A stretch of DNA of 64,000 bases. Origin: Spironucleus salmonicida. Its lineage: Eukaryota; Fornicata; Diplomonadida; Hexamitidae. Location: NCBI GenBank assembly GCA_000497125.2, contig CM035319.1, positions 550,001-614,000 on the forward strand, in the 5' to 3' direction. Position numbers and translations under genes: made by a program. The notes beneath the pieces were generated by a model. The model was not told the DNA's origin. It saw nothing but the letters and a program-made list of their open reading frames with translations, and did no database searches. Numbering within the stretch: position 1 is the first letter of the stretch; every line of letters begins with the position of its first letter. Shown piece after piece: positions 1 through 64,000 of the stretch.

Positions 1-1551
1 GTTAATTTATTTTATCTATAATTTAATACTCTGTCTGCTAATTATTATTATAACGATCTATAAATATATAAAATGATTTTTTCAATATTTTATTAAAATA
101 ATTTTAGTTCTAAGCGTTCAACATTCGCCAATTTACTAATCCATAACGTTTAATATTTCCATAAATTAATTTTTATATAATAACTTCCTTATAGAAATGT
201 CTGAGTTACTTATAACAAAAACCGATTTTTTTCTATTACATCTGCACCTAAAAGATATAAGCAGTATACTATTGTTGTTTTATTGTATTAAAATTTGTAA
301 TAAATTTATAAAATGTAGATTTCATTAATTCATAACCAATATTCCTACGTATAATTCCTAGGCATTAAAATTTTATCATCAGTTTCAAATAATATGATTA
401 AATCTATTTCATTTTTGTTATTTTTAGCTAATATTCTTACATTTACAGTAATTAAAATTTGGTTTTAATTTGAATAAATAATTTTTAAATTAATAGTTTT
501 TATTTCTAAATAATAAATCGTTATTTTCTATGGATAACTACAATTTAAAGAAAGTAAGACCTTTTAGATTAAATAATATTATTTTATAATAAAACTTTCC
601 CTTTTAACTCAACAAAGGCGTATTTTTTATATTTCCTTTCATAAAAATACCGAATAATTGGCTATAAACTCTTGATATAAGTATAATAATTCTTAATAAC
701 GTAAAAAATCTGTATAAGTAAAATCCTTTTACCATTACATTTAATTTTACTAATAATAGTTGCGTAGTTTCTCCATTCATAGAACGAACGTGCCAAGATC
801 AGAGGATGAAGGGGATTTATCTAAGTTTATTGAAAAATTTAACTTGTACTTTTTTTCAGCAGGTAATTAATCTTTTAAGGAGAAAACTAAACTGATAAGT
901 TCACATCTGGGGCTGAACCTATTGAAAAAGATAGCAATGAATCAGTTAAAGGAATTTTATTTTCAGGTTGTGGTGCTTATTAGCGAGAGGTATTTAATTT
1001 AGCTAGAAAGGAATCAACATCAAAATTAGAATCTAACAATTCCATAAATTTTTAAATATATTATAAATATATAAGAATATTAGTTTAATCATTTTTGTAT
1101 ATGCACATGAAGTCTGAAGTTATTGTGTAGTTACCATCATAGTTGTTCCTTCATTAATCCGCGAAGCCTTAGTCTTAAATATTGTATGATTATTTATAGT
1201 ATGAGAAAATATTTGAAGTTGAGTCAAATATTTATAACAAGAATTAGTCAATTACTGGAACATTGCTTTAACATTTTTCTGAAAATATATTAATATAATC
1301 CATGATTAAGAGACCATATTAAAAAACTTAGCTTCTCATTGCTAGCATAGGGAGTCTTTTTCAATTTAAATTAAAGTGAATCATTATTAATTGATTTAAA
1401 GATATATTTATTCTATCAAGTACAAAATTAGCAATATCTTTATTTATCAATTATATTTATCATACTTTCGCAATTATTTTAATTTACTATGTATGTTGTT
1501 ATATAAATAAAATTTTAATAATATATAATAAACTTAAACAAAGTTTCTAAT
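1..1551. other. AT-rich stretch, no confident gene
   Basis: I see no frame here with convincing protein composition over a useful length. Two short plus-strand frames around 806-1060 look protein-like (for example a segment reading EPIEKDSNESVKGILFSGCG) but sit in different phases and have no clear shared start. A minus-strand frame at about 1-400 is free of TGA but has the low-complexity composition expected of non-coding AT-rich DNA. Decayed gene pieces are possible. Confidence 0.4.
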
Positions 1552-4500
1552 TCATTCATTATTTAGTACACTCTAAACAGATTTAACATTGAATTTTTCT
1601 ATTTGTTATTCAACAAAAAGAGAATAAAATGTTTTTGTTTCAAAACTACTAATTTACCATATTTATTAGTTAGCATGTATAAATCTTGTAATACCATTAA
1701 CTACAATTTTATTATATGTTGTACCTATTTCAACCAAGATGCCGACACCAATAGAAGGAACAAATATAGTATCAAGCAATTTTATTTACTATGCATTTTA
1801 TTAAACTTCAAATATATTTAATATAAAGTCTGCTTTTTCGCATGAAATATTTAACTTTTTAACTTCAGTAATCTACTAAATATTCAAATTTAAGGAATCT
1901 TTTAATGTATAGTGATGTCTATTAATAAGCTGTTTCTGCAAATAATAAGATGATTGCGTAATCAAATACAAGAACTAGTCAGTAGATTAAATTTAACCCG
2001 TAGAAAATGGATAATCATCACCAAATATAATTTCTGATGGTTTAATACAATAACAAGGTTTATCATTTAAAATAATATGAAAATCTTTAATATCAATTTT
2101 AGTTTTTGATAAAAGCGGTAATAATTATTTAAACAAATCAGGAAATGCTTTTGAAAATGCTATAATAATAACAGCACCTTTATAAGTTATTTTATGATCT
2201 ATAGATATTAATGATAAATCGATAATATCATCAAAATTTGCACACATTCCAAGTTCTCGGGTCGCATTATCAGGACATGATATTAAAATAGACCCCATAA
2301 GTTTATTGATTTATTGTTCAGTAATATTAAAACCAATCTAGTTCTACAAATATTCTAAAGTTACTGTTTATGCTTGATTATTCATAACTTAATTTAAAAT
2401 TGTATCCTAAATAGGATAATATTTAATTTAATTGATAACATCAACGTTATTTTAATTGATAAGACATTAATTAATATTATCAATTGGAATTAAATATTTA
2501 AAACATTCGAATAGTTATTTGGAGATTTATTAAATCATATTTTCAGCTAACTATAATGTTAAGATTTCTTAATTTTTGTTCATAATTTCAATTTAATAAA
2601 ATTAAAAAAACTACGATAAGTGTCCAATATCTCGTACGCAAATACTATTTCCAGATAAAATAGCGTTTATACTCAATTTATGCGTTAATGATTAATCTCT
2701 ATCAATTAGAGACATAGGGATAACACTATATGGTTGATCATCGAAAATAGATAAGGAAGACACAAATGGCTCGTTCTTCATATGAACTTACTATTTCAAG
2801 ACTTCGTTAATATCACATACACAATCAGAAACTATAAAATGGATGTTGTCATTATAAATATAGCCTTTATTGGCATAAAAATATTATTTGGCTAGCTTAA
2901 GTAGGCCTTTAACATCATGTTATTTCAATACTTAATTATTTTTAAGATCAAATATTTGGTCACCATATATTATGCCAATTATATTTCCTACTATATCTCC
3001 ACCAGAAATTTATTGAGTAAATATATTAAGTATATCATCTCCGAAATAGTATACTAGATTGTTAGTTAATTCTTCAGGGAAAATTTCAAATTTATTATCT
3101 GTTTCACTTATTGTATCGATTTCATCTGATAGGGAATTTACAGAAGTAGTAAGTAATATAGAAGTTGATTAGTAATCATGAGAAATAATGCTAAATTTTG
3201 AGTTGAGCTTTGAAATTTATTAAATATTCTCTGTTAATATCTATAAATTTTAATTAAATTATAATCCTGATTAACTAAAGTATTATTAAATAGGAGGCTG
3301 TTAGTTATTAGCACCTTACAAAAAGATATGAGGTTATTTACAATAAAGAAAAACATTATCATCTAGCTTAAAAGATTCTTATGGTAAATAACTTTATTTT
3401 AAAACTTTTTCTTAACAACTAATTAATTAATAGTTTTTAAATTCAGCTTTATTTTTTATATATGATGTTAATACAAATTATAAAGGTTGGAAAAGTAAAT
3501 CAAGGGCTTCATTATCCTCTTTTAAAAATAAAGTTTCTTTGTCTGTAATAACAACTACGCTTCTTTCATCAAACTAAAAGTTTTAAAATCCTAAATTTTC
3601 GTATTAATAAGAGCTTAAACCTAAAGTTGATAAGTTAGGATACTTACCATTAAGTTTCATATTTCTAACTAAAAATGGAGATATAGTATGTTTCAATTAA
3701 AAATTTTCTAATTTTATTTCAGTCCATTTTTAGGTTTACTCAGTTGGTACAAACTTAAAAAGAAGTGATTTGGGGATTTGCTTATAAAACGAATTATTCG
3801 CTTATTTTTCGAATAAAAATGACGGGCCTTAATAATCCCACAACAAATTTGCATTCTTTATATTAGCTGATTATACTATAAATGCTTCGCAATATTATGA
3901 TATTAACGATGAGAATAAAGCAAATTTATATGGATAAACAATATACTGGTTAGAATTATTAAAAATTGAAAATAAAATAGACTGAAATGATTTAAAATAG
4001 TCTCTAATCATATTTACTGTAAATTAATATTATCCAATCCATTGGTTTGCCTCTAAAATTTTGTTTACTTCATCTGAAGGTTATTAGTTCAAAGCCAAGT
4101 TTAAGGATAGATCATAAAGAGCGATTATATCATAATTTTTATGCTAAATTTAATCTAAATTTAATATTCTTTCCTCAATTAATTCTACAGCACATACTTT
4201 TTTGTAGTATTAAGTTTTATAAAACCGTAAAACCTAATTGCTCAATTAATAATCAGACAATACTTTCCCCAGTGGTAATGTAGTAATTTTATTTAAAGAT
4301 TCTTATGTAATTGCATTAGTAATGGTTTGCAAATCATATTTTAATGCTCCTTTGTATTCTTGATCAATATTTAATTAATTTAACTTATTAACTTCCTTGA
4401 TATCATTAATTACCCACAGTAATTCATTTTTAGACATAATTTTAAAAATTTATTAAATTGTAAAATAATTTATTTTTTAATTTTCCTATTAAACAATATT

Positions 4501-5481
4501 GAAAAATGGATACGAAAGTAAATTATTTTTTTAATAGTATTCAATTAATTAATCTAATAAACCATTTTTAAATGTCTATCCAGGCATTTCTGGCAAATAG
4601 CTACAACCAGAAAACAATACTAAGGCTATAAAATCAGAAATGAGTGCTTTCGTAAATGAATGTTCGAAAATTTTCTATCTAATGTTTTGTGAATCCTTAA
4701 TATTTGCAACATTAACAATTTCATCATATAATGACTAATATAGATTTACCATATTAGATTAAGAATTTAGATAATCTTATAAAAGATCACAAATTATTAA
4801 CTCTCTTAGTGACTTAAAATCCTATATCCATATTCCATATTCGCAAAAGGTAATATTTGATTCAACTACATCTTATAGAGGTTTTTCATAAATAGGTTAC
4901 TAGACAACAATAACTTTTACTGGTAAATTTTAGTATAAAAACTTCAATCTTTAAGATGTATCGACTCCATAAACATATGAATTACTCTTATTTTAAAGTA
5001 TGATATCATTTACCAAATTGTAATCTTCTTAAAAGCTGATTCTGACTTAGTTTTTAATTAAAAATTATAACTATTCAGTTAAAAATACAATTAAGGTTCT
5101 CATAAATTAGCTTTTTGGAACAAAATCTAAAAATGAAATTTTATCTTCAGGTTATCTATTATAGGCTTCCTATTAATAAAATAATTTATATTATGACTCT
5201 AGTTCACATTTTATTATAGATTACTCATTAAAAATAGGGTTTAAATACAAGACTAAATTTATAGGATTAAATTTATCAACTAGTTGCAGCAATGATTCGA
5301 GAATAATTGACATTGATTCTGTTTATGTGTATATATTACAGTAAGAATTTACACTGACACTATCAAAAGCCAACTGTTATAAGTTAACATAAAGATTTGA
5401 GTTTTTAACATTATTCTTATAACTCTATAATGCCTGAGGATATCTAAATTATAAAAATTTAACAAATCTCGGAACCTCCAT
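1552..5481 (-). CDS. Degenerate Xrn1-type 5'-3' exonuclease paralog (pseudoenzyme)
   Basis: One 1309-codon frame runs from ATG at 5481 to TGA at 1552, with TAA/TAG read as Gln. The N-terminus (MEVPRFVKFLQFRYPQAL) parallels the start of the intact Xrn1 at 22553 (MGVPRLNRFICERFPYAI). A later stretch, ISDFIALVLFSGCSYLPEMP, matches its IHDFIALALFVGNDFLPEVP. Nearly all acidic metal-binding positions of the family are lost: the LYIDFNG aspartate is Asn (LYVNLQQ), the AIDGAAP aspartate is Asn (YLNPIFN), the EGEHK glutamates are absent, the GLDGD pair becomes GVDTS, and GNDFLP becomes GCSYLP. The reading frame is nevertheless open over 3.9 kb, so it appears maintained. Inference: a non-catalytic RNA-binding or scaffold protein, or a very old pseudogene still lacking stops. 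The C-terminal half has no recognised domain. The nearest upstream gene on the same strand ends about 700 bases away. Confidence 0.8.
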
Positions 5482-6179
5482 TTGAAAAGAAGCGAAAAAT
5501 AAAAATATTATATTTAAATATAAGTTATATTTCATTATTTCATAATAAACTTTTTCAATAATTATTTCATTTTCGAATTACATTTTATTTTCATTTTAAC
5601 TCTTCCATTACTAATACTTATTGATTAAAAATACAATAAACTTAATGAAGTAAATTAATCTTTTTATAAAGGTGATATTGAAAGGATTTAACTAGTTCCT
5701 AGATGCATAAGTTCCTGGGGTTCACTCTTATTTAAATTGTATTAAGCTTTAAGTGATTTTCCTGTTTAATCGCTAATACAATATATAAATATTTAATGAA
5801 AACTTTATGTGAAACTCATATTAAGGTAGCTTTATCTTACTCTAATTAAATCTGCAAAATTACTATCATCAATTGGAATACTATTTTCTATTTTATCTCT
5901 TGACTTTAATCTAAAATAAAATTATGTCCTAATTTTTACATTATTAAGTAATTCCCCCTCAATTTATATTAATTAGACTAATTACGAATATTTAAAATTA
6001 AATTCTACATTCTTATTCACATGTTTAAATATTGTTCTTTTATTTAGCAAAAATGTTAGTTTTAATTTTATTTCAATAACCGGTTTATTAATTTTTAACA
6101 TTTATAAATTTAATCTTATTTAATATATAAATTACTAACTTGTTAAGAATTAAAGTAAAATAATACTAAAACTTTAATT
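5482..6179. other. Intergenic AT-rich DNA
   Basis: About 700 bases between two minus-strand genes. No frame or RNA gene is recognisable. It must hold the promoter of the Xrn1-like paralog on its left side, but no specific element stands out beyond AT runs. Confidence 0.5.
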
Positions 6180-8738
6180 TCACTTTAAATCAAAATTGAA
6201 ATCAAACTTCATCTGAGGCATGTCCTCTGGAATATTCTCCTTCTCTGCTGGTTAAATCTCTATACTAGGTATATTAAAATTCAAATCATCTTTAATTTTA
6301 GGAATCATTAAATTAACATTTGGATGAGTCTTTCTATCTATTGTGATATCAGGAACATAATTTTAACCATATTATTACTTAACTATTCCCCTGTTTCCTA
6401 TTCTTGCTTTATAACGTTCCATTTCAACTCGTTATCGTTCCTAAATCTCTTTCAATTTTTCATATTTGTTTACATCATTTTGATTTACTATATATCTTCT
6501 CCCGTATTATTTATTTTTCTCTGGTCGGCTTCCAGATTTTAACTTTTGAGCCGATTGCTTAATTTACGCTTTCCTATTTCTTTCTTCTTTTCTCAGTTCC
6601 TTCTCGTGAATACTACGTAATTTTCTTACTAAAAATGGAACCGTAAAGTCACGAAATTCTGTAACTTCATTTTCAAATGGTGCAGTAACATACTTTATTT
6701 CTGACTTAGTACCATCTGGAAAAATTGTATACTCTATGTACTCAGAATTAGATGAGCTGGGATCAGAGTATTAACTAGGTTCAGAAGTAGATTCTAAATT
6801 GTAAGCAGAATGAGATGAGTCAGAAAAATCATATCCTCGTTTTTCGTTTCTTTTGATAATATTATCTTATACTACTTCGGAAGATTCAGAAGATTATGAT
6901 ATCTCGGGTGTTTTTACACGAGGAGGAGCCTCATATCCCAAATAAATCCTTAACTAACTAAGTTCTTATGATTTAGGGATAAACTATTTATTCTTTAAGA
7001 AATCCGGCATTGAATTTACAATATCTGTGAAAACTCTGGCCATCGCAGATAGTTCTCTTGTTCTTTAATAACACGTTACTACTACCTATGTTTCTTCCGT
7101 TTTTACATTTTTAACTTCCCATTATCCAAATTCGCCTTCAGCTGCGATATCTTCGACAAAATTACTGGAAACATCACGTATATCCTCTAGGCATGCTTAA
7201 TTTGCTATACCGTAATCGTAATAAAATTAACTGAGACCTTAAATAACCGAAAACACTTCATCTAATAGATTAACAAAATTATCTCGATAACTGTGGAAGT
7301 TTTTAGCTGAAAGGGTAGGTTTTGTTTGTAGAATAAGATTCATTGGATATTTATTTTTTAATAAATTAAGCACTATATGGATAGCTTAAAATTATAACTA
7401 CTAAATAATAGTATTTAAAAATTTATGATTCTTATTTAAATGTATTATGGAAATTGGGAGTGATTTATCAATTTTGAAAGTAGATAATTATTTTTGTGTA
7501 ATAAGAGGTAAAAATTTGATAAAATTATTATTAATAAGTGAAAGTACAGGTACTTATGTTTGAATTAAGAAATTTGTACGTGAAATTGATTGTTTTAACG
7601 TATCTTAGTCTAATTTATAATGTTTAGAAAATTCAATAAATTCATCATGCAAAACCTATTATTGAGAAATTCTAAACTTTTTCAAAATTGAAGCAAATCT
7701 TTTCTCTTCTTCTGTTGGTTTTATGATTACTGATTAGTGTGAACTATAAGAATGACCAGAATAAGATTCCTAAGAAGCTTCAGATACTTCCCCTGAATTA
7801 TTTTCTTCAGACTATTAACTAGATTATTCATAGTCTTTTGAATTAGAATGTGATTCTTCAGATTTTTTTTAATTTTTGGTTGATTACTTTTTCGGTACAT
7901 AATTATGAGTAAATAGATCATCAATGACTAACTAGCCATCAACCTCTGTTATTGATTCAATAACAGCTTTGTATGTAGATTTTTATAAAAGTTTCACAAA
8001 ATGATCTATTGGGAATGTATTCTTACAAAATTACAAATTTGAGAGCTCAGGAGGAGCATCATCTTCTGGTTCTAGCTATTAAAATGTAACATTGTCACAA
8101 TTCATATAAAAATAACTTTCTCTTGATTTTTAAAAGTTTTCTTCAATATCAATAGGTAAACCTACTGAATTTGAAACATATGACATAAACGCATTTTCTA
8201 CCATCCAATCTCTTAATGAGTTAGTTTCTGGTCGTTCTTCATCCAAAATTAAGTCAAATTTCTTTCCTCCTAAGTTTTTCCCTACGCATACTATAAAATC
8301 GGGATATACAAGGTACCATTCATTCCCTTCAAAATCTATTCCTAAACTGAAGTAATGATCAATATCTACCCCATCACGTTCATTATCTCCGAATTTCTAT
8401 GTTGCATCACAATAAAATGTGTTAAGTAGCTGGGCAAAAACTTAATTTCTACCTGACAATGGCAATTCAGAAAATTCCTTGAAGTTCTGTAGATACACTA
8501 ACTTTTTACATCGAGAATTCGGATTTTAATAAAACTATAGAGCTGCATTACAAGAATTCATAAATGGTGGTCTAACTCCCAATTTTAAAAGACAATAATG
8601 AGCTATTATTGTACACAACAACCTATCTTCCGGTTACCTTAAAGTTAATGCTGCCATATATTCCTTGAAAGAAAAATGTGGCATATTAAGTAAATGCCTA
8701 TTTTAATTTAGTGAAGAATAAGTGGAAAGAAAGTCCAT
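6180..8738 (-). CDS. Large hypothetical protein, possible DDT-like N-terminus
   Basis: A continuous 852-aa frame runs from ATG 8738 to TGA 6180. Near the N-terminus a helical stretch, SFKEYMAALTLRQPEDRLL followed by a leucine-rich helix, loosely resembles a DDT domain of chromatin-remodelling proteins, but this is weak. Residues around 260-330 are Ser/Glu/Gln-rich and look disordered. A second acidic Ser-rich stretch lies near residues 650-700, followed by a basic, Arg/Lys-rich helical region (about 730-800). The tail is acidic with proline and ends in FDFNFDLK. No transmembrane segment is visible. An acidic-then-basic disordered protein with a helical head would suit a nuclear factor, but the function is unknown. 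The frame itself is secure. Confidence 0.7.
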
Positions 8739-9108
8739 TATATTAAAATTGGAGAGGGAAAATGGAACGATTTATATCATCATATTATTATATAGTTATA
8801 AATACATAATTAAATGTATAAAACTAATGTAATTTAAATATAATAGAAAATCTTAAACATAGTGAATATAAAACAATTATAATATCATTATTAATTATAT
8901 ATTATAAAATACAAAAATAATATTATATAATTATATAAACTTATTTTTCCGCATTAGAATGCATTAAGAACTTATATCTGTACTGAACGAATCATTTGAC
9001 AATATCATCTAATAAGGGTTTTCCCAAATTAAGGACTATTTTAACCAACGCTAACTCCATGTCATGTTCGAAACTTCATTGAACTGCAACCCTAAAACCG
9101 ACCATTTA
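8739..9108. promoter_or_regulatory. Divergent intergenic region with AT-rich core
   Basis: This 370-base gap separates two genes transcribed away from each other (ATG at 8738 minus, ATG at 9109 plus). It contains dense AT runs (8800-8950, with TATTATATAATTATATAA near 8922) of the type found upstream of many starts here. It probably serves as promoter for both genes. Confidence 0.4.
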
Positions 9109-12100
9109 ATGCCAAAAAATGTTTTTCCTATTTTCAAAGACCTACTTGAGTAGACATTCAAATAGACGTAAATACGGCTGATCCAGAGCGCATCTGATTC
9201 GATTAGAGAAATTGTCACACTGGATCAGGTTCTCCTCCCACCCCTTCCAGACAATGAGTTTTTGCTGACATTGTTGACCCAGAGCAAGAGGGCGCACCAG
9301 GATGCAATCAAGCAGTTCAGCGACGAAAAGGGAAAGCTGCTCGTCCAAGTATCGGACCTCAAACAGCAAATCTACTCGATGTGGAAGTCAGGAATGTGCT
9401 ATGCGCCGGATTTCATGGAAGACTTTTTCCAGAAAAGCGATAAGGACGACAAGCTGCAGCTCAAGGTCAAGAACCTCCTCAGCCAGCAGCACACGAAGGA
9501 GAAGAGCAGAATGGCCAAGCTCAGGAAGCACGTTATTTAGCAGGAGCAGGAGTTCGTGGGAAACATTTCTGATTTGGGCGTTTTGGAGATTATCTAGGTA
9601 CAGGCGAGCCTTAATGAGTCGAACAAAGTGCTTGATGACGCCGAGCAGTAAGTGGACACTTTCAATGTCAATTTTGTCAAAGATTTCAAAGATTTAGAGA
9701 GCAAGGAGTAGAAGTTACAGCGAGAAATAGCATAAATTTAAGCTAGAGCTAGAGATCTGCAGATTGATTTAACGTAGTCGCAATAGCTGATTGCATTCCT
9801 TAAGAGCAAGGTGCCTAGTGAGGATTGGGATAATCTAATCAGAGAGCAAAAGGATCTTATTGATAATGCTGATAAGCAGAGAAAGGCGTTAGATAGTTTG
9901 TATAGTCAAGATAGTAAGTTATCATTTGAATTATAAGATATATACTTTAAAAAGAAAGACATGATTAACTAGGATTTTGCAGAATAAAAAAACAACCTGC
10001 TTGATGACACTGAGTCCATAGTTAATGGGCACAACGAACGAGTTAGATAATTGTTATAAGATCCATCTTCAATGAATGTTAATCAAATTTAATAGCTGTA
10101 AAAAGAATACTAAAACCTATTTGACAATAATGGCGATATGTAGATTGAAATCTAGAAGATGAAAGATCAATGTGAAGGATATCTCTCATAAATTACTGAT
10201 TTAGAGACAAGTTAAATTAAACTTAGCGAAACTACTAAAGTTAAGAGCTCAAAAGGAGGTAAAGAATCTAAAGAAAGCAATCATAAAGATAAGAAAAAGG
10301 AAATCCTGGATACGGGAGTGCCAAAAGGGAAAAAGAAAATTACTCCTAAACTGGATATGAAAGCCACAACAGACTCTGCAGATCCGTCTAGTAAAAATAA
10401 TAATTAGAAGCACAAGGAAAGTGGGAGTTTAGGAATATTCTCACCTCAGTCTGCAACAAGAAATAAATATTTAGAAACTGCTGGCTGTAAAATTTAGACG
10501 TAAACAGACTTATCATTAATGCATGTAACTAATTAAATGATTTAATAGGCTGCACAGTAATAACTAGATGAATTTGAATTAGACGAAATTACTGGGTAAT
10601 ATAAGAATAAAGTAACAGGATAAATTATTTCAAAGGAGGAATTTGAAAAACTATAGACATACATAAAGGAATAATTGCTTAATAATTATTCCCCAGTAAC
10701 CAAAAACTCAGTTATCGATTTAGATGACTTTGCTTCTTCCTAAACTACTTTTACAAAATAAAACTCGCTTTAATAATCATCTGAAACACATGTATTGTCT
10801 TAAAAATAATAAGCATCAAAATTAGATCAGAAATAAGAGTTTGATTTTGATCCATCTACTGGATCCTATGTAGATCAAAAAACTGGGTTGATATATTCTA
10901 AAGAAGAATATTAAAGAATCTAAGCTGAATAACAAACTGTTGATATATAACTATTAAAACAATAAGAGATTTCCCGTTTAAAGAAAGAATTTGAGAATAA
11001 GTTTACATATGATCCTGAAACTGGTACTTATACCAATATTGAGACAGGTGAATAATTATCCAAAGATGAGTATAAATCTTTGTTGCAGTTAAATGAAATC
11101 TAAAATTTAGAGACTGTAAATTAATTATCTGAACATGATATTAAAAATTTATAAGGCTCACTATCAGATAATTAGGCTTCTAATACTATCGATACAGAGT
11201 ATAATAACATATATAACAATAAAAAATTATTAAAAGGCCAGACTAATTAAACTTAAAAATACTAGTAAAAATATGAAGATTTTGAATTTAACCCTGAAAC
11301 TGGCGACTATATTAACCGCAACACAGGTGAAACTATCTCGAAACAAGAGTACAGTTAAAATAATAAAAAAGTACCAAATTCACCATTATCGAAAAATTCT
11401 GTTGAAGAACAAATATTTACACTTTTTGGTCTTAAATATAACATATAAGATTCACCTTATTCATTTTTGCTTAATAATAATTTACTGCCAAATCATACTA
11501 TAGATATAAGAAGTTACATTAGTTAGCTTAAGTCAAAGAATAACAATATTTCAGAATTTGAATAAGAAAATTAATAATTTTAAACTAACATAAATACAAT
11601 TAATGAAGCATTTAATGTTGCTAAAAATGCCTTGTATGCGAAAAACTTTGGAGTTTAAGTAGTCTATGGTTAAATGAATGATGGCGATGTTGAAAATATC
11701 GAAGGAAATGAGCTTAACACTCGTTAAGATACAAGTATTAAAAGACACTTAACAGTAAAGCCAAATGGAAACCAGTTTTTGACAAATTACTATAAAGATG
11801 TGCCTGGAGCAAATGTTTATGAAAAATTATTCAATTCTGCAAAAGTCTTAAAAGAACGTTAATAAGAAAGAATGTTTAAGTATGGTGTTAATTTACAATA
11901 GAAATTAGCATCGCAACTGGAAAAGTAGTTAACCGAAAGTGTAGTTTTTGGATAGAAATTCTTTTACGAAATGGAGTTTTAAGATTCTGAAGAGGCATCT
12001 CAATTAACAATGTCTGCTTAGGAGATTATGAAGGCAGAAGGCTAACAGCGCATGGAAATGCTTAAATCAAAAATACTTGACTCTGACCTTAAGATTAGCT

Positions 12101-12552
12101 AGGGTATGTCAGTTATTACTCAACAAAAACCATAATTAGTTAATAAATAACTTTTATCTCTAGATGATCTTCAACAGAACTGGCGTGAAAATATTTAAAG
12201 CTCATCAGTATTGTATCTTGCTGAACGCTAGCTTACAAAGTCACATTTAACAAAATCAACCTATAAATTTTTATTAGAAATGCCTGGTGATACATATAAA
12301 AACTTTATTAAAACATAAATGTAGCAAAAACCTGAATCATTTAAAGGATATTTGAATAAATCTAGTGCTGGTATTAATCCAGATAGTACATTGTTATAAA
12401 GTAGTTAAGGAACGAGAACTACAGATGTGCATAGTATGCGTATTGGAAAGAACCTTCCAGTAATTTCTCCAGTTTCTCACTCTAAGTTCCCTCGAAAAGG
12501 AATTAGTAATTTAGAAATTCGAAATTATCAGAAATAAAATATATTTAAGTGA
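9109..12552 (+). CDS. Coiled-coil protein with four internal D-x-x-TG-x-Y repeats
   Basis: A 1147-aa frame from ATG 9109 to TGA 12552 is rich in TAA/TAG Gln codons. Residues about 50-370 are charged and heptad-like and should form a long coiled coil. A Lys/Ser-rich linker follows near 380-420. Between about residues 485 and 750 a unit recurs four times with the core F-x-(Y/F)-(D/N)-x-x-TG-x-Y-x-x-x-x-TG-x-x-(I/L)-S-K-(E/D)-E-(Y/F); examples are YDPETGTYTNIETGEQLSK and FNPETGDYINRNTGETISK. Similar TG-Y repeats occur in cytoskeletal and surface proteins, but I do not recognise this family. The first ~600 bases (9140-9700) are markedly GC-richer than the rest and use CAG for Gln. Probably a structural or cytoskeletal protein (inference). 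Confidence 0.8.
10570..11358 (+). repeat. Four protein-level repeats inside the coiled-coil gene
   Basis: Units of about 25 codons start near 10570, 10837, 10996 and 11279. Shared residues are the D/N-x-x-TG-x-Y and TG-x-x-(I/L)-SK(E/D)E(Y/F) blocks. Spacing between units is irregular, so this is a dispersed domain array and not a tandem DNA satellite. Confidence 0.75.
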
Positions 12553-12633
12553 TTGGAAAGATGAACCATAGTATGATTATAGTATACTTATAATAATATT
12601 TATAAACCATTCCTTTTTCATTCCACAAGTCAA

Positions 12634-13395
12634 ATGTCCTACTCTTCCTTTTAAGCTAATATTTGGTTAGATCAGCCTGCTTTTTCGTCTGAATCTGGAT
12701 TCCGTCGTTATGATGAACGTTCAACTTTTCTTAACCTTGAGCAGCAGCCTCAGGCATATCTTGCTCGTGTGACTGGTATATCATGTGGCCGTCGTAGTTT
12801 AGAGTCTACTCCTGATTTTTCAATCTTCCCTAATTTGCATTTCCTTGAACTTGATGACAATAACTTAAAAGAAATTCCAGGGCTTGCTAAGCTTGTAAAA
12901 TTAGAGGTGTTGAAAATTAATAAAAATTTCCTAACTGATCTTTCGGATGTTGAGAAATTGACAAAATTAATTCGTCTTGATGTAGACTTTAACGAGTTAG
13001 CCAAGCTTCCTGAGTTAGGTCATTTGAAATATTTACGCAGCATTCATGCTCTTCCAAATCCTTTATAGTTCACTTCCAGCTTACCTGCTAAAACTTAAAT
13101 GGACTAACGTGCTATTGAATGGTATGAAAGATTAGTGCAAAAGATGGAAACGCTTCCTATTTATAATGGTGAGCCTATTTAATATAGCACCAGAACTACT
13201 TCTGATAAGCGCAACAATAGAAATAATTTCTAACAAAACAAAGATGGTAATAAAAGAAATTTTGGTGGCTAATAACATTTTAACCGTCCTCCCGTTGCAT
13301 CTAGTTCATAGAACTAAGATGCTCTTGTTGAAGAGTTAAGAAACGAAATTTACTAGCTTCAGTAAGAAATTGTTCAACTTAAGCGCAATAAGTGA
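12634..13395 (+). CDS. Small leucine-rich-repeat protein
   Basis: A 253-aa frame from ATG 12634 to TGA 13395. Residues about 65-135 form three to four leucine-rich repeats of the SDS22 type (segments such as LHFLELDDNNLKEIPGL and LEVLKINKNFLTDLSDVEKL). The stretch after about residue 185 is Asn/Gln/Arg-rich and disordered. The last ~25 residues (LVEELRNEIYQLQQEI) form a short coiled coil. LRR proteins of this kind usually act as adaptor surfaces in cilia, centrosomes or phosphatase complexes, and the partner cannot be read from sequence. It lies 81 bases downstream of the repeat protein on the same strand. Confidence 0.82.
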
Positions 13396-13650
13396 TTCCA
13401 TTTACTTGCTTACATATTACTATTATATTGATTAAAATAGTGCTTGATTTGTAGGTTAATTGCATTACTCAAATAAAACTAGTCTAAAAAGTTAATTTCT
13501 TTTTTATTTGATAAATAAGTTTATACTAGTACTTTTATTGGTTAAATAATTCTTCCAGCATAATTCATAATATTTTGACTAGATTAAAGGCTAATTCTAT
13601 TTTTAGAATACTCATACTCAATATATTAAATATCCAGTAAATATATTATA

Positions 13651-14043
13651 ATGTAACGGCATTGCAAAATGAACCTTAATCTTAAGTTATTGCATGGACA
13701 TACTACATAGTCACTAAACAAAAATATTGATTTAACAAAAAGTTATAATTAGGCTTTTCAAGAGTAAATACTGGATGTAAATTTATCATAACTTTCAGCT
13801 CGCTAGATTAAAGCAGAACTCATTACAATTGAATATAGTGACTCTACACCTAGCGAAGATTACAGTTCTCTGGATTAGTTATTATTTTGTTAGTAAATTT
13901 ATATTTAGAAGTTAAAATTACGGGCACTTGTTGACCATATTGTGCAAATTTCTACTAAAGCTGACCAATTAATATATTAAATATCTAAATATAACTTAAA
14001 AATGGTGTATTTAAATAAGAAATTACATAAACATAGAATATGA
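13651..14043 (+). CDS. Small hypothetical protein
   Basis: A frame of 130 aa from ATG 13651 (a second in-frame ATG at 13669 is equally plausible and gives 124 aa) to TGA 14043. It is mostly helical and polar, with a Leu/Gln-rich central part and a basic end (KKLHKHRI). No domain is recognised. It is short and isolated but has protein-like composition and good spacing to both neighbours. Confidence 0.55.
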
Positions 14044-14087
14044 TTATTATATAGTAAATATTGTATTTTTTCACTTTATTACTTTAA

Positions 14088-14696
14088 ATGGAGAAAATTA
14101 ATGCAGCAATCGAAAAAGTAAATATGGAAGTTTCCAGAACCTAGGTAAATAAATCAACAGAAACACACTTAGGTATGTTGAGATAAAAATTGTCAAAACT
14201 AAATCAACAAAAATAGGCGTTAGTTTTATAATAGTAACAAAAAGCAAATTAATCATAGAACTTAACACTGAAAGTGAAATCTAAGTCAAAAGTTAATTCT
14301 TCATGTTTACTTGATTTACAGAATTAATTTTTATAGCACGGACTTGAGCAGCGATAAATTCATTAAATCTATGCTGATAAATTTTCAATAGATGAATAGA
14401 AAAAACAAGATGCAAATGTAGATTTCACTTAGTATTTTGCAAATTATTCATAAAAAGATAAGATAGAACTATTATGTGAAAAGGTACTGCCTATTATACT
14501 TGATAATTTCCAAGTATAATTAAAAACTAAACCTTTATAAGTAGTTAAAGTAGGAGAGATTCTTATGTCATTGCGACCATTTGCAGCAACTTAAGTAATG
14601 CAACCTTAAATACTTGAATTAGTATAATAATGCTTTGAAATAGAAGAGTTGCAAGAATTTTTGGGAATTTGTAAAGACATTTGTGATGTTCTCTGA
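14088..14696 (+). CDS. Hypothetical helical protein
   Basis: A 202-aa frame from ATG 14088 to TGA 14696. The first 90 residues are Gln/Lys-rich and likely coiled coil. The C-terminal half is a leucine-rich helical domain (segments LLCEKVLPIILDNF and LRPFAATQVMQPQ). I do not recognise the family. It starts 45 bases after the preceding small gene, and the next ATG follows 60 bases after its stop, which is the compact spacing of this plus-strand cluster. Confidence 0.65.
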
Positions 14697-14755
14697 TAAA
14701 AGAAGGGTTAAGTATATTAGTAATTATTTATCTTTATATATTATTTTATATTAAA

Positions 14756-14989
14756 ATGAGTTAACGATCAAAATTTACTAATTTGTAAGATTCTTTACTG
14801 ATTTTAGGAATTAATAAGCATGCTTTAGATTTTGATTCAATTCAATAAGAATACCTACCTGAATATTCCTCTAAGTAATTGCAATATCGGTATAAGGTGT
14901 TATCAAAATAACGAAAGTATAAAGTAGATTCTAAAAGATTAGCTGAAATCCTGCTCAGAAAAGAATAAGACAAAAAACAACTAGAGTGA
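14756..14989 (+). CDS. Small SANT/Myb-like domain protein
   Basis: A 77-aa frame from ATG 14756 to TGA 14989. The segment LLILGINKHALDFDSIQQEY followed by LPEYSSKQLQYRYKVL has the helix pattern and spacing of a SANT/Myb repeat (compare the family pattern in which a conserved D-F/W-x-x-I block precedes R-x-x-x-Q-x-x-x-R-Y). The first tryptophan of canonical Myb is replaced, as in many SANT domains. The C-terminus is basic. A +1 shift at the stop would open a further 260-codon frame (next entry), so the true C-terminus is uncertain. Confidence 0.5.
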
Positions 14990-15770
14990 AGAAATCTATC
15001 AATCTGTCATTGATAAAATTTATACAATAATTAAATATGACAATAATCCAAATGAAAAAGTAACCAACAAAAGATAAAGCTTTCGCTTATTATATAAGCT
15101 TATTCGCATCATAATATCATTTATGATCTGTTTTTCTTATGAATATTCTAAATATGGATAAATTTTATTAAGGTTCCTCAAAACTGCTTAAATATCATAC
15201 CTATTTAAAGCTTATCTGTATCCAGTGTAGTACTAATAAAACTTATCATATCGTTTCTAAGTTACAAAATAAATCCCAGATATTTACTATAACTGAGAAA
15301 TGAAACTTGTCATTTTAAGTCAATATTATACTATAATCTATAATATAACAATAATCTAAATATTTATTTTAAGCTATTATTTTCTGACAACCATTATATT
15401 TAATAGTGCTTCTCACTCAACAACATCATAACCTGTTGGTACATATAATTTATTTCTTTTCTCTAAAAGAACCAGTTTTCTTTTTTACTCAGATAAAAAC
15501 GATGCTTTTTTTGATGCCTGAAATAATCCAAATATATGTGCAAATATTACCATTTCCATAATCAAAATGAAAGCTAAGCAAACTGATAGATATATTAGTC
15601 TAGATTTAATATCCTAATAAATTTATGTGTACTGCAGAATTTAATATATAGAATACGATATGCCTGATACTAATGTGATAACAACCACTTAAGTCAGTGA
15701 TAGATAACAACAAATGAATCCTTTAGAAGGTTTACCCAAAAAGATATCAATAAACATTTTTTTCTAATGA
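14988..15770 (+). other. Open frame interrupted by two in-frame TGA codons
   Basis: Starting one base off the SANT ORF stop, a frame continues to TGA 15770 broken only by TGA at 15294 and 15519. Between them are two hydrophobic, possibly membrane-spanning stretches (near 15100 and 15330-15400). The tail (for example KKISINIFF) has no recognised domain. If both internal TGAs were sense codons this would be a membrane protein fused to the SANT ORF. More likely it is a decayed gene or chance open AT-rich sequence. Confidence 0.3.
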
Positions 15771-15866
15771 ATTAATATACAATATTAAATAATTAATTGG
15801 AATATTTAAATTTATATCATTATTATATCATAGTAGATATATAAATACAATTCATCCTCTAAGAAA

Positions 15867-17117
15867 ATGCTGAAGCAGTAGAAAGACCAACTTATTGAAG
15901 ATTCCGCTGTGGAGGATATAAAACAACATAAATCTCTACCAATTTCCGAACAAATATCATATTACACCGATATGGAGCGTGTGTATAGACTCCGTGCGGA
16001 CACCATTTCTGCGCCAATTTACGCCCTCAGCCTCCTGGAAACGATCGAATAGCCCCAGTAAAGGCTCATAACAGCGCAATCACTATTCAAAGCCCGCTCC
16101 CAATTTCCTTCCACATAAGAAAAAATTTCCGAATTTTTACTATAATTCCTAAATAACGATCTCCAGCTTTTGACGCTTTTCACTCAAATGACACGCTCGT
16201 CAATAAACGTCGAAAAGTACTTTTTGGTGGCTGAAATTAAGCGAATTTAGCTCCTGGAGCCCCAAGAAGCCGCAAACGCAGCAGAGAAAATATCATCAGA
16301 ATCAGCCCTTTAAGTGGACTTTTCGACGCGACTTGAGTATCTCTACACGCAATTCCAGCTCGTTGAGGCCATAAAAGACCCCGTTCGTGTCCTGCTAATC
16401 GCTCAAAAATATAACGCAAAGGCTTTCGAAAACTATCTAAAATCAGATAGTTCCGCAGAATTGAAATTGAAATCCCACGAATTCAGGAGCAAAATTTTGC
16501 TCATAATCGCAAGGGCGCACATCAGCCAAAAGAGGTGGTTTTCAGCTTCAAATTTGCTGTTTGAGAGCGCCATTTCGATGATCGAATGTTCGCTAAAAGG
16601 AGTGGAAAACGTATTTGAAATTGCATTGATTTGCGGATTCATTAGCGGAAATGCTGAAAAAATCGTAGAAAGTGGATATTTCACGATCGGAAAGGATGTT
16701 GCGAAGAGAATAATACATGATAATATGAATGATAATTGCAAGAAAATCGCTGAAATCGTACTCAAAAAGGAGATTTAGCACTACCAGATTTTGCAAAATT
16801 TAGATTTTTCGTTTTTACAAAATAAAGAAATGGAAAGTCAAATTGTATTCGGATTCGTGAAATTGTAATTTGACAAAATATACAAGGTGTTCACTAGGAT
16901 CACTTTGCAGAAATTGAGCCAAATGATTGGTGTTGACAGTGTCGAAATCGAGAAAGTGCTAATTTAAAACGACTATTTAATCAGCATTGACAGGGTGACC
17001 GGAATTATCGATATTGGGGTCAAAAATAAGGATTTGGACTATAAAACCATGGGATAAAGTGTTTAGGAGATCCTGTGGAACGTTGCCGAAATTAGCTATT
17101 TGTTGTGGGAGAAGTGA
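15867..17117 (+). CDS. RPN5: 26S proteasome regulatory subunit Rpn5 (PSMD12), PCI domain
   Basis: A 416-aa frame from ATG 15867 to TGA 17117. The long helical N-terminal solenoid is followed by a C-terminal PCI/winged-helix module with the segments VFTRITLQKLSQMIGVDSVE and LISIDRVTGIIDIG, which parallel the Rpn5 family signature (YYTRITMKRMAQLL and AKVDRLAGIINF types). The C-terminal helix after the PCI domain is also present, as in Rpn5. Rpn5 is a structural subunit of the proteasome lid and contacts the deubiquitinase Rpn11. COP9 subunit CSN4 has a similar layout and cannot be fully excluded. The first ~600 bases are GC-richer than the remainder. Confidence 0.8.
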
Positions 17118-17137
17118 TATGATAAAAAATTATATAT

Positions 17138-17341
17138 TCACTAATAGTCAGATATTGTAAGTTCTGTCGATGAAGATTCTAGAATTTACGTGAAGTGATC
17201 CAACTTTTTCTGCTTATTTTCAAGCTAGGAAGGTCCTTTTTGCTAAATAACTTTTCCTAGTTGCAATTCCATAAGCTATGCTTCCTGCTCTTACTTAATC
17301 TAAGTTTGGAGATCTTTAACCTTTTTATACAAAGTGTTCAT
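17138..17341 (-). CDS. Short coiled-coil ORF
   Basis: A 67-aa frame from ATG 17341 to TGA 17138, Gln/Lys/Leu-rich and strongly helical (LQTQIKQEQEAQLMELQLG). Its ATG overlaps the TGA of the neighbouring upstream frame as ATGA, so the two may be parts of one broken gene. It ends 21 bases from the convergent Rpn5 stop. No family is recognised. Confidence 0.4.
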
Positions 17342-17621
17342 TATTGGAGTGGGTGTATGATGAGTATAAATACCATAACAATAGCAAAAGCTAATAACAT
17401 TATAATCATTTATAATTTGCTAGAATAATGCGCTCCTATGTAAACTGGTTTAGCTCCTAGTCATAGTATTTTAGCTTTTTCTTGTAAATGTCAATCTGCA
17501 TAGGAGATGAGTGAATACACGACTTTCCAACTTTTGAATTTAAATCCATCTATTCGATTGCTTCTTCTAGCAACTAGCATATTTTTTACCGTTTGGCTAA
17601 TAGGTCTATCTTCCTGTTCAT
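17338..17621 (-). pseudogene. Small tail-anchored protein gene with one frame break
   Basis: ATG 17621 opens a 71-aa frame of helical, coiled-coil character ending ...ANYK at TGA 17406-17408. A one-base backward shift at that AAA-TGA site continues into 23 residues beginning MIIMLLAFAIVMVFILII, a textbook C-terminal membrane anchor, ending at TGA 17338. Coiled coil plus terminal anchor is the design of SNARE-like or other tail-anchored proteins, so the two frames look like one protein. The break may be decay, an assembly indel in the A-run, or recoding. Confidence 0.45.
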
Positions 17622-17942
17622 TCTAAAATAAGGAGGAATTAAATATATAAAAAAATAATATCTGGAGAAAAAAGAATTGTATTTAAAATTAATATTTTCA
17701 TAAATATTTTATAATATAAAAGGGGAAATATTTTTAATTATCTGTATAATTCGATAAAATTATAGTTTATTGATAATAATAATAATTGATAAAGGTTTTT
17801 GTGGTTCGGAATGAATTAATATAAATAATAATATAATATTATTATTATTTTATAAATTTTATAACTGTATATAAATGTATTTAAGTAATATTATATTAAA
17901 ATTTTATTACCATATTATATCGATATATGATCTAAATTAAAA
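17622..17942. promoter_or_regulatory. Divergent AT-rich intergenic region
   Basis: A 321-base gap of nearly pure A/T between a minus-strand and a plus-strand start. Runs such as AATAATAATATAATATTATT (about 17820-17850) resemble the AT cores seen before other genes. Nothing else is visible. Confidence 0.35.
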
Positions 17943-18485
17943 ATGCTAGCGGTTTTAGCCTACACTATTACGGTGCCAAACGAAGAAAAAGTATGTTTTG
18001 GTCAAGAGTTAATTAGTACATCATCTATGTAAATAACTGTTTTCGTAGTTTCTGGTGGGGACCTTCAAATTTCAGCCAAATTAACTGACCCAGTTCATAG
18101 AGAGATAAAAACAATTCATAAAGAGTCTATGTTTACTTTTATCGAAAATTATGCATAGGAAGGGACATATTAATTTTGCTTTTGGAATTATGATCTCTAG
18201 CCAAGGCAAGTATCCTTTTTTATCGTTATTTAGGAACCCATTTAAAAAGTTGAGTTAGACTCTGTAGACTAAAAATTACTTACTTCATAGGAAAGAATGT
18301 TGAAAGTTTAGCAATTTTAAAGATAGTAATAATAAATGGATAATAGGTTAATTTTTATATTATAAACAGTAAAATCATCTCTTAGTTATAATGCATTCAT
18401 GAAAATTGTGGTCATAATTGGATGTGGTGGGTTTTAGATTTATAGTTTCAAAAGGTACTTCACTAAGAAGAGAACTGCAGTCTGA
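17943..18485 (+). CDS. p24 / TMED family cargo receptor (GOLD domain)
   Basis: A 180-aa frame from ATG 17943 to TGA 18485 with the whole p24 layout: short hydrophobic N-terminus, luminal GOLD domain (VCFGQEL, VFVVSGGDLQISAKLTDP, then GTYQFCFWN with the paired cysteines), a Gln/Leu-rich coiled coil (about 110-145), one membrane segment (IVVIIGCGGFQIYSF) and a short basic cytosolic tail, KRYFTKKRTAV. p24 proteins cycle between ER and Golgi in COPII/COPI vesicles and recruit cargo. The tail has aromatic and dilysine residues, though not in the strict KKxx position. Length is typical for the family. Confidence 0.85.
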
Positions 18486-18895
18486 TAAATTTTCATTATT
18501 TTTAAAGCATATTTGCCGTTAAAAAATTTTTATTGATTGGATCAGTAAAATGTATATACAAACCAAAAAAATACAGATTTTTATTATAAGGGCTTTGTAA
18601 CAATTTCTATAAACATGTAACAAATTAATAATTAAAAGATATTTAAAGAGCCTTTACGAATAATAATTATTCATTAATAATTTTTGAAATAAGGAACTAT
18701 CTATCTAGTAACTTAATATCAATTTTATATTCTGTTTATTTGAGCAAAATTTGTCGAATCAACAAATATTTATTTGAAGAAAAGACAAATTTATATTATA
18801 CTAGTGATTCATAATTTCATTTCTAAGTTTTATATAATAACGCCTAAATTTATAAACTCGAATTAAATATATAATAATGTACTATGTTGATTAAA
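18486..18895. other. Intergenic AT-rich DNA
   Basis: About 410 bases between two plus-strand genes. No ORF of protein-like composition and no RNA fold is recognised. The last 40 bases before the next ATG contain AATTAAATATATAATAATG, an AT core like those before other starts. Confidence 0.4.
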
Positions 18896-19492
18896 ATGAA
18901 AGAAAATCTACCACCCTTGTATTTCGTACCACCTTTAGTTTTTTAGCCATAAACTTCACGAAATTAATCACCTATAGTTAAACTTTCTAATACTATTACG
19001 AGTAGGTCCAAATCTCTCCCAGATATCGATAAAGTCAAAATAATTAATAATCCTGTGCCAAGATTATCTGGCTCACCAATAGCACTAGTTTCCTTTATTA
19101 CAACTTCCACAGAATGCTAGATGAGGATGCCATATGTTGTTTAACTCTAAAAGTTGTACCCCAAAATTTTTTTCTTACTTATCTCTGTCCAAAAGCTTGA
19201 TGTTCTAGTCAAAACTTTTATGGAAATTCCAGAGCTTCTTTATTTAAACATTGCATGTGATCAGTAGGGAGTATTTAGGTCATTTTTGAGTTAATATAGT
19301 CAAATGGGTCTACCTCACGTTTTTGCATTTGATGAAAACGAGTCACTTATCTTTGATGGATAGCCACAATCACCAGAGCTTAAATCTAAACTATCTCGAA
19401 TTTAAGGAAAGTTCTCTATTTAGTCTCAGCCACGAAAATGCAGTCCAAGCCGAATTATGGAAATGAAATAAATGCTCTCAGGTAGGAAATGA
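18896..19492 (+). CDS. Hypothetical protein
   Basis: A 198-aa frame from ATG 18896 to TGA 19492. The first ~70 residues are Ser/Pro-rich and look disordered. The middle contains a hydrophobic strand-rich stretch (IFFLLISVQKLDVLVKTFME). The end is basic and Ser-rich. An alternative upstream ATG (18877) is in another frame and stops early, so 18896 is preferred. No family is recognised. The gene converges on the adaptin gene with 38 bases between stop codons. Confidence 0.6.
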
Positions 19493-19530
19493 TAAGTACC
19501 GTAAGACCGCAACTGAATATTTAAGTTATA

Positions 19531-22131
19531 TCACTCTAGGACATTATCGATGGTAACCATCTCCTGCTTGCTTACACCATTTATAAAAAGGCTAAGTTTA
19601 ATTTTGATGCCAAATTTATCGCCTATCATATTGATTTTCTATGTGATATTTTTTCCAGAAGACAAGTTCTAACCTGATGCAACATCACTAATGACCTGAA
19701 CGCCAGTATGACCTGCATAAAGTGCTTTTAGTTTCACATCAGTACTAACATTCGTGTATAAAAATTGAACTTCTACACCTTTTTCTGTTTTTCTGGCTCT
19801 GGTGAAAATTTTCACAAACTAGTTTTCAAAAACTAATTTGTTAAGATTTTAGGATTGATTTAAGCCCATTATATCTTCCAAAAGATTAACCTTCTGCTGA
19901 ATAATTAAAGGTTTCTATGGTTCCTATGGCATTAAATCTAATAAATCTTCAACTGGAGGAGTAATTTTTCTAGAAACATCTGACTGTGGAGTAATGCGTG
20001 GTTCTGACTTTGGTAAAAATGGTTACTTAGAAGTAGGTTAGATATTTGCAAAATTACCACGTGTAGGAGCTTACATTGGAACAACTGGGATGTTTGGAAT
20101 CATTTGTAAAGGAATAATTTATTATGGAACTATTTACTAAATCTACTAGTTTGGTATAATCTATTAAATCTGTTATTATGGTAAAATAACCTATTATTAA
20201 ATAATTTATTAGCTTATAACTTGAGGAACTACTTACGCAACAACTTATGGCACTACTCTCTTACTACCTTCTGTAATTTATATTTTACTAACAGCTTTTG
20301 GTGGTGGAGGTATTTTTCCAAGAATTCCTGCTGCCTTGGGATTTCTAATAGAAAGGAAGTATTCACATGCTCTTTATTAAACTTCAGGATCATATGACTT
20401 CATGAGGCTTGACAGTAATTAGTGTGCCTATTCGCATGGTGACTTAGATTTAACAATAAATTTAGCTAGCGTAGAAACCGAATATTTAACCAAAAGCTAA
20501 GATTAAATTGAGCCTTCTACAATATTGTAGATTACATTAATTATTTCAATAGGCGACTAAACTAATACTGCTAACTCGCCAATGATGTATAATGATGCTG
20601 AAATTAAAGATTCATTATATAAAAGTGTCTATTCTGTTAAAGTAGAAGTTAATATGGCACTAAATGTATCATGAGCCTACTACTCTAGTTTCTTTTCTCT
20701 TGATACTAAAGAAGTAATCTAGCTTACTAAATCTTTGTTTATTTTAGTTGGGCCACATAATTAAAGACACTTAACATAAACCTCAAATTCCCATTTGGGA
20801 TCAGTAGAAAACATTTCAGCAATAAAAGCAACTGAGCTAACGATTTCCTATCTAATATCTTCGTTAAGAGCATCTTATAATATATAATATCTTCCATCTT
20901 AACTTTTACCTATTAGATTTAATAAACGTTAAATTATTATTTCGGCAGATTAGGAATCGGATATCAAAACTAATAAATTAAGAGCCCTTCTTCTTAAAGT
21001 CACAGACGACTCTTCCATACAATTTAATATAATATCTCTATTTCTTTACACACCTTAAGATTCTCCAGTTCTTTGAATAATTTAAACTATACTAGCTAAT
21101 GCTGAATATCTAACAGATTAATTTTTGTGATCTAAGCTTTATGTGAGAGAATCTGCAGCAGATGCTCTTAAGTTTTACAGTAAAACTTCGTTTCCTTCAA
21201 AAATTACTTCAGGTAATCTCATTATTGCTTTTGAGCATTCAAATATTAAAGCTATACGTGCTGTGACTCTTTCACCATTTTTATATCCTGTTGTTACAAT
21301 TTGCTCTAAAACCTCAGACAGTTTAACGCAATCGATAAATTACTTATCGACTTTCAATGTTAACTCAGAAACAAATCTAATTATCGCTGCCTATAAAAAT
21401 GGGTCTGAAACACCACCAATATCATGATCAACCGACTGATACTTAGGAGAAGACAATCTCTATAAGACTCCAACAAAATGCTGGAATTTATTGGAAAATA
21501 AATTAATACTAGAAGGAACACATCTTAGAAGTTCAATACCTAGTTCACACCCAGTCATACAAACAGAATGGACCTTGCTATTTACCGCATCTAAGCAAGG
21601 ATCAACAAAACTCTCAGCTATATCAGGGCACAATTAAATAGTTTTTAATGCAGCTATAAGTGCCTTTTTATGAAGACTATAAGATGTCCCCTCTTTTAAG
21701 CATATTTTAATCGACTCGCTGAGTTCAGAAAACATATCAGCAGTACCAATTTATGCTAAAGCTACAATAGCTATTTACTATCTGGTTTTTACATTAGATT
21801 CTAAATCTTATTTTATTGTATTACAAGTCATTGTAATATACATATCATTATCATGTGGAATCATAGCCATAGCTAGATATGCCAAACGCTTTTCCTTATG
21901 ATTTTTTGCAGACTAACATAAGTTAACAATTGCCATTTCTCCCCATGATACATTATGGCCTACCATGGAGGAATAAATAAGTTTAGATATATTGACTGAT
22001 TGATTTTACTGGTCTTTCTATTTAAGGGAAGTTCTGATAACAGCTAATTCATCTTAAATAACGTGATATTCCTAATTGCTTGATTTTGAGGCTCTAACAC
22101 GCTTAATAAGTTCATCACAAGAAATTGACAT
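19531..22131 (-). CDS. AP1G1: AP-1 gamma-adaptin-like large subunit
   Basis: An 866-aa frame from ATG 22131 to TGA 19531. The N-terminal trunk matches gamma-adaptin in order: ELIKRVRASKSSNQEYHVIQ, then KEKRLAYLAMAMIPHDND where the family has KEKRLGYLGAMLLLDE, then helical repeats including DIGGVSDPFLQAAIIRF (family: HDVSGISDPFLQVRILR). A Gln/Pro hinge (about 590-700) carries a clathrin-box-like EDLLDLM. The C-terminal ~100 residues form a single beta-sandwich ear, which favours gamma over the bilobal alpha/epsilon appendages. Role: clathrin adaptor for trans-Golgi/endosome sorting. Other AP-1 subunits are not in the window. Confidence 0.82.
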
Positions 22132-22552
22132 TGATTTAAAATGGGTATGCTTTCTTATTAAGTATATAATAATTATAAAATTTAGAAAGAAAGTATATAT
22201 TTACTTTGAAAAGAAATATTAGTTATAACTTGTAATTTTGGTTCTTAATCATCATATTGTTATAGCTAATAAATTAAAGGTTCAATATTGGTATTTTTAA
22301 CATTAAAATATAATCTAGTCTAAAAAGACTATATATCAGGTAAAACTCGATTTTTGGTTTTACATTATAATTTTGGTACAATTATATAAATTTATACTAT
22401 ATATCAATTGATAAATCAAAGGGAATCGTTTAATTACATTGAAGTAGAGTAATTAAATTCAACTTGATATTTATAAGTAATCTAAATTCTTATTTCAATA
22501 ATATTATATATTTTAGCTACTAAAAAACATATTTCCCCCTTCCTTTACAATT
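22132..22552. promoter_or_regulatory. Divergent promoter region, adaptin / Xrn1
   Basis: A 421-base gap between divergently transcribed genes. AT cores lie near each start: ATATAATAATTATAAAA (about 22164-22180) on the adaptin side and AATAATATTATATATTTT (about 22497-22514) on the Xrn1 side. These match the element type seen at other starts in the window. No coding frame is visible. Confidence 0.45.
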
Positions 22553-25500
22553 ATGGGTGTTCCACGTTTAAATCGTTTCATTTGTGAACGCTTTCCGTAT
22601 GCCATACGCTCTGTAACTAGAAACTCTCATCAAGTAGATCATCTTTACATAGATTTTAACGGTCTTATACATGAATCTACCTTGCGGTCTTCGTATGCAT
22701 CAATTAACCGTGCAGAGGATGTTGTTTTCTAATAAACTTTTTCTTATTTTTTATATATTGTAGAATTATTAGCTCCAAAGACAGTTTATATAGCAATAGA
22801 TGGTGCAGCTCCTTCTGCAAAGATTAGGTAACAACGTTAGCGTCGTGTTTTTGGTGCAATCCAGGCTGACTCTTAATCAGCCTATAGAAGGAATATAGGA
22901 GGATATGGGGATATGTTTAATAAAGTAAAGTCGGTTTCTGGAGCTGAAATTACACCTGGTACTGAATTTATGTCTCGCCTTCAATCATTTTTAGTTTTGA
23001 AAATTGCTGAAAGTATTGATTCAGATATTTTACAATGTAGTGTAGAATTTTCTGGTTCTGATGAACCAGGTGAAGGTGAACATAAAATTCTTAATGAGAT
23101 TAGGCGCAATATCCGTAATGTTGATGTTGGAAATTATTTTACGAATTCAACAAAGTATATACCTGAAGTTATCTTTAAGAAAAAGTTAAAGTTAAATGAC
23201 TAAAATTAAGTTGATATGCCGGTTCAAGATGTTTCTTAGTAAAAGGTGGTTACAGTAAATACTGAAATTGATGATTAAATAGATTTTACTTAAAAAAATG
23301 ATTTAAATTCAAATGAAGAACCATTAAAAATCCCTAGTCATTGTGTTTTTGGTTTAGATGGAGATCTTATTTTGCTTCTTCTAGGTCTTAATATTCCTGA
23401 GATTACTTTAGTCAAACGTTTTACTGGGTTATTCGTCTCTGATTTTGAGTCTGTATAAGAATCGAAGAATGATCCATGGAATAATGGCATCATAGCAATG
23501 GATATAGACTCTGTAAGAGAAGGCATAATTTACGAAATTCTTTAGAATCATTTTGAAGACGAGTAATAACTGATTAATCTTTGTGAAACATTTTTCCCAT
23601 AGAATTCATTTTTAGCAGAGTTTAAGTTGAAAACATCATCAATGCAAATGCCTTCTCAGTTCAGGTAGTTTGTTATAGAAAAACTAATTTGGGCTGATGT
23701 ATCATCTCGAATTATTCACGATTTTATTGCTCTTGCTTTATTTGTTGGTAATGATTTTTTACCAGAAGTACCAGGTTAGTCGATTAAGAATGGTGCTTTA
23801 GATTAATTTATTGATCTTTATAAATAAGAAAATGTAAAGAAGTTACCTTTTAAATTTTTACTCAGTTAACGGAAGCAAATAGATCTGTCTCAGATATGCT
23901 AAATGTTTACTGTAATCGGAGATAAGATTGAATTTAAATAAGTATTATAAGATATTAAAAATTTTTCTTAGTTAGCATCTAAGGTAAAGGAACTTTCCGA
24001 TAATTTTAAGGCGCATATCATAGAGGAATATTAATAGCTAAAGGATGATATAAGTATTGATATTTTGAACAATTTGAGAACAGCAAATATTAATAAAATT
24101 TAAAATGATAATAGAATTAAGCCTGTTGTTATGAATTATTATAGGTAAAAATATTACGCTAAATTTGACTAATTAAACATTAAAAATCAGATAAGATGTC
24201 CAGTAGGTCTTAACAAAAAGTAATTGAAAAGTTTAGCAATTCTAGATCATTATGAAAATCTTATTGAACTGAATCAACCAATTTCTCATGAACATAAAAC
24301 GTATATTAAAGATAATATGACGTGTTTAGCATTCAAAGGTATGCATAATCTCATCAGAACTTATTTAAAAACAATGTAATGGGTAATAGATTATTATCTT
24401 GATCCTTAAGGCATAACGTAGTGGAACTGGGAATTTCCATATCCATTTACACCTCTGTGTTCAGATATGGGAGTCTATTGCAAGTTATTTGCATTAGATA
24501 TTTAAATATGGAATGAAGAAGTTATATTAGATAAAAAACTAAATAAAATCATGGATGCAAATAGGCAGAAGGTAGAAAGTGTTCATGATATTGAATTTGA
24601 TTGTGTTGAATCAAGTTAGTCATCCGGAATTGGTGATGTTGAAAATATAGATGCAGATACAGGTGATCTAGAAATGGGACTGTTAAAAGGATATGTAGGC
24701 CCTTAATTTTTATTCACTAAAGATAAACCACATGATGTCTTAACTGCACTCATTTTCACACTATCCAAATAAAAAATGAATCTTGTTCCTTAGGAGATAT
24801 TATAAAAAATAGATAAGTAATTTTTTGATTCCTAACCCACTTATAAAAATGTTAATATTATTCATTATGAATCAGCATTTTAATCTTTAAATTAAACGAT
24901 GGATTTAAGTAGACCAAACCTAAATTTCTTAGATAAAAGGGGTCAAACTACATTAGGATTTGGTTGGACTCCGAATTTTACAGTATTTTATAAGCATTAT
25001 CCAATAGGTTTGACTGATGGAATAGATTTTGTAAAAGTAGAAAAAATGCTGGAAAAAGTAGACTAAAATACACCTTACTATTAAGCATTTTATTAGTCTA
25101 TAGGGAATATTATTATAGCAAAGAATACTGTACGGAACGATCCTATATAGAGTAAACTAGATAAATTTTAACTTGTTGCTAGCCCCGGAACTTGTATAGA
25201 GATTAATAAGTCAAAAGCTTCAATTGATCCTAAACATATTGTTATTCTGCCTCTATTAAATAAGAAGTTATCGTAGACTTTTATTTATATTCCTAAGTCA
25301 ACAAGTTTATAGGTTTTAAACAGTGTTTTTTATGCCAGCTTTTTTAAATTTGAGCAAAAATAGATCCCAATTTTTGATAGAACCTTCGTTTCTAAGTATA
25401 GAGGTCTTCATTTGATAAATGAAAACGCATAATAATTTTCAAAATAAAATCAACAGCTAAATATTATTAGTTAAGGTATTCGAGGCAACTGCTTAAAGAG

Positions 25501-27358
25501 TTCAATTTCTATTCAAAAATCTAAATCTATTTTATAAGAATAACATAACACAAACTTCTCTAACTCTTTATCTTTAACTAATGAAATTGATGCCTTTATT
25601 GAGGATTACATACAATTTGATGTTCATCCTCATAAATAGTAACCTTAAATTATACCAGACCACATTATAACTGAAATAGAAGAACACATTGAAGTAAAAT
25701 ACGATACTAATTAGTTAGTATCATATGAAAATGATTATTATGGCTAGATATTAGGCTATTTTTGTAATAACTAACTGTTCCTTAGGACGTTTACTAATAT
25801 CAATTCGAACATAGTGTTAGGCTCTTTTTCAGAGCAAACATTTATTGCTGAAAAAGTTCTTTAATAACTTAAAATTACTATCCCATTAAAATAAGTTATT
25901 TATAACAAGTAGACAGCATATTATACATAATCAAAAGGTAGAAGTATTTCGGATGCATAAGAAATAATTGTTTTCTTAATTAATGAAAAATTTGTATCCC
26001 ATGAGGCATGGCTTATGGCACTATTTTAAACAGATCAACTTAACCCTTCACACTTTAGCTCTTTGGCATTTTTAGATTAACTTCCAGTTACATTTTCACC
26101 TCTTTATCTGCTTCATAGAAAAACTCAGAGAACTTAATTTTTAAGATCTAGAATAGAAAAGTTCGCATTTGTTGTATCATCAAATTAAGAACTTTCAACT
26201 ATATTATTAGATTAACAAACTACATTTTTAAGCGATAAAAATTAAATTTTAATATCTAAATTTACTGACAAGGTAGCGTAAGAGTTATCTTCGGTTTTAA
26301 TTGGAAATTTCAATCGTATTATACCTAAAAAAGCTATTAAACAACATTATAAGAATAATGCATTTAATCAAGTAATTTCACGCAGTTTCGACTTTAATTT
26401 GCCGAAATTATGTTTACCAGACACTGCATCATTATCATACTCTCAGTCTATAGTAGACATATAAGTTTTATAAAAAGCACTCTAAATTAAAGTATCATAA
26501 AAAGTTTTATTTTCACTTCTTTCTTATTAAAATATGACATGTGTAGACCGTGCATCAAGAGATTTAGGATTAAATGTTTATACTAAAGAGTTTTATGACC
26601 CTAATTACATTCATAATGGAAAGATAACTAAACGATGCGCCTTAGCGCTGATTTTCATTTGTAGAGCATTCCCTAAACTTGTTAAGAGAATTGTTTGCCT
26701 GCGTGAAAATGGAAATAAACTTGATCATCAAGCATTTGATTGCGGAACAAAAGACGAGAACTTCCTAAATTTAGGAGACGTTTAAACTTATAATTTCAAT
26801 CAAAACTAACTTCCAATTTATGACTAAACGCCAGACTCCTAGCTTCAATTAGCAAATATTATATCAGTTATGAGCTTGTATATATAGAAATTTATTGTTC
26901 CTTTAGAAAAGAAAATGTTAATACCTAGATCATTTTAGCACTATTCTGGAGATATTGTAAAATCACTTTCAGAATTCACCTAAAACGTCAGCCTAGTGAA
27001 GTCTGATATAAAATCTGAAATTCCTAATCGTGAAGCTTTCAAATTCGCACTTGGAGATGTTATCTTTTCGGCAAAGTTCGGTATATGTGCAGTAGTAGGT
27101 ATAAGTGGAACTAAATTTAGATTTGTAGCAAATAGACATTTATATAACTATAATGATTGCTATTAATTTAATGCTTATGAAGATACTTTGGGTGAAAAGG
27201 GTTATTACCTTCTTAAAAAAGGTTTAGTAAAGCTTACTGAAAATTATGAAGAATTTAATATTGGTGCTTGGAAAAGATTCGTTATTGATGAATCCAAAGA
27301 AATTGATCAATGGCTTGTAGCTGAAAAAAATGATGGATTTTCCATCTCATTTGATTGA
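22553..27358 (+). CDS. XRN1: 5'-3' exoribonuclease Xrn1
   Basis: A single intronless frame of 1601 aa from ATG 22553 to TGA 27358. The N-terminal nuclease domain has the full set of family motifs: MGVPRLNRFICERFP, LYIDFNGLIHE, AIDGAAPSAKIRQQR, FSGSDEPGEGEHKI, FGLDGDLILLL and FVGNDFLPEVPG, so all expected acidic metal ligands are present. The long C-terminal half carries beta-rich segments as in Xrn1 proper, which argues against the shorter nuclear Xrn2/Rat1. Role: cytoplasmic degradation of decapped mRNA. A catalytically degenerate paralog lies at 1552-5481. Glutamine is coded almost entirely by TAA/TAG. Confidence 0.92.
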
Positions 27359-27592
27359 TTAATTAATTTGATTTCATATAAAATACTAGTTATCTATTAT
27401 TTTTTATTATCTACTATTAACATTTATTTATATATATAATATAAGTTTTAAGTCTTACTAAATATATTATTATATAATATTATTTACAATTTATTCTATT
27501 TGTATATTTTTCAAAATAAATATCGTATTAGCTAGTATAAAATAATTATTATCTCCATAACGTTTGTGCTTTTTACCTTTCCTTGAACTGAA

Positions 27593-29020
27593 ATGGCAGC
27601 TGAACTTAAAGATTAAGGAAACAAGTACTTTTTATCTGGGGATTATGCTCTTTCTCAGACATTATATACCTAAGCTCTTGATATAGAACCTGAAAGCCCG
27701 ATTATTCTTTCTAATAGAGCTAACGCTAACTTTATGCTTGGGGATTTTCTTCCTGCTGAGCAAGATGCATTAAAAGCTGTATAGATAGATCCTTAATATG
27801 TAAAAGGGTACTGGCGCCTTGCAGAGATTTATTCATGCACTACAAAGCAATAATAAGCTCTCGAAATGTATAGAAAAGCTCATGATATTTTACCTAATAA
27901 TAAGAAAATTGCCCTCGCCCTTACCAGTGCTATTTAAGTCGTTGGTCGTAGTAAAGCACCTAATCTTCTTAAAGGTCTTTCTGACATTCCAGTCCGTAAC
28001 TTAAATGATTTCATTAAATATTAAAATGCTAATAACCAGCTTGCTAATCCATACACAGCAAATTCTACTGGTCCTGAATCAGTAAATGAAGATGGCCGGC
28101 AATATAGATTTGATATTGAAAATAATATAGTTGGACTTTTTGAAGAATTATCATCCGGTAGATTCTTACATTCATAAGAAGTTTTCAGACTTATTCATAA
28201 GGCTGGTGAAGTAATCAACCCGCTGAAAGCAGTATCTGAATTTTCTTTCAATTCTAAGCTCTTCATTATAGGTGATATTCATGGTTCATTACCTGACTTT
28301 AAATAAATATTTAATGTTCATATTAAACTTAATGAATTCGATAAAAGTGATGATTCGATACTCATTTTAGGTGACTATGTTGACCGTGGTGATTTTGGCC
28401 ACTAAGTTGTTCTTTTCTTTGCTGCACTTAAAATTAAATATCCTAACAGAGTCCATATGATCCGTGGAAATCATGAAACCCCTCAAATGAACAGTTTCTT
28501 TGGTTATTAGTAACAAATTGAAAACAACTATGGTACGAAATCTGGTGTTTTCAGTTTCATGACTCAGTTTTTCGCTAATTTACCATTATCATATATTTTT
28601 ACAGATAATATTAGTAAAAATCGCTTCTTTGCTTGCCATGGAGGACCTCCAGTCAAGACCGAAGATTTTATGTCGTGCATTCCTGAGAAAACCATAGAAC
28701 CAAGCGACGAAGTAAGCTAATAATTGCTTTGGAATGATCCTAACAAGGACGGAAGCTCCGGTATGAGGCCAAGCCACAGAGGCGTAGGCGTTATATTTGG
28801 TAAGGACTTGAATTCCAATTTCTGTGCAAAGTACGGATTTTAAAGAATTTTCAGAGGGCACGAGGTGGTTTACGAAGCAGGAGGCGTCAAAGACGATTTC
28901 AACGACGGCAAGCACATCACCGTATTCTCTAGCTCCCATTACATGGGACAGGGCAACTATGGCGGAATGGCGCTTCTGGAAGCCGGGCAGGAAGGCTGGA
29001 AAGTCATCAAAACGATGTGA
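27593..29020 (+). CDS. PPP5C: Ser/Thr protein phosphatase 5 (TPR-PP5)
   Basis: A 475-aa frame from ATG 27593 to TGA 29020. Residues 1-110 are three TPR repeats (start AAELKDQGNKYFLSGDYALS). After a linker, the PPP catalytic domain shows GDIHG (about 227), GDYVDRG (about 260), RGNHE (about 291) and CHGGPP, with the late SSHYMGQGNYGG segment typical of PP5. The TPR domain binds Hsp90-type chaperones and restrains the phosphatase. The last ~380 bases (from about 28640) become abruptly GC-rich, and the island continues into the convergent neighbour. Confidence 0.92.
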
Positions 29021-29153
29021 TTGGCGTTATTCACGCACTTAGCTCAATATTATTTTAGCAGGCTCACGGTATCCATGCGCCTGCTGACCGCACATAAGCC
29101 TAGTCCCTTTCCTCAATTTCGCGCTCAAACGCACCGCCAATCCACCTCGAAAC

Positions 29154-29897
29154 TCACAAAATCGCGTCCTAGTTGTCAAAGCGCACCCGCGTCTGTTTCA
29201 GCCGAAAGCGCGCCAGGTGGTCTGCCAGCGCCTCGCGCCTGTCGTAGAAATCGGCCTCGAATGGCACGTCCACGACGCTGGGCAGCACGTTCCGCTCGAC
29301 CCGGAGGCGCACGAAATCCAAGACCGTGTACAGGGCCAGAAACAGCTCCACGAGGACCGCCGTGTACGCGAAATGGAGCTTCGAGTAGAACGTCAGGTCG
29401 GCCACTTTGGAGGCCATGCTGGCGTAGAAGCTCAGTCCCAGCAGGTTGAAAAACAGCGTCAGGTAGCTCTGTGCAAAGCTGAACCCCTGGTGCGCAAATC
29501 GGTCGTAGCGCTGAAAAACGAGCGGCAGGACGTTGCTGGCGCTGGTGAGCGCTAAAATGGCAATTTTGATCGACTGTGGTACGATTTGGTGCTTGGCGAT
29601 CAGGTAAATGACTTCTGCGGCTGCGCAAAAGCCACACAGGAAGCACGCGTAGAAGAAGCGAAATTTGGCGTAGCTGCGTGATGTAATACCAGAAAAGTAC
29701 TCCAGAACGTGCGGTGTGCAGCTCTTCAAGTTGAACCGCTCCGCGATTAGAATTTTAGGCGTGAAAATTGTAAAGAAGAATACGCCTGAGAAGGTCAGAT
29801 AAGCGCAGGAAAGACCTAAGTAGAATACGCCCTACTTGAGAATACCCAGCTCGGCGGCTTGCGAAATTTGGGGTGCCGGAAATGGTATAGTTGACAT
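29154..29897 (-). CDS. Multi-pass membrane protein of unknown family
   Basis: A 247-aa frame from ATG 29897 to TGA 29154; one TAG (29169-29171) near the end is read as Gln. About five hydrophobic segments are visible (near residues 22-48, 75-95, 108-125, 142-162 and 170-192), separated by short charged loops, followed by a soluble Arg-rich tail of about 45 residues. No motif identifies the family. Unlike its AT-rich surroundings the gene is GC-rich throughout (CAG, CTG, GCG codons). It converges on PP5 with 133 bases between stops. Confidence 0.65.
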
Positions 29898-30273
29898 TTT
29901 ACTAATATATTAAATTAATTATATAATAATGGTAGTAATTGTTGGGGGACTGATTACACAAATGTGATATTTCTAGTATAAAAATCAGTTTTATTAATAA
30001 CGGTAAGTTGAGTATATATTTGAGTATCATGGAATCTATATTTTACGGTGATAATATACATATATATAGTAATAATATAAAAAATTGAAATTTTAAATGT
30101 TTGTTTTACTAAGCTTTATAATGATAAATATATCATATTTTTATTGAACATTACGTTGACTTCTTCTAGTACATTTATTTATTTTAAATATAAAACATAT
30201 TAAAAAACAAAAACAATGTACTTATGACATTATGGTGTATATAAAAATTAAAATTAAATTGTTGTCTTGTAAA
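29898..30273. promoter_or_regulatory. Divergent AT-rich intergenic region
   Basis: A 376-base gap between the multi-pass protein (minus) and membrane protein A (plus). Composition returns sharply to AT-rich at the start codon side. AT cores such as TATATTAAATTAATTATATA (about 29907-29926) flank the minus-strand start. No coding frame is seen. Confidence 0.4.
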
Positions 30274-31851
30274 ATGTTAATTTTGCTGTCTGATGTAACT
30301 ACGTGTTTCGATGACACAGCAAAACTAATTGGAATCGTTTAATAGTTTTAATACAATATGAAAGTAGTAAATGCAAAACCATCCCCGCTTAGATGTTAGG
30401 CTTTTAATAATACTGAGTCAACCGCTACTCTTAGTTATATGGATAGTACGGCCAAGACAATAGAAACCAAATTCATATATTTTTCTGATAGACCAATTGA
30501 AATTTAATTCAAAAGTGTAGATGAAACTGTCTTTAAGACAATGGCGGCTTTATCTATTATTTCTTATTCAGTGAAGCTTTCAAACGAATTAGATGTCTCT
30601 GGAACCTTTTCATTGATTTAAAATACTTTAGTAAATACTTCAAATTGTTGGAATACCATGACTCTAAATTATTCTAGAAGTGGTGATTCCTCATACTTAA
30701 ATCTATCTGCGGATCCTAATGATTGTATTATCACAGACCCAACCGCGAAATTTTAGTATTAGGTCGATAGTGTTTGGTATAACGTAGATATAGCACCTTT
30801 AGCATCAGCACCTTCAGATTATGAAGGATACAAAACACCTTTCGAACATATTAAAACTAAGTTTTATAGAGTTAATTTGACAGACTCAGCAGATGATGTT
30901 AAGAAGTAAATAGAAGATTTTTACGTTTAATTTTCTAAAAATAGAGCAATAAAAATGCGACTATTTTTAGAATTTACATAAACTGGCTCTAAATTAAAAC
31001 AATAAATATTTAGCCCTATAAGCAATATAGTTACAGTTAGTAATGAATGTTAAACTGCAATTAGTGGATTTGGAACAATTTCATCAGAATTTTTTTAAGT
31101 AGTAGGTGACTTAACTAAGTTAAGTACTTGTATAAATAATATAGCTACGGTACAATCTTCTATGGTGCTAGGAAATATATAATTATATGATGATAGATTA
31201 TTCAGTGTTATGGTTGGAATGGCTACGCTTATGTTCAAATTTTCATCTCCCTAGGATGCAATGCTCGAGTTACCATCTTCCCCAAACGCGTTAGTTATCA
31301 TGAGCTTCCTCGATGCTGATGGAAAAGTGGTTCGCGAAGAAGCAAAAGAGTACACTATCAGCCTCTCGTGCTTCTACAAGATTAGCGCAATAATTTCATA
31401 CGCCGAGACCTGTATTGTATTCTTCCCGGTGCAGACAGATAGGTGCGTATAACTTTACTCAAAAGCTGCGAAGACTCGGTTCCAGCAGATTTTGCAGGCC
31501 GATGCCGCCACAGCAAGCCGCCTGATCTACCAGGTATACGAATTCACGATGCCGTTCGAGTCAGTCCCCTACTTCCGGACCTGCCTGCGCGAAAACACTA
31601 CCTCTATGAACACCACGTTTACGTTCTTCCAAGGCTCCTACAGCGCACGGCAGCACGCCTTCGTGGACACCCTGAAGACCTCGTTCCAGCCGCTCGTCAT
31701 GTTCAACAACGACTACGACTTCCAGTTCCAGTACGTGGTGGGAATCGACCAGACCAGCCTGATAGCGATGCCCGTCAGCATCATCCTGGTGGTGCTGTTC
31801 ATCACCGTGGGCACCGTGTTCGCGGTACTGATAGTCAGGCTCAGCCAGTGA
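30274..31851 (+). CDS. Membrane protein A: secreted-type single-pass protein, unknown family
   Basis: A 525-aa frame from ATG 30274 to TGA 31851, including TAA/TAG Gln codons. A short hydrophobic N-terminus (MLILLSDVTTCF) may be a signal peptide. The body is Ser/Thr/Asn-rich with scattered cysteines and N-x-S/T sites, and is probably extracellular. One membrane helix near the end (SIILVVLFITVGTVFAVLIV) leaves a tail of only about five residues. A paralog lies in inverted orientation at 50712-52296. From base 31189 the two copies are nearly identical, while the upstream two-thirds is clearly diverged. Composition switches from AT-rich to GC-rich near 31255, in mid-gene. Function is unknown; a cell-surface role is inferred. 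Confidence 0.75.
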
Positions 31852-32975
31852 GACTGTGATGTGACTTTTTTGTCTACTGGGAACTCCCGCCCGCGCTAAC
31901 CCAAAACCCTCACTTCTCGCCCCAGAGCCTCCTGCCCCAGCCGTACACCTGCGCCCGCACCATGTCGTCGCTGATCTGCTCCTTCACCCGCTGGTGCTCG
32001 CCCACGATGCCCTGGACTAGCGCGATGAGCTCCGCCTTCACCTCGCCGGTGAGCATCTCGCCCTTCTGGTAGCGCGCCTTGATCGAGTCCAGCCTCGCCT
32101 GGTCGTCCATGAACACCTCCAGGTACTGGACGCTGACGTCGATGGCGAGGTTGGCGCCGAACTCGCGCTGCTCCTCCACGGTGGCCCTGCCGCCGCTGAA
32201 CGCGAACTTGTTGATCTTCTTCTTGATCTGGGCTGCCGAGTCGTCCATGTATACCGCGCTCTGGGGATCTGATGCGGACATCTTGCTGTTCACGCCCTGG
32301 AGCGCCGGGATGAACGAGTTGTAGATCGTGGCCGGCTTCTGCAGGCCGAGCCTCGGGGCGATGTCCCGGGCCACGCGCCAGTAGGGCTCCTGCTCGTAGC
32401 CGCAGGGGATGAGGCAGAAGGGGGTGAGCTCGATGGGCGTCTGGCCCTGCTGGCTGAGCCTCCTCTGCTCGAACTGCTTCTTGGTCTCTCCCTCCTTCTG
32501 GGCGAGCGGGGCGATGGCCACGTCCGTCCTGGCGGCCCGCCAGGCCTTGCAGTACGCCTCCGTGAAGATGTGAGGGAAGGCCTGCGAGAAGGCGGGCTGC
32601 ATCTGCTTCGCGGGGAACGAGACGTAGCCCACGTTCTGGACGTCCGAGAACCCGAAGGCCCCGCGCAGCTGCGAGAGCGTGATGGCGCGCTCGAATACGC
32701 AGGAGAACTTGTATACGCTGCCGATGTACGCCGTGTTCAGGTAGATGAAAGTGCGCTCCTGGTCGAACTTGCAGGCCAGGATGTCCCTGATGTTGGACAG
32801 CGCGAACTCGTGGATCTGCTCGAACGAGAGCGTGGGGTCCCGCAGCAGCTTCTCGTCGTCCGTGATCTGGATGACCAGCGGGCAGCCGAACGCCTGCTGC
32901 AGGTACCGGCAGAAGTAGAACGGAATCATGTGGCCCAGGTGCAGGGCCGCAGAGGATGGGCCACGTCCGGTATAT
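31189..32975. repeat. Arm 1 of a 1787-bp inverted repeat
   Basis: This segment covers the 3' third of membrane protein A and most of the TrpRS gene. It recurs in reverse complement at 49588-51374 with the same length and no indels that I can see. I noticed four substitutions, including a CAG/TAG change that is silent under the TAR = Gln code. Homology stops sharply at both ends. The GC-rich composition covers almost exactly the same interval. Confidence 0.92.
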
Positions 32976-33196
32976 AGATATACTGGACGACCCTGTTCAA
33001 AAGCATCCAAAAATAAATCAAAATCACGATGGGAAAAATAAAGAAAACGTGATAATAATGGATGCGGTTTTGAATTCGTAAGTTTATAAAATCTATCAAT
33101 TATCTCTTAGTTCAATTCGGAAACTCCAAAATTTTCGATAATTTAATTTTTAGATAATGAAGCAGTGGCTGCTGTCGCATCGATCTCTTTTGACAT
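31910..33196 (-). CDS. WARS1: Tryptophanyl-tRNA synthetase, cytosolic eukaryotic type
   Basis: A 428-aa frame from ATG 33196 to TGA 31910. Class I synthetase motifs are present: YTGRGPSSAALHLGHMIPF (HIGH-type, residues about 75-93) and NSKMSASDPQ (KMSKS-type, about 304). IQITDDEKLLRDPTL is also typical of the eukaryotic TrpRS branch. It charges tRNA-Trp. The N-terminal ~70 codons are AT-rich with TAA Gln codons, then composition becomes strongly GC-rich at the inverted-repeat boundary (32975). It converges on membrane protein A with 58 bases between stops. The motif set is complete, so this is the functional copy in the window. Confidence 0.93.
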
Positions 33197-33239
33197 TTAG
33201 TTTAGGGAGTGGAAAGAAGATTATAATTTATATAATTTA

Positions 33240-33593
33240 TATAATAATAATTAATAAAAATGAAATCTATATTACTAAAATTATACTTACTTCTTCTTTC
33301 ACTGTAATAAGTTGAATAAATTTCAGTATTATAATTATTGCTAATAATTTTTACATTTTTATCTAGCTATTCTTTAAATAAAGGATCATAAGCAATCTCA
33401 GTTTCTGAATCTACTCCGCATAGATATTGCTAAAAATGCTAACAAAATTTTCCTTTACGATCATATCATGTGAATCAAATTAACAAATGTGTATCCTCTT
33501 TGGATCATTTTTGCACACTCTTAGATATAGAAATCGGGGATTAGAATTTTTACTATTTCTTTTAAACAGTATTATTACTTACAATATTAGCAT
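33240..33593 (-). pseudogene. Possible frame-broken small gene
   Basis: ATG 33593 opens a frame with protein-like content through SNPRFLYLRVCKNDPKRIHI and CQFDSHDMI. A one-base shift near 33464 is then needed to continue into GKFCQHFQQYLCGVDSETEI and an Asn/Tyr-rich stretch. Four cysteines and a histidine could suggest a small zinc-binding fold. Neither frame has a stop before the TrpRS start region. Decay or an assembly indel is likely. Confidence 0.3.
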
Positions 33594-33715
33594 TTTGTAA
33601 TCTATTTATTAATATAATAAAACTTTAAACTTAAGATTAATCTATTTTAGTCCTTAACTTAGTTATTTCCATTATAGTGTTTCCCATTAGCTTTTTTCAA
33701 CTATTAAATGCTATT

Positions 33716-33898
33716 ATGACCATAACAACAGGAAAATTATAATAAGAAGAGTATCTTTAAGATGAGTTTGATTTTGGGCTTACTTTAAATTTTTAAAACT
33801 TTACATCAGGGGAATAAATACTTTGGGGAACAGATTTATAAAAAAAAAATTCAAAGTTATACTGGTGGTTAGAAAATGACTATTGGAGTTGCTTTTGA
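33716..33898 (+). CDS. Very small ORF
   Basis: A 60-aa frame from ATG 33716 to TGA 33898. The sequence is acidic and aromatic-rich (for example SKLYWWLENDYW near the end). The frame is open further upstream with a hydrophobic stretch but without another ATG. Real coding is plausible from composition only; no family is recognised. Confidence 0.3.
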
Positions 33899-34697
33899 TT
33901 AGGTTAATTTTTTGATATATGATTATTTTTATTGTATAAATTAAATTATGATTTATGTATGACTTAAATAAAATAAAGCAAATTGACTGTTACACTGAAT
34001 ATTTACTGAATATTATATAATTGATATCTTTAATTAAAATTAAGTTATTTAAACTGCATAATCAAGAACTTCTACATTTGATAGATCATACTTTAGTTAA
34101 TAGTCTTCTGTTTTTTACTGATTAAACATATTGTTCGTAATTTAAGTAGTGAAAATAGGGCTGATTATAATTTAAAATATATTAAAATACTTAATATCGT
34201 AAATTGAAAATTAATATTTTTTTAATTTTATATAAGGTTTATAACCTATATTTTTAATATTATTTTCATTCAATAAAGCATTTAGGAATAACACAATTTT
34301 TATGAATGAAAAATACATCCTAATAAATTTTGTGCATAAATTAAAATTAAGTATCTGGGTTTATTTACCTCAAAAAGCTAGCACTATAAAGTAAAATAAA
34401 TAACATGAAACTAATCACTACATTAGGCTTTAAAATTAATATATACTTAAATTCAAATTTCATAGTCTATTATTTTTGCAATATTCATAATACTTATATC
34501 AAAATATGTAAAGAATTTATGAAAATACATAATAATTATTTTGATAAAATGTTTTCGCATACATTGCAGTATTGTGACATGTTATTCTAAACCGAGCCAA
34601 GTAATTTAGCAAATTCTCATAATTTTTTAATCTAACTGATACTGCAAATAACATTTAAATTGCACTATTATCATATATGGTTATAGAACCAAAATGT
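33899..34697. other. Intergenic AT-rich DNA
   Basis: About 800 bases. One AT-rich plus-strand frame (34405-34590) has the Ile/Asn/Tyr/Lys composition of random AT DNA and ends at TAA, which is not a stop here. I see no RNA gene and no clear repeat. Confidence 0.5.
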
Positions 34698-35618
34698 TCA
34701 CTGCAAATAATCAACGACATCTCCCTCAATGTTGAATACACTCTTAAAATCCTAACAGATATACTCACCACCTTCGTCTACCTTGTTCTACCGAATTAAC
34801 GTATTTATCTCGTAAATAATATCGCTGTACTTTCTGTAGACTACCTTTTTACCGTATATACCTTTCAACTCGTCAGAAACGCGTAATTCGTGCACAGTGC
34901 AGTTTCGCCGATGCTGGAAGTTCTTCTCATAGTCCTAAATGATTTTTCGCGTCAGCGGGTTCTTGGAGTTCGGGTTTGCCAGGCTCTCTGGGCACTAGCT
35001 GCTTTACAGAGCTGAACGCGGCCGTTAGCTCGAGTATTTAGGCCGTGGCTCAAACGACTCCTCAACGGCCTCTGGTAGATCGTTAGTATCCAGCTGCCTC
35101 CTTTTGACAACGCTAGAACTTTGCGGCTTTGCAGTTAATTTTTTCGATTCAATTTCAACTTTTCGCTCCTTTCTGAAGCATAAAAATTCCAAGCAATCTG
35201 CCATGCCCTAATCTATCCTATAAATACTGCTGTACGGGTCGTTGCGTGCCTTCCGGATTACGATCTGCGGCTTCTCACCGCTTTTTTCGCAGATGAGTTG
35301 CTCGAAATCGCGCAGCATTTCTGTCGGCTCTGCTCGCTTTTTCGCGGCGCTTCTGAGCGTTTCCAGCGCGTTCTGCGGCTTCTTCACCGCCACTTCGAAG
35401 AGGGCCTTGTATGCGTGCAGCTCCGCGTAGGGGGACTGCTGTGTAAGGTTCTGGAGCGAGTCGAGCGCGAAAATGAGCTTTTTTGAACGCAGGGCATCGG
35501 TTTTGATATCCTGTAATTTCAGAAATAGCTGGTGCGTCTTTACTGGCGAAAATTGCGAGGCATGCACGGCAGATGGCAGCGGGATCGTTTTAATTCGATC
35601 AAGAATTTGGGCTTGCAT
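34698..35618 (-). CDS. Hypothetical protein with helical N-terminal domain
   Basis: A 306-aa frame from ATG 35618 to TGA 34698; TAG at 35208-35210 is read as Gln, so the protein continues well past the apparent standard-code end. The first ~130 residues are helical and Ala/Leu-rich (YAELHAYKALFEVAVKKP), loosely like a PUB- or TPR-type helical bundle. A basic, Ser/Pro-rich linker follows (about 150-210). The last ~90 residues form a mixed alpha/beta region. The 5' half is moderately GC-rich. No family can be named with confidence. Confidence 0.65.
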
Positions 35619-36510
35619 TTTGGTATTACTGATAATTCATATATAATAATATATAAAATAATTTTGGAGAGGGTAGTGTAGAAAAAATAAAATGATGGGA
35701 TGTATAGATTGAAATATGGTGGATAGATGCTGGTTATATAAAGATATAGGGTATCAGTCCTTTTTCTTAGCTATTAGCTGTGAATCTTCAGATTGCTAGG
35801 CTAACTGTGTGCTCTGAAAATCTAAATAAATGTTCCTCATACATCTATATGAGTTTATAACAAAAAACACTAACATCGGGAGCTTTGCATAGCACATTTC
35901 ATCAAGATATGAAATATTTAATTTTACAATAGTAGATTCAGGGAAATAATTGCTAATAAAAAGCTTAAAATGGTCAATTTTAAAGAGTACTATCATTGTT
36001 AGCAAAATTTACATAAATGGATAAAAAATACCAATAGTAATACAGGAAAATGATATTAAAATATAACTAATAACGTATCTATTGAACTAAAGATCAGAAT
36101 AATTTTTAATATATGCAAATATAGCAGTTGGTATATTGCAGTTCATTTTGTTAGAAACCTATTGTGTATAGTAAATATATATATTAATTAATTATATGTT
36201 TAAAATACTAAGTATAGTAATTTAATATGATGATGCAGTTAAATTTCATTAATAAATCTTATTTACTGCATATTGATGATTAATGTTAAAATATAAATTT
36301 AAATGAACTTATTAGGAAGAAATTTTAGAGATTTATACCTAACTACGTGAATACAAATTTAATCTTAATTTGTAATGGTAAGTAATTTCACCTTTAAATC
36401 GAAGAATAAGCAGACTAGATCATGCAAAGTGATAAATTTATTGTAGCAGATTTGCTGTTACAAATAGAATGATAAATTTACTAGAATCCCAGTATTAATA
36501 AATCATGATC
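35619..36510. other. Intergenic AT-rich DNA
   Basis: About 890 bases between two minus-strand genes. Immediately upstream of the 34698-35618 gene is an AT core, ATATATAATAATATATAAAA (about 35640-35659). The rest shows no protein-like frame or RNA gene to my eye. Confidence 0.5.
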
Positions 36511-37602
36511 TCACTTAAATCTTTTACCATTATATTGCTTTTTATCGAACTTCCTTCTATAATCGTTATCCCAAATCTTATCACACTACTGCCTGCTCAT
36601 CCACATATCTACACTCGGCTATTCCATAAATTCTATTCCAGGAACTTTATCCTAGACGAAACTCTTAACTTTATCCAATACATCATAAAATTTTTTAACA
36701 TCCTCCCAGACTTTATCTCCATGTGATTTTGCATTTTCAAAGCTTTACCATGGCTTCTCTGCCACATAATGAATCAAAAAAACTTTTCGATCTCTTAAGT
36801 TGCCATCGTATACATTTTAATTACCTCTTAGTTAAAATTCACCCTTTTCGAATCGGTGAGCTAACCAAGGTATGCAGTTAAATTATCTAGAAACATTAGT
36901 CCAGTTTTCAATATTTAAAGAAATAAGTGTCTCATCAGGACCTGCATTAGGAATTCTATCATTCACATTTTATGAATAAAATCCACCATTAGAGTTATTC
37001 TTTATAGTTTAGATCAGCATATTGAATTATTCAATTGAAGGTGAAACACAGAAAAATGCCCCGGAAATACCATAACCATTGATTAATGCGTTATTTAATT
37101 ACTCATTATTAATTTTTATCCCACTTTCCATTCCTTCTTTATCCTTTCCTACTAGTGTTCCGAAAGGGGTTTGCAAGTTGAAAATATGTGAGAAATCATG
37201 TAAACAAAGCATATCCGCATCAAGAAATAGACACTTATCATATTAAGTAAGTAGAAAAATGTATAGCTTAGAAAAACAGCTTTTAAGCCAATTCTGATAA
37301 TTTTTAGCAAATCTAGGCCACTTGTTAAGATCTACAGGGAATTCTATTTTTGGAATAATAATTACATTAGCATATAGGTTCAATAACTATAGGGAATGTT
37401 ATGATAAATTTGAAGCAAAAACAATAAAATCGCATGAACTTTCTAAATGATTGGCTTTCAGAGATTAGAAAAGTGCAGCAGCTGATTGTGCATAAATATG
37501 TGTATCCATCACTAAGGTAGCAATAGAGAACTTTTTAGTAGGTGCGAACTCAAATGGTGTTGGCTTGATGTTATTAATATCAAAATCAGAGTAGTCAAGC
37601 AT
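36511..37602 (-). CDS. Glycogenin-like GT8 family glycosyltransferase
   Basis: A 363-aa frame from ATG 37602 to TGA 36511. The fold signature is clear: IATLVMDTHIYAQSAAALFQ near the N-terminus, then KLYIFLLTQYDKCLFLDADM with the DxD metal/nucleotide-sugar motif (DAD, about 128-130). Later come GYGISGAFFCVSPS, a region with PDETLISL, and VFLIHYVAEKPW (H-Y-x-x-x-K-P-W type sugar-binding end). This matches glycogenin and related GT8 enzymes that use UDP-sugars. The conserved order supports an active transferase. Whether it primes glycogen cannot be told. It lies 30 bases downstream of a same-strand small gene. Confidence 0.85.
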
Positions 37603-37632
37603 TTTTATTTATGAAGTGAAATCGTAATTCAA

Positions 37633-38106
37633 TCATTATATATCTCTATATGATTGATATGATTTTTCTAAAACGTCTGATAATTATTTCAAAAAAGTGA
37701 CGTAAATTTCAGGAGCTATTAGATTAACGGTGTCTTTACTCGCTAATGTAACTTAATCCTTTAATAAATTATAATTTCTCTGAATAATTTCAACTTTAAA
37801 TTCTGATTTCTTAATATTTAGGATTTTATATGGTTAGTCTTTTATGGTTTACAATTTTTAACATAAAATTATACCTGGGTATCCAAAGTACTTAATTGCA
37901 AGGATTGATGATCTTAAATCTAAAGTTGATACCAAAAATTCATAATCATCTCTAGTTTATGTTTTCAAAACTGTTGATAGAAAAAGAATATCTTCAATCT
38001 CTTAATCATTATATTGAATTTTTAATTCGGTAAAAATGCTATCGTCATTGTAATGGAAAATTTTTAATAGATGCGTATTAATTTTTGATGCTTGTTCATA
38101 ATTCAT
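37633..38106 (-). CDS. Hypothetical protein
   Basis: A 157-aa frame from ATG 38106 to TGA 37633. It is mixed alpha/beta with leucine-rich helices (DILFLSTVLKTQTRDDYEFL) and has no transmembrane segment. It sits directly upstream of the GT8 gene on the same strand with 30 bases between stop and start. That is very tight for separate promoters, but co-transcription cannot be shown from sequence. No family is recognised. Confidence 0.6.
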
Positions 38107-38169
38107 TAAGAATTAAAGATATTAAAATATATAAAATAAAATTGTATCATTAATAATTTTTCATTAAAA

Positions 38170-38529
38170 TCATTTCCTCTTTATATATCCAGCGTTTATA
38201 TTGCGTTCCACCTCATAGCTAAATTAACCAAAAGGTCGTCTATATTTTTAAGGATGCTCCAAAATACCTTAATTAAATGTCTATTCTTATACTTTGTTAT
38301 CCCTATGCGTAGTTAATAGTTTTTCCAGTAAATTATTATTTGTACTGTGCTGAGTTGTCTAGGTATATTGAGTATAATCCATTTTTTAGGCAACATCTCG
38401 TCTATCAAGAGTAGCTAGTCTTTCATTCATTGCAGATTCTTGTCTTTATCGCATTTATAAAGGGTTAGGCATATATCCTATTTAAGCTTATTTGACTAAT
38501 TATTCAGGAGTTGGTTAGGGCTTAGACAT
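38170..38529 (-). CDS. Small basic Gln-rich protein
   Basis: A 119-aa frame from ATG 38529 to TGA 38170. It is polar, with many Gln/Asn/Arg and a Tyr/Pro-containing C-terminus (HPQKYRRPFGQFSYEVERNI). Low hydrophobicity suggests an extended protein, as in small microtubule-associated or inner-lumen proteins, but that is speculation. Fifty bases separate its stop region from the aldo/keto reductase stop upstream on the same strand. Confidence 0.6.
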
Positions 38530-38579
38530 TTTAGCGGAAAAATAATTATATACAATTATATCTTAATTAAATTAATTGG

Positions 38580-39476
38580 TCAATCAAAAAGTGGGATTTG
38601 CCAATATTCAATTGGGTCACAGCTTCTCTCGTTCTTATTTAAACTGTTAATATAAATCATTTATTCTTCAGTAAGTGTGAACTCTAATTTGAAATTTGAC
38701 TTAATTCTTTCTTAGCAACTGGACTTTGGAATAATACTGTATTTATTAGTATTAAATCTTTGTAAATGCCATTTAAGTACAATCTAAGCTATTGATACAC
38801 CTAAACCTAGAGCAATTTCTTATAACTTAACATCATCTGAAAATTTTTAGATACCAGACACTCCCTAGTAGAATCCTCCTAACGGAGAATATGCCGTAAT
38901 ATGAAGTCCATTCTTTAAACAGAACTAAATTAAGCCTTCATTTTAGAAAAATGGGTGGGACTCGATTTGATTTACTAAAGGCTTAATACGGGCTCCAGAT
39001 AGTAAGTCATTAATGAGAGCAACATTGAAGTTAGATACTCCAATATGCTTAGTTAATCCGGTATCTACCAAGCTTTCCATGGCACGATATGTATCCATAA
39101 TTGAAAATCCTGACTCAAGCAATACTTCACCTTTATCGTTACGTGGCACAAGTTGTTTTCCATGTTAAAAACATACCGGCCAGTGAATTAAGAACAGGTC
39201 AACGTAATCAAGTTTTAGAGTCACAAGCTACTACTATAACTGCTATGTGACGTTAGAAGGATTATGATTTGTATTCCACAGCTTAGTAGTTATCCAGTAA
39301 TCTGATCTATCATGGCTTTAAAAGAATTCTTAAAACGCTTCACCAACTGCGGTCTCATTTTTATACACAAAAGCACAGTCGATGTGCTTATAACCTGTAT
39401 TCAATGCATTTAACACAATCTCCTTTGTGGCATCAAGAGGAGCCTAGTACGTTCCAAATCCGATCTGAGGGATCAT
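38580..39476 (-). CDS. Aldo/keto reductase
   Basis: A 298-aa frame from ATG 39476 to TGA 38580. The TIM-barrel enzyme has its catalytic tetrad in order: Asp33 and Tyr38 ([11 protein letters not shown]), Lys65 (WITTKLWN) and His98 (DLFLIHWP). Further family marks are [32 protein letters not shown] and the end segment SIIPKSS for cofactor binding. Such enzymes reduce aldehydes and ketones with NADPH. Several Gln codons are TAA/TAG, and without them the gene appears fragmented. It starts 78 bases from the divergent gene at 39555. Confidence 0.92.
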
Positions 39477-39554
39477 TTTTGATTTAGTATTTTAATATAC
39501 AATTAATACCTTTACCCGTTACCTTCCTAATTTATTATTATACAACAAACCACC

Positions 39555-40604
39555 ATGTTAGCCAAAATGGACCAGCTTTCGCAGTCCTGGTATTCCTACC
39601 TCTCGCAAACGCAGCCATCCGAGACCCCGCTAGAGCCTAGCGCTTCCCAAATAGCTAGCTATCTAACGCTGCCGCCGGAAGAGCTGCAGGACCTCCTAAC
39701 GCGGAAACTCGCCGCGTTCCAAGCAGCGCACGACGCCTTCGCCCCCGTGAGCGCCCAGAACGTCACGGCCTTTCTGGAGAGCTTCGGCTACGACGCGGCG
39801 CCGTTTCGCGCGCAAATTCTGCAGATTTTGCCCGATTTCGCGCGCGAAACGCTCGAAAACTTCTGCCTCACCGTCGAGCTGCTACCGTTCCAGGCGACGT
39901 ACTTCCAGCTCCCGGGCCTGAACCGCGCCGGATTCGGCGTTTTCCACGAGCTGATTTTCTCGAAGCTGCAGCGCGTCGCGGGGGCGCTGGGGGCCGATTT
40001 TGCGGTAGAAAAGCGGCCGGATACTAAAATTCGGGCGCCAGAATCCCGTAAACTTGAAAAACGGAGCGATTTTTCAGGCGCAAAATCGACGAGATCGAGC
40101 GATTTGCGGGCGCAGCGCGCGCGGGCAACGCCGATTGCGCGCGTAGAGCCTCAACATTAAATCGCGCTCGACCTGCCGACCGGAAATCAGGTGAAATCGA
40201 TCCAGAAGTTCCTCCTGAAGCAGCAGAAAGCGCGCGAAATGAAGGCAGAAATTGCGGTCAAAACCGAAAATCTCGGCAGGAGCCAGGCTGGGATGCAAAA
40301 CGTGAAATTGAATTCAAATTCGATTTTCCACTCCTAATTGATGCATCTAAATTATCAGAAAGGGCGAAAGCGGCTGCTTTTCGACCTGAAAGTCGAGATT
40401 TTTGATGGTAAATTCGTGCCGTTTCAGATCTACGAGGGCGAGGACTGTTCTGCCAGTGTGGTGCGCTTCTGCAGGGTTTACAGCCTGAATGCTGGCCGTG
40501 GCGTCGTTTTGAAGAGTATTTTCGAGGGAGTTTTCGACCGTTTTGGCGTCGGGTGGGAGGCGGATGCTGAGTTTCCAGGTAGGCTTCATAAGTCGAAAAT
40601 GTGA
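39555..40604 (+). CDS. GC-rich hypothetical protein
   Basis: A 349-aa frame from ATG 39555 to TGA 40604, crossing one TAA (40158-40160) and a second TAA near 40335, both read as Gln. The first ~150 residues are Ala/Leu/Phe-rich and helical (APVSAQNVTAFLESFGYDAA). An Arg/Lys/Ser-rich linker follows (about 155-240). The last ~90 residues look like a beta-rich domain (KRLLFDLKVEIFDGKFVPFQ). No family is recognised. The gene is GC-rich over nearly its full length, unlike its upstream neighbour, and converges on membrane protein B1. Confidence 0.65.
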
Positions 40605-40763
40605 TATTTAGCGATTTGGCGGTATAGCAAATTGAACGATTTCCGGGATTTGAAGTGAAAAATTGAATTGAAAATGGGTTTAGATATATTTTAGAATTAA
40701 TGGCCTGCAGAGCAGGATAATTTTTTGATTAAGCTTGATTTAACTAGATAATGAACAAAAAAC

Positions 40764-41666
40764 TCATACAAATAACGTGCTGCTAACATCGTAGTCATTT
40801 TAAATAATAGTTATGCTATCCGTGTTTCTTTTGGCAACCATAGGCCTCAGCTCGCCGAACCCACTGGAGATGGGCTTGTTGGAGGCGTCCTTGCGGCTGT
40901 TGGACTTGCAGCACACGATGGGCATCACGACAGCCATGACGAGCAGCAGGCAGATGCAGGCCAGCATGATGATCTGCGTGGTGGTGAACTTGATCTTCTG
41001 CTCGCCCCCGGTGAAGTTCGTCTCGATCTTGAGCGTGTCGCCGGATACGTAGGTCTCCTCGTACTGGAAGCGGTCGTTGCCGGTCGTGAAGATCTGGATG
41101 CTCTTCGCCTGCTTGAGGCCGTTCAGCTTGTCGAAGCAGGTAGTGGGGTTCACCTGCGCGAAGGACTCGGGGCAGCGGAGGGTGATGGTGCTGGTGCCGG
41201 CGACTGTGCTTGGGGCCGCGTGGTAGAAGTTGGATCCGAGCGTGATGAGGGAGCCCTTGGTGACGTCGATGCCGGCGGGGAAGGTGATCACGATGGAGTT
41301 GTCACTTTCTGAGGCGTAGTTGATCTTGACGCCGATCTCGGTCGCGCAGTAGGCGAACAGCAGCTGCTTTTTCGTAATAGTTATTTCAGTTGGAGCAGTA
41401 CCTGGTTGAGTAGTTATAGATTATTTTATATCCTTTTAAAAGTGTGCTGAAATTTTTTTTAAGTCGGTTTCACCAACACTCGCATCAAATTGAAATTTGT
41501 TTTCTCCTTACTTAAAGTCAAATTTATTTCCATCAACAGTTATTGAAAATTCTGATATACCTGTAATAGCAGAATCTATTGTAACAAATTGAATTGATAT
41601 AGTGGTGTTAGTAACCGTAACAAATCCCAGTGTTTTGTCCGCTGCAAAAAGAGCTAGGAACATCAT
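40764..41666 (-). CDS. Membrane protein B1: single-pass, unknown family
   Basis: A 300-aa frame from ATG 41666 to TGA 40764, crossing a TAA near the end (40800). Layout: short signal-like N-terminus (MMFLALFAAD), a Thr/Ser/Ile-rich beta-type ectodomain with few cysteines, one membrane helix (IIMLACICLLLVMAVVMPIV), then a CCKSNSRKD tail of about 40 residues. The paralog B2 at 48419-49321 has exactly the same length. The two share 537 bases without a difference I can see (41390-40854 here), whereas the N-terminal ~90 residues and the last ~30 are diverged. Function is unknown; a cell-surface role is inferred. Confidence 0.75.
40854..41390. repeat. 537-bp direct repeat, copy 1
   Basis: Matches 48509-49045 in the same orientation with identical length and no mismatch that I can find by eye. 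It covers the middle of membrane protein gene B1. Both edges are abrupt and coincide within about 30 bases with a switch from AT-rich to GC-rich sequence. Confidence 0.9.
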
Positions 41667-42090
41667 TTTTTATAAAGTCAATTTATAATTATTTAGTTAA
41701 ACATATATTATTTGACTCCACCAAAAACATAAAACTATAGAAAATAATATATTCTTTGTAATGAATAAATATAAACGTATGGCAAAAACTAATCTTTAAA
41801 TTTTAAGTTTATCTGGTTTTCTGGGGTAAAAATTGATTCTAACAAAAGTTTGTAAGTGCCTACTATAATCTAGAATTTTACAAATTCATCCTATTTACTC
41901 TAAATACGAAAATAAAACTTTACTTCTTACATATTTAATATACAATAAGAATATTTTTATTCACTAGAATAATTTGAAGCATTACCAAATCCCATTATTT
42001 GTACTTGCCAACTATCTTTATCAACCCTGATACCTGAATATAACTTTCAAATACCTTTCCCGCACCCTCAAAAACGCAACTCAAACCCGA
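41667..42090. other. Intergenic AT-rich DNA
   Basis: A 424-base gap between the B1 start and the stop of the SAPS-like gene, both on the minus strand. No protein-like frame is seen. GC content rises steeply from about 42055 toward the SAPS gene end. Confidence 0.4.
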
Positions 42091-44298
42091 TCACTGGAAC
42101 GCGCCCCACCCGAAGCCGAAGCCATCGCCCTCAGCGGCGCCACCTGCGCCGCCATCTTTTTTGGGATCCCCGCTAAAATCGCCCCAGCCGTCGCCGTTTC
42201 CGGCCTGCTGCTCGCCACCAAAACCGCCGAAAAAGTCACCGCCGCCGCCAAAGCCACCGAAACCCCCAAATCCGGCGTCAAAAACGCCTTTCCCCTTCTG
42301 CTTCTGTTTCTTCACATTCGTGTACTCAGCTGCTAGTCTGGCGTCCCCGAAAGTCTTCGGAATCTCGTCCTCAGGCTCCAAACACGTCTTGCTGAACTCG
42401 ATGAAAATCTCATTTGTAGTCAAAAAGTCCACAAAACATTTGTTAATTTCGCCGTATCCAGAGCTGATAATTTTGTTCAAAGCAGTCAGATTCTGTGGCG
42501 CGGCCACGTGCGCGCTGACGTTGTTCTGGATCAAACTGGGCTTGTTCTGCACGAATTTCTGCTTCTCCTCAACGGCAGCCTCGTCGGTCAATTTGACCGC
42601 CAGACGCAGCAGGGCGCGCGCTATCGTGATGAAGTACGTCTGCTGGCTGGTACGCGATTTGAAGGGTATGAAGTGCGTCATTTTGTCCCTCAGAAGGCTC
42701 ATAAAGTCCGTTTTTTCGATCAAAAAGCAGCTGATTTCCGTCTCGAAATCGCCGAATTCCGCGAGCGGAATGATGATCCTAGAGGCGATAAAATGCAGAT
42801 TTGAGTTCTGCTCGAACGCGCCGAAAAGTGATATAACCTCTTGGAGCAAATTCTGCTATAAGAACTTCTTTATTACGCTAACGACGCTGATGCAGAGCGG
42901 CACGCCAGAAACGCAAAAAGTGTCTCCCAGCGGAATACTCGACGGGCCTCCGGCGCCTGAATGCGCGCTGAGCTGAAGCTGGCCAAAGAGGCCCTCTTGG
43001 ACGATTTAGACGCTCTCCTCGACTGCCTGCTCGCTTTGGCCGAACCAGTCGAGTTTGGTCGACTTTTGAGGCTATTTCTTGTTGTTTTGGAAGTACTTGA
43101 AAACCGCAGTTTTCGCATCGGCAGAAATAGCAAGAATTCTTGCTATGAAATGGAGCATCTGGAACGTTCCGTAACCCACGAGGTTGGGCGGGGCTTGATT
43201 TCTGAGGAATCTGATGCGGCTCTGAATAGAGCAGAATTGATCCAAGAAAGCGGCGAAAACTGGAAGATTCTTGAATTCGAAATCGTCGATTTCTTGAATT
43301 TTCAAAATTGGGAAGTTTTCTATCTGCTTATTTTTGATTTCAACCTGTTAATTAGTGTATAATAATTGGTGCTGGAATTCTTTTCTTTTTTAGAGAGTTT
43401 CAAAGTTAACTTTCATGATCTCGTCTTTGTATGTATGGTAAAGTTACACTTCTTTTTAAATCATGAAGCTTACGCAGCAAACGACAAGATTGCTAGCATA
43501 ATGAAGCCTAAGCAGCTGTTCGTTTTTGATTTCACTAAAGAATAGAAAATTCGAAATTTAATTCAATTTAAGGATAACTATTTCTGATAAAAACGGAGTC
43601 TATTAAGAGATAATATTAGAGAGAAGTTCCGAGGAATTAGAAACTCCCTCTAAAGGTATTTCAAGGTTAGTAATGAAACTAGATAAAAGATCAAAAACAT
43701 TTGACTTAATACACAGTATTTATACCTGCTTGTTAATATCATCAGTACGAGACTTAGAATCTAATAAAAATACTTTGAGAGACTCTGAGATTTATTAAGA
43801 TATGATATGTTGAGCCCAAGATTTAAAGTAACCTAGGTTTTCAGTTAAATACGTCGCTAATGCAGAAACACGCTTTGACGAAGCTAAAATAGCAGTAATT
43901 AACTTCAAAAAGGCATTATTGATGTGAGGAGGTGCTAGAGTTGATGTAAGTGTTGGTGATGTTGTTAGTTTCTAAAGAGTTTCAAACGGAATAGCCAGAA
44001 GGTCTGATGTTGAGAGAATAGATTGAAGAACAGAGCGAAGAGCATCTGGATTAGCAAAAATTTCAATTGCACGCTCAGTGTGATCAGATGGCTTTTCCGA
44101 AAACATATGCTTCATTAAGCGACGAATTGTTGATGTTTTGACTAAATAGTCTAAAATAACAGGATTTTCAGAACGTATTTCAAAAGAAAGTGTTTTAACT
44201 TCTAATAATTTTTCTAAATTATCTTGCTAGACTAATTACTCGATAGACTATGATTATTAATCATTATCATACAGAGACCAATAGAGATTATTCGCCAT
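42091..44298 (-). CDS. SAPS-domain protein, PP6 regulatory subunit-like
   Basis: A 735-aa frame from ATG 44298 to TGA 42091. The N-terminus (YWSLYDNDQ, then a leucine-rich stretch, ENPVILDYLVKTSTIRRLMKHM, and an acid/helix block with AIEIFANPDALRSVL) follows the SAPS pattern of Sit4-associated/PP6 regulatory proteins. There the first helices bind the phosphatase and long HEAT-like repeats follow. The last ~65 residues are Gly/Phe-rich and disordered. The assignment rests on pattern and length and is moderately secure. The gene is AT-rich in its 5' half and strongly GC-rich in its 3' half (below about 43300), with a parallel shift in Gln codon choice. Confidence 0.6.
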
Positions 44299-44408
44299 TA
44301 TTTTAGAAGTGGTAGATTTAAATAGTTTAAAGTATATTATATGGTATACACTCAGTTACTTAAGTCAATTTGTTAATATAAATCATATTAAATCTATTGT
44401 CAATTAAA

Positions 44409-45305
44409 ATGAGTTGCTGTGGAAAACCGAAATAAGCAATTTATGAAGATGAACCTATTATTGGAGATCATTTTAAAACTTTTACATAGATTAAAGAATA
44501 TCTATATTAGACAGGAGTAAAATAATATGATGTAGTATTTTATTTAGACTTTTCAAGATCTAATTTACTAAACTAAGAGACTACTCTACTCCATACAGAT
44601 TCATAAACAAATCCATATTATATGGCACTAGAAGCCGTTGCACTCGCAGCAGCTTAATTGGATTCAGATTAAAAGTTTTTAGCCTATAGGTATGGATGTA
44701 CGGAGTCAAAACATTTACGGATTGTTCCTCTATATTAGGATTAAGTCTAATATGAAGGTATTGATGCACTATTGTGTGCATATAAGTAAGCTTGTCGCGA
44801 TGTTACATTTTCTGGACCCGTGTAGTTATCAAAATGTTTTGAAAATTCAATAGAATTTTCAAAATAAAATCCTGGGAAACATATTGTTTCTGTACTTATT
44901 ACTAATAGTTAATCTTAATCTGAGATAAAAGATATTAATGCACTTAAGTAAGCTAGTATGTATCCAATTTCTTTCTGTTGTTTTGGAGTTGGAAGAAAAA
45001 ATTTATAGACGCTAGAATTATATGACGATTTAAAAGGTAGAAATGTTGATAACTTCTAATTTGTAGATTTTGACAAGATCAAAAAGAAGGTGGTTAGATT
45101 AAGTGTGTCTGAGGCCAAACTTATTGATTTTATTGGTTGTTAAATTTTCATGGAGATTCCTTTTTAGGCAAAATAAATGCATTCAAAAGATTACTATAAT
45201 TTAGATAGAACTGTTATATTTACTGAGTACTCAGCTATTGTCACATCTAACCATGAAACTTAAGAAATACCCTTAAAATTTGAACATTTAGATATGCTAG
45301 AGTGA
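44409..45305 (+). CDS. Copine-type vWA domain protein 1
   Basis: A 298-aa frame from ATG 44409 to TGA 45305. It matches the copine vWA domain: VVFYLDFSRSNLLN (MIDAS-like, replacing DFTGSN), then NPYYMALEAVALAAAQLDSD, FLAYRYGC, the internal SGPVQLSKCFENSIEFSK, HIVSVLITN, ASMYPISFCCFGVG and FQFVDF near the end. There are no C2 domains, so it is a vWA-only form. Copines bind targets and membranes in a calcium-linked way, but without C2 domains membrane binding would need another means; the N-terminal MSCCG could be acylated (inference). It starts 110 bases from the divergent SAPS-like gene. Confidence 0.8.
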
Positions 45306-45528
45306 AGATAAATTTTATATGAGCTAATTTTAGAATATTATTTTTATGTTTATATATCTTAGCGGAAAATATAATATATTTTTTAAATCTAACATAAAAT
45401 AATCTTTACAATTAATTAATACAAATGTGGTACTTAGTATTATATTTGATTAAGTAAATTATTAAGTAAAATAATTATATGATGATTAGTAATTTATACG
45501 TAATTTAGGAAAATTTATCATCTCAAAA

Positions 45529-45858
45529 ATGAGGAAATATTATTGCGAAGTGACACCTCTTGAGAAATAATTATAACAGTAAGAGATTAAATATTAAATG
45601 GTGTAATAAAGTAAATCATAAGAGTGCCTACTGGCTCCACAGAACTTTCATTTAAGACATAATAAAAAATCATGCATACATATGAAAGATTTCATTTAGT
45701 AATCATTTGAAGAAGTTAACCCTCCTGAAAAAGATTCGCCTTTACAGACTTAGTAAGAGATTTAGGATGATTTCCGGAGTTTTTTATAAAATTTAAGTCG
45801 GCCAAAACCACGTAATATATCTTTACCAAAACCTATTCCATAGCCATTAATGAAGTGA
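45529..45858 (+). CDS. Small hypothetical protein
   Basis: A 109-aa frame from ATG 45529 to TGA 45858. It starts MRKYYCEVT, is Gln/Lys/Glu-rich in the middle, has scattered Cys and His residues (SQECLLAPQNFHLRHNKKSC) and ends in a Pro/Arg-rich stretch. The Cys/His spacing could hint at metal binding but fits no zinc-finger pattern I can name. It lies between the two convergent copine genes, 27 bases from the end of the second. Confidence 0.5.
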
Positions 45859-45885
45859 AAAATGATATTAAACTGAGTGAAATTT

Positions 45886-46776
45886 TCATTCTAAGCTTAA
45901 AAGCTAACTCTATTCAATTTTTTCTCTAATGAATTCCTACCCAAATTATACTTCTGCAAAAATATCACTATGCTCTTTAACTATACGACATGCTCTAAGC
46001 TCATCATGATATCCAAGATTCTAACAGCGCACATACTAATCTGGTAGCTCCATAAAAGTTTTACAACACAATATTTAAGCAAAATCTTTGCTTTGATACT
46101 TGCGGCTAAGCGTATCCAAATGGAAGAATTAGAAATTATCAAATTTTCGGCCTTCGCAATCATCTAAAAACTCTAATGAATCGAAATTAGCATCGCCTAC
46201 CCCAATGCAGCAAATAGAAATAGGGAAGTAGCTTGCCTAAATGACGGAGTTAAAATCTTTCGTTATAGACTATGACGGAGAGTTAGTAAGAATCACACCT
46301 ATAGTATGCTCTTTAAATTATTAGCAATGTGTAATCATACTATCGATACAAGTACTTATTTACGTTGGTCCTGATAGTATAGTGGTCTTAAGTGCGCTAA
46401 AGTAAGCCCCCATTAGCTCTTCTGACGATGTAAATTTCGCTTAATCACCTAATAGTGGAACTACTCTTTTATGCTTGGAATCTACACAACCAAAACGATA
46501 TGCATGAAATACTCTATTGCTATCTAGTTCAGCAGATGCTGTTAATATCGCTTTTAAGGCAATAATATAAGGGTTATTCAGTGAATCAGTATGCTAAAGG
46601 GATTTTTACTGATTTATGAGGTTAGAGCGTGAAAAATCAAAATATATTACAATATCTAATGGATGTACAGCGATTTATTTAAGAATATCTTTTATTTAAC
46701 TAAATTTGGTGAATCGATCTGGATTAATATCCAAATCTCCCAATGCTAGTTCCGGCTTAAAACATTGTTTAAACAT
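45886..46776 (-). CDS. Copine-type vWA domain protein 2
   Basis: A 296-aa frame from ATG 46776 to TGA 45886, collinear with the copine-like gene at 44409: IVIYFDFSRSNLIN, NPYIIALKAILTASAELDSN, FHAYRFGCVDSKHKRVVPL, TIGVILTN, ASYFPISICCIGVG and FFHLD. The two are diverged paralogs in inverted arrangement and, unlike the A and B repeats, show no identical tract. Both are vWA-only. This copy is AT-rich throughout. Confidence 0.8.
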
Positions 46777-46966
46777 TATAAAATATTATAACGCTCATAT
46801 ATGTACATAATAATATTAATTTGTGAAACTAGAAAAACTAAAATATAATATGCAAAGGTGAATTTTATTACTAATGCTCACTGTATTTTTATTAAATATG
46901 AATAACGAGCGTTTATTCTTAAATAAATAAAACAATAAATAAATAGCTGTATTAATGAATCATAAA

Positions 46967-47611
46967 TCATGGCTATTTTGGTAGCTTTTTAAGTATAAAA
47001 CAATATAAATTTTATCCCCATTAAGTATCCACTTCAATCCTTTTCTCTACTATTGTAATTGTAAATTTGTCTGGAAATGCTTCTTCTATCAGTTCATCCC
47101 TTTCACTATCAAAGGTTATCGAAAATATAACACCGTTATCTTATAGTTTTTCATACAATTATTCCAATGCTGCCATAAATGAGTCTAGAGGTGACTAAGG
47201 TGAAGCAATAACACAATCAAGACAACCCTTATCTAATATTAAATCATATTTGAATTTATCCTTAAAACATGTAACATCCTAAATTTCATATTCTATTTCA
47301 GGCCTAGTTTTCATATGCTCTTAAACTGCCTCCACTGCATTTTTCGAAAAGTCTATGCATTTAATGCATTTATATCCCTAATCGTAAAGCTAAAATGGGG
47401 TTCTAGACGTTCCGGCCCCAATAATCAGTATCTTCGCATCTTTTATCAAATACTCCTTTAATTCTTCTTCTAATTAGCATATCTAACAATAAAAGTCGAA
47501 AAGCTGCTAGTTCTGCTTATACCGGTCTTCCCAAAACTGACTTTGATGATACATTTTATTCAACAACTTATTATTATCACATAATATTAATATATTTAAC
47601 TTTTCACTCAT
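46967..47611 (-). CDS. METTL13/EFM4-type lysine methyltransferase-like protein
   Basis: A 214-aa frame from ATG 47611 to TGA 46967. Class I SAM-binding motifs are visible: YHQSQFWEDRY at the start, motif I as ILIIGAGTSRTPFQLYDQGY, an acidic end of strand 2 (KCIDFS), then YEIQDVTCF and YDLILDKGCLDCVIASP, which is the LDKGTLD signature of the METTL13/EEF1A-lysine-methyltransferase group. Substrates in that group are elongation factor 1A and related proteins; the target here is unknown. The upstream ATG (47611) is preferred to 47554 because the extra 19 residues look coding. It is transcribed away from the thioredoxin-like gene, with only 37 bases between the two start codons. Confidence 0.78.
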
Positions 47612-47648
47612 TATATATTATTCTCCAATTTAATATACACTGCACAGA
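47612..47648. promoter_or_regulatory. 37-bp space between divergent starts
   Basis: Only 37 bases separate the ATGs at 47611 (minus) and 47649 (plus). The segment is A/T-rich with a TATATATTATTCT core. Both genes must have promoter and leader sequences within this space or inside each other's coding region. Confidence 0.5.
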
Positions 47649-48395
47649 ATGGAATTCGAGCCGAGCCTCGTACCAGCCGGAATCAACTACGCAGCAAGCG
47701 CCCAACCCAGCAGGCCAACAACGGAGCTTCCGCCGATTTAGCAAAGCAAGTACACACGCGAGCAGTCGAACCGCGTGCGGCACGTCAACACCTTCGGGTA
47801 CAACAACATGCCGAACCGCTCGAACTCGATTCCGGACATCGAATCCATGGCGATTATCAACCAGAATCGCCCCTACGAGCCGGGGATGCCGATGGTGCTC
47901 ATCGGGCTCAACACGAACTCCGGAGACTGCAGAAACATCGCGCCGTATTTCCTGCAAATTCACAAGAAATTCTAGCGAATTTATTTCCTGCTGGTGTCGT
48001 ACCAGCCCTACGACAACATAATAAACACCTTTGCGAACATCCCGGAGCTGCTCCAGCTCAACGTCTCTCACGACGCGCACGGCTCATTTAAGGCCTTTTT
48101 GGCGCAGATGAACAAGCTTTCGATTCCGCATGTTTTCATCTTCAACCTCAGCCGGACGCTCATCTGGGACGGGCACCCCCAGAGCATGGCGCTGGGCACG
48201 AATCTGATGCGGCTGAACGGCCAGGTCGCTATCCACAACAACATGCGGGCGGTGTCGCCCAGTCGAGTTTAGGAGTGGCGGGCGCGTGGAATGAGCCCGC
48301 AACGCTGCAGGAGCGTCGCAACGACTTGGAGGAGCGACGAGGAGCTGTATGCCAGCAAAAGCATTGCGGAGCTCAAAACGATGAGGCTAGAGTGA
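47649..48395 (+). CDS. Thioredoxin-fold protein with altered CxxC (SGDC)
   Basis: A 248-aa frame from ATG 47649 to TGA 48395. After ~75 disordered residues comes a thioredoxin-like domain: MVLIGLNTNSGDCRNIAPYF aligns with the usual WASWCGPCR-x-x-x-P block, followed by RIYFLLVSYQ, an IPHVFIFNLS strand with the cis-Pro position, and LIWDGHPQ, a nucleoredoxin-like end. The first active cysteine is Ser, leaving S-x-x-C, so ordinary disulfide exchange is unlikely. The C-terminal ~50 residues are Arg/Ser-rich. The gene is GC-rich throughout and converges on B2 with 23 bases between stops. Confidence 0.7.
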
Positions 48396-48418
48396 CTTAA
48401 TAGAAAATATAGACAAAC

Positions 48419-49321
48419 TCAGACAAAAAGCATCGATTCCTGCTTATAAATGGTCAATTCGACATTGCTCTTGCTGGCACAGCTCATATCACTTTTGGGC
48501 CTAAGGCTGCCGAACCCACTGGAGATGGGCTTGTTGGAGGCGTCCTTGCGGCTGTTGGACTTGCAGCACACGATGGGCATCACGACAGCCATGACGAGCA
48601 GCAGGCAGATGCAGGCCAGCATGATGATCTGCGTGGTGGTGAACTTGATCTTCTGCTCGCCCCCGGTGAAGTTCGTCTCGATCTTGAGCGTGTCGCCGGA
48701 TACGTAGGTCTCCTCGTACTGGAAGCGGTCGTTGCCGGTCGTGAAGATCTGGATGCTCTTCGCCTGCTTGAGGCCGTTCAGCTTGTCGAAGCAGGTAGTG
48801 GGGTTCACCTGCGCGAAGGACTCGGGGCAGCGGAGGGTGATGGTGCTGGTGCCGGCGACTGTGCTTGGGGCCGCGTGGTAGAAGTTGGATCCGAGCGTGA
48901 TGAGGGAGCCCTTGGTGACGTCGATGCCGGCGGGGAAGGTGATCACGATGGAGTTGTCACTTTCTGAGGCGTAGTTGATCTTGACGCCGATCTCGGTCGC
49001 GCAGTAGGCGAACAGCAGCTGCTTTTTCGTAATAGTTATTTCAGTCGAAGCATCACCTGGTTGAGTAGTTATACTTAAGGTTTGTTCATTTGCAAAATGA
49101 TCTGAGATTGTTTTCAAAGGTACAGTACTCACACTCGCATCAAATTAAAATTTGTTTTCTCCTTACTTAAAATCAAATTTATTTCCTGCAATAGTTATAG
49201 AAAAATCTGCTATACCTGTAATGCTAGCAGCTATTGTAACAATTTGAATAGAAACCGTAGTGTTTGTTACTGTAGAGAACCCTATAGTGTTTGCATCGAC
49301 TAGTAAAGTAAGTAGCAGCAT
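48419..49321 (-). CDS. Membrane protein B2: paralog of B1
   Basis: A 300-aa frame from ATG 49321 to TGA 48419. Same plan as B1: MLLLTLLVDAN signal-like start, Ser/Thr/Ile-rich ectodomain, membrane helix IIMLACICLLLVMAVVMPIV, and a CCKSNSRKD tail. N-terminal ~90 residues differ from B1 at many positions (compare IGFSTVTNTTVSIQIVTI with LGFVTVTNTTISIQFVTI), and so do the last ~30, while the 537 bases between are indistinguishable. Both proteins end in LFV. The strong contrast between diverged ends and an identical GC-rich centre points to gene conversion and not to a recent whole-gene duplication. Confidence 0.75.
48509..49045. repeat. 537-bp direct repeat, copy 2
   Basis: Partner of 40854-41390, same orientation, 7.65 kb away. 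No differences seen by eye. Flanks diverge abruptly on both sides within the same gene. Confidence 0.9.
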
Positions 49322-49587
49322 TTTCTAAAATAAGGATCATTATAAATTATTTATTTTTCTAGATATAAAAAATCACTTTACTAAATTTAGTTTCTTCAGT
49401 TTTAAGATTGTTGTAATTAATCATATAATAGACAAGAATATAACTGAAATCTTTACTTTTTATTTTAGATGAATTATCTCAAATCTAAGTGTCTACGATA
49501 AATTTTAGGTGTCGTATTATCACTACTTATTATGCAGAATGCCGCTCAACTTTACATTCTAAGTATTACTGAATACACTATTTGATC

Positions 49588-51374
49588 ATATACCGGACGT
49601 GGCCCGTCCTCTGCGGCCCTGCACCTGGGCCACATGATTCCGTTCTACTTCTGCCGGTACCTGCAGCAGGCGTTCGGCTGCCCGCTGGTCATCCAGATCA
49701 CGGACGACGAGAAGCTGCTGCGGGACCCCACGCTCTCGTTCGAGCAGATCCACGAGTTCGCGCTGTCCAACATCAGGGACATCCTGGCCTGCAAGTTCGA
49801 CCAGGAGCGCACTTTCATCTACCTGAACACGGCGTACATCGGCAGCGTATACAAGTTCTCCTGCGTCTTCGAGCGCGCCATCACGCTCTCGCAGCTGCGC
49901 GGGGCCTTCGGGTTCTCGGACGTCCAGAACGTGGGCTACGTCTCGTTCCCCGCGAAGCAGATGTAGCCCGCCTTCTCGCAGGCCTTCCCTCACATCTTCA
50001 CGGAGGCGTACTGCAAGGCCTGGCGGGCCGCCAGGACGGACGTGGCCATCGCCCCGCTCGCCCAGAAGGAGGGAGAGACCAAGAAGCAGTTCGAGCAGAG
50101 GAGGCTCAGCCAGCAGGGCCAGACGCCCATCGAGCTCACCCCCTTCTGCCTCATCCCCTGCGGCTACGAGCAGGAGCCCTACTGGCGCGTGGCCCGGGAC
50201 ATCGCCCCGAGGCTCGGCCTGCAGAAGCCGGCCACGATCTACAACTCGTTCATCCCGGCGCTCCAGGGCGTGAACAGCAAGATGTCCGCGTCAGATCCCC
50301 AGAGCGCGGTATACATGGACGACTCGGCAGCCCAGATCAAGAAGAAGATCAACAAGTTCGCGTTCAGCGGCGGCAGGGCCACCGTGGAGGAGCAGCGCGA
50401 GTTCGGCGCCAACCTCGCCATCGACGTCAGCGTCCAGTACCTGGAGGTGTTCATGGACGACCAGGCGAGGCTGGACTCGATCAAGGCGCGCTACCAGAAG
50501 GGCGAGATGCTCACCGGCGAGGTGAAGGCGGAGCTCATCGCGCTAGTCCAGGGCATCGTGGGCGAGCACCAGCGGGTGAAGGAGCAGATCAGCGACGACA
50601 TGGTGCGGGCGCAGGTGTACGGCTGGGGCAGGAGGCTCTGGGGCGAGAAGTGAGGGTTTTGGGTTAGCGCGGGCGGGAGTTCCCAGTAGACAAAAAAGTC
50701 ACATCACAGTCTCACTGGCTGAGCCTGACTATCAGTACCGCGAACACGGTGCCCACGGTGATGAACAGCACCACCAGGATGATGCTGACGGGCATCGCTA
50801 TCAGGCTGGTCTGGTCGATTCCCACCACGTACTGGAACTGGAAGTCGTAGTCGTTGTTGAACATGACGAGCGGCTGGAACGAGGTCTTCAGGGTGTCCAC
50901 GAAGGCGTGCTGCCGTGCGCTGTAGGAGCCTTGGAAGAACGTAAACGTGGTGTTCATAGAGGTAGTGTTTTCGCGCAGGCAGGTCCGGAAGTAGGGGACT
51001 GACTCGAACGGCATCGTGAATTCGTATACCTGGTAGATCAGGCGGCTTGCTGTGGCGGCATCGGCCTGCAAAATCTGCTGGAACCGAGTCTTCGCAGCTT
51101 TTGAGTAAAGTTATACGCACCTATCTGTCTGCACCGGGAAGAATACAATACAGGTCTCGGCGTATGAAATTATTGCGCTAATCTTGTAGAAGCACGAGAG
51201 GCTGATAGTGTACTCTTTTGCTTCTTCGCGAACCACTTTTCCATCAGCATCGAGGAAGCTCATGATAACTAACGCGTTTGGGGAAGATGGTAACTCGAGC
51301 ATTGCATCCTAGGGAGATGAAAATTTGAACATAAGCGTAGCCATTCCAACCATAACACTGAATAATCTATCATC
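49588..51374. repeat. Arm 2 of the 1787-bp inverted repeat
   Basis: Reverse complement of 31189-32975, equal in length, with at least four substitutions and no indel seen. The arms are separated by 16.6 kb. At the left end homology begins at ATATACCGG, directly after an in-frame TGA. At the right end it runs into the diverged part of the A paralog. Confidence 0.92.
49589..50653 (+). pseudogene. 5'-truncated second copy of TrpRS
   Basis: From 49589 the frame matches TrpRS from YTGRGPSSAALHLGH to the C-terminus and is open to TGA 50653, with one CAG-to-TAG change that still reads as Gln. The first ~74 codons of the gene are missing. Directly upstream in frame is TGA (49583-49585), and no ATG precedes the HIGH-type motif; the first in-frame ATG (49634) lies after it. 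A protein started there could not be a working synthetase. Best explained as a fragment copied next to gene A' when the repeat arm formed. The open frame shows it is young. Confidence 0.85.
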
Positions 51375-52296
51375 GAAAATTTAGGTATCATTTAAGATCA
51401 TTGAAGATTATACGGTAACTATATCAGTAATACATTCACGCAACTAGGTAAGATCTCCTACTACTTGCAAAAAATCAGTAGAAATTGTTCCAAATCCACT
51501 AATTGCAGTTTAACATTCATTACTAACTGTAACTATATTGCTTATAGGGCTAAATATTTATTGCGTTAATGTAGAGCCAGATTATGTAAATTCTAAAAAT
51601 AATCTGGTTTTCATCAATCTATTTTTCGAAAACTCAATAAAAAAATCATCCATTTAAGCCTGAACTTCAGCAGTAGAATCAGATCTATTAACTCTATAAA
51701 ATTTTGTAGTCATATGTACAAAAGGTTTCTTATAACCTTCATAATCCGGAGGTGGTGATGCCAATGGAGCAATAGCTACATTTTTCCATACACTGCCAAC
51801 CAAATATTAAAACTATACAGTGGGAGTAGTGATAATACAGTCATTAGGGTTGGCTGTTAGATTGATATATGATGAATCACCACTTCTAGAATAATTTAGA
51901 GTCATGATATTCCAACAATTTGAAGTATTAACTAAAGTATTTTAAATCAATGAAAAGGTTCCAGAGACATCTAATTCGTCTTAAAGCTTCACGGAATAAG
52001 ATATAATTGAAAGTTCTGCCATCTTTTTAAATATAGCAGCCTCAACATTTTAAAAATAAATTTCAATTGGCCTATCAGAAAAATATTGAAAATTTGCTTT
52101 AATTGACTTAGCAGTAACATCCATATAATTTAAAGTTGCGGTTGAAGCTGTATTATTAAAAGCCTAACATTTGATGGGTTAAGGGTTGATGTTCTTTACA
52201 AGCATATTGTATTAGGACTATTACACAATTCCAATAAGCTCCGCGTTATCCTAGAAACACTTGGTTGGTTCAGCTAACAATAGCAATACTAACATT
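50712..52296 (-). pseudogene. Membrane protein A' with frameshifted N-terminus
   Basis: Paralog of the gene at 30274. From ATG 52205 to TGA 50712 there is a clean 497-aa frame with the same C-terminal membrane helix. The equivalent of the signal-peptide start (ATG 52296, MLVLLLLAEPTK) is present but lies in another frame because of one extra base near 52260 compared with A. As read, the protein either lacks its signal peptide or the gene is inactive. An assembly error of one base would restore it. Upstream of 51374 the copy is clearly diverged from A but collinear; downstream it is nearly identical. Confidence 0.6.
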
Positions 52297-52712
52297 TCTA
52301 TCAGATCTACTGAATTATTTTATTCTAATATCAATAATAATTTTATCCACAAACTAACTAAGTATTATTATTTATTACTATATTTCAGTTATATGTTATA
52401 ATTGCTTTTAATTTTGAATACTTCAAATTATTAATTTTAATATACTAAAATTATTTTTTTGTTTTAAAATATACGATTATAGAATAATATTTACTAATTT
52501 AATCATAGTAATATTATTTTTTTACATCTTTTGGAGTTCTATATTTAAAATCGGATACTTACAAATCACTTAACTGTTCCATTAAAACCTATATTTACAA
52601 AATTACAATTCATAATAAAATACCTTTTAACTCAAATCTGATTCCAACTATCATGCATACCTATGTCATATATTTGTATATAATAATTATAATTCCAAAC
52701 TAAACTGAACGT
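52297..52712. other. Intergenic AT-rich DNA
   Basis: About 415 bases of A/T-rich sequence upstream of A' and downstream of the tail-anchored gene. I see no ORF or RNA gene. Confidence 0.4.
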
Positions 52713-53120
52713 TCATCTCTTGAAAACCAACAATAATATTGCAGCAAATATAGCGTAGAAGCAGTTACGCTTTGCCTCCCGTGCTTCTGAGAGCGCCATT
52801 TTTGCATCTGCTTCCACTAATTTTAGGCGCTGCTCGTAGGATAAAACGCTGCTTTCAATAAGAAGCGACAGCTTTTCTGGCTCTAAATTTCGCAGCTTTT
52901 CACAATTTTCTACCAAAATATTCCGAGTCGTTGACGGCGCACATGCACTAACGACGCCCTGTAGTGCATTGATGAGATTCGGAACCTCAGAAGTGCTATA
53001 TTCTACAACGACAAGTAGTGCCTTAAATGTTAGAAAGTCCTGCTCGAATGTGGAAAAATTAGGTTGTTGTAGGAAGAATTGCGTCTAGATAGCGCGTAAT
53101 TCGGATAAAATTTCTTGCAT
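52713..53120 (-). CDS. Small tail-anchored membrane protein
   Basis: A 135-aa frame from ATG 53120 to TGA 52713. It is helical through most of its length (KALLVVVEYSTSEVPNLINA; LRNLEPEKLSLLIESSVLSY) and ends in a single hydrophobic anchor, CFYAIFAAILLLVFKR, with two basic residues at the terminus. That topology is inserted after translation into ER or mitochondrial outer membrane. No SNARE or other named motif is certain. Moderately GC-rich compared with its flanks. Confidence 0.65.
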
Positions 53121-53386
53121 TTTTAGTATATATAAATTATATATAAATTATAAATATTTTACTGGAACTAAATCGGAAGAGTCTTGGCAGATAGGTGATT
53201 TGTTAGTAGTTAAGGTATTTTTAATAATTTTGATAGTTTATAATACTTAATAAATAGATATTTTAGTTTTTATTCTTATTTTAGTTGCAATCTAGTAATG
53301 ATGATTTGATGAAATTTCGGTTTTCAAATTAATGCATTTTCTGTAATAAAATATATATTATTACGCATTCTTATTTTCTTTCCGCA

Positions 53387-54775
53387 ATGTCTGTTAGAAA
53401 GCTTGCAGCTTAGCGATTAGGTATATAGCTAGCTGATCTCAAAACTCCATCCAAACAAGAGTTTATTAACAAATATAGAGATCCTGCTGTTGCTGATATT
53501 CATTTTAATGCTTACCTAGATTATTAAGAAAAAATAATCAGTGATCTCCGTGTAGAGGAGGCTCAAATTGAAGAAAAGGGTATTCTAAACTTTGAGTTTA
53601 AGACTTTAGGATCACCTGCTGATCTTGAAAAATATTTAAAACATGATAGATCAAATGCCAATTCAAGAAGCAATAATATGACATAAAAATAGAATCCACC
53701 ACATATCCTAAAGTAATTATAGGTTAAGTAACGTTATTTATAACAACTGTAGGAAGAAAAGAACCATAAATCAAAGCTTATGAATAAGATGGAAGAGAAA
53801 TAGTAACACGCTGACCAATTAGCGTAAAATGGTTCAGACTCAGTTAAATAATAGCTAGAATAATAAGCGTAGCTGAAAGCTGAAAAATAAGCTAAAATTG
53901 AAGAGTTACGTATAGATAACATGAAAAAACTAGAAAAATAAAAATAGGAGTTAAACGAAAAGCAAATTTAGAAACAAGCTCATATGGAACTTTAAAGCGA
54001 AAGAAAAGAATAAGAATTACGTGAAAAAGTTATAGCCTAATAAGCTTTGTTTACTGAAAAACAAGAAAAGATAAACTAAATTAATCAGGCGAAGAAAGAG
54101 TAATAAGAACGCATGAAGGTTGAATTCGAACACAAAACAGCCAAGGCCAACGAGTTTTATGAAATGAACCGGTAATAAAAACAACAGGAACTTCATGAAA
54201 AACTTGTAAAAGAGTAGGAACACCTCTAATAGTAAATGGCCGAGACAAAGCGTTAATTGGAAATCCACTAAGCGCAAAAGGTTGAGAAAATGGAGCAGAA
54301 AATGGCGCAAATAGACCAGAAACTATATGAACAAAAAATAAAGTAACAGCAAGAAATTGAGTTCAAAAAATAGCTGAGTTCAGAGCGGTAGTAGAAAATG
54401 TAGGAGCGCTTCGATGAGAAGCAGAAGCAACAGTTATTAAAATAGCAAAAAGTGGTTGAAAATCAGCAGACGAAATTCTAGCAATCCGAGGCGATAAAGT
54501 AAAAACAATGCCAGCAAACTAGGGAAGCAGCCGAAAAAGAAGCAGCCAAAGCAGAAATAGCGCGAAAGCAGGCCATCTAGCGTCAGAATCGTGAAGAGTA
54601 CGAAAAACAAATCAAATTTGCGCAGAATGAAGAAAAAACGGAGGAAGTGCGGATGAGGAAGGTGGCGAAAGAGCAAGAAAACGAGAGAATCAAAATGATG
54701 AGCATGCATCTCAACGGAATAGGCGACGTTGAAAAGGCGATAAACGTCCTAAAGAGAAGTCAGGGTGCTGAATGA
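53387..54775 (+). CDS. Long Gln/Lys/Glu coiled-coil protein
   Basis: A 462-aa frame from ATG 53387 to TGA 54775, packed with TAA/TAG Gln codons. The first ~110 residues may fold (LAAQRLGIQLADLKTPSKQE; FINKYRDPAVADIHFNAY). The rest, to about residue 435, is an almost continuous charged coiled coil with very high Gln content. The last ~25 residues are less charged (SMHLNGIGDVEKAINVLKRS). Cytoskeletal or flagellar coiled-coil proteins look like this, but the family cannot be named. Under the standard code the gene would be almost invisible. Confidence 0.75.
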
Positions 54776-54784
54776 GAGTTATTT

Positions 54785-54991
54785 ATGGTCGTTTAATATG
54801 GGAAATTTAACGTAGTGTTGGGTAGGAAAATGAAGTTTAAAGACAAAGATATTCATTCAAAATTAGAGGACATGACTGGTAACTTTATGGAGTTAAAGTC
54901 GTTATTGTAGTTAATTTTTGAGCATTTATATATTACTTAAAAAACGAAGAATGAGGTGTGGTGGTAAGAAACTAAATATAATAATGTTTGA
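54785..54991 (+). CDS. Small hypothetical protein
   Basis: A 68-aa frame from ATG 54785 to TGA 54991, starting only 10 bases after the preceding stop. Composition is protein-like (YGKFNVVLGRKMKFKDKD; LEDMTGNFMELKSLLQLIFE). The very short gap to the upstream gene is unusual. It could also be the remnant of a C-terminal extension of that gene. Confidence 0.45.
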
Positions 54992-55607
54992 GGTTTAATA
55001 ATTTATAGTTAGATTGTGATCAAAATATGTAGTTTTGTAGTCGTATAGGACTTATTAATTCAAAATTTGAGGCTTATTAGTTGGAAACGATGATTTGTCC
55101 ATTCTTTAATTTATGTTTTATAGTTTATATAAACTTAAATTCATATTGTAGAAATTTACTTGCAATTTTGATAAATACATTAACCAATATTACTGTCAGT
55201 ATTTTTATTTAAAGATTCCTACGATTTGGTACAATACGTACAAGCCATTAGACAAAAATATAAAGATTGTAGACTACTACTGGAGATTAAAATTACACTT
55301 TAGCAATACGTAACTATCAAAATACGCAAAAATGAATTGTCCCAAGTCGAACTCTAATATATTTAGAACATTCTAGCATTCGTTCGATTGATTAACATGT
55401 TTCCGCATCATCAAAATACTTTAAATATGGTTTCAGACAATACTGTTGATTTGTTATCGTTTTTCTTAAACTTTGAGTTTAAACCACAATTCAAATATAT
55501 TAAATTACAATATATAATAATTATCAATACTATCAGTTATGACATTAAAAACAATAAATGTATTATAATTAATATTATTAATCTACTGTAAAGCCCTTCA
55601 TTAGTAA
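54992..55607. other. Intergenic AT-rich DNA
   Basis: About 615 bases. The plus-strand frame at 55388-55591 has the Ile/Asn/Tyr bias of random AT sequence. No RNA gene is recognised. Confidence 0.45.
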
Positions 55608-55811
55608 ATGTCAGCATGGGATTTAATTACGACTCATTCGTAATAGAATCTAGATCAAATGTGTTTTCAACCATCTACTGATGTATACCGAGAAGACTAG
55701 CTAATACCTATGGACTGTTCAGACTAATAAGCCAGCGATGGTGATATAGACTAAGCAACTAGATAAACCTCGTATGACGGAGTTTCCCTAGCATAATAAT
55801 TAAAATAGTGA
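55608..55811 (+). CDS. Small acidic hypothetical protein
   Basis: A 67-aa frame from ATG 55608 to TGA 55811: acidic, Gln/Asp/Ser-rich (PMDCSDQQASDGDIDQATRQ). GC content is higher than the flanks, which supports coding. It contains the DNA hairpin ATTACGA-CTCAT-TCGTAAT near its 5' end. No family is recognised. Confidence 0.45.
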
Positions 55812-56067
55812 GTGAATGTATGTTATTAACGCCCCTCGCTTTCACAATTCGAATCTGACTTTCAATCTTAATTGGCGTATTTTAATACAACAAAAACAAT
55901 ATATTATTATTATACATTTTACAACTTATTTTATTATTAACAAAAACTATGAGATTGCTAAGTTTCCTTCATAAATCTTATTTTATCCGTTGAATGAACT
56001 CGAAAAAATTCCAAAATTTCACTTTAAAATCGATTTTCCACTCCAAACATCCCCTTCCTAATTTTGT

Positions 56068-58026
56068 TCACTCCACAATCCAGAAAAAGTTCTCTTTTCC
56101 GAGTCCCTAAATAACGAATTTGCTGCTCTTTTGGATCACGAAATTTTCGAAATTCCGCACCAGAAAATCCTCTCCGCCAATCTTGACTTTCAGCGCCCCC
56201 ATGCCAACCAGAATCGCCAAATCGCACTGCGCGGTGACCGTTTTGCTCTTCTCGTGCACCTTCAAAACCGCAAACTTGACATCGCTGTTTTATAATTAGC
56301 ACACTCCAGCAATGTTAAGTGGAGCGGAGGCAAAATTCAACTTATTTATAGTTATTATATTTTAATTATCAGATTCCCTTCCAAAAAGTTATGTGAATTT
56401 GCTCCGAATTCGCTGAATTTGCGGCTGTTCGAAGCACAAAGTGACGCTGTTTTCGGCCAGATTGAGCTTCTCGCCCATGATTTTCCGAAGCGGCGGAAGC
56501 TGTTTTTTGCCGAATTTGACGGGAATGAGAGTTGGAGGGAACGGAACTGTCACGAGTTCGGACTTTTTGGAGCTGAAAGTCGCCAGCGGCCGCGGGAGAG
56601 CGAAACTGAGCCGTTCGAAGTAGATTTCTAGGGGGTCCCTGGCTTGACTTTTGAGCGTTTGCTCAACAGCGATCGTCGAAAGGAGGTCTTTTTAAGGCGG
56701 TACGGCGCTGTCGTAGAGCGCGTCATACTCTTGCTGCAAGGATTGCGAAATTACGGTGTCCGTGAGCGAGAAATTCGATTTTGAGAGTTACGGCGAAGGC
56801 ACGGAAATGGATGAAAAAGTTGATTTCTTGCTGGTGATTTCTTCAGGGCCCTGTGAGAGGTTCTTCATCGGCCGCCTGGTTGGTTTTGAGATTTTCAGAG
56901 AAATTGAGTTGTTAAATGCGTCCAGTTCGCTGATATTTAGGCTCTAAACGAGGTTTTGTGAGTAATTTGAGAGTTTTGGGGAGGTGTGGGACAGTTTCTG
57001 TGGAGGGGTAATTGTTTTCTGTGGCGGGGACTGGTTTGATAATGTATTTGATTGCTTTATTGGCTGAGGTTTGGCCTTAGATAACTTAGCCTGGGCAGTA
57101 ATGACTTCATGAACAGGTGAGAGTGAGGTTTTCATGTATTCTTGCTAGCTCATTATTTTTTGGAGATGCTGTGCAGTCTGGTCCTCTATACTGACAATTT
57201 TAGCAGGATCAACGCGAACTGCATTTTGGATCTCTTTTTGAGTAGGCTACTTGCGCGCTCTCTTGATCTCTATTGTTTGGGGCTGCATGTCGATTTCTTT
57301 TTAGAGTCCTTTCTTGGTTTTTACTGACTATTAAGTTATTTTACCTGCTTTTACTTCTTAGACGTCTTTTCTGTTCTTAGCAATTGTATTAAGCTGGACA
57401 TATTCTTAAAAAGCCTGTTATTGAGGAACATCATCATAAATAGGATATTCATCATAGATTTATTCAGGTTCTATGCTTGATTCTGAAATAAGTTATTCTC
57501 TGGATCGTCGTTTTCTATGCTTCTTTTATTACTTGACTGACTCCTCGCTTTCTGATTCAGTGGATGAAGTATCCTGCTTTCTATTGTTTCTTCGCCTATG
57601 CTTATTTATGTCTTTAATAACCACTGTAGGTTCAGAGTCTGCAGACTAAGTGGTCTTCTTTAACTGACCAACATTTATATTTATGGTTGGATCAGCTTAT
57701 ATATCGAGTTAAACAGTGCCTTCATCATCTGTAGAAAATATATCATCTACTTTAATCATTGTTTTAACCATAGGCTATACAACGACTGTATCATCCACTT
57801 CTGAATCGTCTCCAATATCTGAATATCCAAAAAGATTAGAACTTGGAGCCTTCCGGTATGTTGCCTAAACTTCTACAGCCGAGCCTTTCATGATAGACTT
57901 AAATGACGTGTCCCCAGAACTCGATGATTCAAAGCCTTTATCCTGTAATACTTAAGAATAATGACTAATATTGTCATAATTTTTTCTTTGATGCTATGGA
58001 GAAAATGAAAAATCGGAATCTTCCAT
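56068..58026 (-). CDS. Large hypothetical protein with disordered N-terminal half
   Basis: A 652-aa frame from ATG 58026 to TGA 56068. Residues 1-~400 are Ser/Asp/Gln/Pro-rich and disordered, with a basic patch (KKHRKRRSRE) near 170-190. From ~440 a beta-rich region begins (DPLEIYFERLSFALPRPL; LVTVPFPPTLIPVKFGKKQL), ending with AQCDLAILVGMGALKVKIGG and FVIQGLGKENFFWIVE. The alternation of strands suggests one or two beta-sandwich domains, for example C2- or appendage-like, but I cannot assign the family. GC content is low in the 5' two-thirds and high in the 3' third. Its start is 63 bases from the NAGK stop on the same strand. Confidence 0.65.
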
Positions 58027-58089
58027 TATATGGGTGAAAGGGAAAATTTTTATATATTATTATATAATAATTAGTATTTCAAACTTGAC

Positions 58090-59055
58090 TCATTTCATCT
58101 CGTCAAACATGCTTTCCCCTTTCCACTACGCATCGCACGCGTGCAGCGCAGCCCCGAGCGCGTTCCCATTGTCTTTAACGACCCAAAATTTAATATCTCT
58201 AAATTTACTGAAAAACGCGATTTTCGCTTCTTCCTGACTGTCCAAGCTGCCCCAGAAGCTCCCAACGCAAATCACGTCCGAAAACGTCCCCTGCGCCATC
58301 AAAACCGCCACCATTTCAGCCAAATACTCGAATTCCTCGCAGTAGACTTTGCGCACCAAATCGCTCTAATTCGCCTTCATTTCGACGTTGAAACTGGCCA
58401 CTTTTGCCTTGAAGCCAGCGCCGTAAAACAGCTCCAGAATTCCGCTGTCCTGGTACGTCTATTTTTCGAACCCGAAAAACGCAGAAAAATCGCTCCACAG
58501 CGACCCGAAATCGCCTGTCCGGAGGCCGTCCTGCACAGCGCAGGCCTCTTCGACGGCCCTGCGCACCGCCGAAAATCCGCAGCCGCGCTCCTTCAGGAAG
58601 TGCCCCAGGCCGCCGACCTGCGCCTTGAAAAATCCCGCAGAGCCCGTCCCAGCGATTACGACAGCTGGCGTCCTGCCGAACTGCCGCTGGAACATCTGAA
58701 TCGGGCCTGACGTGTCGTGCGTCTGAACGAAATTTGGGTAGTTGCTGAAGTGCTCTTTAACGAAGTTAGATGGGGTGTTGAAGCCAGCGACTGTGAGCCC
58801 TAGAGAGGTCGCGTTAGGGATTTTGGCGGCTAGGAGTGAAGTCTGGATAATTTCGGAGAAATCCTGGCAGACCTGGTTTATGGAGGTTAGGTAGTGGTTA
58901 GACGGAATATTGTAAAGTTTCGAGTAGATGACCTTTGAGGCCTTAAAATCAGCTATTACGATTCTTGTTTTCGTACCTCCGCCTTCTATGCCGATTGTGA
59001 GAGAAGATATGGTTTAGTTCGCTGGAACGACATTCGTGGATGCTTAGCAACCCAT
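58090..59055 (-). CDS. NAGK: N-acetylglucosamine kinase (BadF/BcrA ATPase family)
   Basis: A 321-aa frame from ATG 59055 to TGA 58090. ASKHA-fold signature motifs are present: phosphate-1 loop IGIEGGGTKTRIVIADF, then LGLTVAGFN, the TPAVVIAGTGSAGFF phosphate-2/adenosine segment, LGHFLKERGCGFSAVRRAVE, and DVICVGSFWGS (adenosine motif) near the end. This order matches mammalian-type N-acetylglucosamine kinase, which phosphorylates GlcNAc at O6 for salvage. The N-terminal MGC could be myristoylated, and an NMT gene lies next door, though that link is only suggestive. The gene is GC-rich in its 3' three-quarters. Confidence 0.85.
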
Positions 59056-60110
59056 ATTTATGGAAAGATACTAGTTATATATATCTTAAATTATGCGAAT
59101 GTGGGTAGAGTTAAATCTACCTTATAACTGATGCATTTATATTATTATATAATTGGTATGTTTGTATTTTTTATTTACTAAAAATTGGTAATAAATTATT
59201 ATATATAAATAAATATTAAATGAAATAGTGAAATTAAATAATTTAAGGATAACTATGACTATGGCCATATAATTTTAATATTCCAAAAGTAACATATACT
59301 AGATCGTAATGAAAAAAGCAATTACTATGCATAATTTTATTAATATTTTTTAAATTATAAAAACTGGACCATTTGATTCAAATAGCATATTACAAATGAA
59401 AAACTTTTGTTTTAATATAAACAGTATATATAATAAGAAATAGTGAGCTTTGTAAAACTTGCATCATCAATCACATCAGCAAACGATCATCTATTTAATC
59501 TACACAATTTTAATATTCCACTTAATTTATAGGCTTATTAATGATGCGAGGAGAATGTTAGCAGTTAAAAATTTCCTTTGAATAATTTTTGACGGGAATG
59601 CCTTTAAATGATAGGTCAAAATTCATTCTAAGGAATGACTTTAATTACGAATAGTTTATATTCATATTTAAAGTCATATTTATATTTGATCTATTCTAAA
59701 TTAATTTCCAAAAATATTAAGTATAATATTTATTAACGTAATATAATTGTATTTTAACATTGTATTTGTTTATATATTTATATGATTGTATAATATAATG
59801 ATTCACTTTTAGATAACCAATTTCGTGATTTAAACCGTTCATCTGGATACTACGAATCTAACGCTCTAACCTACTGGTATATATCTGAATACCCTGTATC
59901 TTGATAAAAATTATGATTTACAGAAACTATAAAATACATCTACCTATAATCAAAATAATATCTATAATCAGACTATTGCATTTTTAATAAATTAAAACTA
60001 ATATATGAAAAATAACTAGTAAGAAGTATGTGTTCGATTTAAAAAGAAGTATTATTTATATTAATATACATTATTTTTATATATAATAATTTACCACTCC
60101 ACTACGATTA
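59056..60110. other. Long AT-rich divergent intergenic region
   Basis: More than 1 kb between divergent NAGK and NMT starts, the longest gap among divergent pairs here. AT cores occur next to both genes (TATATATAATAATTTACC just before the NMT start). It contains the degenerate tRNA-like sequence described separately. No protein-like frame is seen. Confidence 0.45.
59822..59895 (-). pseudogene. Degenerate tRNA-like sequence
   Basis: On the minus strand the sequence CCAGTAGGTTAGAGCG resembles a tRNA D-arm (consensus GCTCAGTAGGTTAGAGC). It is followed by TTAGATTCGTAG, like an anticodon arm with a CGT (Thr) triplet, and GGTTTAAATC, like a T-arm. The anticodon stem, D-stem and acceptor do not pair properly, so it is not an intact gene. 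A tRNA-derived remnant is the likeliest reading; chance is possible. Confidence 0.3.
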
Positions 60111-61313
60111 ATGTCTGATCCAGAGCAGCACAATTTTTGGCCATCCTAACCAGTAGGACGTGACGCTTCTTCGACATAAGCAAAGATTATTTCTCCTGTG
60201 GATCGTAGCAAAATTTAACAAACCCCAATCACAGTACCAGAATTCTTAGAATTTTAACCTCTAACATTGCCAGAAAATCTTGACGAACTATTTACATTTT
60301 TAGCGTCTCATTATGTAGGTGATGCTGCGGGAACATCTAGATTTGCTTATTCGCGAGATTTTTTGACTTGGTGGATTGGATCTCAGTCTTCAAACCTTGC
60401 AATTGCGCTTCGTGCCAAATCTGACTATGAAAATATCAAAACCGGAGATATTTGTGGGTTCATTAGTGGTCTACCAATGGATTATTAATACAAGGAGATT
60501 AAAACAGTCTCTCAGTCTGTTGATTTTTTGTGTGTGCATTAGACACTCAGATCTATGAATTTGGCACCATTACTCATCTAGGAGATCACACGTAGGAGTT
60601 ATAAGAATAATGTTTAAACTGCTATTTTTACGGCTGCCTTCACCGCTAAGCAGAAGAATCCTGCAATTCCCCCAGTTTTAACTAGTACCTATTTCCATAG
60701 ATTGTTGAACCCTGTAAAGTTAATGCAATGTAATTTTTGTCAGAAACCATATAATATGGATCTAAAAAAATTTGAATTCGTCTACAGACTTCCAGCTATC
60801 AAGTAAACCTTGAGAAAAATGAGTTAGAAAGATATCTCTGATTGCTACAAGATCTACACTAATTATTAAGATAAATACGTCATTAAGCAATTGTTTAGTA
60901 AAAAATTATTTGAAAAGATATTTAAATCAAAAGATAATGTCGTTTAATCGTTTGTTTATGATGTCAAAGGCCAGGTAGCTGCATTTATCAGCTACTACAT
61001 TGTCGACAGCTAAATGTTAAGCCCAGAGGTCAACAAAATGCATAAATTCATAAGAAATGGGTACATTTTGTAATATGGTATAAGTGATGAAGTCGAGAAT
61101 AATATTGATCTTAGCTCTTTGGTCCTCTGCTTAATGCACGAAATGTACAAGGCAAAAATTGATGTATGCACATGTTTAGATATTTGCAAAAACATGGAGT
61201 TTATCGCTAAATTAAGATTTGATCCTGGAGATGGTAAGTTATGCTATCACGCTTTCAATATGGACTGGGGCAAAGAATTACAAAAACACGAACTTGGCGT
61301 CGTTCTTGTTTGA
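60111..61313 (+). CDS. NMT1: Glycylpeptide N-myristoyltransferase
   Basis: A 400-aa frame from ATG 60111 to TGA 61313. Family hallmarks in order: HNFWPSQPV near the N-terminus, LTWWIGSQSS, GFISGLPMDYQ, the acyl-CoA-binding block VDFLCVHQTLRSMNLAPLLI then QEITRRSYKNN, then TAAFTA, and a C-terminal GDGKLCYHAFNMDWG block. NMT ends with a free C-terminal carboxylate acting as base, often ...L(L/Q); here the end is ...GVVLV. It transfers myristate from myristoyl-CoA to N-terminal glycines. Single intronless frame, AT-rich codons, Gln mostly TAA/TAG. Confidence 0.9.
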
Positions 61314-61775
61314 TTGAAGAGTTTCTGTGTTGATTTTATATATAAAAATATAATTAAACTGAATGGTTGGTTAGGCGTGCTTGATTTTAGATTAGAGTTA
61401 AAACGGATAATAAAAACATAACAATATCTTAGAAATGAACATATGTAAAAATTTATGAATTTGCTAAATTATATAATAATAAAATTGGCTGGAGTGTTAT
61501 ACATCAATATACTTGATAATTCTTCAAATCTGAACCCGCTACAATTCTCTATGAATACATGAATCAAAATTAATAATAATAAATTTAATGTTCAACAATT
61601 CAAAAAATCAAAAATATTCAAAAATCTGAATATTAATTAATATTTAATCTAAATAATTACCATATAAAAATTTTTCGTAGAATTTTTACATGTACCGTAG
61701 AAACTTTAAACGAATCATTTTTGTAGCAAAAACATTTATTATATAATATTAATATTATTAATCAAGTAAGTCATT

Positions 61776-62125
61776 ATGATTGAAAAGTATGAAAAGACTT
61801 TCCCTTGATTGTAGTAAGAGGTTCATTGGCAATAAACCTAACTGAAGATTAACACTGCTATTTTAGTGATTTAAACTTATTGAGACTTACATGTTTGCGA
61901 AGTACTTAGCTTTAAACTAAAGTTTCATTTGAAATATTAAAATTCAAGGCTTATTCTCTCTATAACTAATATATGCTTTTAGAAGGAAAAATAATATCAT
62001 TTTCTGATAAAGAAAAGCTGCCGCTTCTACTTATTGGACTACTAAACATCCCTTTAAAGGAAGGTAATATAATTATTATATATTATACTATTTTATTTAA
62101 AATTTTAAATGGCAATTCCAGCTGA
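61776..62125 (+). pseudogene. Possible frame-broken small gene
   Basis: ATG 61776 gives ten residues (MIEKYEKTFP) before TGA. A one-base shift opens LIVVRGSLAINLTEDQHCYF and a leucine-rich continuation (SDKEKLPLLLIGLLNIPLKE) that runs without stop into the promoter and first codons of the next gene. Protein-like content without proper start or end suggests a decayed gene or an indel. Confidence 0.3.
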
Positions 62126-63455
62126 TAACTTGTTCTTGGCAATTTCAAATTATAAAGAGATAGCTGAATTGCATACATAATTGAAATAATCTTTTATAAA
62201 TGAGTAATATGCGACATCTAAAATAGTTATATCTTAAATTTAGGTATTAATATCTCCAAACTCAGAATTATTTAAGTAGCTTTAATAATGCCTAGTAAAT
62301 TTACCATAATCTTCAAGAGTTAGATAAAAATCTTTATCTAAGCCTAAAAATACTACCAAGCCACATAGATTTGTCGATAATTAGGCTATATCTCCATAAT
62401 CCTCATTTTACAACTCTCCACCATCTCTTACTTAACCACTTTAGCCATATTAAAACAATGATAACAGTTATTATTTCAATACTCTTAAAACTATGTAAAT
62501 TCCATATTAGTAATCTAAAAAGCCTGATATTTCTGATATTAATATTGAATAATTACGATAGGAGGCAATTTATAAGATAACTGACTAAAAGTAATAATTA
62601 CGAGAAAATGTTTATTAATATTATGCGTATCCTTAAAGTAACACACAGTAAAGTCTTTACTATAATACTAATGATAATGAACTGGAAGATGAAAATGATG
62701 GGTTTATTTAGCCACCATTTATTGATTTAGGCAGAAATCAATCATCAAATTAGGTTTAGAACACACATAATGCTGATACTTTAAAAACTAATCACAAACA
62801 AGATAAAACTGTTAGATTTTCTATCGAAAAAGAAGACCTACATTTTAATGAAATTCCAACATTACCTAAAATTAATTTATTAAAAGTTGATGTTGATTAA
62901 AGTTAAAGGTATGATTTTGAATAGTTGATAGATAATTTATCCGCTGAAATACCCCCAGAAGTATTTGGTTAAAAATTTGACAATGATATAGGTTAAATTT
63001 TTCAATAAAATAATAAGACCAGTTCGCCAATCTCTAGTTTCAACTCATTTTAGTTAAATCCTATTGTTTATGCAGCCGATGAGTATACTGCAATTCCATT
63101 CACGTTTTTAGATTCTAGTATCATACTGACAACAATTAAGCAATTAAATCTATGGGATAATGTTTAAACTGTTTACTAAAAGTTAGTATAAACATCAGAA
63201 TTTGCTAAAGAGATTCATTCAATCTTAATAGAACATGATATAGATATTGCCATAAACTTTGACTACTCACGTGATGAGGTAAGAGGACTATTGAATTTAG
63301 GAAAGATTTATTTCGGTAGAGCTAGTGTAGCTTTGCAACGTGCTGTACGATAACGTTCCCCACGACTTGGCAGTGATGTAAGATTTGGAGAGGCACTAGT
63401 TGATGCAGGCGATCTAGTAGGCTTATGTGCAATGCTTCGTGCGATGGGTGGCTGA
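62109..63455 (+). CDS. Hypothetical protein, disordered Gln/Asn/Ser-rich
   Basis: A 448-aa frame from ATG 62109 to TGA 63455, dense in TAA/TAG Gln codons. Residues 1-~60 are helical. About 65-330 are Asn/Gln/Ser/Pro-rich and disordered. The last ~110 residues form a folded part (IPFTFLDSSIILTTIKQLNL; YSRDEVRGLLNLGKIYFGRA) with an Arg-rich stretch. No family is recognised. Codon use turns GC-rich in the last ~100 bases, where a second ORF overlaps in another frame. Confidence 0.65.
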
Positions 63456-63628
63456 CCCGCTTCAAAGGTCTCCAGACGTTCCTCAATGGAAATTTTGGCG
63501 TCAGCTATGGTGCTCGGTGTGACTTCGAGGTATTCGCCAATGGAACCCTCGTCTTCTCCAAAGCCTAGGAGGGCGCCTATCCCAGTTCCCCCGCGGTGCT
63601 TGGGGCGATAGAGGCGCTCGTGGCATGA
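63425..63628 (+). CDS. Truncated SelW/Rdx-like thioredoxin-fold ORF
   Basis: A 67-aa frame from ATG 63425 to TGA 63628, overlapping the preceding gene by 31 bases in another frame. It reads MCNASCDGWLTRFKGLQTFL, then DFEVFANGTLVFSKAQEGAY and AVLGAIEALVA. The second part follows the selenoprotein W (Rdx) C-terminal pattern of FEV-x(3)-G-x-L-(I/V)-x-SK-x(n)-G-(F/Y), then a helix. The family's first beta strand is missing and the redox site is CNASC/CDGW instead of CxxU/CxxC. The ORF lies in a small GC-rich island. It could be the 3' part of a gene whose 5' end was replaced by the upstream gene. Confidence 0.45.
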
Positions 63629-63923
63629 AAATGTAAACTGAAGCTGTGACGTGGGCAGGATAAGAGCCGTCCGTACTGATTGAGTTTTTTCAATCGGCTA
63701 ATATTTTTTCATTATCTATTTTTATCCCCTTATCTAAATTTTCCACTAGAAATAATTTTAACGACCAAATCTCATCCATCCAAAATCTATTTTAACAATT
63801 TCTTTGACTCTAAAATTAAGATCAACCACCATTTAATCAATACCCTTAATAGTAGAATATTTACATTTTTATAAAATATATTATTTTATATATTTATTCA
63901 TATTTTTTATCCACTCCAAATTA
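63629..63923. other. Intergenic region, GC-rich to AT-rich transition
   Basis: The GC-rich island ends near 63665. The rest is AT-rich, with an AT core (TATATTATTTTATATATTTA, about 63877-63896) and TCCACTCC shortly before the next ATG. No ORF of note. Confidence 0.4.
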
Positions 63924-64000
63924 ATGTACCTACACCAGCAAAAGTCTATTACAAAATTTCTGTCATCGTCAAACTTCAAAACACTCGTGACGAACCAAAC
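63924..64000 (+). CDS. 5' end of a gene cut by the window edge
   Basis: ATG 63924 opens a frame reading MYLHQQKSITKFLSSSNFKT and continuing to the window end without stop. It follows the same AT core plus CCACTCC arrangement as the NMT and TrpRS starts, which supports it as a real start. Too short to identify. Confidence 0.45.
   Translation, partial: MYLHQQKSITKFLSSSNFKTLVTNQ

Follow-up and report, generated by a model that had tools for sequence, protein, structure and literature searches.

GENE PAIRS AND DUPLICATED TRACTS

The window, a stretch of 64,000 nucleotides from the diplomonad Spironucleus salmonicida, a unicellular parasite of fish, contains two pairs of paralogous genes, A/A′ and B1/B2, and a gene for tryptophanyl-tRNA synthetase (TrpRS; Table 1). 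As the initial annotation had claimed, the A and A′ loci share an inverted, near-identical tract of 1787 bp (31189-32975 vs 51374-49588; 4 substitutions), and B1 and B2 form a direct repeat with a near-identical internal tract of ~537 bp between diverged flanks. Tract B has 4 differences in 528 bp at 40843-41370, and its 50-bp windows at 40850-41349 are fully identical to the partner. Genome DNA searches, in which the best candidates were scored, found only two copies of tract A and only two of tract B, and thus no third sequence that could have been the donor of both.

The accompanying description of a gene with diverged AT-rich ends around its tract suits the 5′ part of gene A, which is AT-rich and diverged, but tract A does not lie within one gene with two such ends; it covers gene A over its last ~220 codons, a spacer of 58 bp, and the convergent TrpRS from residue 75 to residue 428. 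Its left flank is homologous between the copies (identity 0.70-1.00 per 50 bp), with GC of 0.20-0.42 from 30300 on, and its right flank is not homologous. The gene A family gives 30 genomic matches, among them pieces of one gene; Pfam and PDB searches with this family returned no match.

The second TrpRS copy in tract A is a truncated pseudogene. It differs from TrpRS at four positions, all of them synonymous (4/4), and its first ATG comes later than HLGH, a HIGH-type signature present in tract A. A GC-rich cassette inserted into TrpRS was ruled out, because TrpRS aligns with solved TrpRS across the GC step.

Table 1. Positions of genes, tracts and an example island in the window
Feature	Position	Strand	Remarks
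Gene A	30274..31851	+	membrane-type protein; 5′ part AT-rich, diverged; last ~220 codons in tract A
Tract A, copy 1	31189..32975		1787 bp, GC 0.59
TrpRS, full-length	31910..33196	-	428 aa, convergent with gene A
TrpRS, unique 5′ end	32976..33196	-	73 codons, GC3 0.21; GC edge at 32971
Gene B1	40764..41666	-	300 aa; codons 96-275 in tract B
Tract B in B1	about 40843..41380		GC about 0.6, GC3 0.92
Example GC island, no partner found	42059..43255		GC3 0.66; step-like at one edge, within gene 42091-44298
Gene B2	48419..49321	-	300 aa, paralog of B1
Tract B in B2	about 48498..49035		direct repeat of B1 tract
Tract A, copy 2	49588..51374		inverted relative to copy 1
Truncated TrpRS copy	49588..50653	+	in tract A copy 2; cut off at 49588; TGA in frame at 49583; earliest ATG at codon 90
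Gene A′	50712..52295	-	527 aa, paralog of gene A; 3′ part within tract A copy 2

COMPOSITION OF THE TRACTS AND THEIR EDGES

The GC content of tracts A and B is 0.59-0.61, and that of the adjoining DNA about 0.2-0.4. In genes A and A′, GC3 is 0.70 inside tract A versus 0.21-0.24 outside, and in the B genes it is 0.92 in the tract versus 0.18 in the 5′ flank. In TrpRS, it is 0.21 in the unique first 73 codons and 0.95 beyond, and the truncated copy is GC-rich as well. The claimed alternation of Gln codons was likewise borne out: CAG accounts for 29/29 Gln codons in the TrpRS part of tract A, 11/14 in its gene A part, and 7/7 in tract B of B1 and B2 each, while outside Gln is mostly TAA, TAG or CAA. 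Non-coding DNA follows the same division, with GC of 0.53-0.71 in islands with a partner vs 0.25 in low segments (small samples, 48-553 bp).

GC-rich parts could in principle arise by translational codon selection in well-expressed genes, which has been reported for highly expressed genes of S. salmonicida (PMC1805757). These genes, however, favor A+U-rich codons, in contrast to the G/C endings of Giardia, and the optimal codons leave genes of high GC3s unexplained (PMC1805757). Contrary to what translational selection would predict, codon bias is uniform along neither the B genes nor TrpRS, in both of which GC3 rises internally, and selection on codons does not account for GC-rich non-coding DNA or for a GC-rich truncated copy. 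Such selection is therefore a very improbable source of the tracts.

The edges at 32971, 41368, 49023, and 49593 fit as a GC step. The initial annotation had placed GC and identity boundaries within tens of bases of each other. This applies to the ends of tract A, which lie 58 and 4 bp from GC boundaries in a two-state HMM, and to those of the B1 tract (10 and 12 bp), but not to the left end of the B2 tract (48498), which is 525 bp from a GC boundary because the neighboring gene is GC-rich. On the gene A side of tract A, GC3 forms a ramp from 0.44 to 1.0 across roughly 200 codons rather than a step.

Besides the window, the wider sample comprised 13 10-kb stretches placed at round coordinates, an 18-kb region with one inverted pair, and loci reached by searches. 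Stretches and loci outside the window are cited by L-number; the L031 stretch was picked for containing an A-family gene. A GC boundary coincided with the tract end in each of the two copies (p<0.05 vs random placement) at 10/16 ends of GC-rich tracts and 0/4 ends of GC-poorer ones, in a test that is not fully independent because the copies have sequence in common. Edge agreement was also seen in further duplicates, found via protein homology or in sampled stretches.

Alternatively, sharp-edged GC-rich segments of other origin may have come first, with conversion or duplication preferring them and stopping at their AT-rich edges. AT-rich DNA does adjoin the ends of GC-rich tracts, and islands for which no partner was found are common, many of them with step-like edges. 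This order of events would need repeated hits on GC edges, which lie within about 1-12 bp of the tract end in both copies at L024/L025, the TrpRS end, the right end of tract B and L038, although AT-rich stretches duplicate too. Moreover, both outgroup paralogs of tract B are AT-rich at the same codons, and islands that preceded the exchange seem on balance unlikely.

AGE OF THE TRACTS AND DIRECTION OF CHANGE

The flanks and the tracts differ widely in synonymous divergence: dS is 0.81 in the flank and 0.00 in the tract for A, and 0.66 and 0.02, respectively, for B. Since old homologous flanks (dS 0.66-0.81) adjoin young tracts (0-0.02), tracts A and B are, judged by their sequence divergence, homogenised by conversion. 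A near-identical segment with much older homologous flanks, the pattern expected of ectopic conversion, was found in A/A′, B1/B2, L017/L018, and L010/L012.

Changes shared by both copies were polarised with outgroup paralogs, which are distant (~41-51% protein identity) and have GC3 at the same codons of 0.15-0.18 for tract B and 0.21-0.36 for tract A. In tract B, 87 of 221 AT sites changed to GC and 5 of 71 GC sites to AT, versus 11/85 and 7/21 in its 5′ flank; in tract A the corresponding counts are 105/285 and 22/87, versus 41/352 and 104/228 in the flank (Fisher 5e-4 for B and 6e-20 for A). With these distant outgroups, an AT→GC excess is thus present in both tracts and absent in their flanks.

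Differences between the L020 and L021 tracts, polarised by L024, which is itself GC-rich, comprise 17 GC→AT, 3 AT→GC, 2 other, and 8 unpolarised changes. In this one pair the young differences are mostly GC→AT, and therefore mutation alone would drive composition the opposite way. A block of 266 bp common to L020 and L024 is embedded in GC-rich DNA on either side and deserves little weight. In a three-copy set on C4, 4 sites vary; the odd base is A/T at three of them and C at the other.

These directions bear on a regional mutation bias, by which a replication, transcription, or repair domain would make the islands and their identity would be coincidental. In its favor, coding and non-coding GC shift in parallel, as was argued in 2007 (PMC1805757). 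Such a bias is nevertheless very unlikely, as the differences within one GC-rich tract run mostly to AT and GC edges coincide with the ends of homology.

Polishing with Pilon can transfer bases between repeats. The present assembly was polished in this way with short reads (PMC9509377), and copies could have been collapsed or made identical as an artefact. However, four differences remain between the TrpRS copies, the flanks differ, polishing cannot create composition relative to outgroups, and separately finished contigs already showed GC islands in 2007 (PMC1805757), so that an artefact is scarcely credible.

OTHER PAIRS AND ISLANDS IN THE GENOME

Two further mosaic pairs agree with A and B. 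In L017/L018, the diverged middle is saturated in dS and has GC3 of 0.26-0.38, versus 0.01-0.07 and 0.61-0.75 in the tracts; as counter-evidence, a 41-codon outer flank has GC3 of 0.68 in L017 and 0.12 in L018, and the tract ends match GC edges only within 16-250 bp. In L010/L012, dS is 1.88 and saturated in the flanks and 0.17 in the tract, with GC3 of 0.59-0.60 in the tract and 0.20-0.33 outside. L024/L025, L020/L021, L038, and the C4 inverted pair show edge agreement but not conversion, because most or all of their flanks are non-homologous.

The initial annotation had asked whether other GC islands have identical partners, and some do. A strict rule by which each island has such a partner finds no support, however: the window contains 12 islands that measure 400 bp or more, and for 8 of these DNA searches found no partner (among them those at 28.6-29.9, 34.9-35.6, 39.5-40.6, 42.1-43.3, 56.4-57.3, and 58.1-59.1 kb). 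Near-identical duplicates can also be AT-rich (GC of 0.34 in L050/L051, 0.32 in L045/L046, 0.29 in the L029 inverted pair, 0.34 in L014/L019, and 0.35 in L047/L049). In the pairs L041/L042 and L042/L043, divergence is greater in the GC-rich parts. Among sampled-stretch islands with GC3 of at least 0.8, a partner was found for L035 and L037 and none for L032:8072-9677 (GC3 0.93-0.94). For L038:6120-8713, a script located an inverted partner of 6120-7167 within L038 that the DNA search had missed; such searches can therefore miss partners within the query stretch, and several of them left one first-look candidate each unscored, perhaps the query's own place.

Seven of the window islands without a found partner were scored and have GC3 of 0.55-0.70. 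The GC3 values of 9 partnered and 11 unpartnered islands, entered by hand, overlap (Mann-Whitney p 0.017), and the Fisher count for high- versus lower-GC3 islands was 4/5 vs 0/7, with few islands chosen when their GC3 had already been seen. Judged by eye, 6/16 edges of the eight window islands without a found partner have a called gene end no more than 32 bp away, and some of these islands may therefore be merely GC-rich genes between AT-rich spacers. Separately, a first small count hinted at a link between islands and convergent gene ends (GC of 0.454 there vs 0.343 at tandem ends); what persisted in the added stretches is a modest 5′→3′ GC gradient.

CONVERSION AS A POSSIBLE ORIGIN OF GC ISLANDS

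The GC-rich nature of duplicated regions in S. salmonicida is already published: their GC content is 44.7% vs 30.7% elsewhere, and gene conversion was suggested for the expansion of surface proteins (PMC9509377). This figure favors a genome-wide tie between GC and duplication, against which the partnerless islands and the AT-rich identical duplicates speak. A GC bias of conversion, polarised changes, and an analysis of edges do not appear in the available sections of that 2022 genome paper (PMC9509377). Sharp G+C shifts, in which GC3s and non-coding DNA move together, were described in 2007 as not easily accounted for by either mutation or selection, and the sections on the G+C pattern draw no tie to duplicates within the genome itself (PMC1805757).

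Tracts A and B are probably zones of long-running ectopic conversion between old paralogs, with repair favoring G/C over A/T. This claim of the initial annotation is supported for both tracts by the dS contrast, the polarised AT→GC excess, the two further mosaic pairs, and edge agreement; the excess is confined to the converting segment in A and B, and coding and non-coding DNA are both GC-rich. A bias opposed to mutation was seen in one pair only (17 GC→AT vs 3 AT→GC). We infer that mismatches in heteroduplex DNA are repaired with a bias, by which converting tracts would gain GC; its scaled strength would be about 4, as derived from GC3 of 0.92-0.95 vs 0.18-0.21. In tract A, one event may have extended past the point where A homology stops, placing a copy of part of TrpRS at the A′ locus. 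The functional gene and its truncated copy would then have evolved in concert, and the codon usage of TrpRS would have shifted from codon 75 on.

Mammalian histones and Hsp70 and avian HINTW are reportedly paralogs that gain GC as they exchange sequence. In contrast to these, the gain here is sharp within single genes and brings third positions near saturation (GC3 0.92-0.95), in an AT-rich diplomonad in which a full synthetase gene is paired with its own truncated copy. The same question arises for homeologous conversion in grasses, where a review concludes that conversion is not the cause of GC elevation (PMC3924838).

The evidence points to GC-biased conversion as a cause of S. salmonicida GC islands. 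A bolder and somewhat doubtful proposal takes all of the islands together as a record of ectopic conversion that is sharp to the base. In this view, tracts with living partners approach GC3 ~0.95, partnerless islands would be the decaying remains of tracts whose partners were lost, and codon usage would be set piecewise by present or past duplicates. Inference of GC-biased conversion usually relies on averages taken across many genes. Here, single genes show a GC3 step from ~0.2 to ~0.95 near the end of homology, with the direction given by outgroup paralogs. If this is true, conversion tracts would be readable directly from sequence, an essential gene could have its codon usage reset by a truncated copy, and the compositional puzzle of the S. 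salmonicida GC islands, standing since 2007, would be offered an answer.

Homogenised tracts within old paralogs

Both repeats that the initial annotation had claimed, the inverted pair in the membrane-type paralogs A and A′ (tract A) and the direct pair in the paralogs B1 and B2 (tract B), were borne out in the window (G000:C4:550001-614000; assembly of 14.47 Mb in 37 contigs), where TAA and TAG are read as Gln and GC is 0.333. Extracts of PMC9509377 give 14.7 Mb and a G+C content of 33.5% for the 2022 reference genome. dS between A and A′ is 0.81 in the flank and 0.00 in the tract, and that between B1 and B2 is 0.66 in the 5′ flank and 0.02 in the tract; therefore, these are old paralogs with tracts that have been homogenised. 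L010/L012, another paralog pair, is a further mosaic, in which dS is 0.17 inside, 1.88 in one flank and saturated in the other; its GC-high segment begins at 1791 in both copies, identity starts at 1786, and GC3 is 0.59-0.60 inside and 0.20-0.33 outside.

The tryptophanyl-tRNA synthetase gene (TrpRS), convergent with gene A, aligns with a solved TrpRS (3foc) over residues 4-414, spanning the GC step. Its GC3 is 0.21 in the first 73 codons and 0.95 in the remainder (0.24, 0.24, 0.12, 0.80, 1.0 and 0.96 in 25-codon bins, and at least 0.75 thereafter), a step hard to explain by expression. The second TrpRS copy ends at 49588 and looks like a truncated pseudogene, because it has an in-frame TGA at 49583 and no ATG before codon 90. 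The two copies have four differences, all synonymous and all G/C versus A/T, with A in the full gene at three sites and T in the truncated copy at one. The intact TrpRS at the A locus suggests copying from there to the A′ locus.

A protein search of the genome gave 5 matches for B and 30 for A, some of the latter being pieces of one gene; 20 of the 30 were fetched as loci. The A family has 26 invariant columns across 14 aligned members and a hydrophobic segment at the C-terminus; several members form inverted near-identical pairs, and searches of Pfam and PDB gave no match.

Positions of features and distances of tract ends from GC edges
Feature	Position	End to GC edge, copy 1/copy 2 (bp)	Description
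Tract A	31189-32975; 49588-51374	58/57 and 4/5	Last ~220 codons of gene A, 58-bp spacer, TrpRS residues 75-428 on the opposite strand
Tract B	40843-~41380; 48498-~49035	12/12 (right end)	
Gene A	30274-31851		
Gene A′	50712-52295		
TrpRS	31910-33196 (-)		
Neighbouring genes	44250-45305 (+); 45886-46776 (-)		Diverged proteins with a common DFSRSNL-type motif; copine/VWA-like by eye only
L024/25		1/10 and 6/6	
L020/21		15/28 and 25/26	
L038 inverted pair		1/3 (one end)	Internal; also a 1252-bp partner on contig C7
8.4-kb inverted pair	C4:791001-815000 (L052, L022, L053, L023, L054)	11/77 (one end)	99.9% identity, GC 0.61; partial third copy from C4:813324, starting 3 bp off a GC edge
L017/18b		35/34 (one end)	
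L032 island	L032:6377-10000		GC 0.68, GC3 0.94
L016 repeat	L016:601-1200		Long ATT-type repeat lacking G and C; 601-780 from the sequence letters, remainder from GC and self-matches

Tract ends and GC edges

GC edges were taken from a two-state HMM fitted to the window and 13 further 10-kb stretches (194 kb in all), with GC of 0.27 and 0.54 in the low and high states and 0.57 boundaries per kb. The proposed agreement of GC and identity boundaries within tens of bases holds at both ends of tract A, at both ends in B1 (10 and 12 bp) and at one end in B2, but fails at the other B2 end, which is 525 bp off because the adjoining gene is GC-rich. When hand-listed tracts were compared with random placement (p<0.05 in both copies), a test that is optimistic because the copies share sequence, 10 of 16 ends of the eight GC-rich tracts (GC 0.46-0.72) coincided with a GC edge in each copy and six did not, and none of four ends did so among GC-poorer tracts (GC 0.29-0.45). 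For L024/25, L020/21, L038 and the 8.4-kb pair on C4, the contig holding the window, the evidence is of edge agreement and not of conversion, since their flanks are mostly or wholly non-homologous. Genome-wide GC of 44.7% in duplicated regions and 30.7% in the rest, given in extracts of PMC9509377, points in the same direction.

GC also climbs modestly from 5′ to 3′ along genes in the window and in L028-L040. Of 51 genes called in the 13 added stretches, 36 have a higher GC3 in their final fifth than in their first (means 0.452 and 0.389, p 0.003), as do 18 of 28 in the later eight alone (p 0.10).

Correlation of divergence with GC was computed for 14 pairs. Rho is strongly negative (-0.71 to -0.87) in A/A′, B1/B2 and L017/L018 and reaches -0.46 in L024/L025; circular-shift p for these four is 0.037 to 0.10. 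Rho is weakly negative (-0.24 to -0.33) in L010/11, L014/15 and L020/21, shows hardly any trend in L014/19, L022/23, L045/46 and L047/49, is positive in L041/42 (0.44) and L042/43 (0.28), and is undefined in L050/51, whose copies have zero differences. Identical duplicates of AT-rich DNA, which run counter to the model, are also present in the genome, and may be recent copies.

Direction of base changes

At B-tract codons GC3 is 0.92 in B1/B2 and 0.15 and 0.18 in their relatives L005 and L006, and all four have 0.17-0.26 in the 5′ flank. Changes shared by B1 and B2 are AT to GC at 87 of 221 AT sites and GC to AT at 5 of 71 GC sites in the tract, and 11 of 85 and 7 of 21, respectively, in the 5′ flank; the 25-codon 3′ tail (1/6 and 3/4) offers too few sites. 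For A, polarised by L010 and L012, the corresponding values are 105/285 and 22/87 in the tract and 41/352 and 104/228 in the flank. As the outgroups are distant, the polarised states are not strictly ancestral, and the contrast of tract versus flank serves as the control (Fisher p 5e-4 for B and 6e-20 for A).

Differences within the L020/L021 tract, polarised by L024, comprise 17 GC to AT, 3 AT to GC, 2 other and 8 unpolarised, and with 33 columns outside the tract added, 24 GC to AT and 3 AT to GC (p 0.001 in a binomial test with 0.6 expected). This speaks against mutation bias as the source of the high GC, although L024 is itself GC-rich and the polarisation leans to GC as ancestral. Mutation alone at 24:3 would take GC to a computed value near 0.15, and GC3 of 0.92-0.95 would require a scaled bias of about 4.2-4.7 from this ratio, or 4.0-4.3 by the flank comparison.

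Islands with and without partners

The expectation that GC islands have identical partners applies to part of them: 4 of the 12 islands in the window that reach 400 bp contain a partnered tract, but no DNA partner was found for the other eight in searches of the genome with 8001-64000 and of the window for self-matches. Seven of these eight have coding GC3 of 0.55-0.70. A shorter island (63314-63673) overlaps an 82% match at C4:620922. Three islands with GC3 of at least 0.8 in the sampled stretches were searched: that in L035 has two 99% partners, with ends (6420-6831) 12 and 7 bp off GC edges, that in L037 has three partners extending to one or both query ends, and L032:8072-9677 has no DNA partner found in the genome. 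The L032 island, of which the partner search scored this segment only, is the strongest exception to the model.

Origin of the GC-rich tracts

GC islands of S. salmonicida were already known, with their cause left open in the extracts of PMC1805757. In the literature searched, with candidates mostly judged by title, no paper on GC-biased conversion in Spironucleus was found, and the only match for diplomonads with GC-biased gene conversion concerned Giardia ribosomes. All GC islands may be conversion fossils, a reading that fits their step-like edges and intermediate GC3 but neither the L032 island nor the islands that simply span a gene. Ectopic conversion has good support for tracts A and B and for the mosaic pairs L017/18 and L010/12, whose GC is best explained by GC-biased repair.
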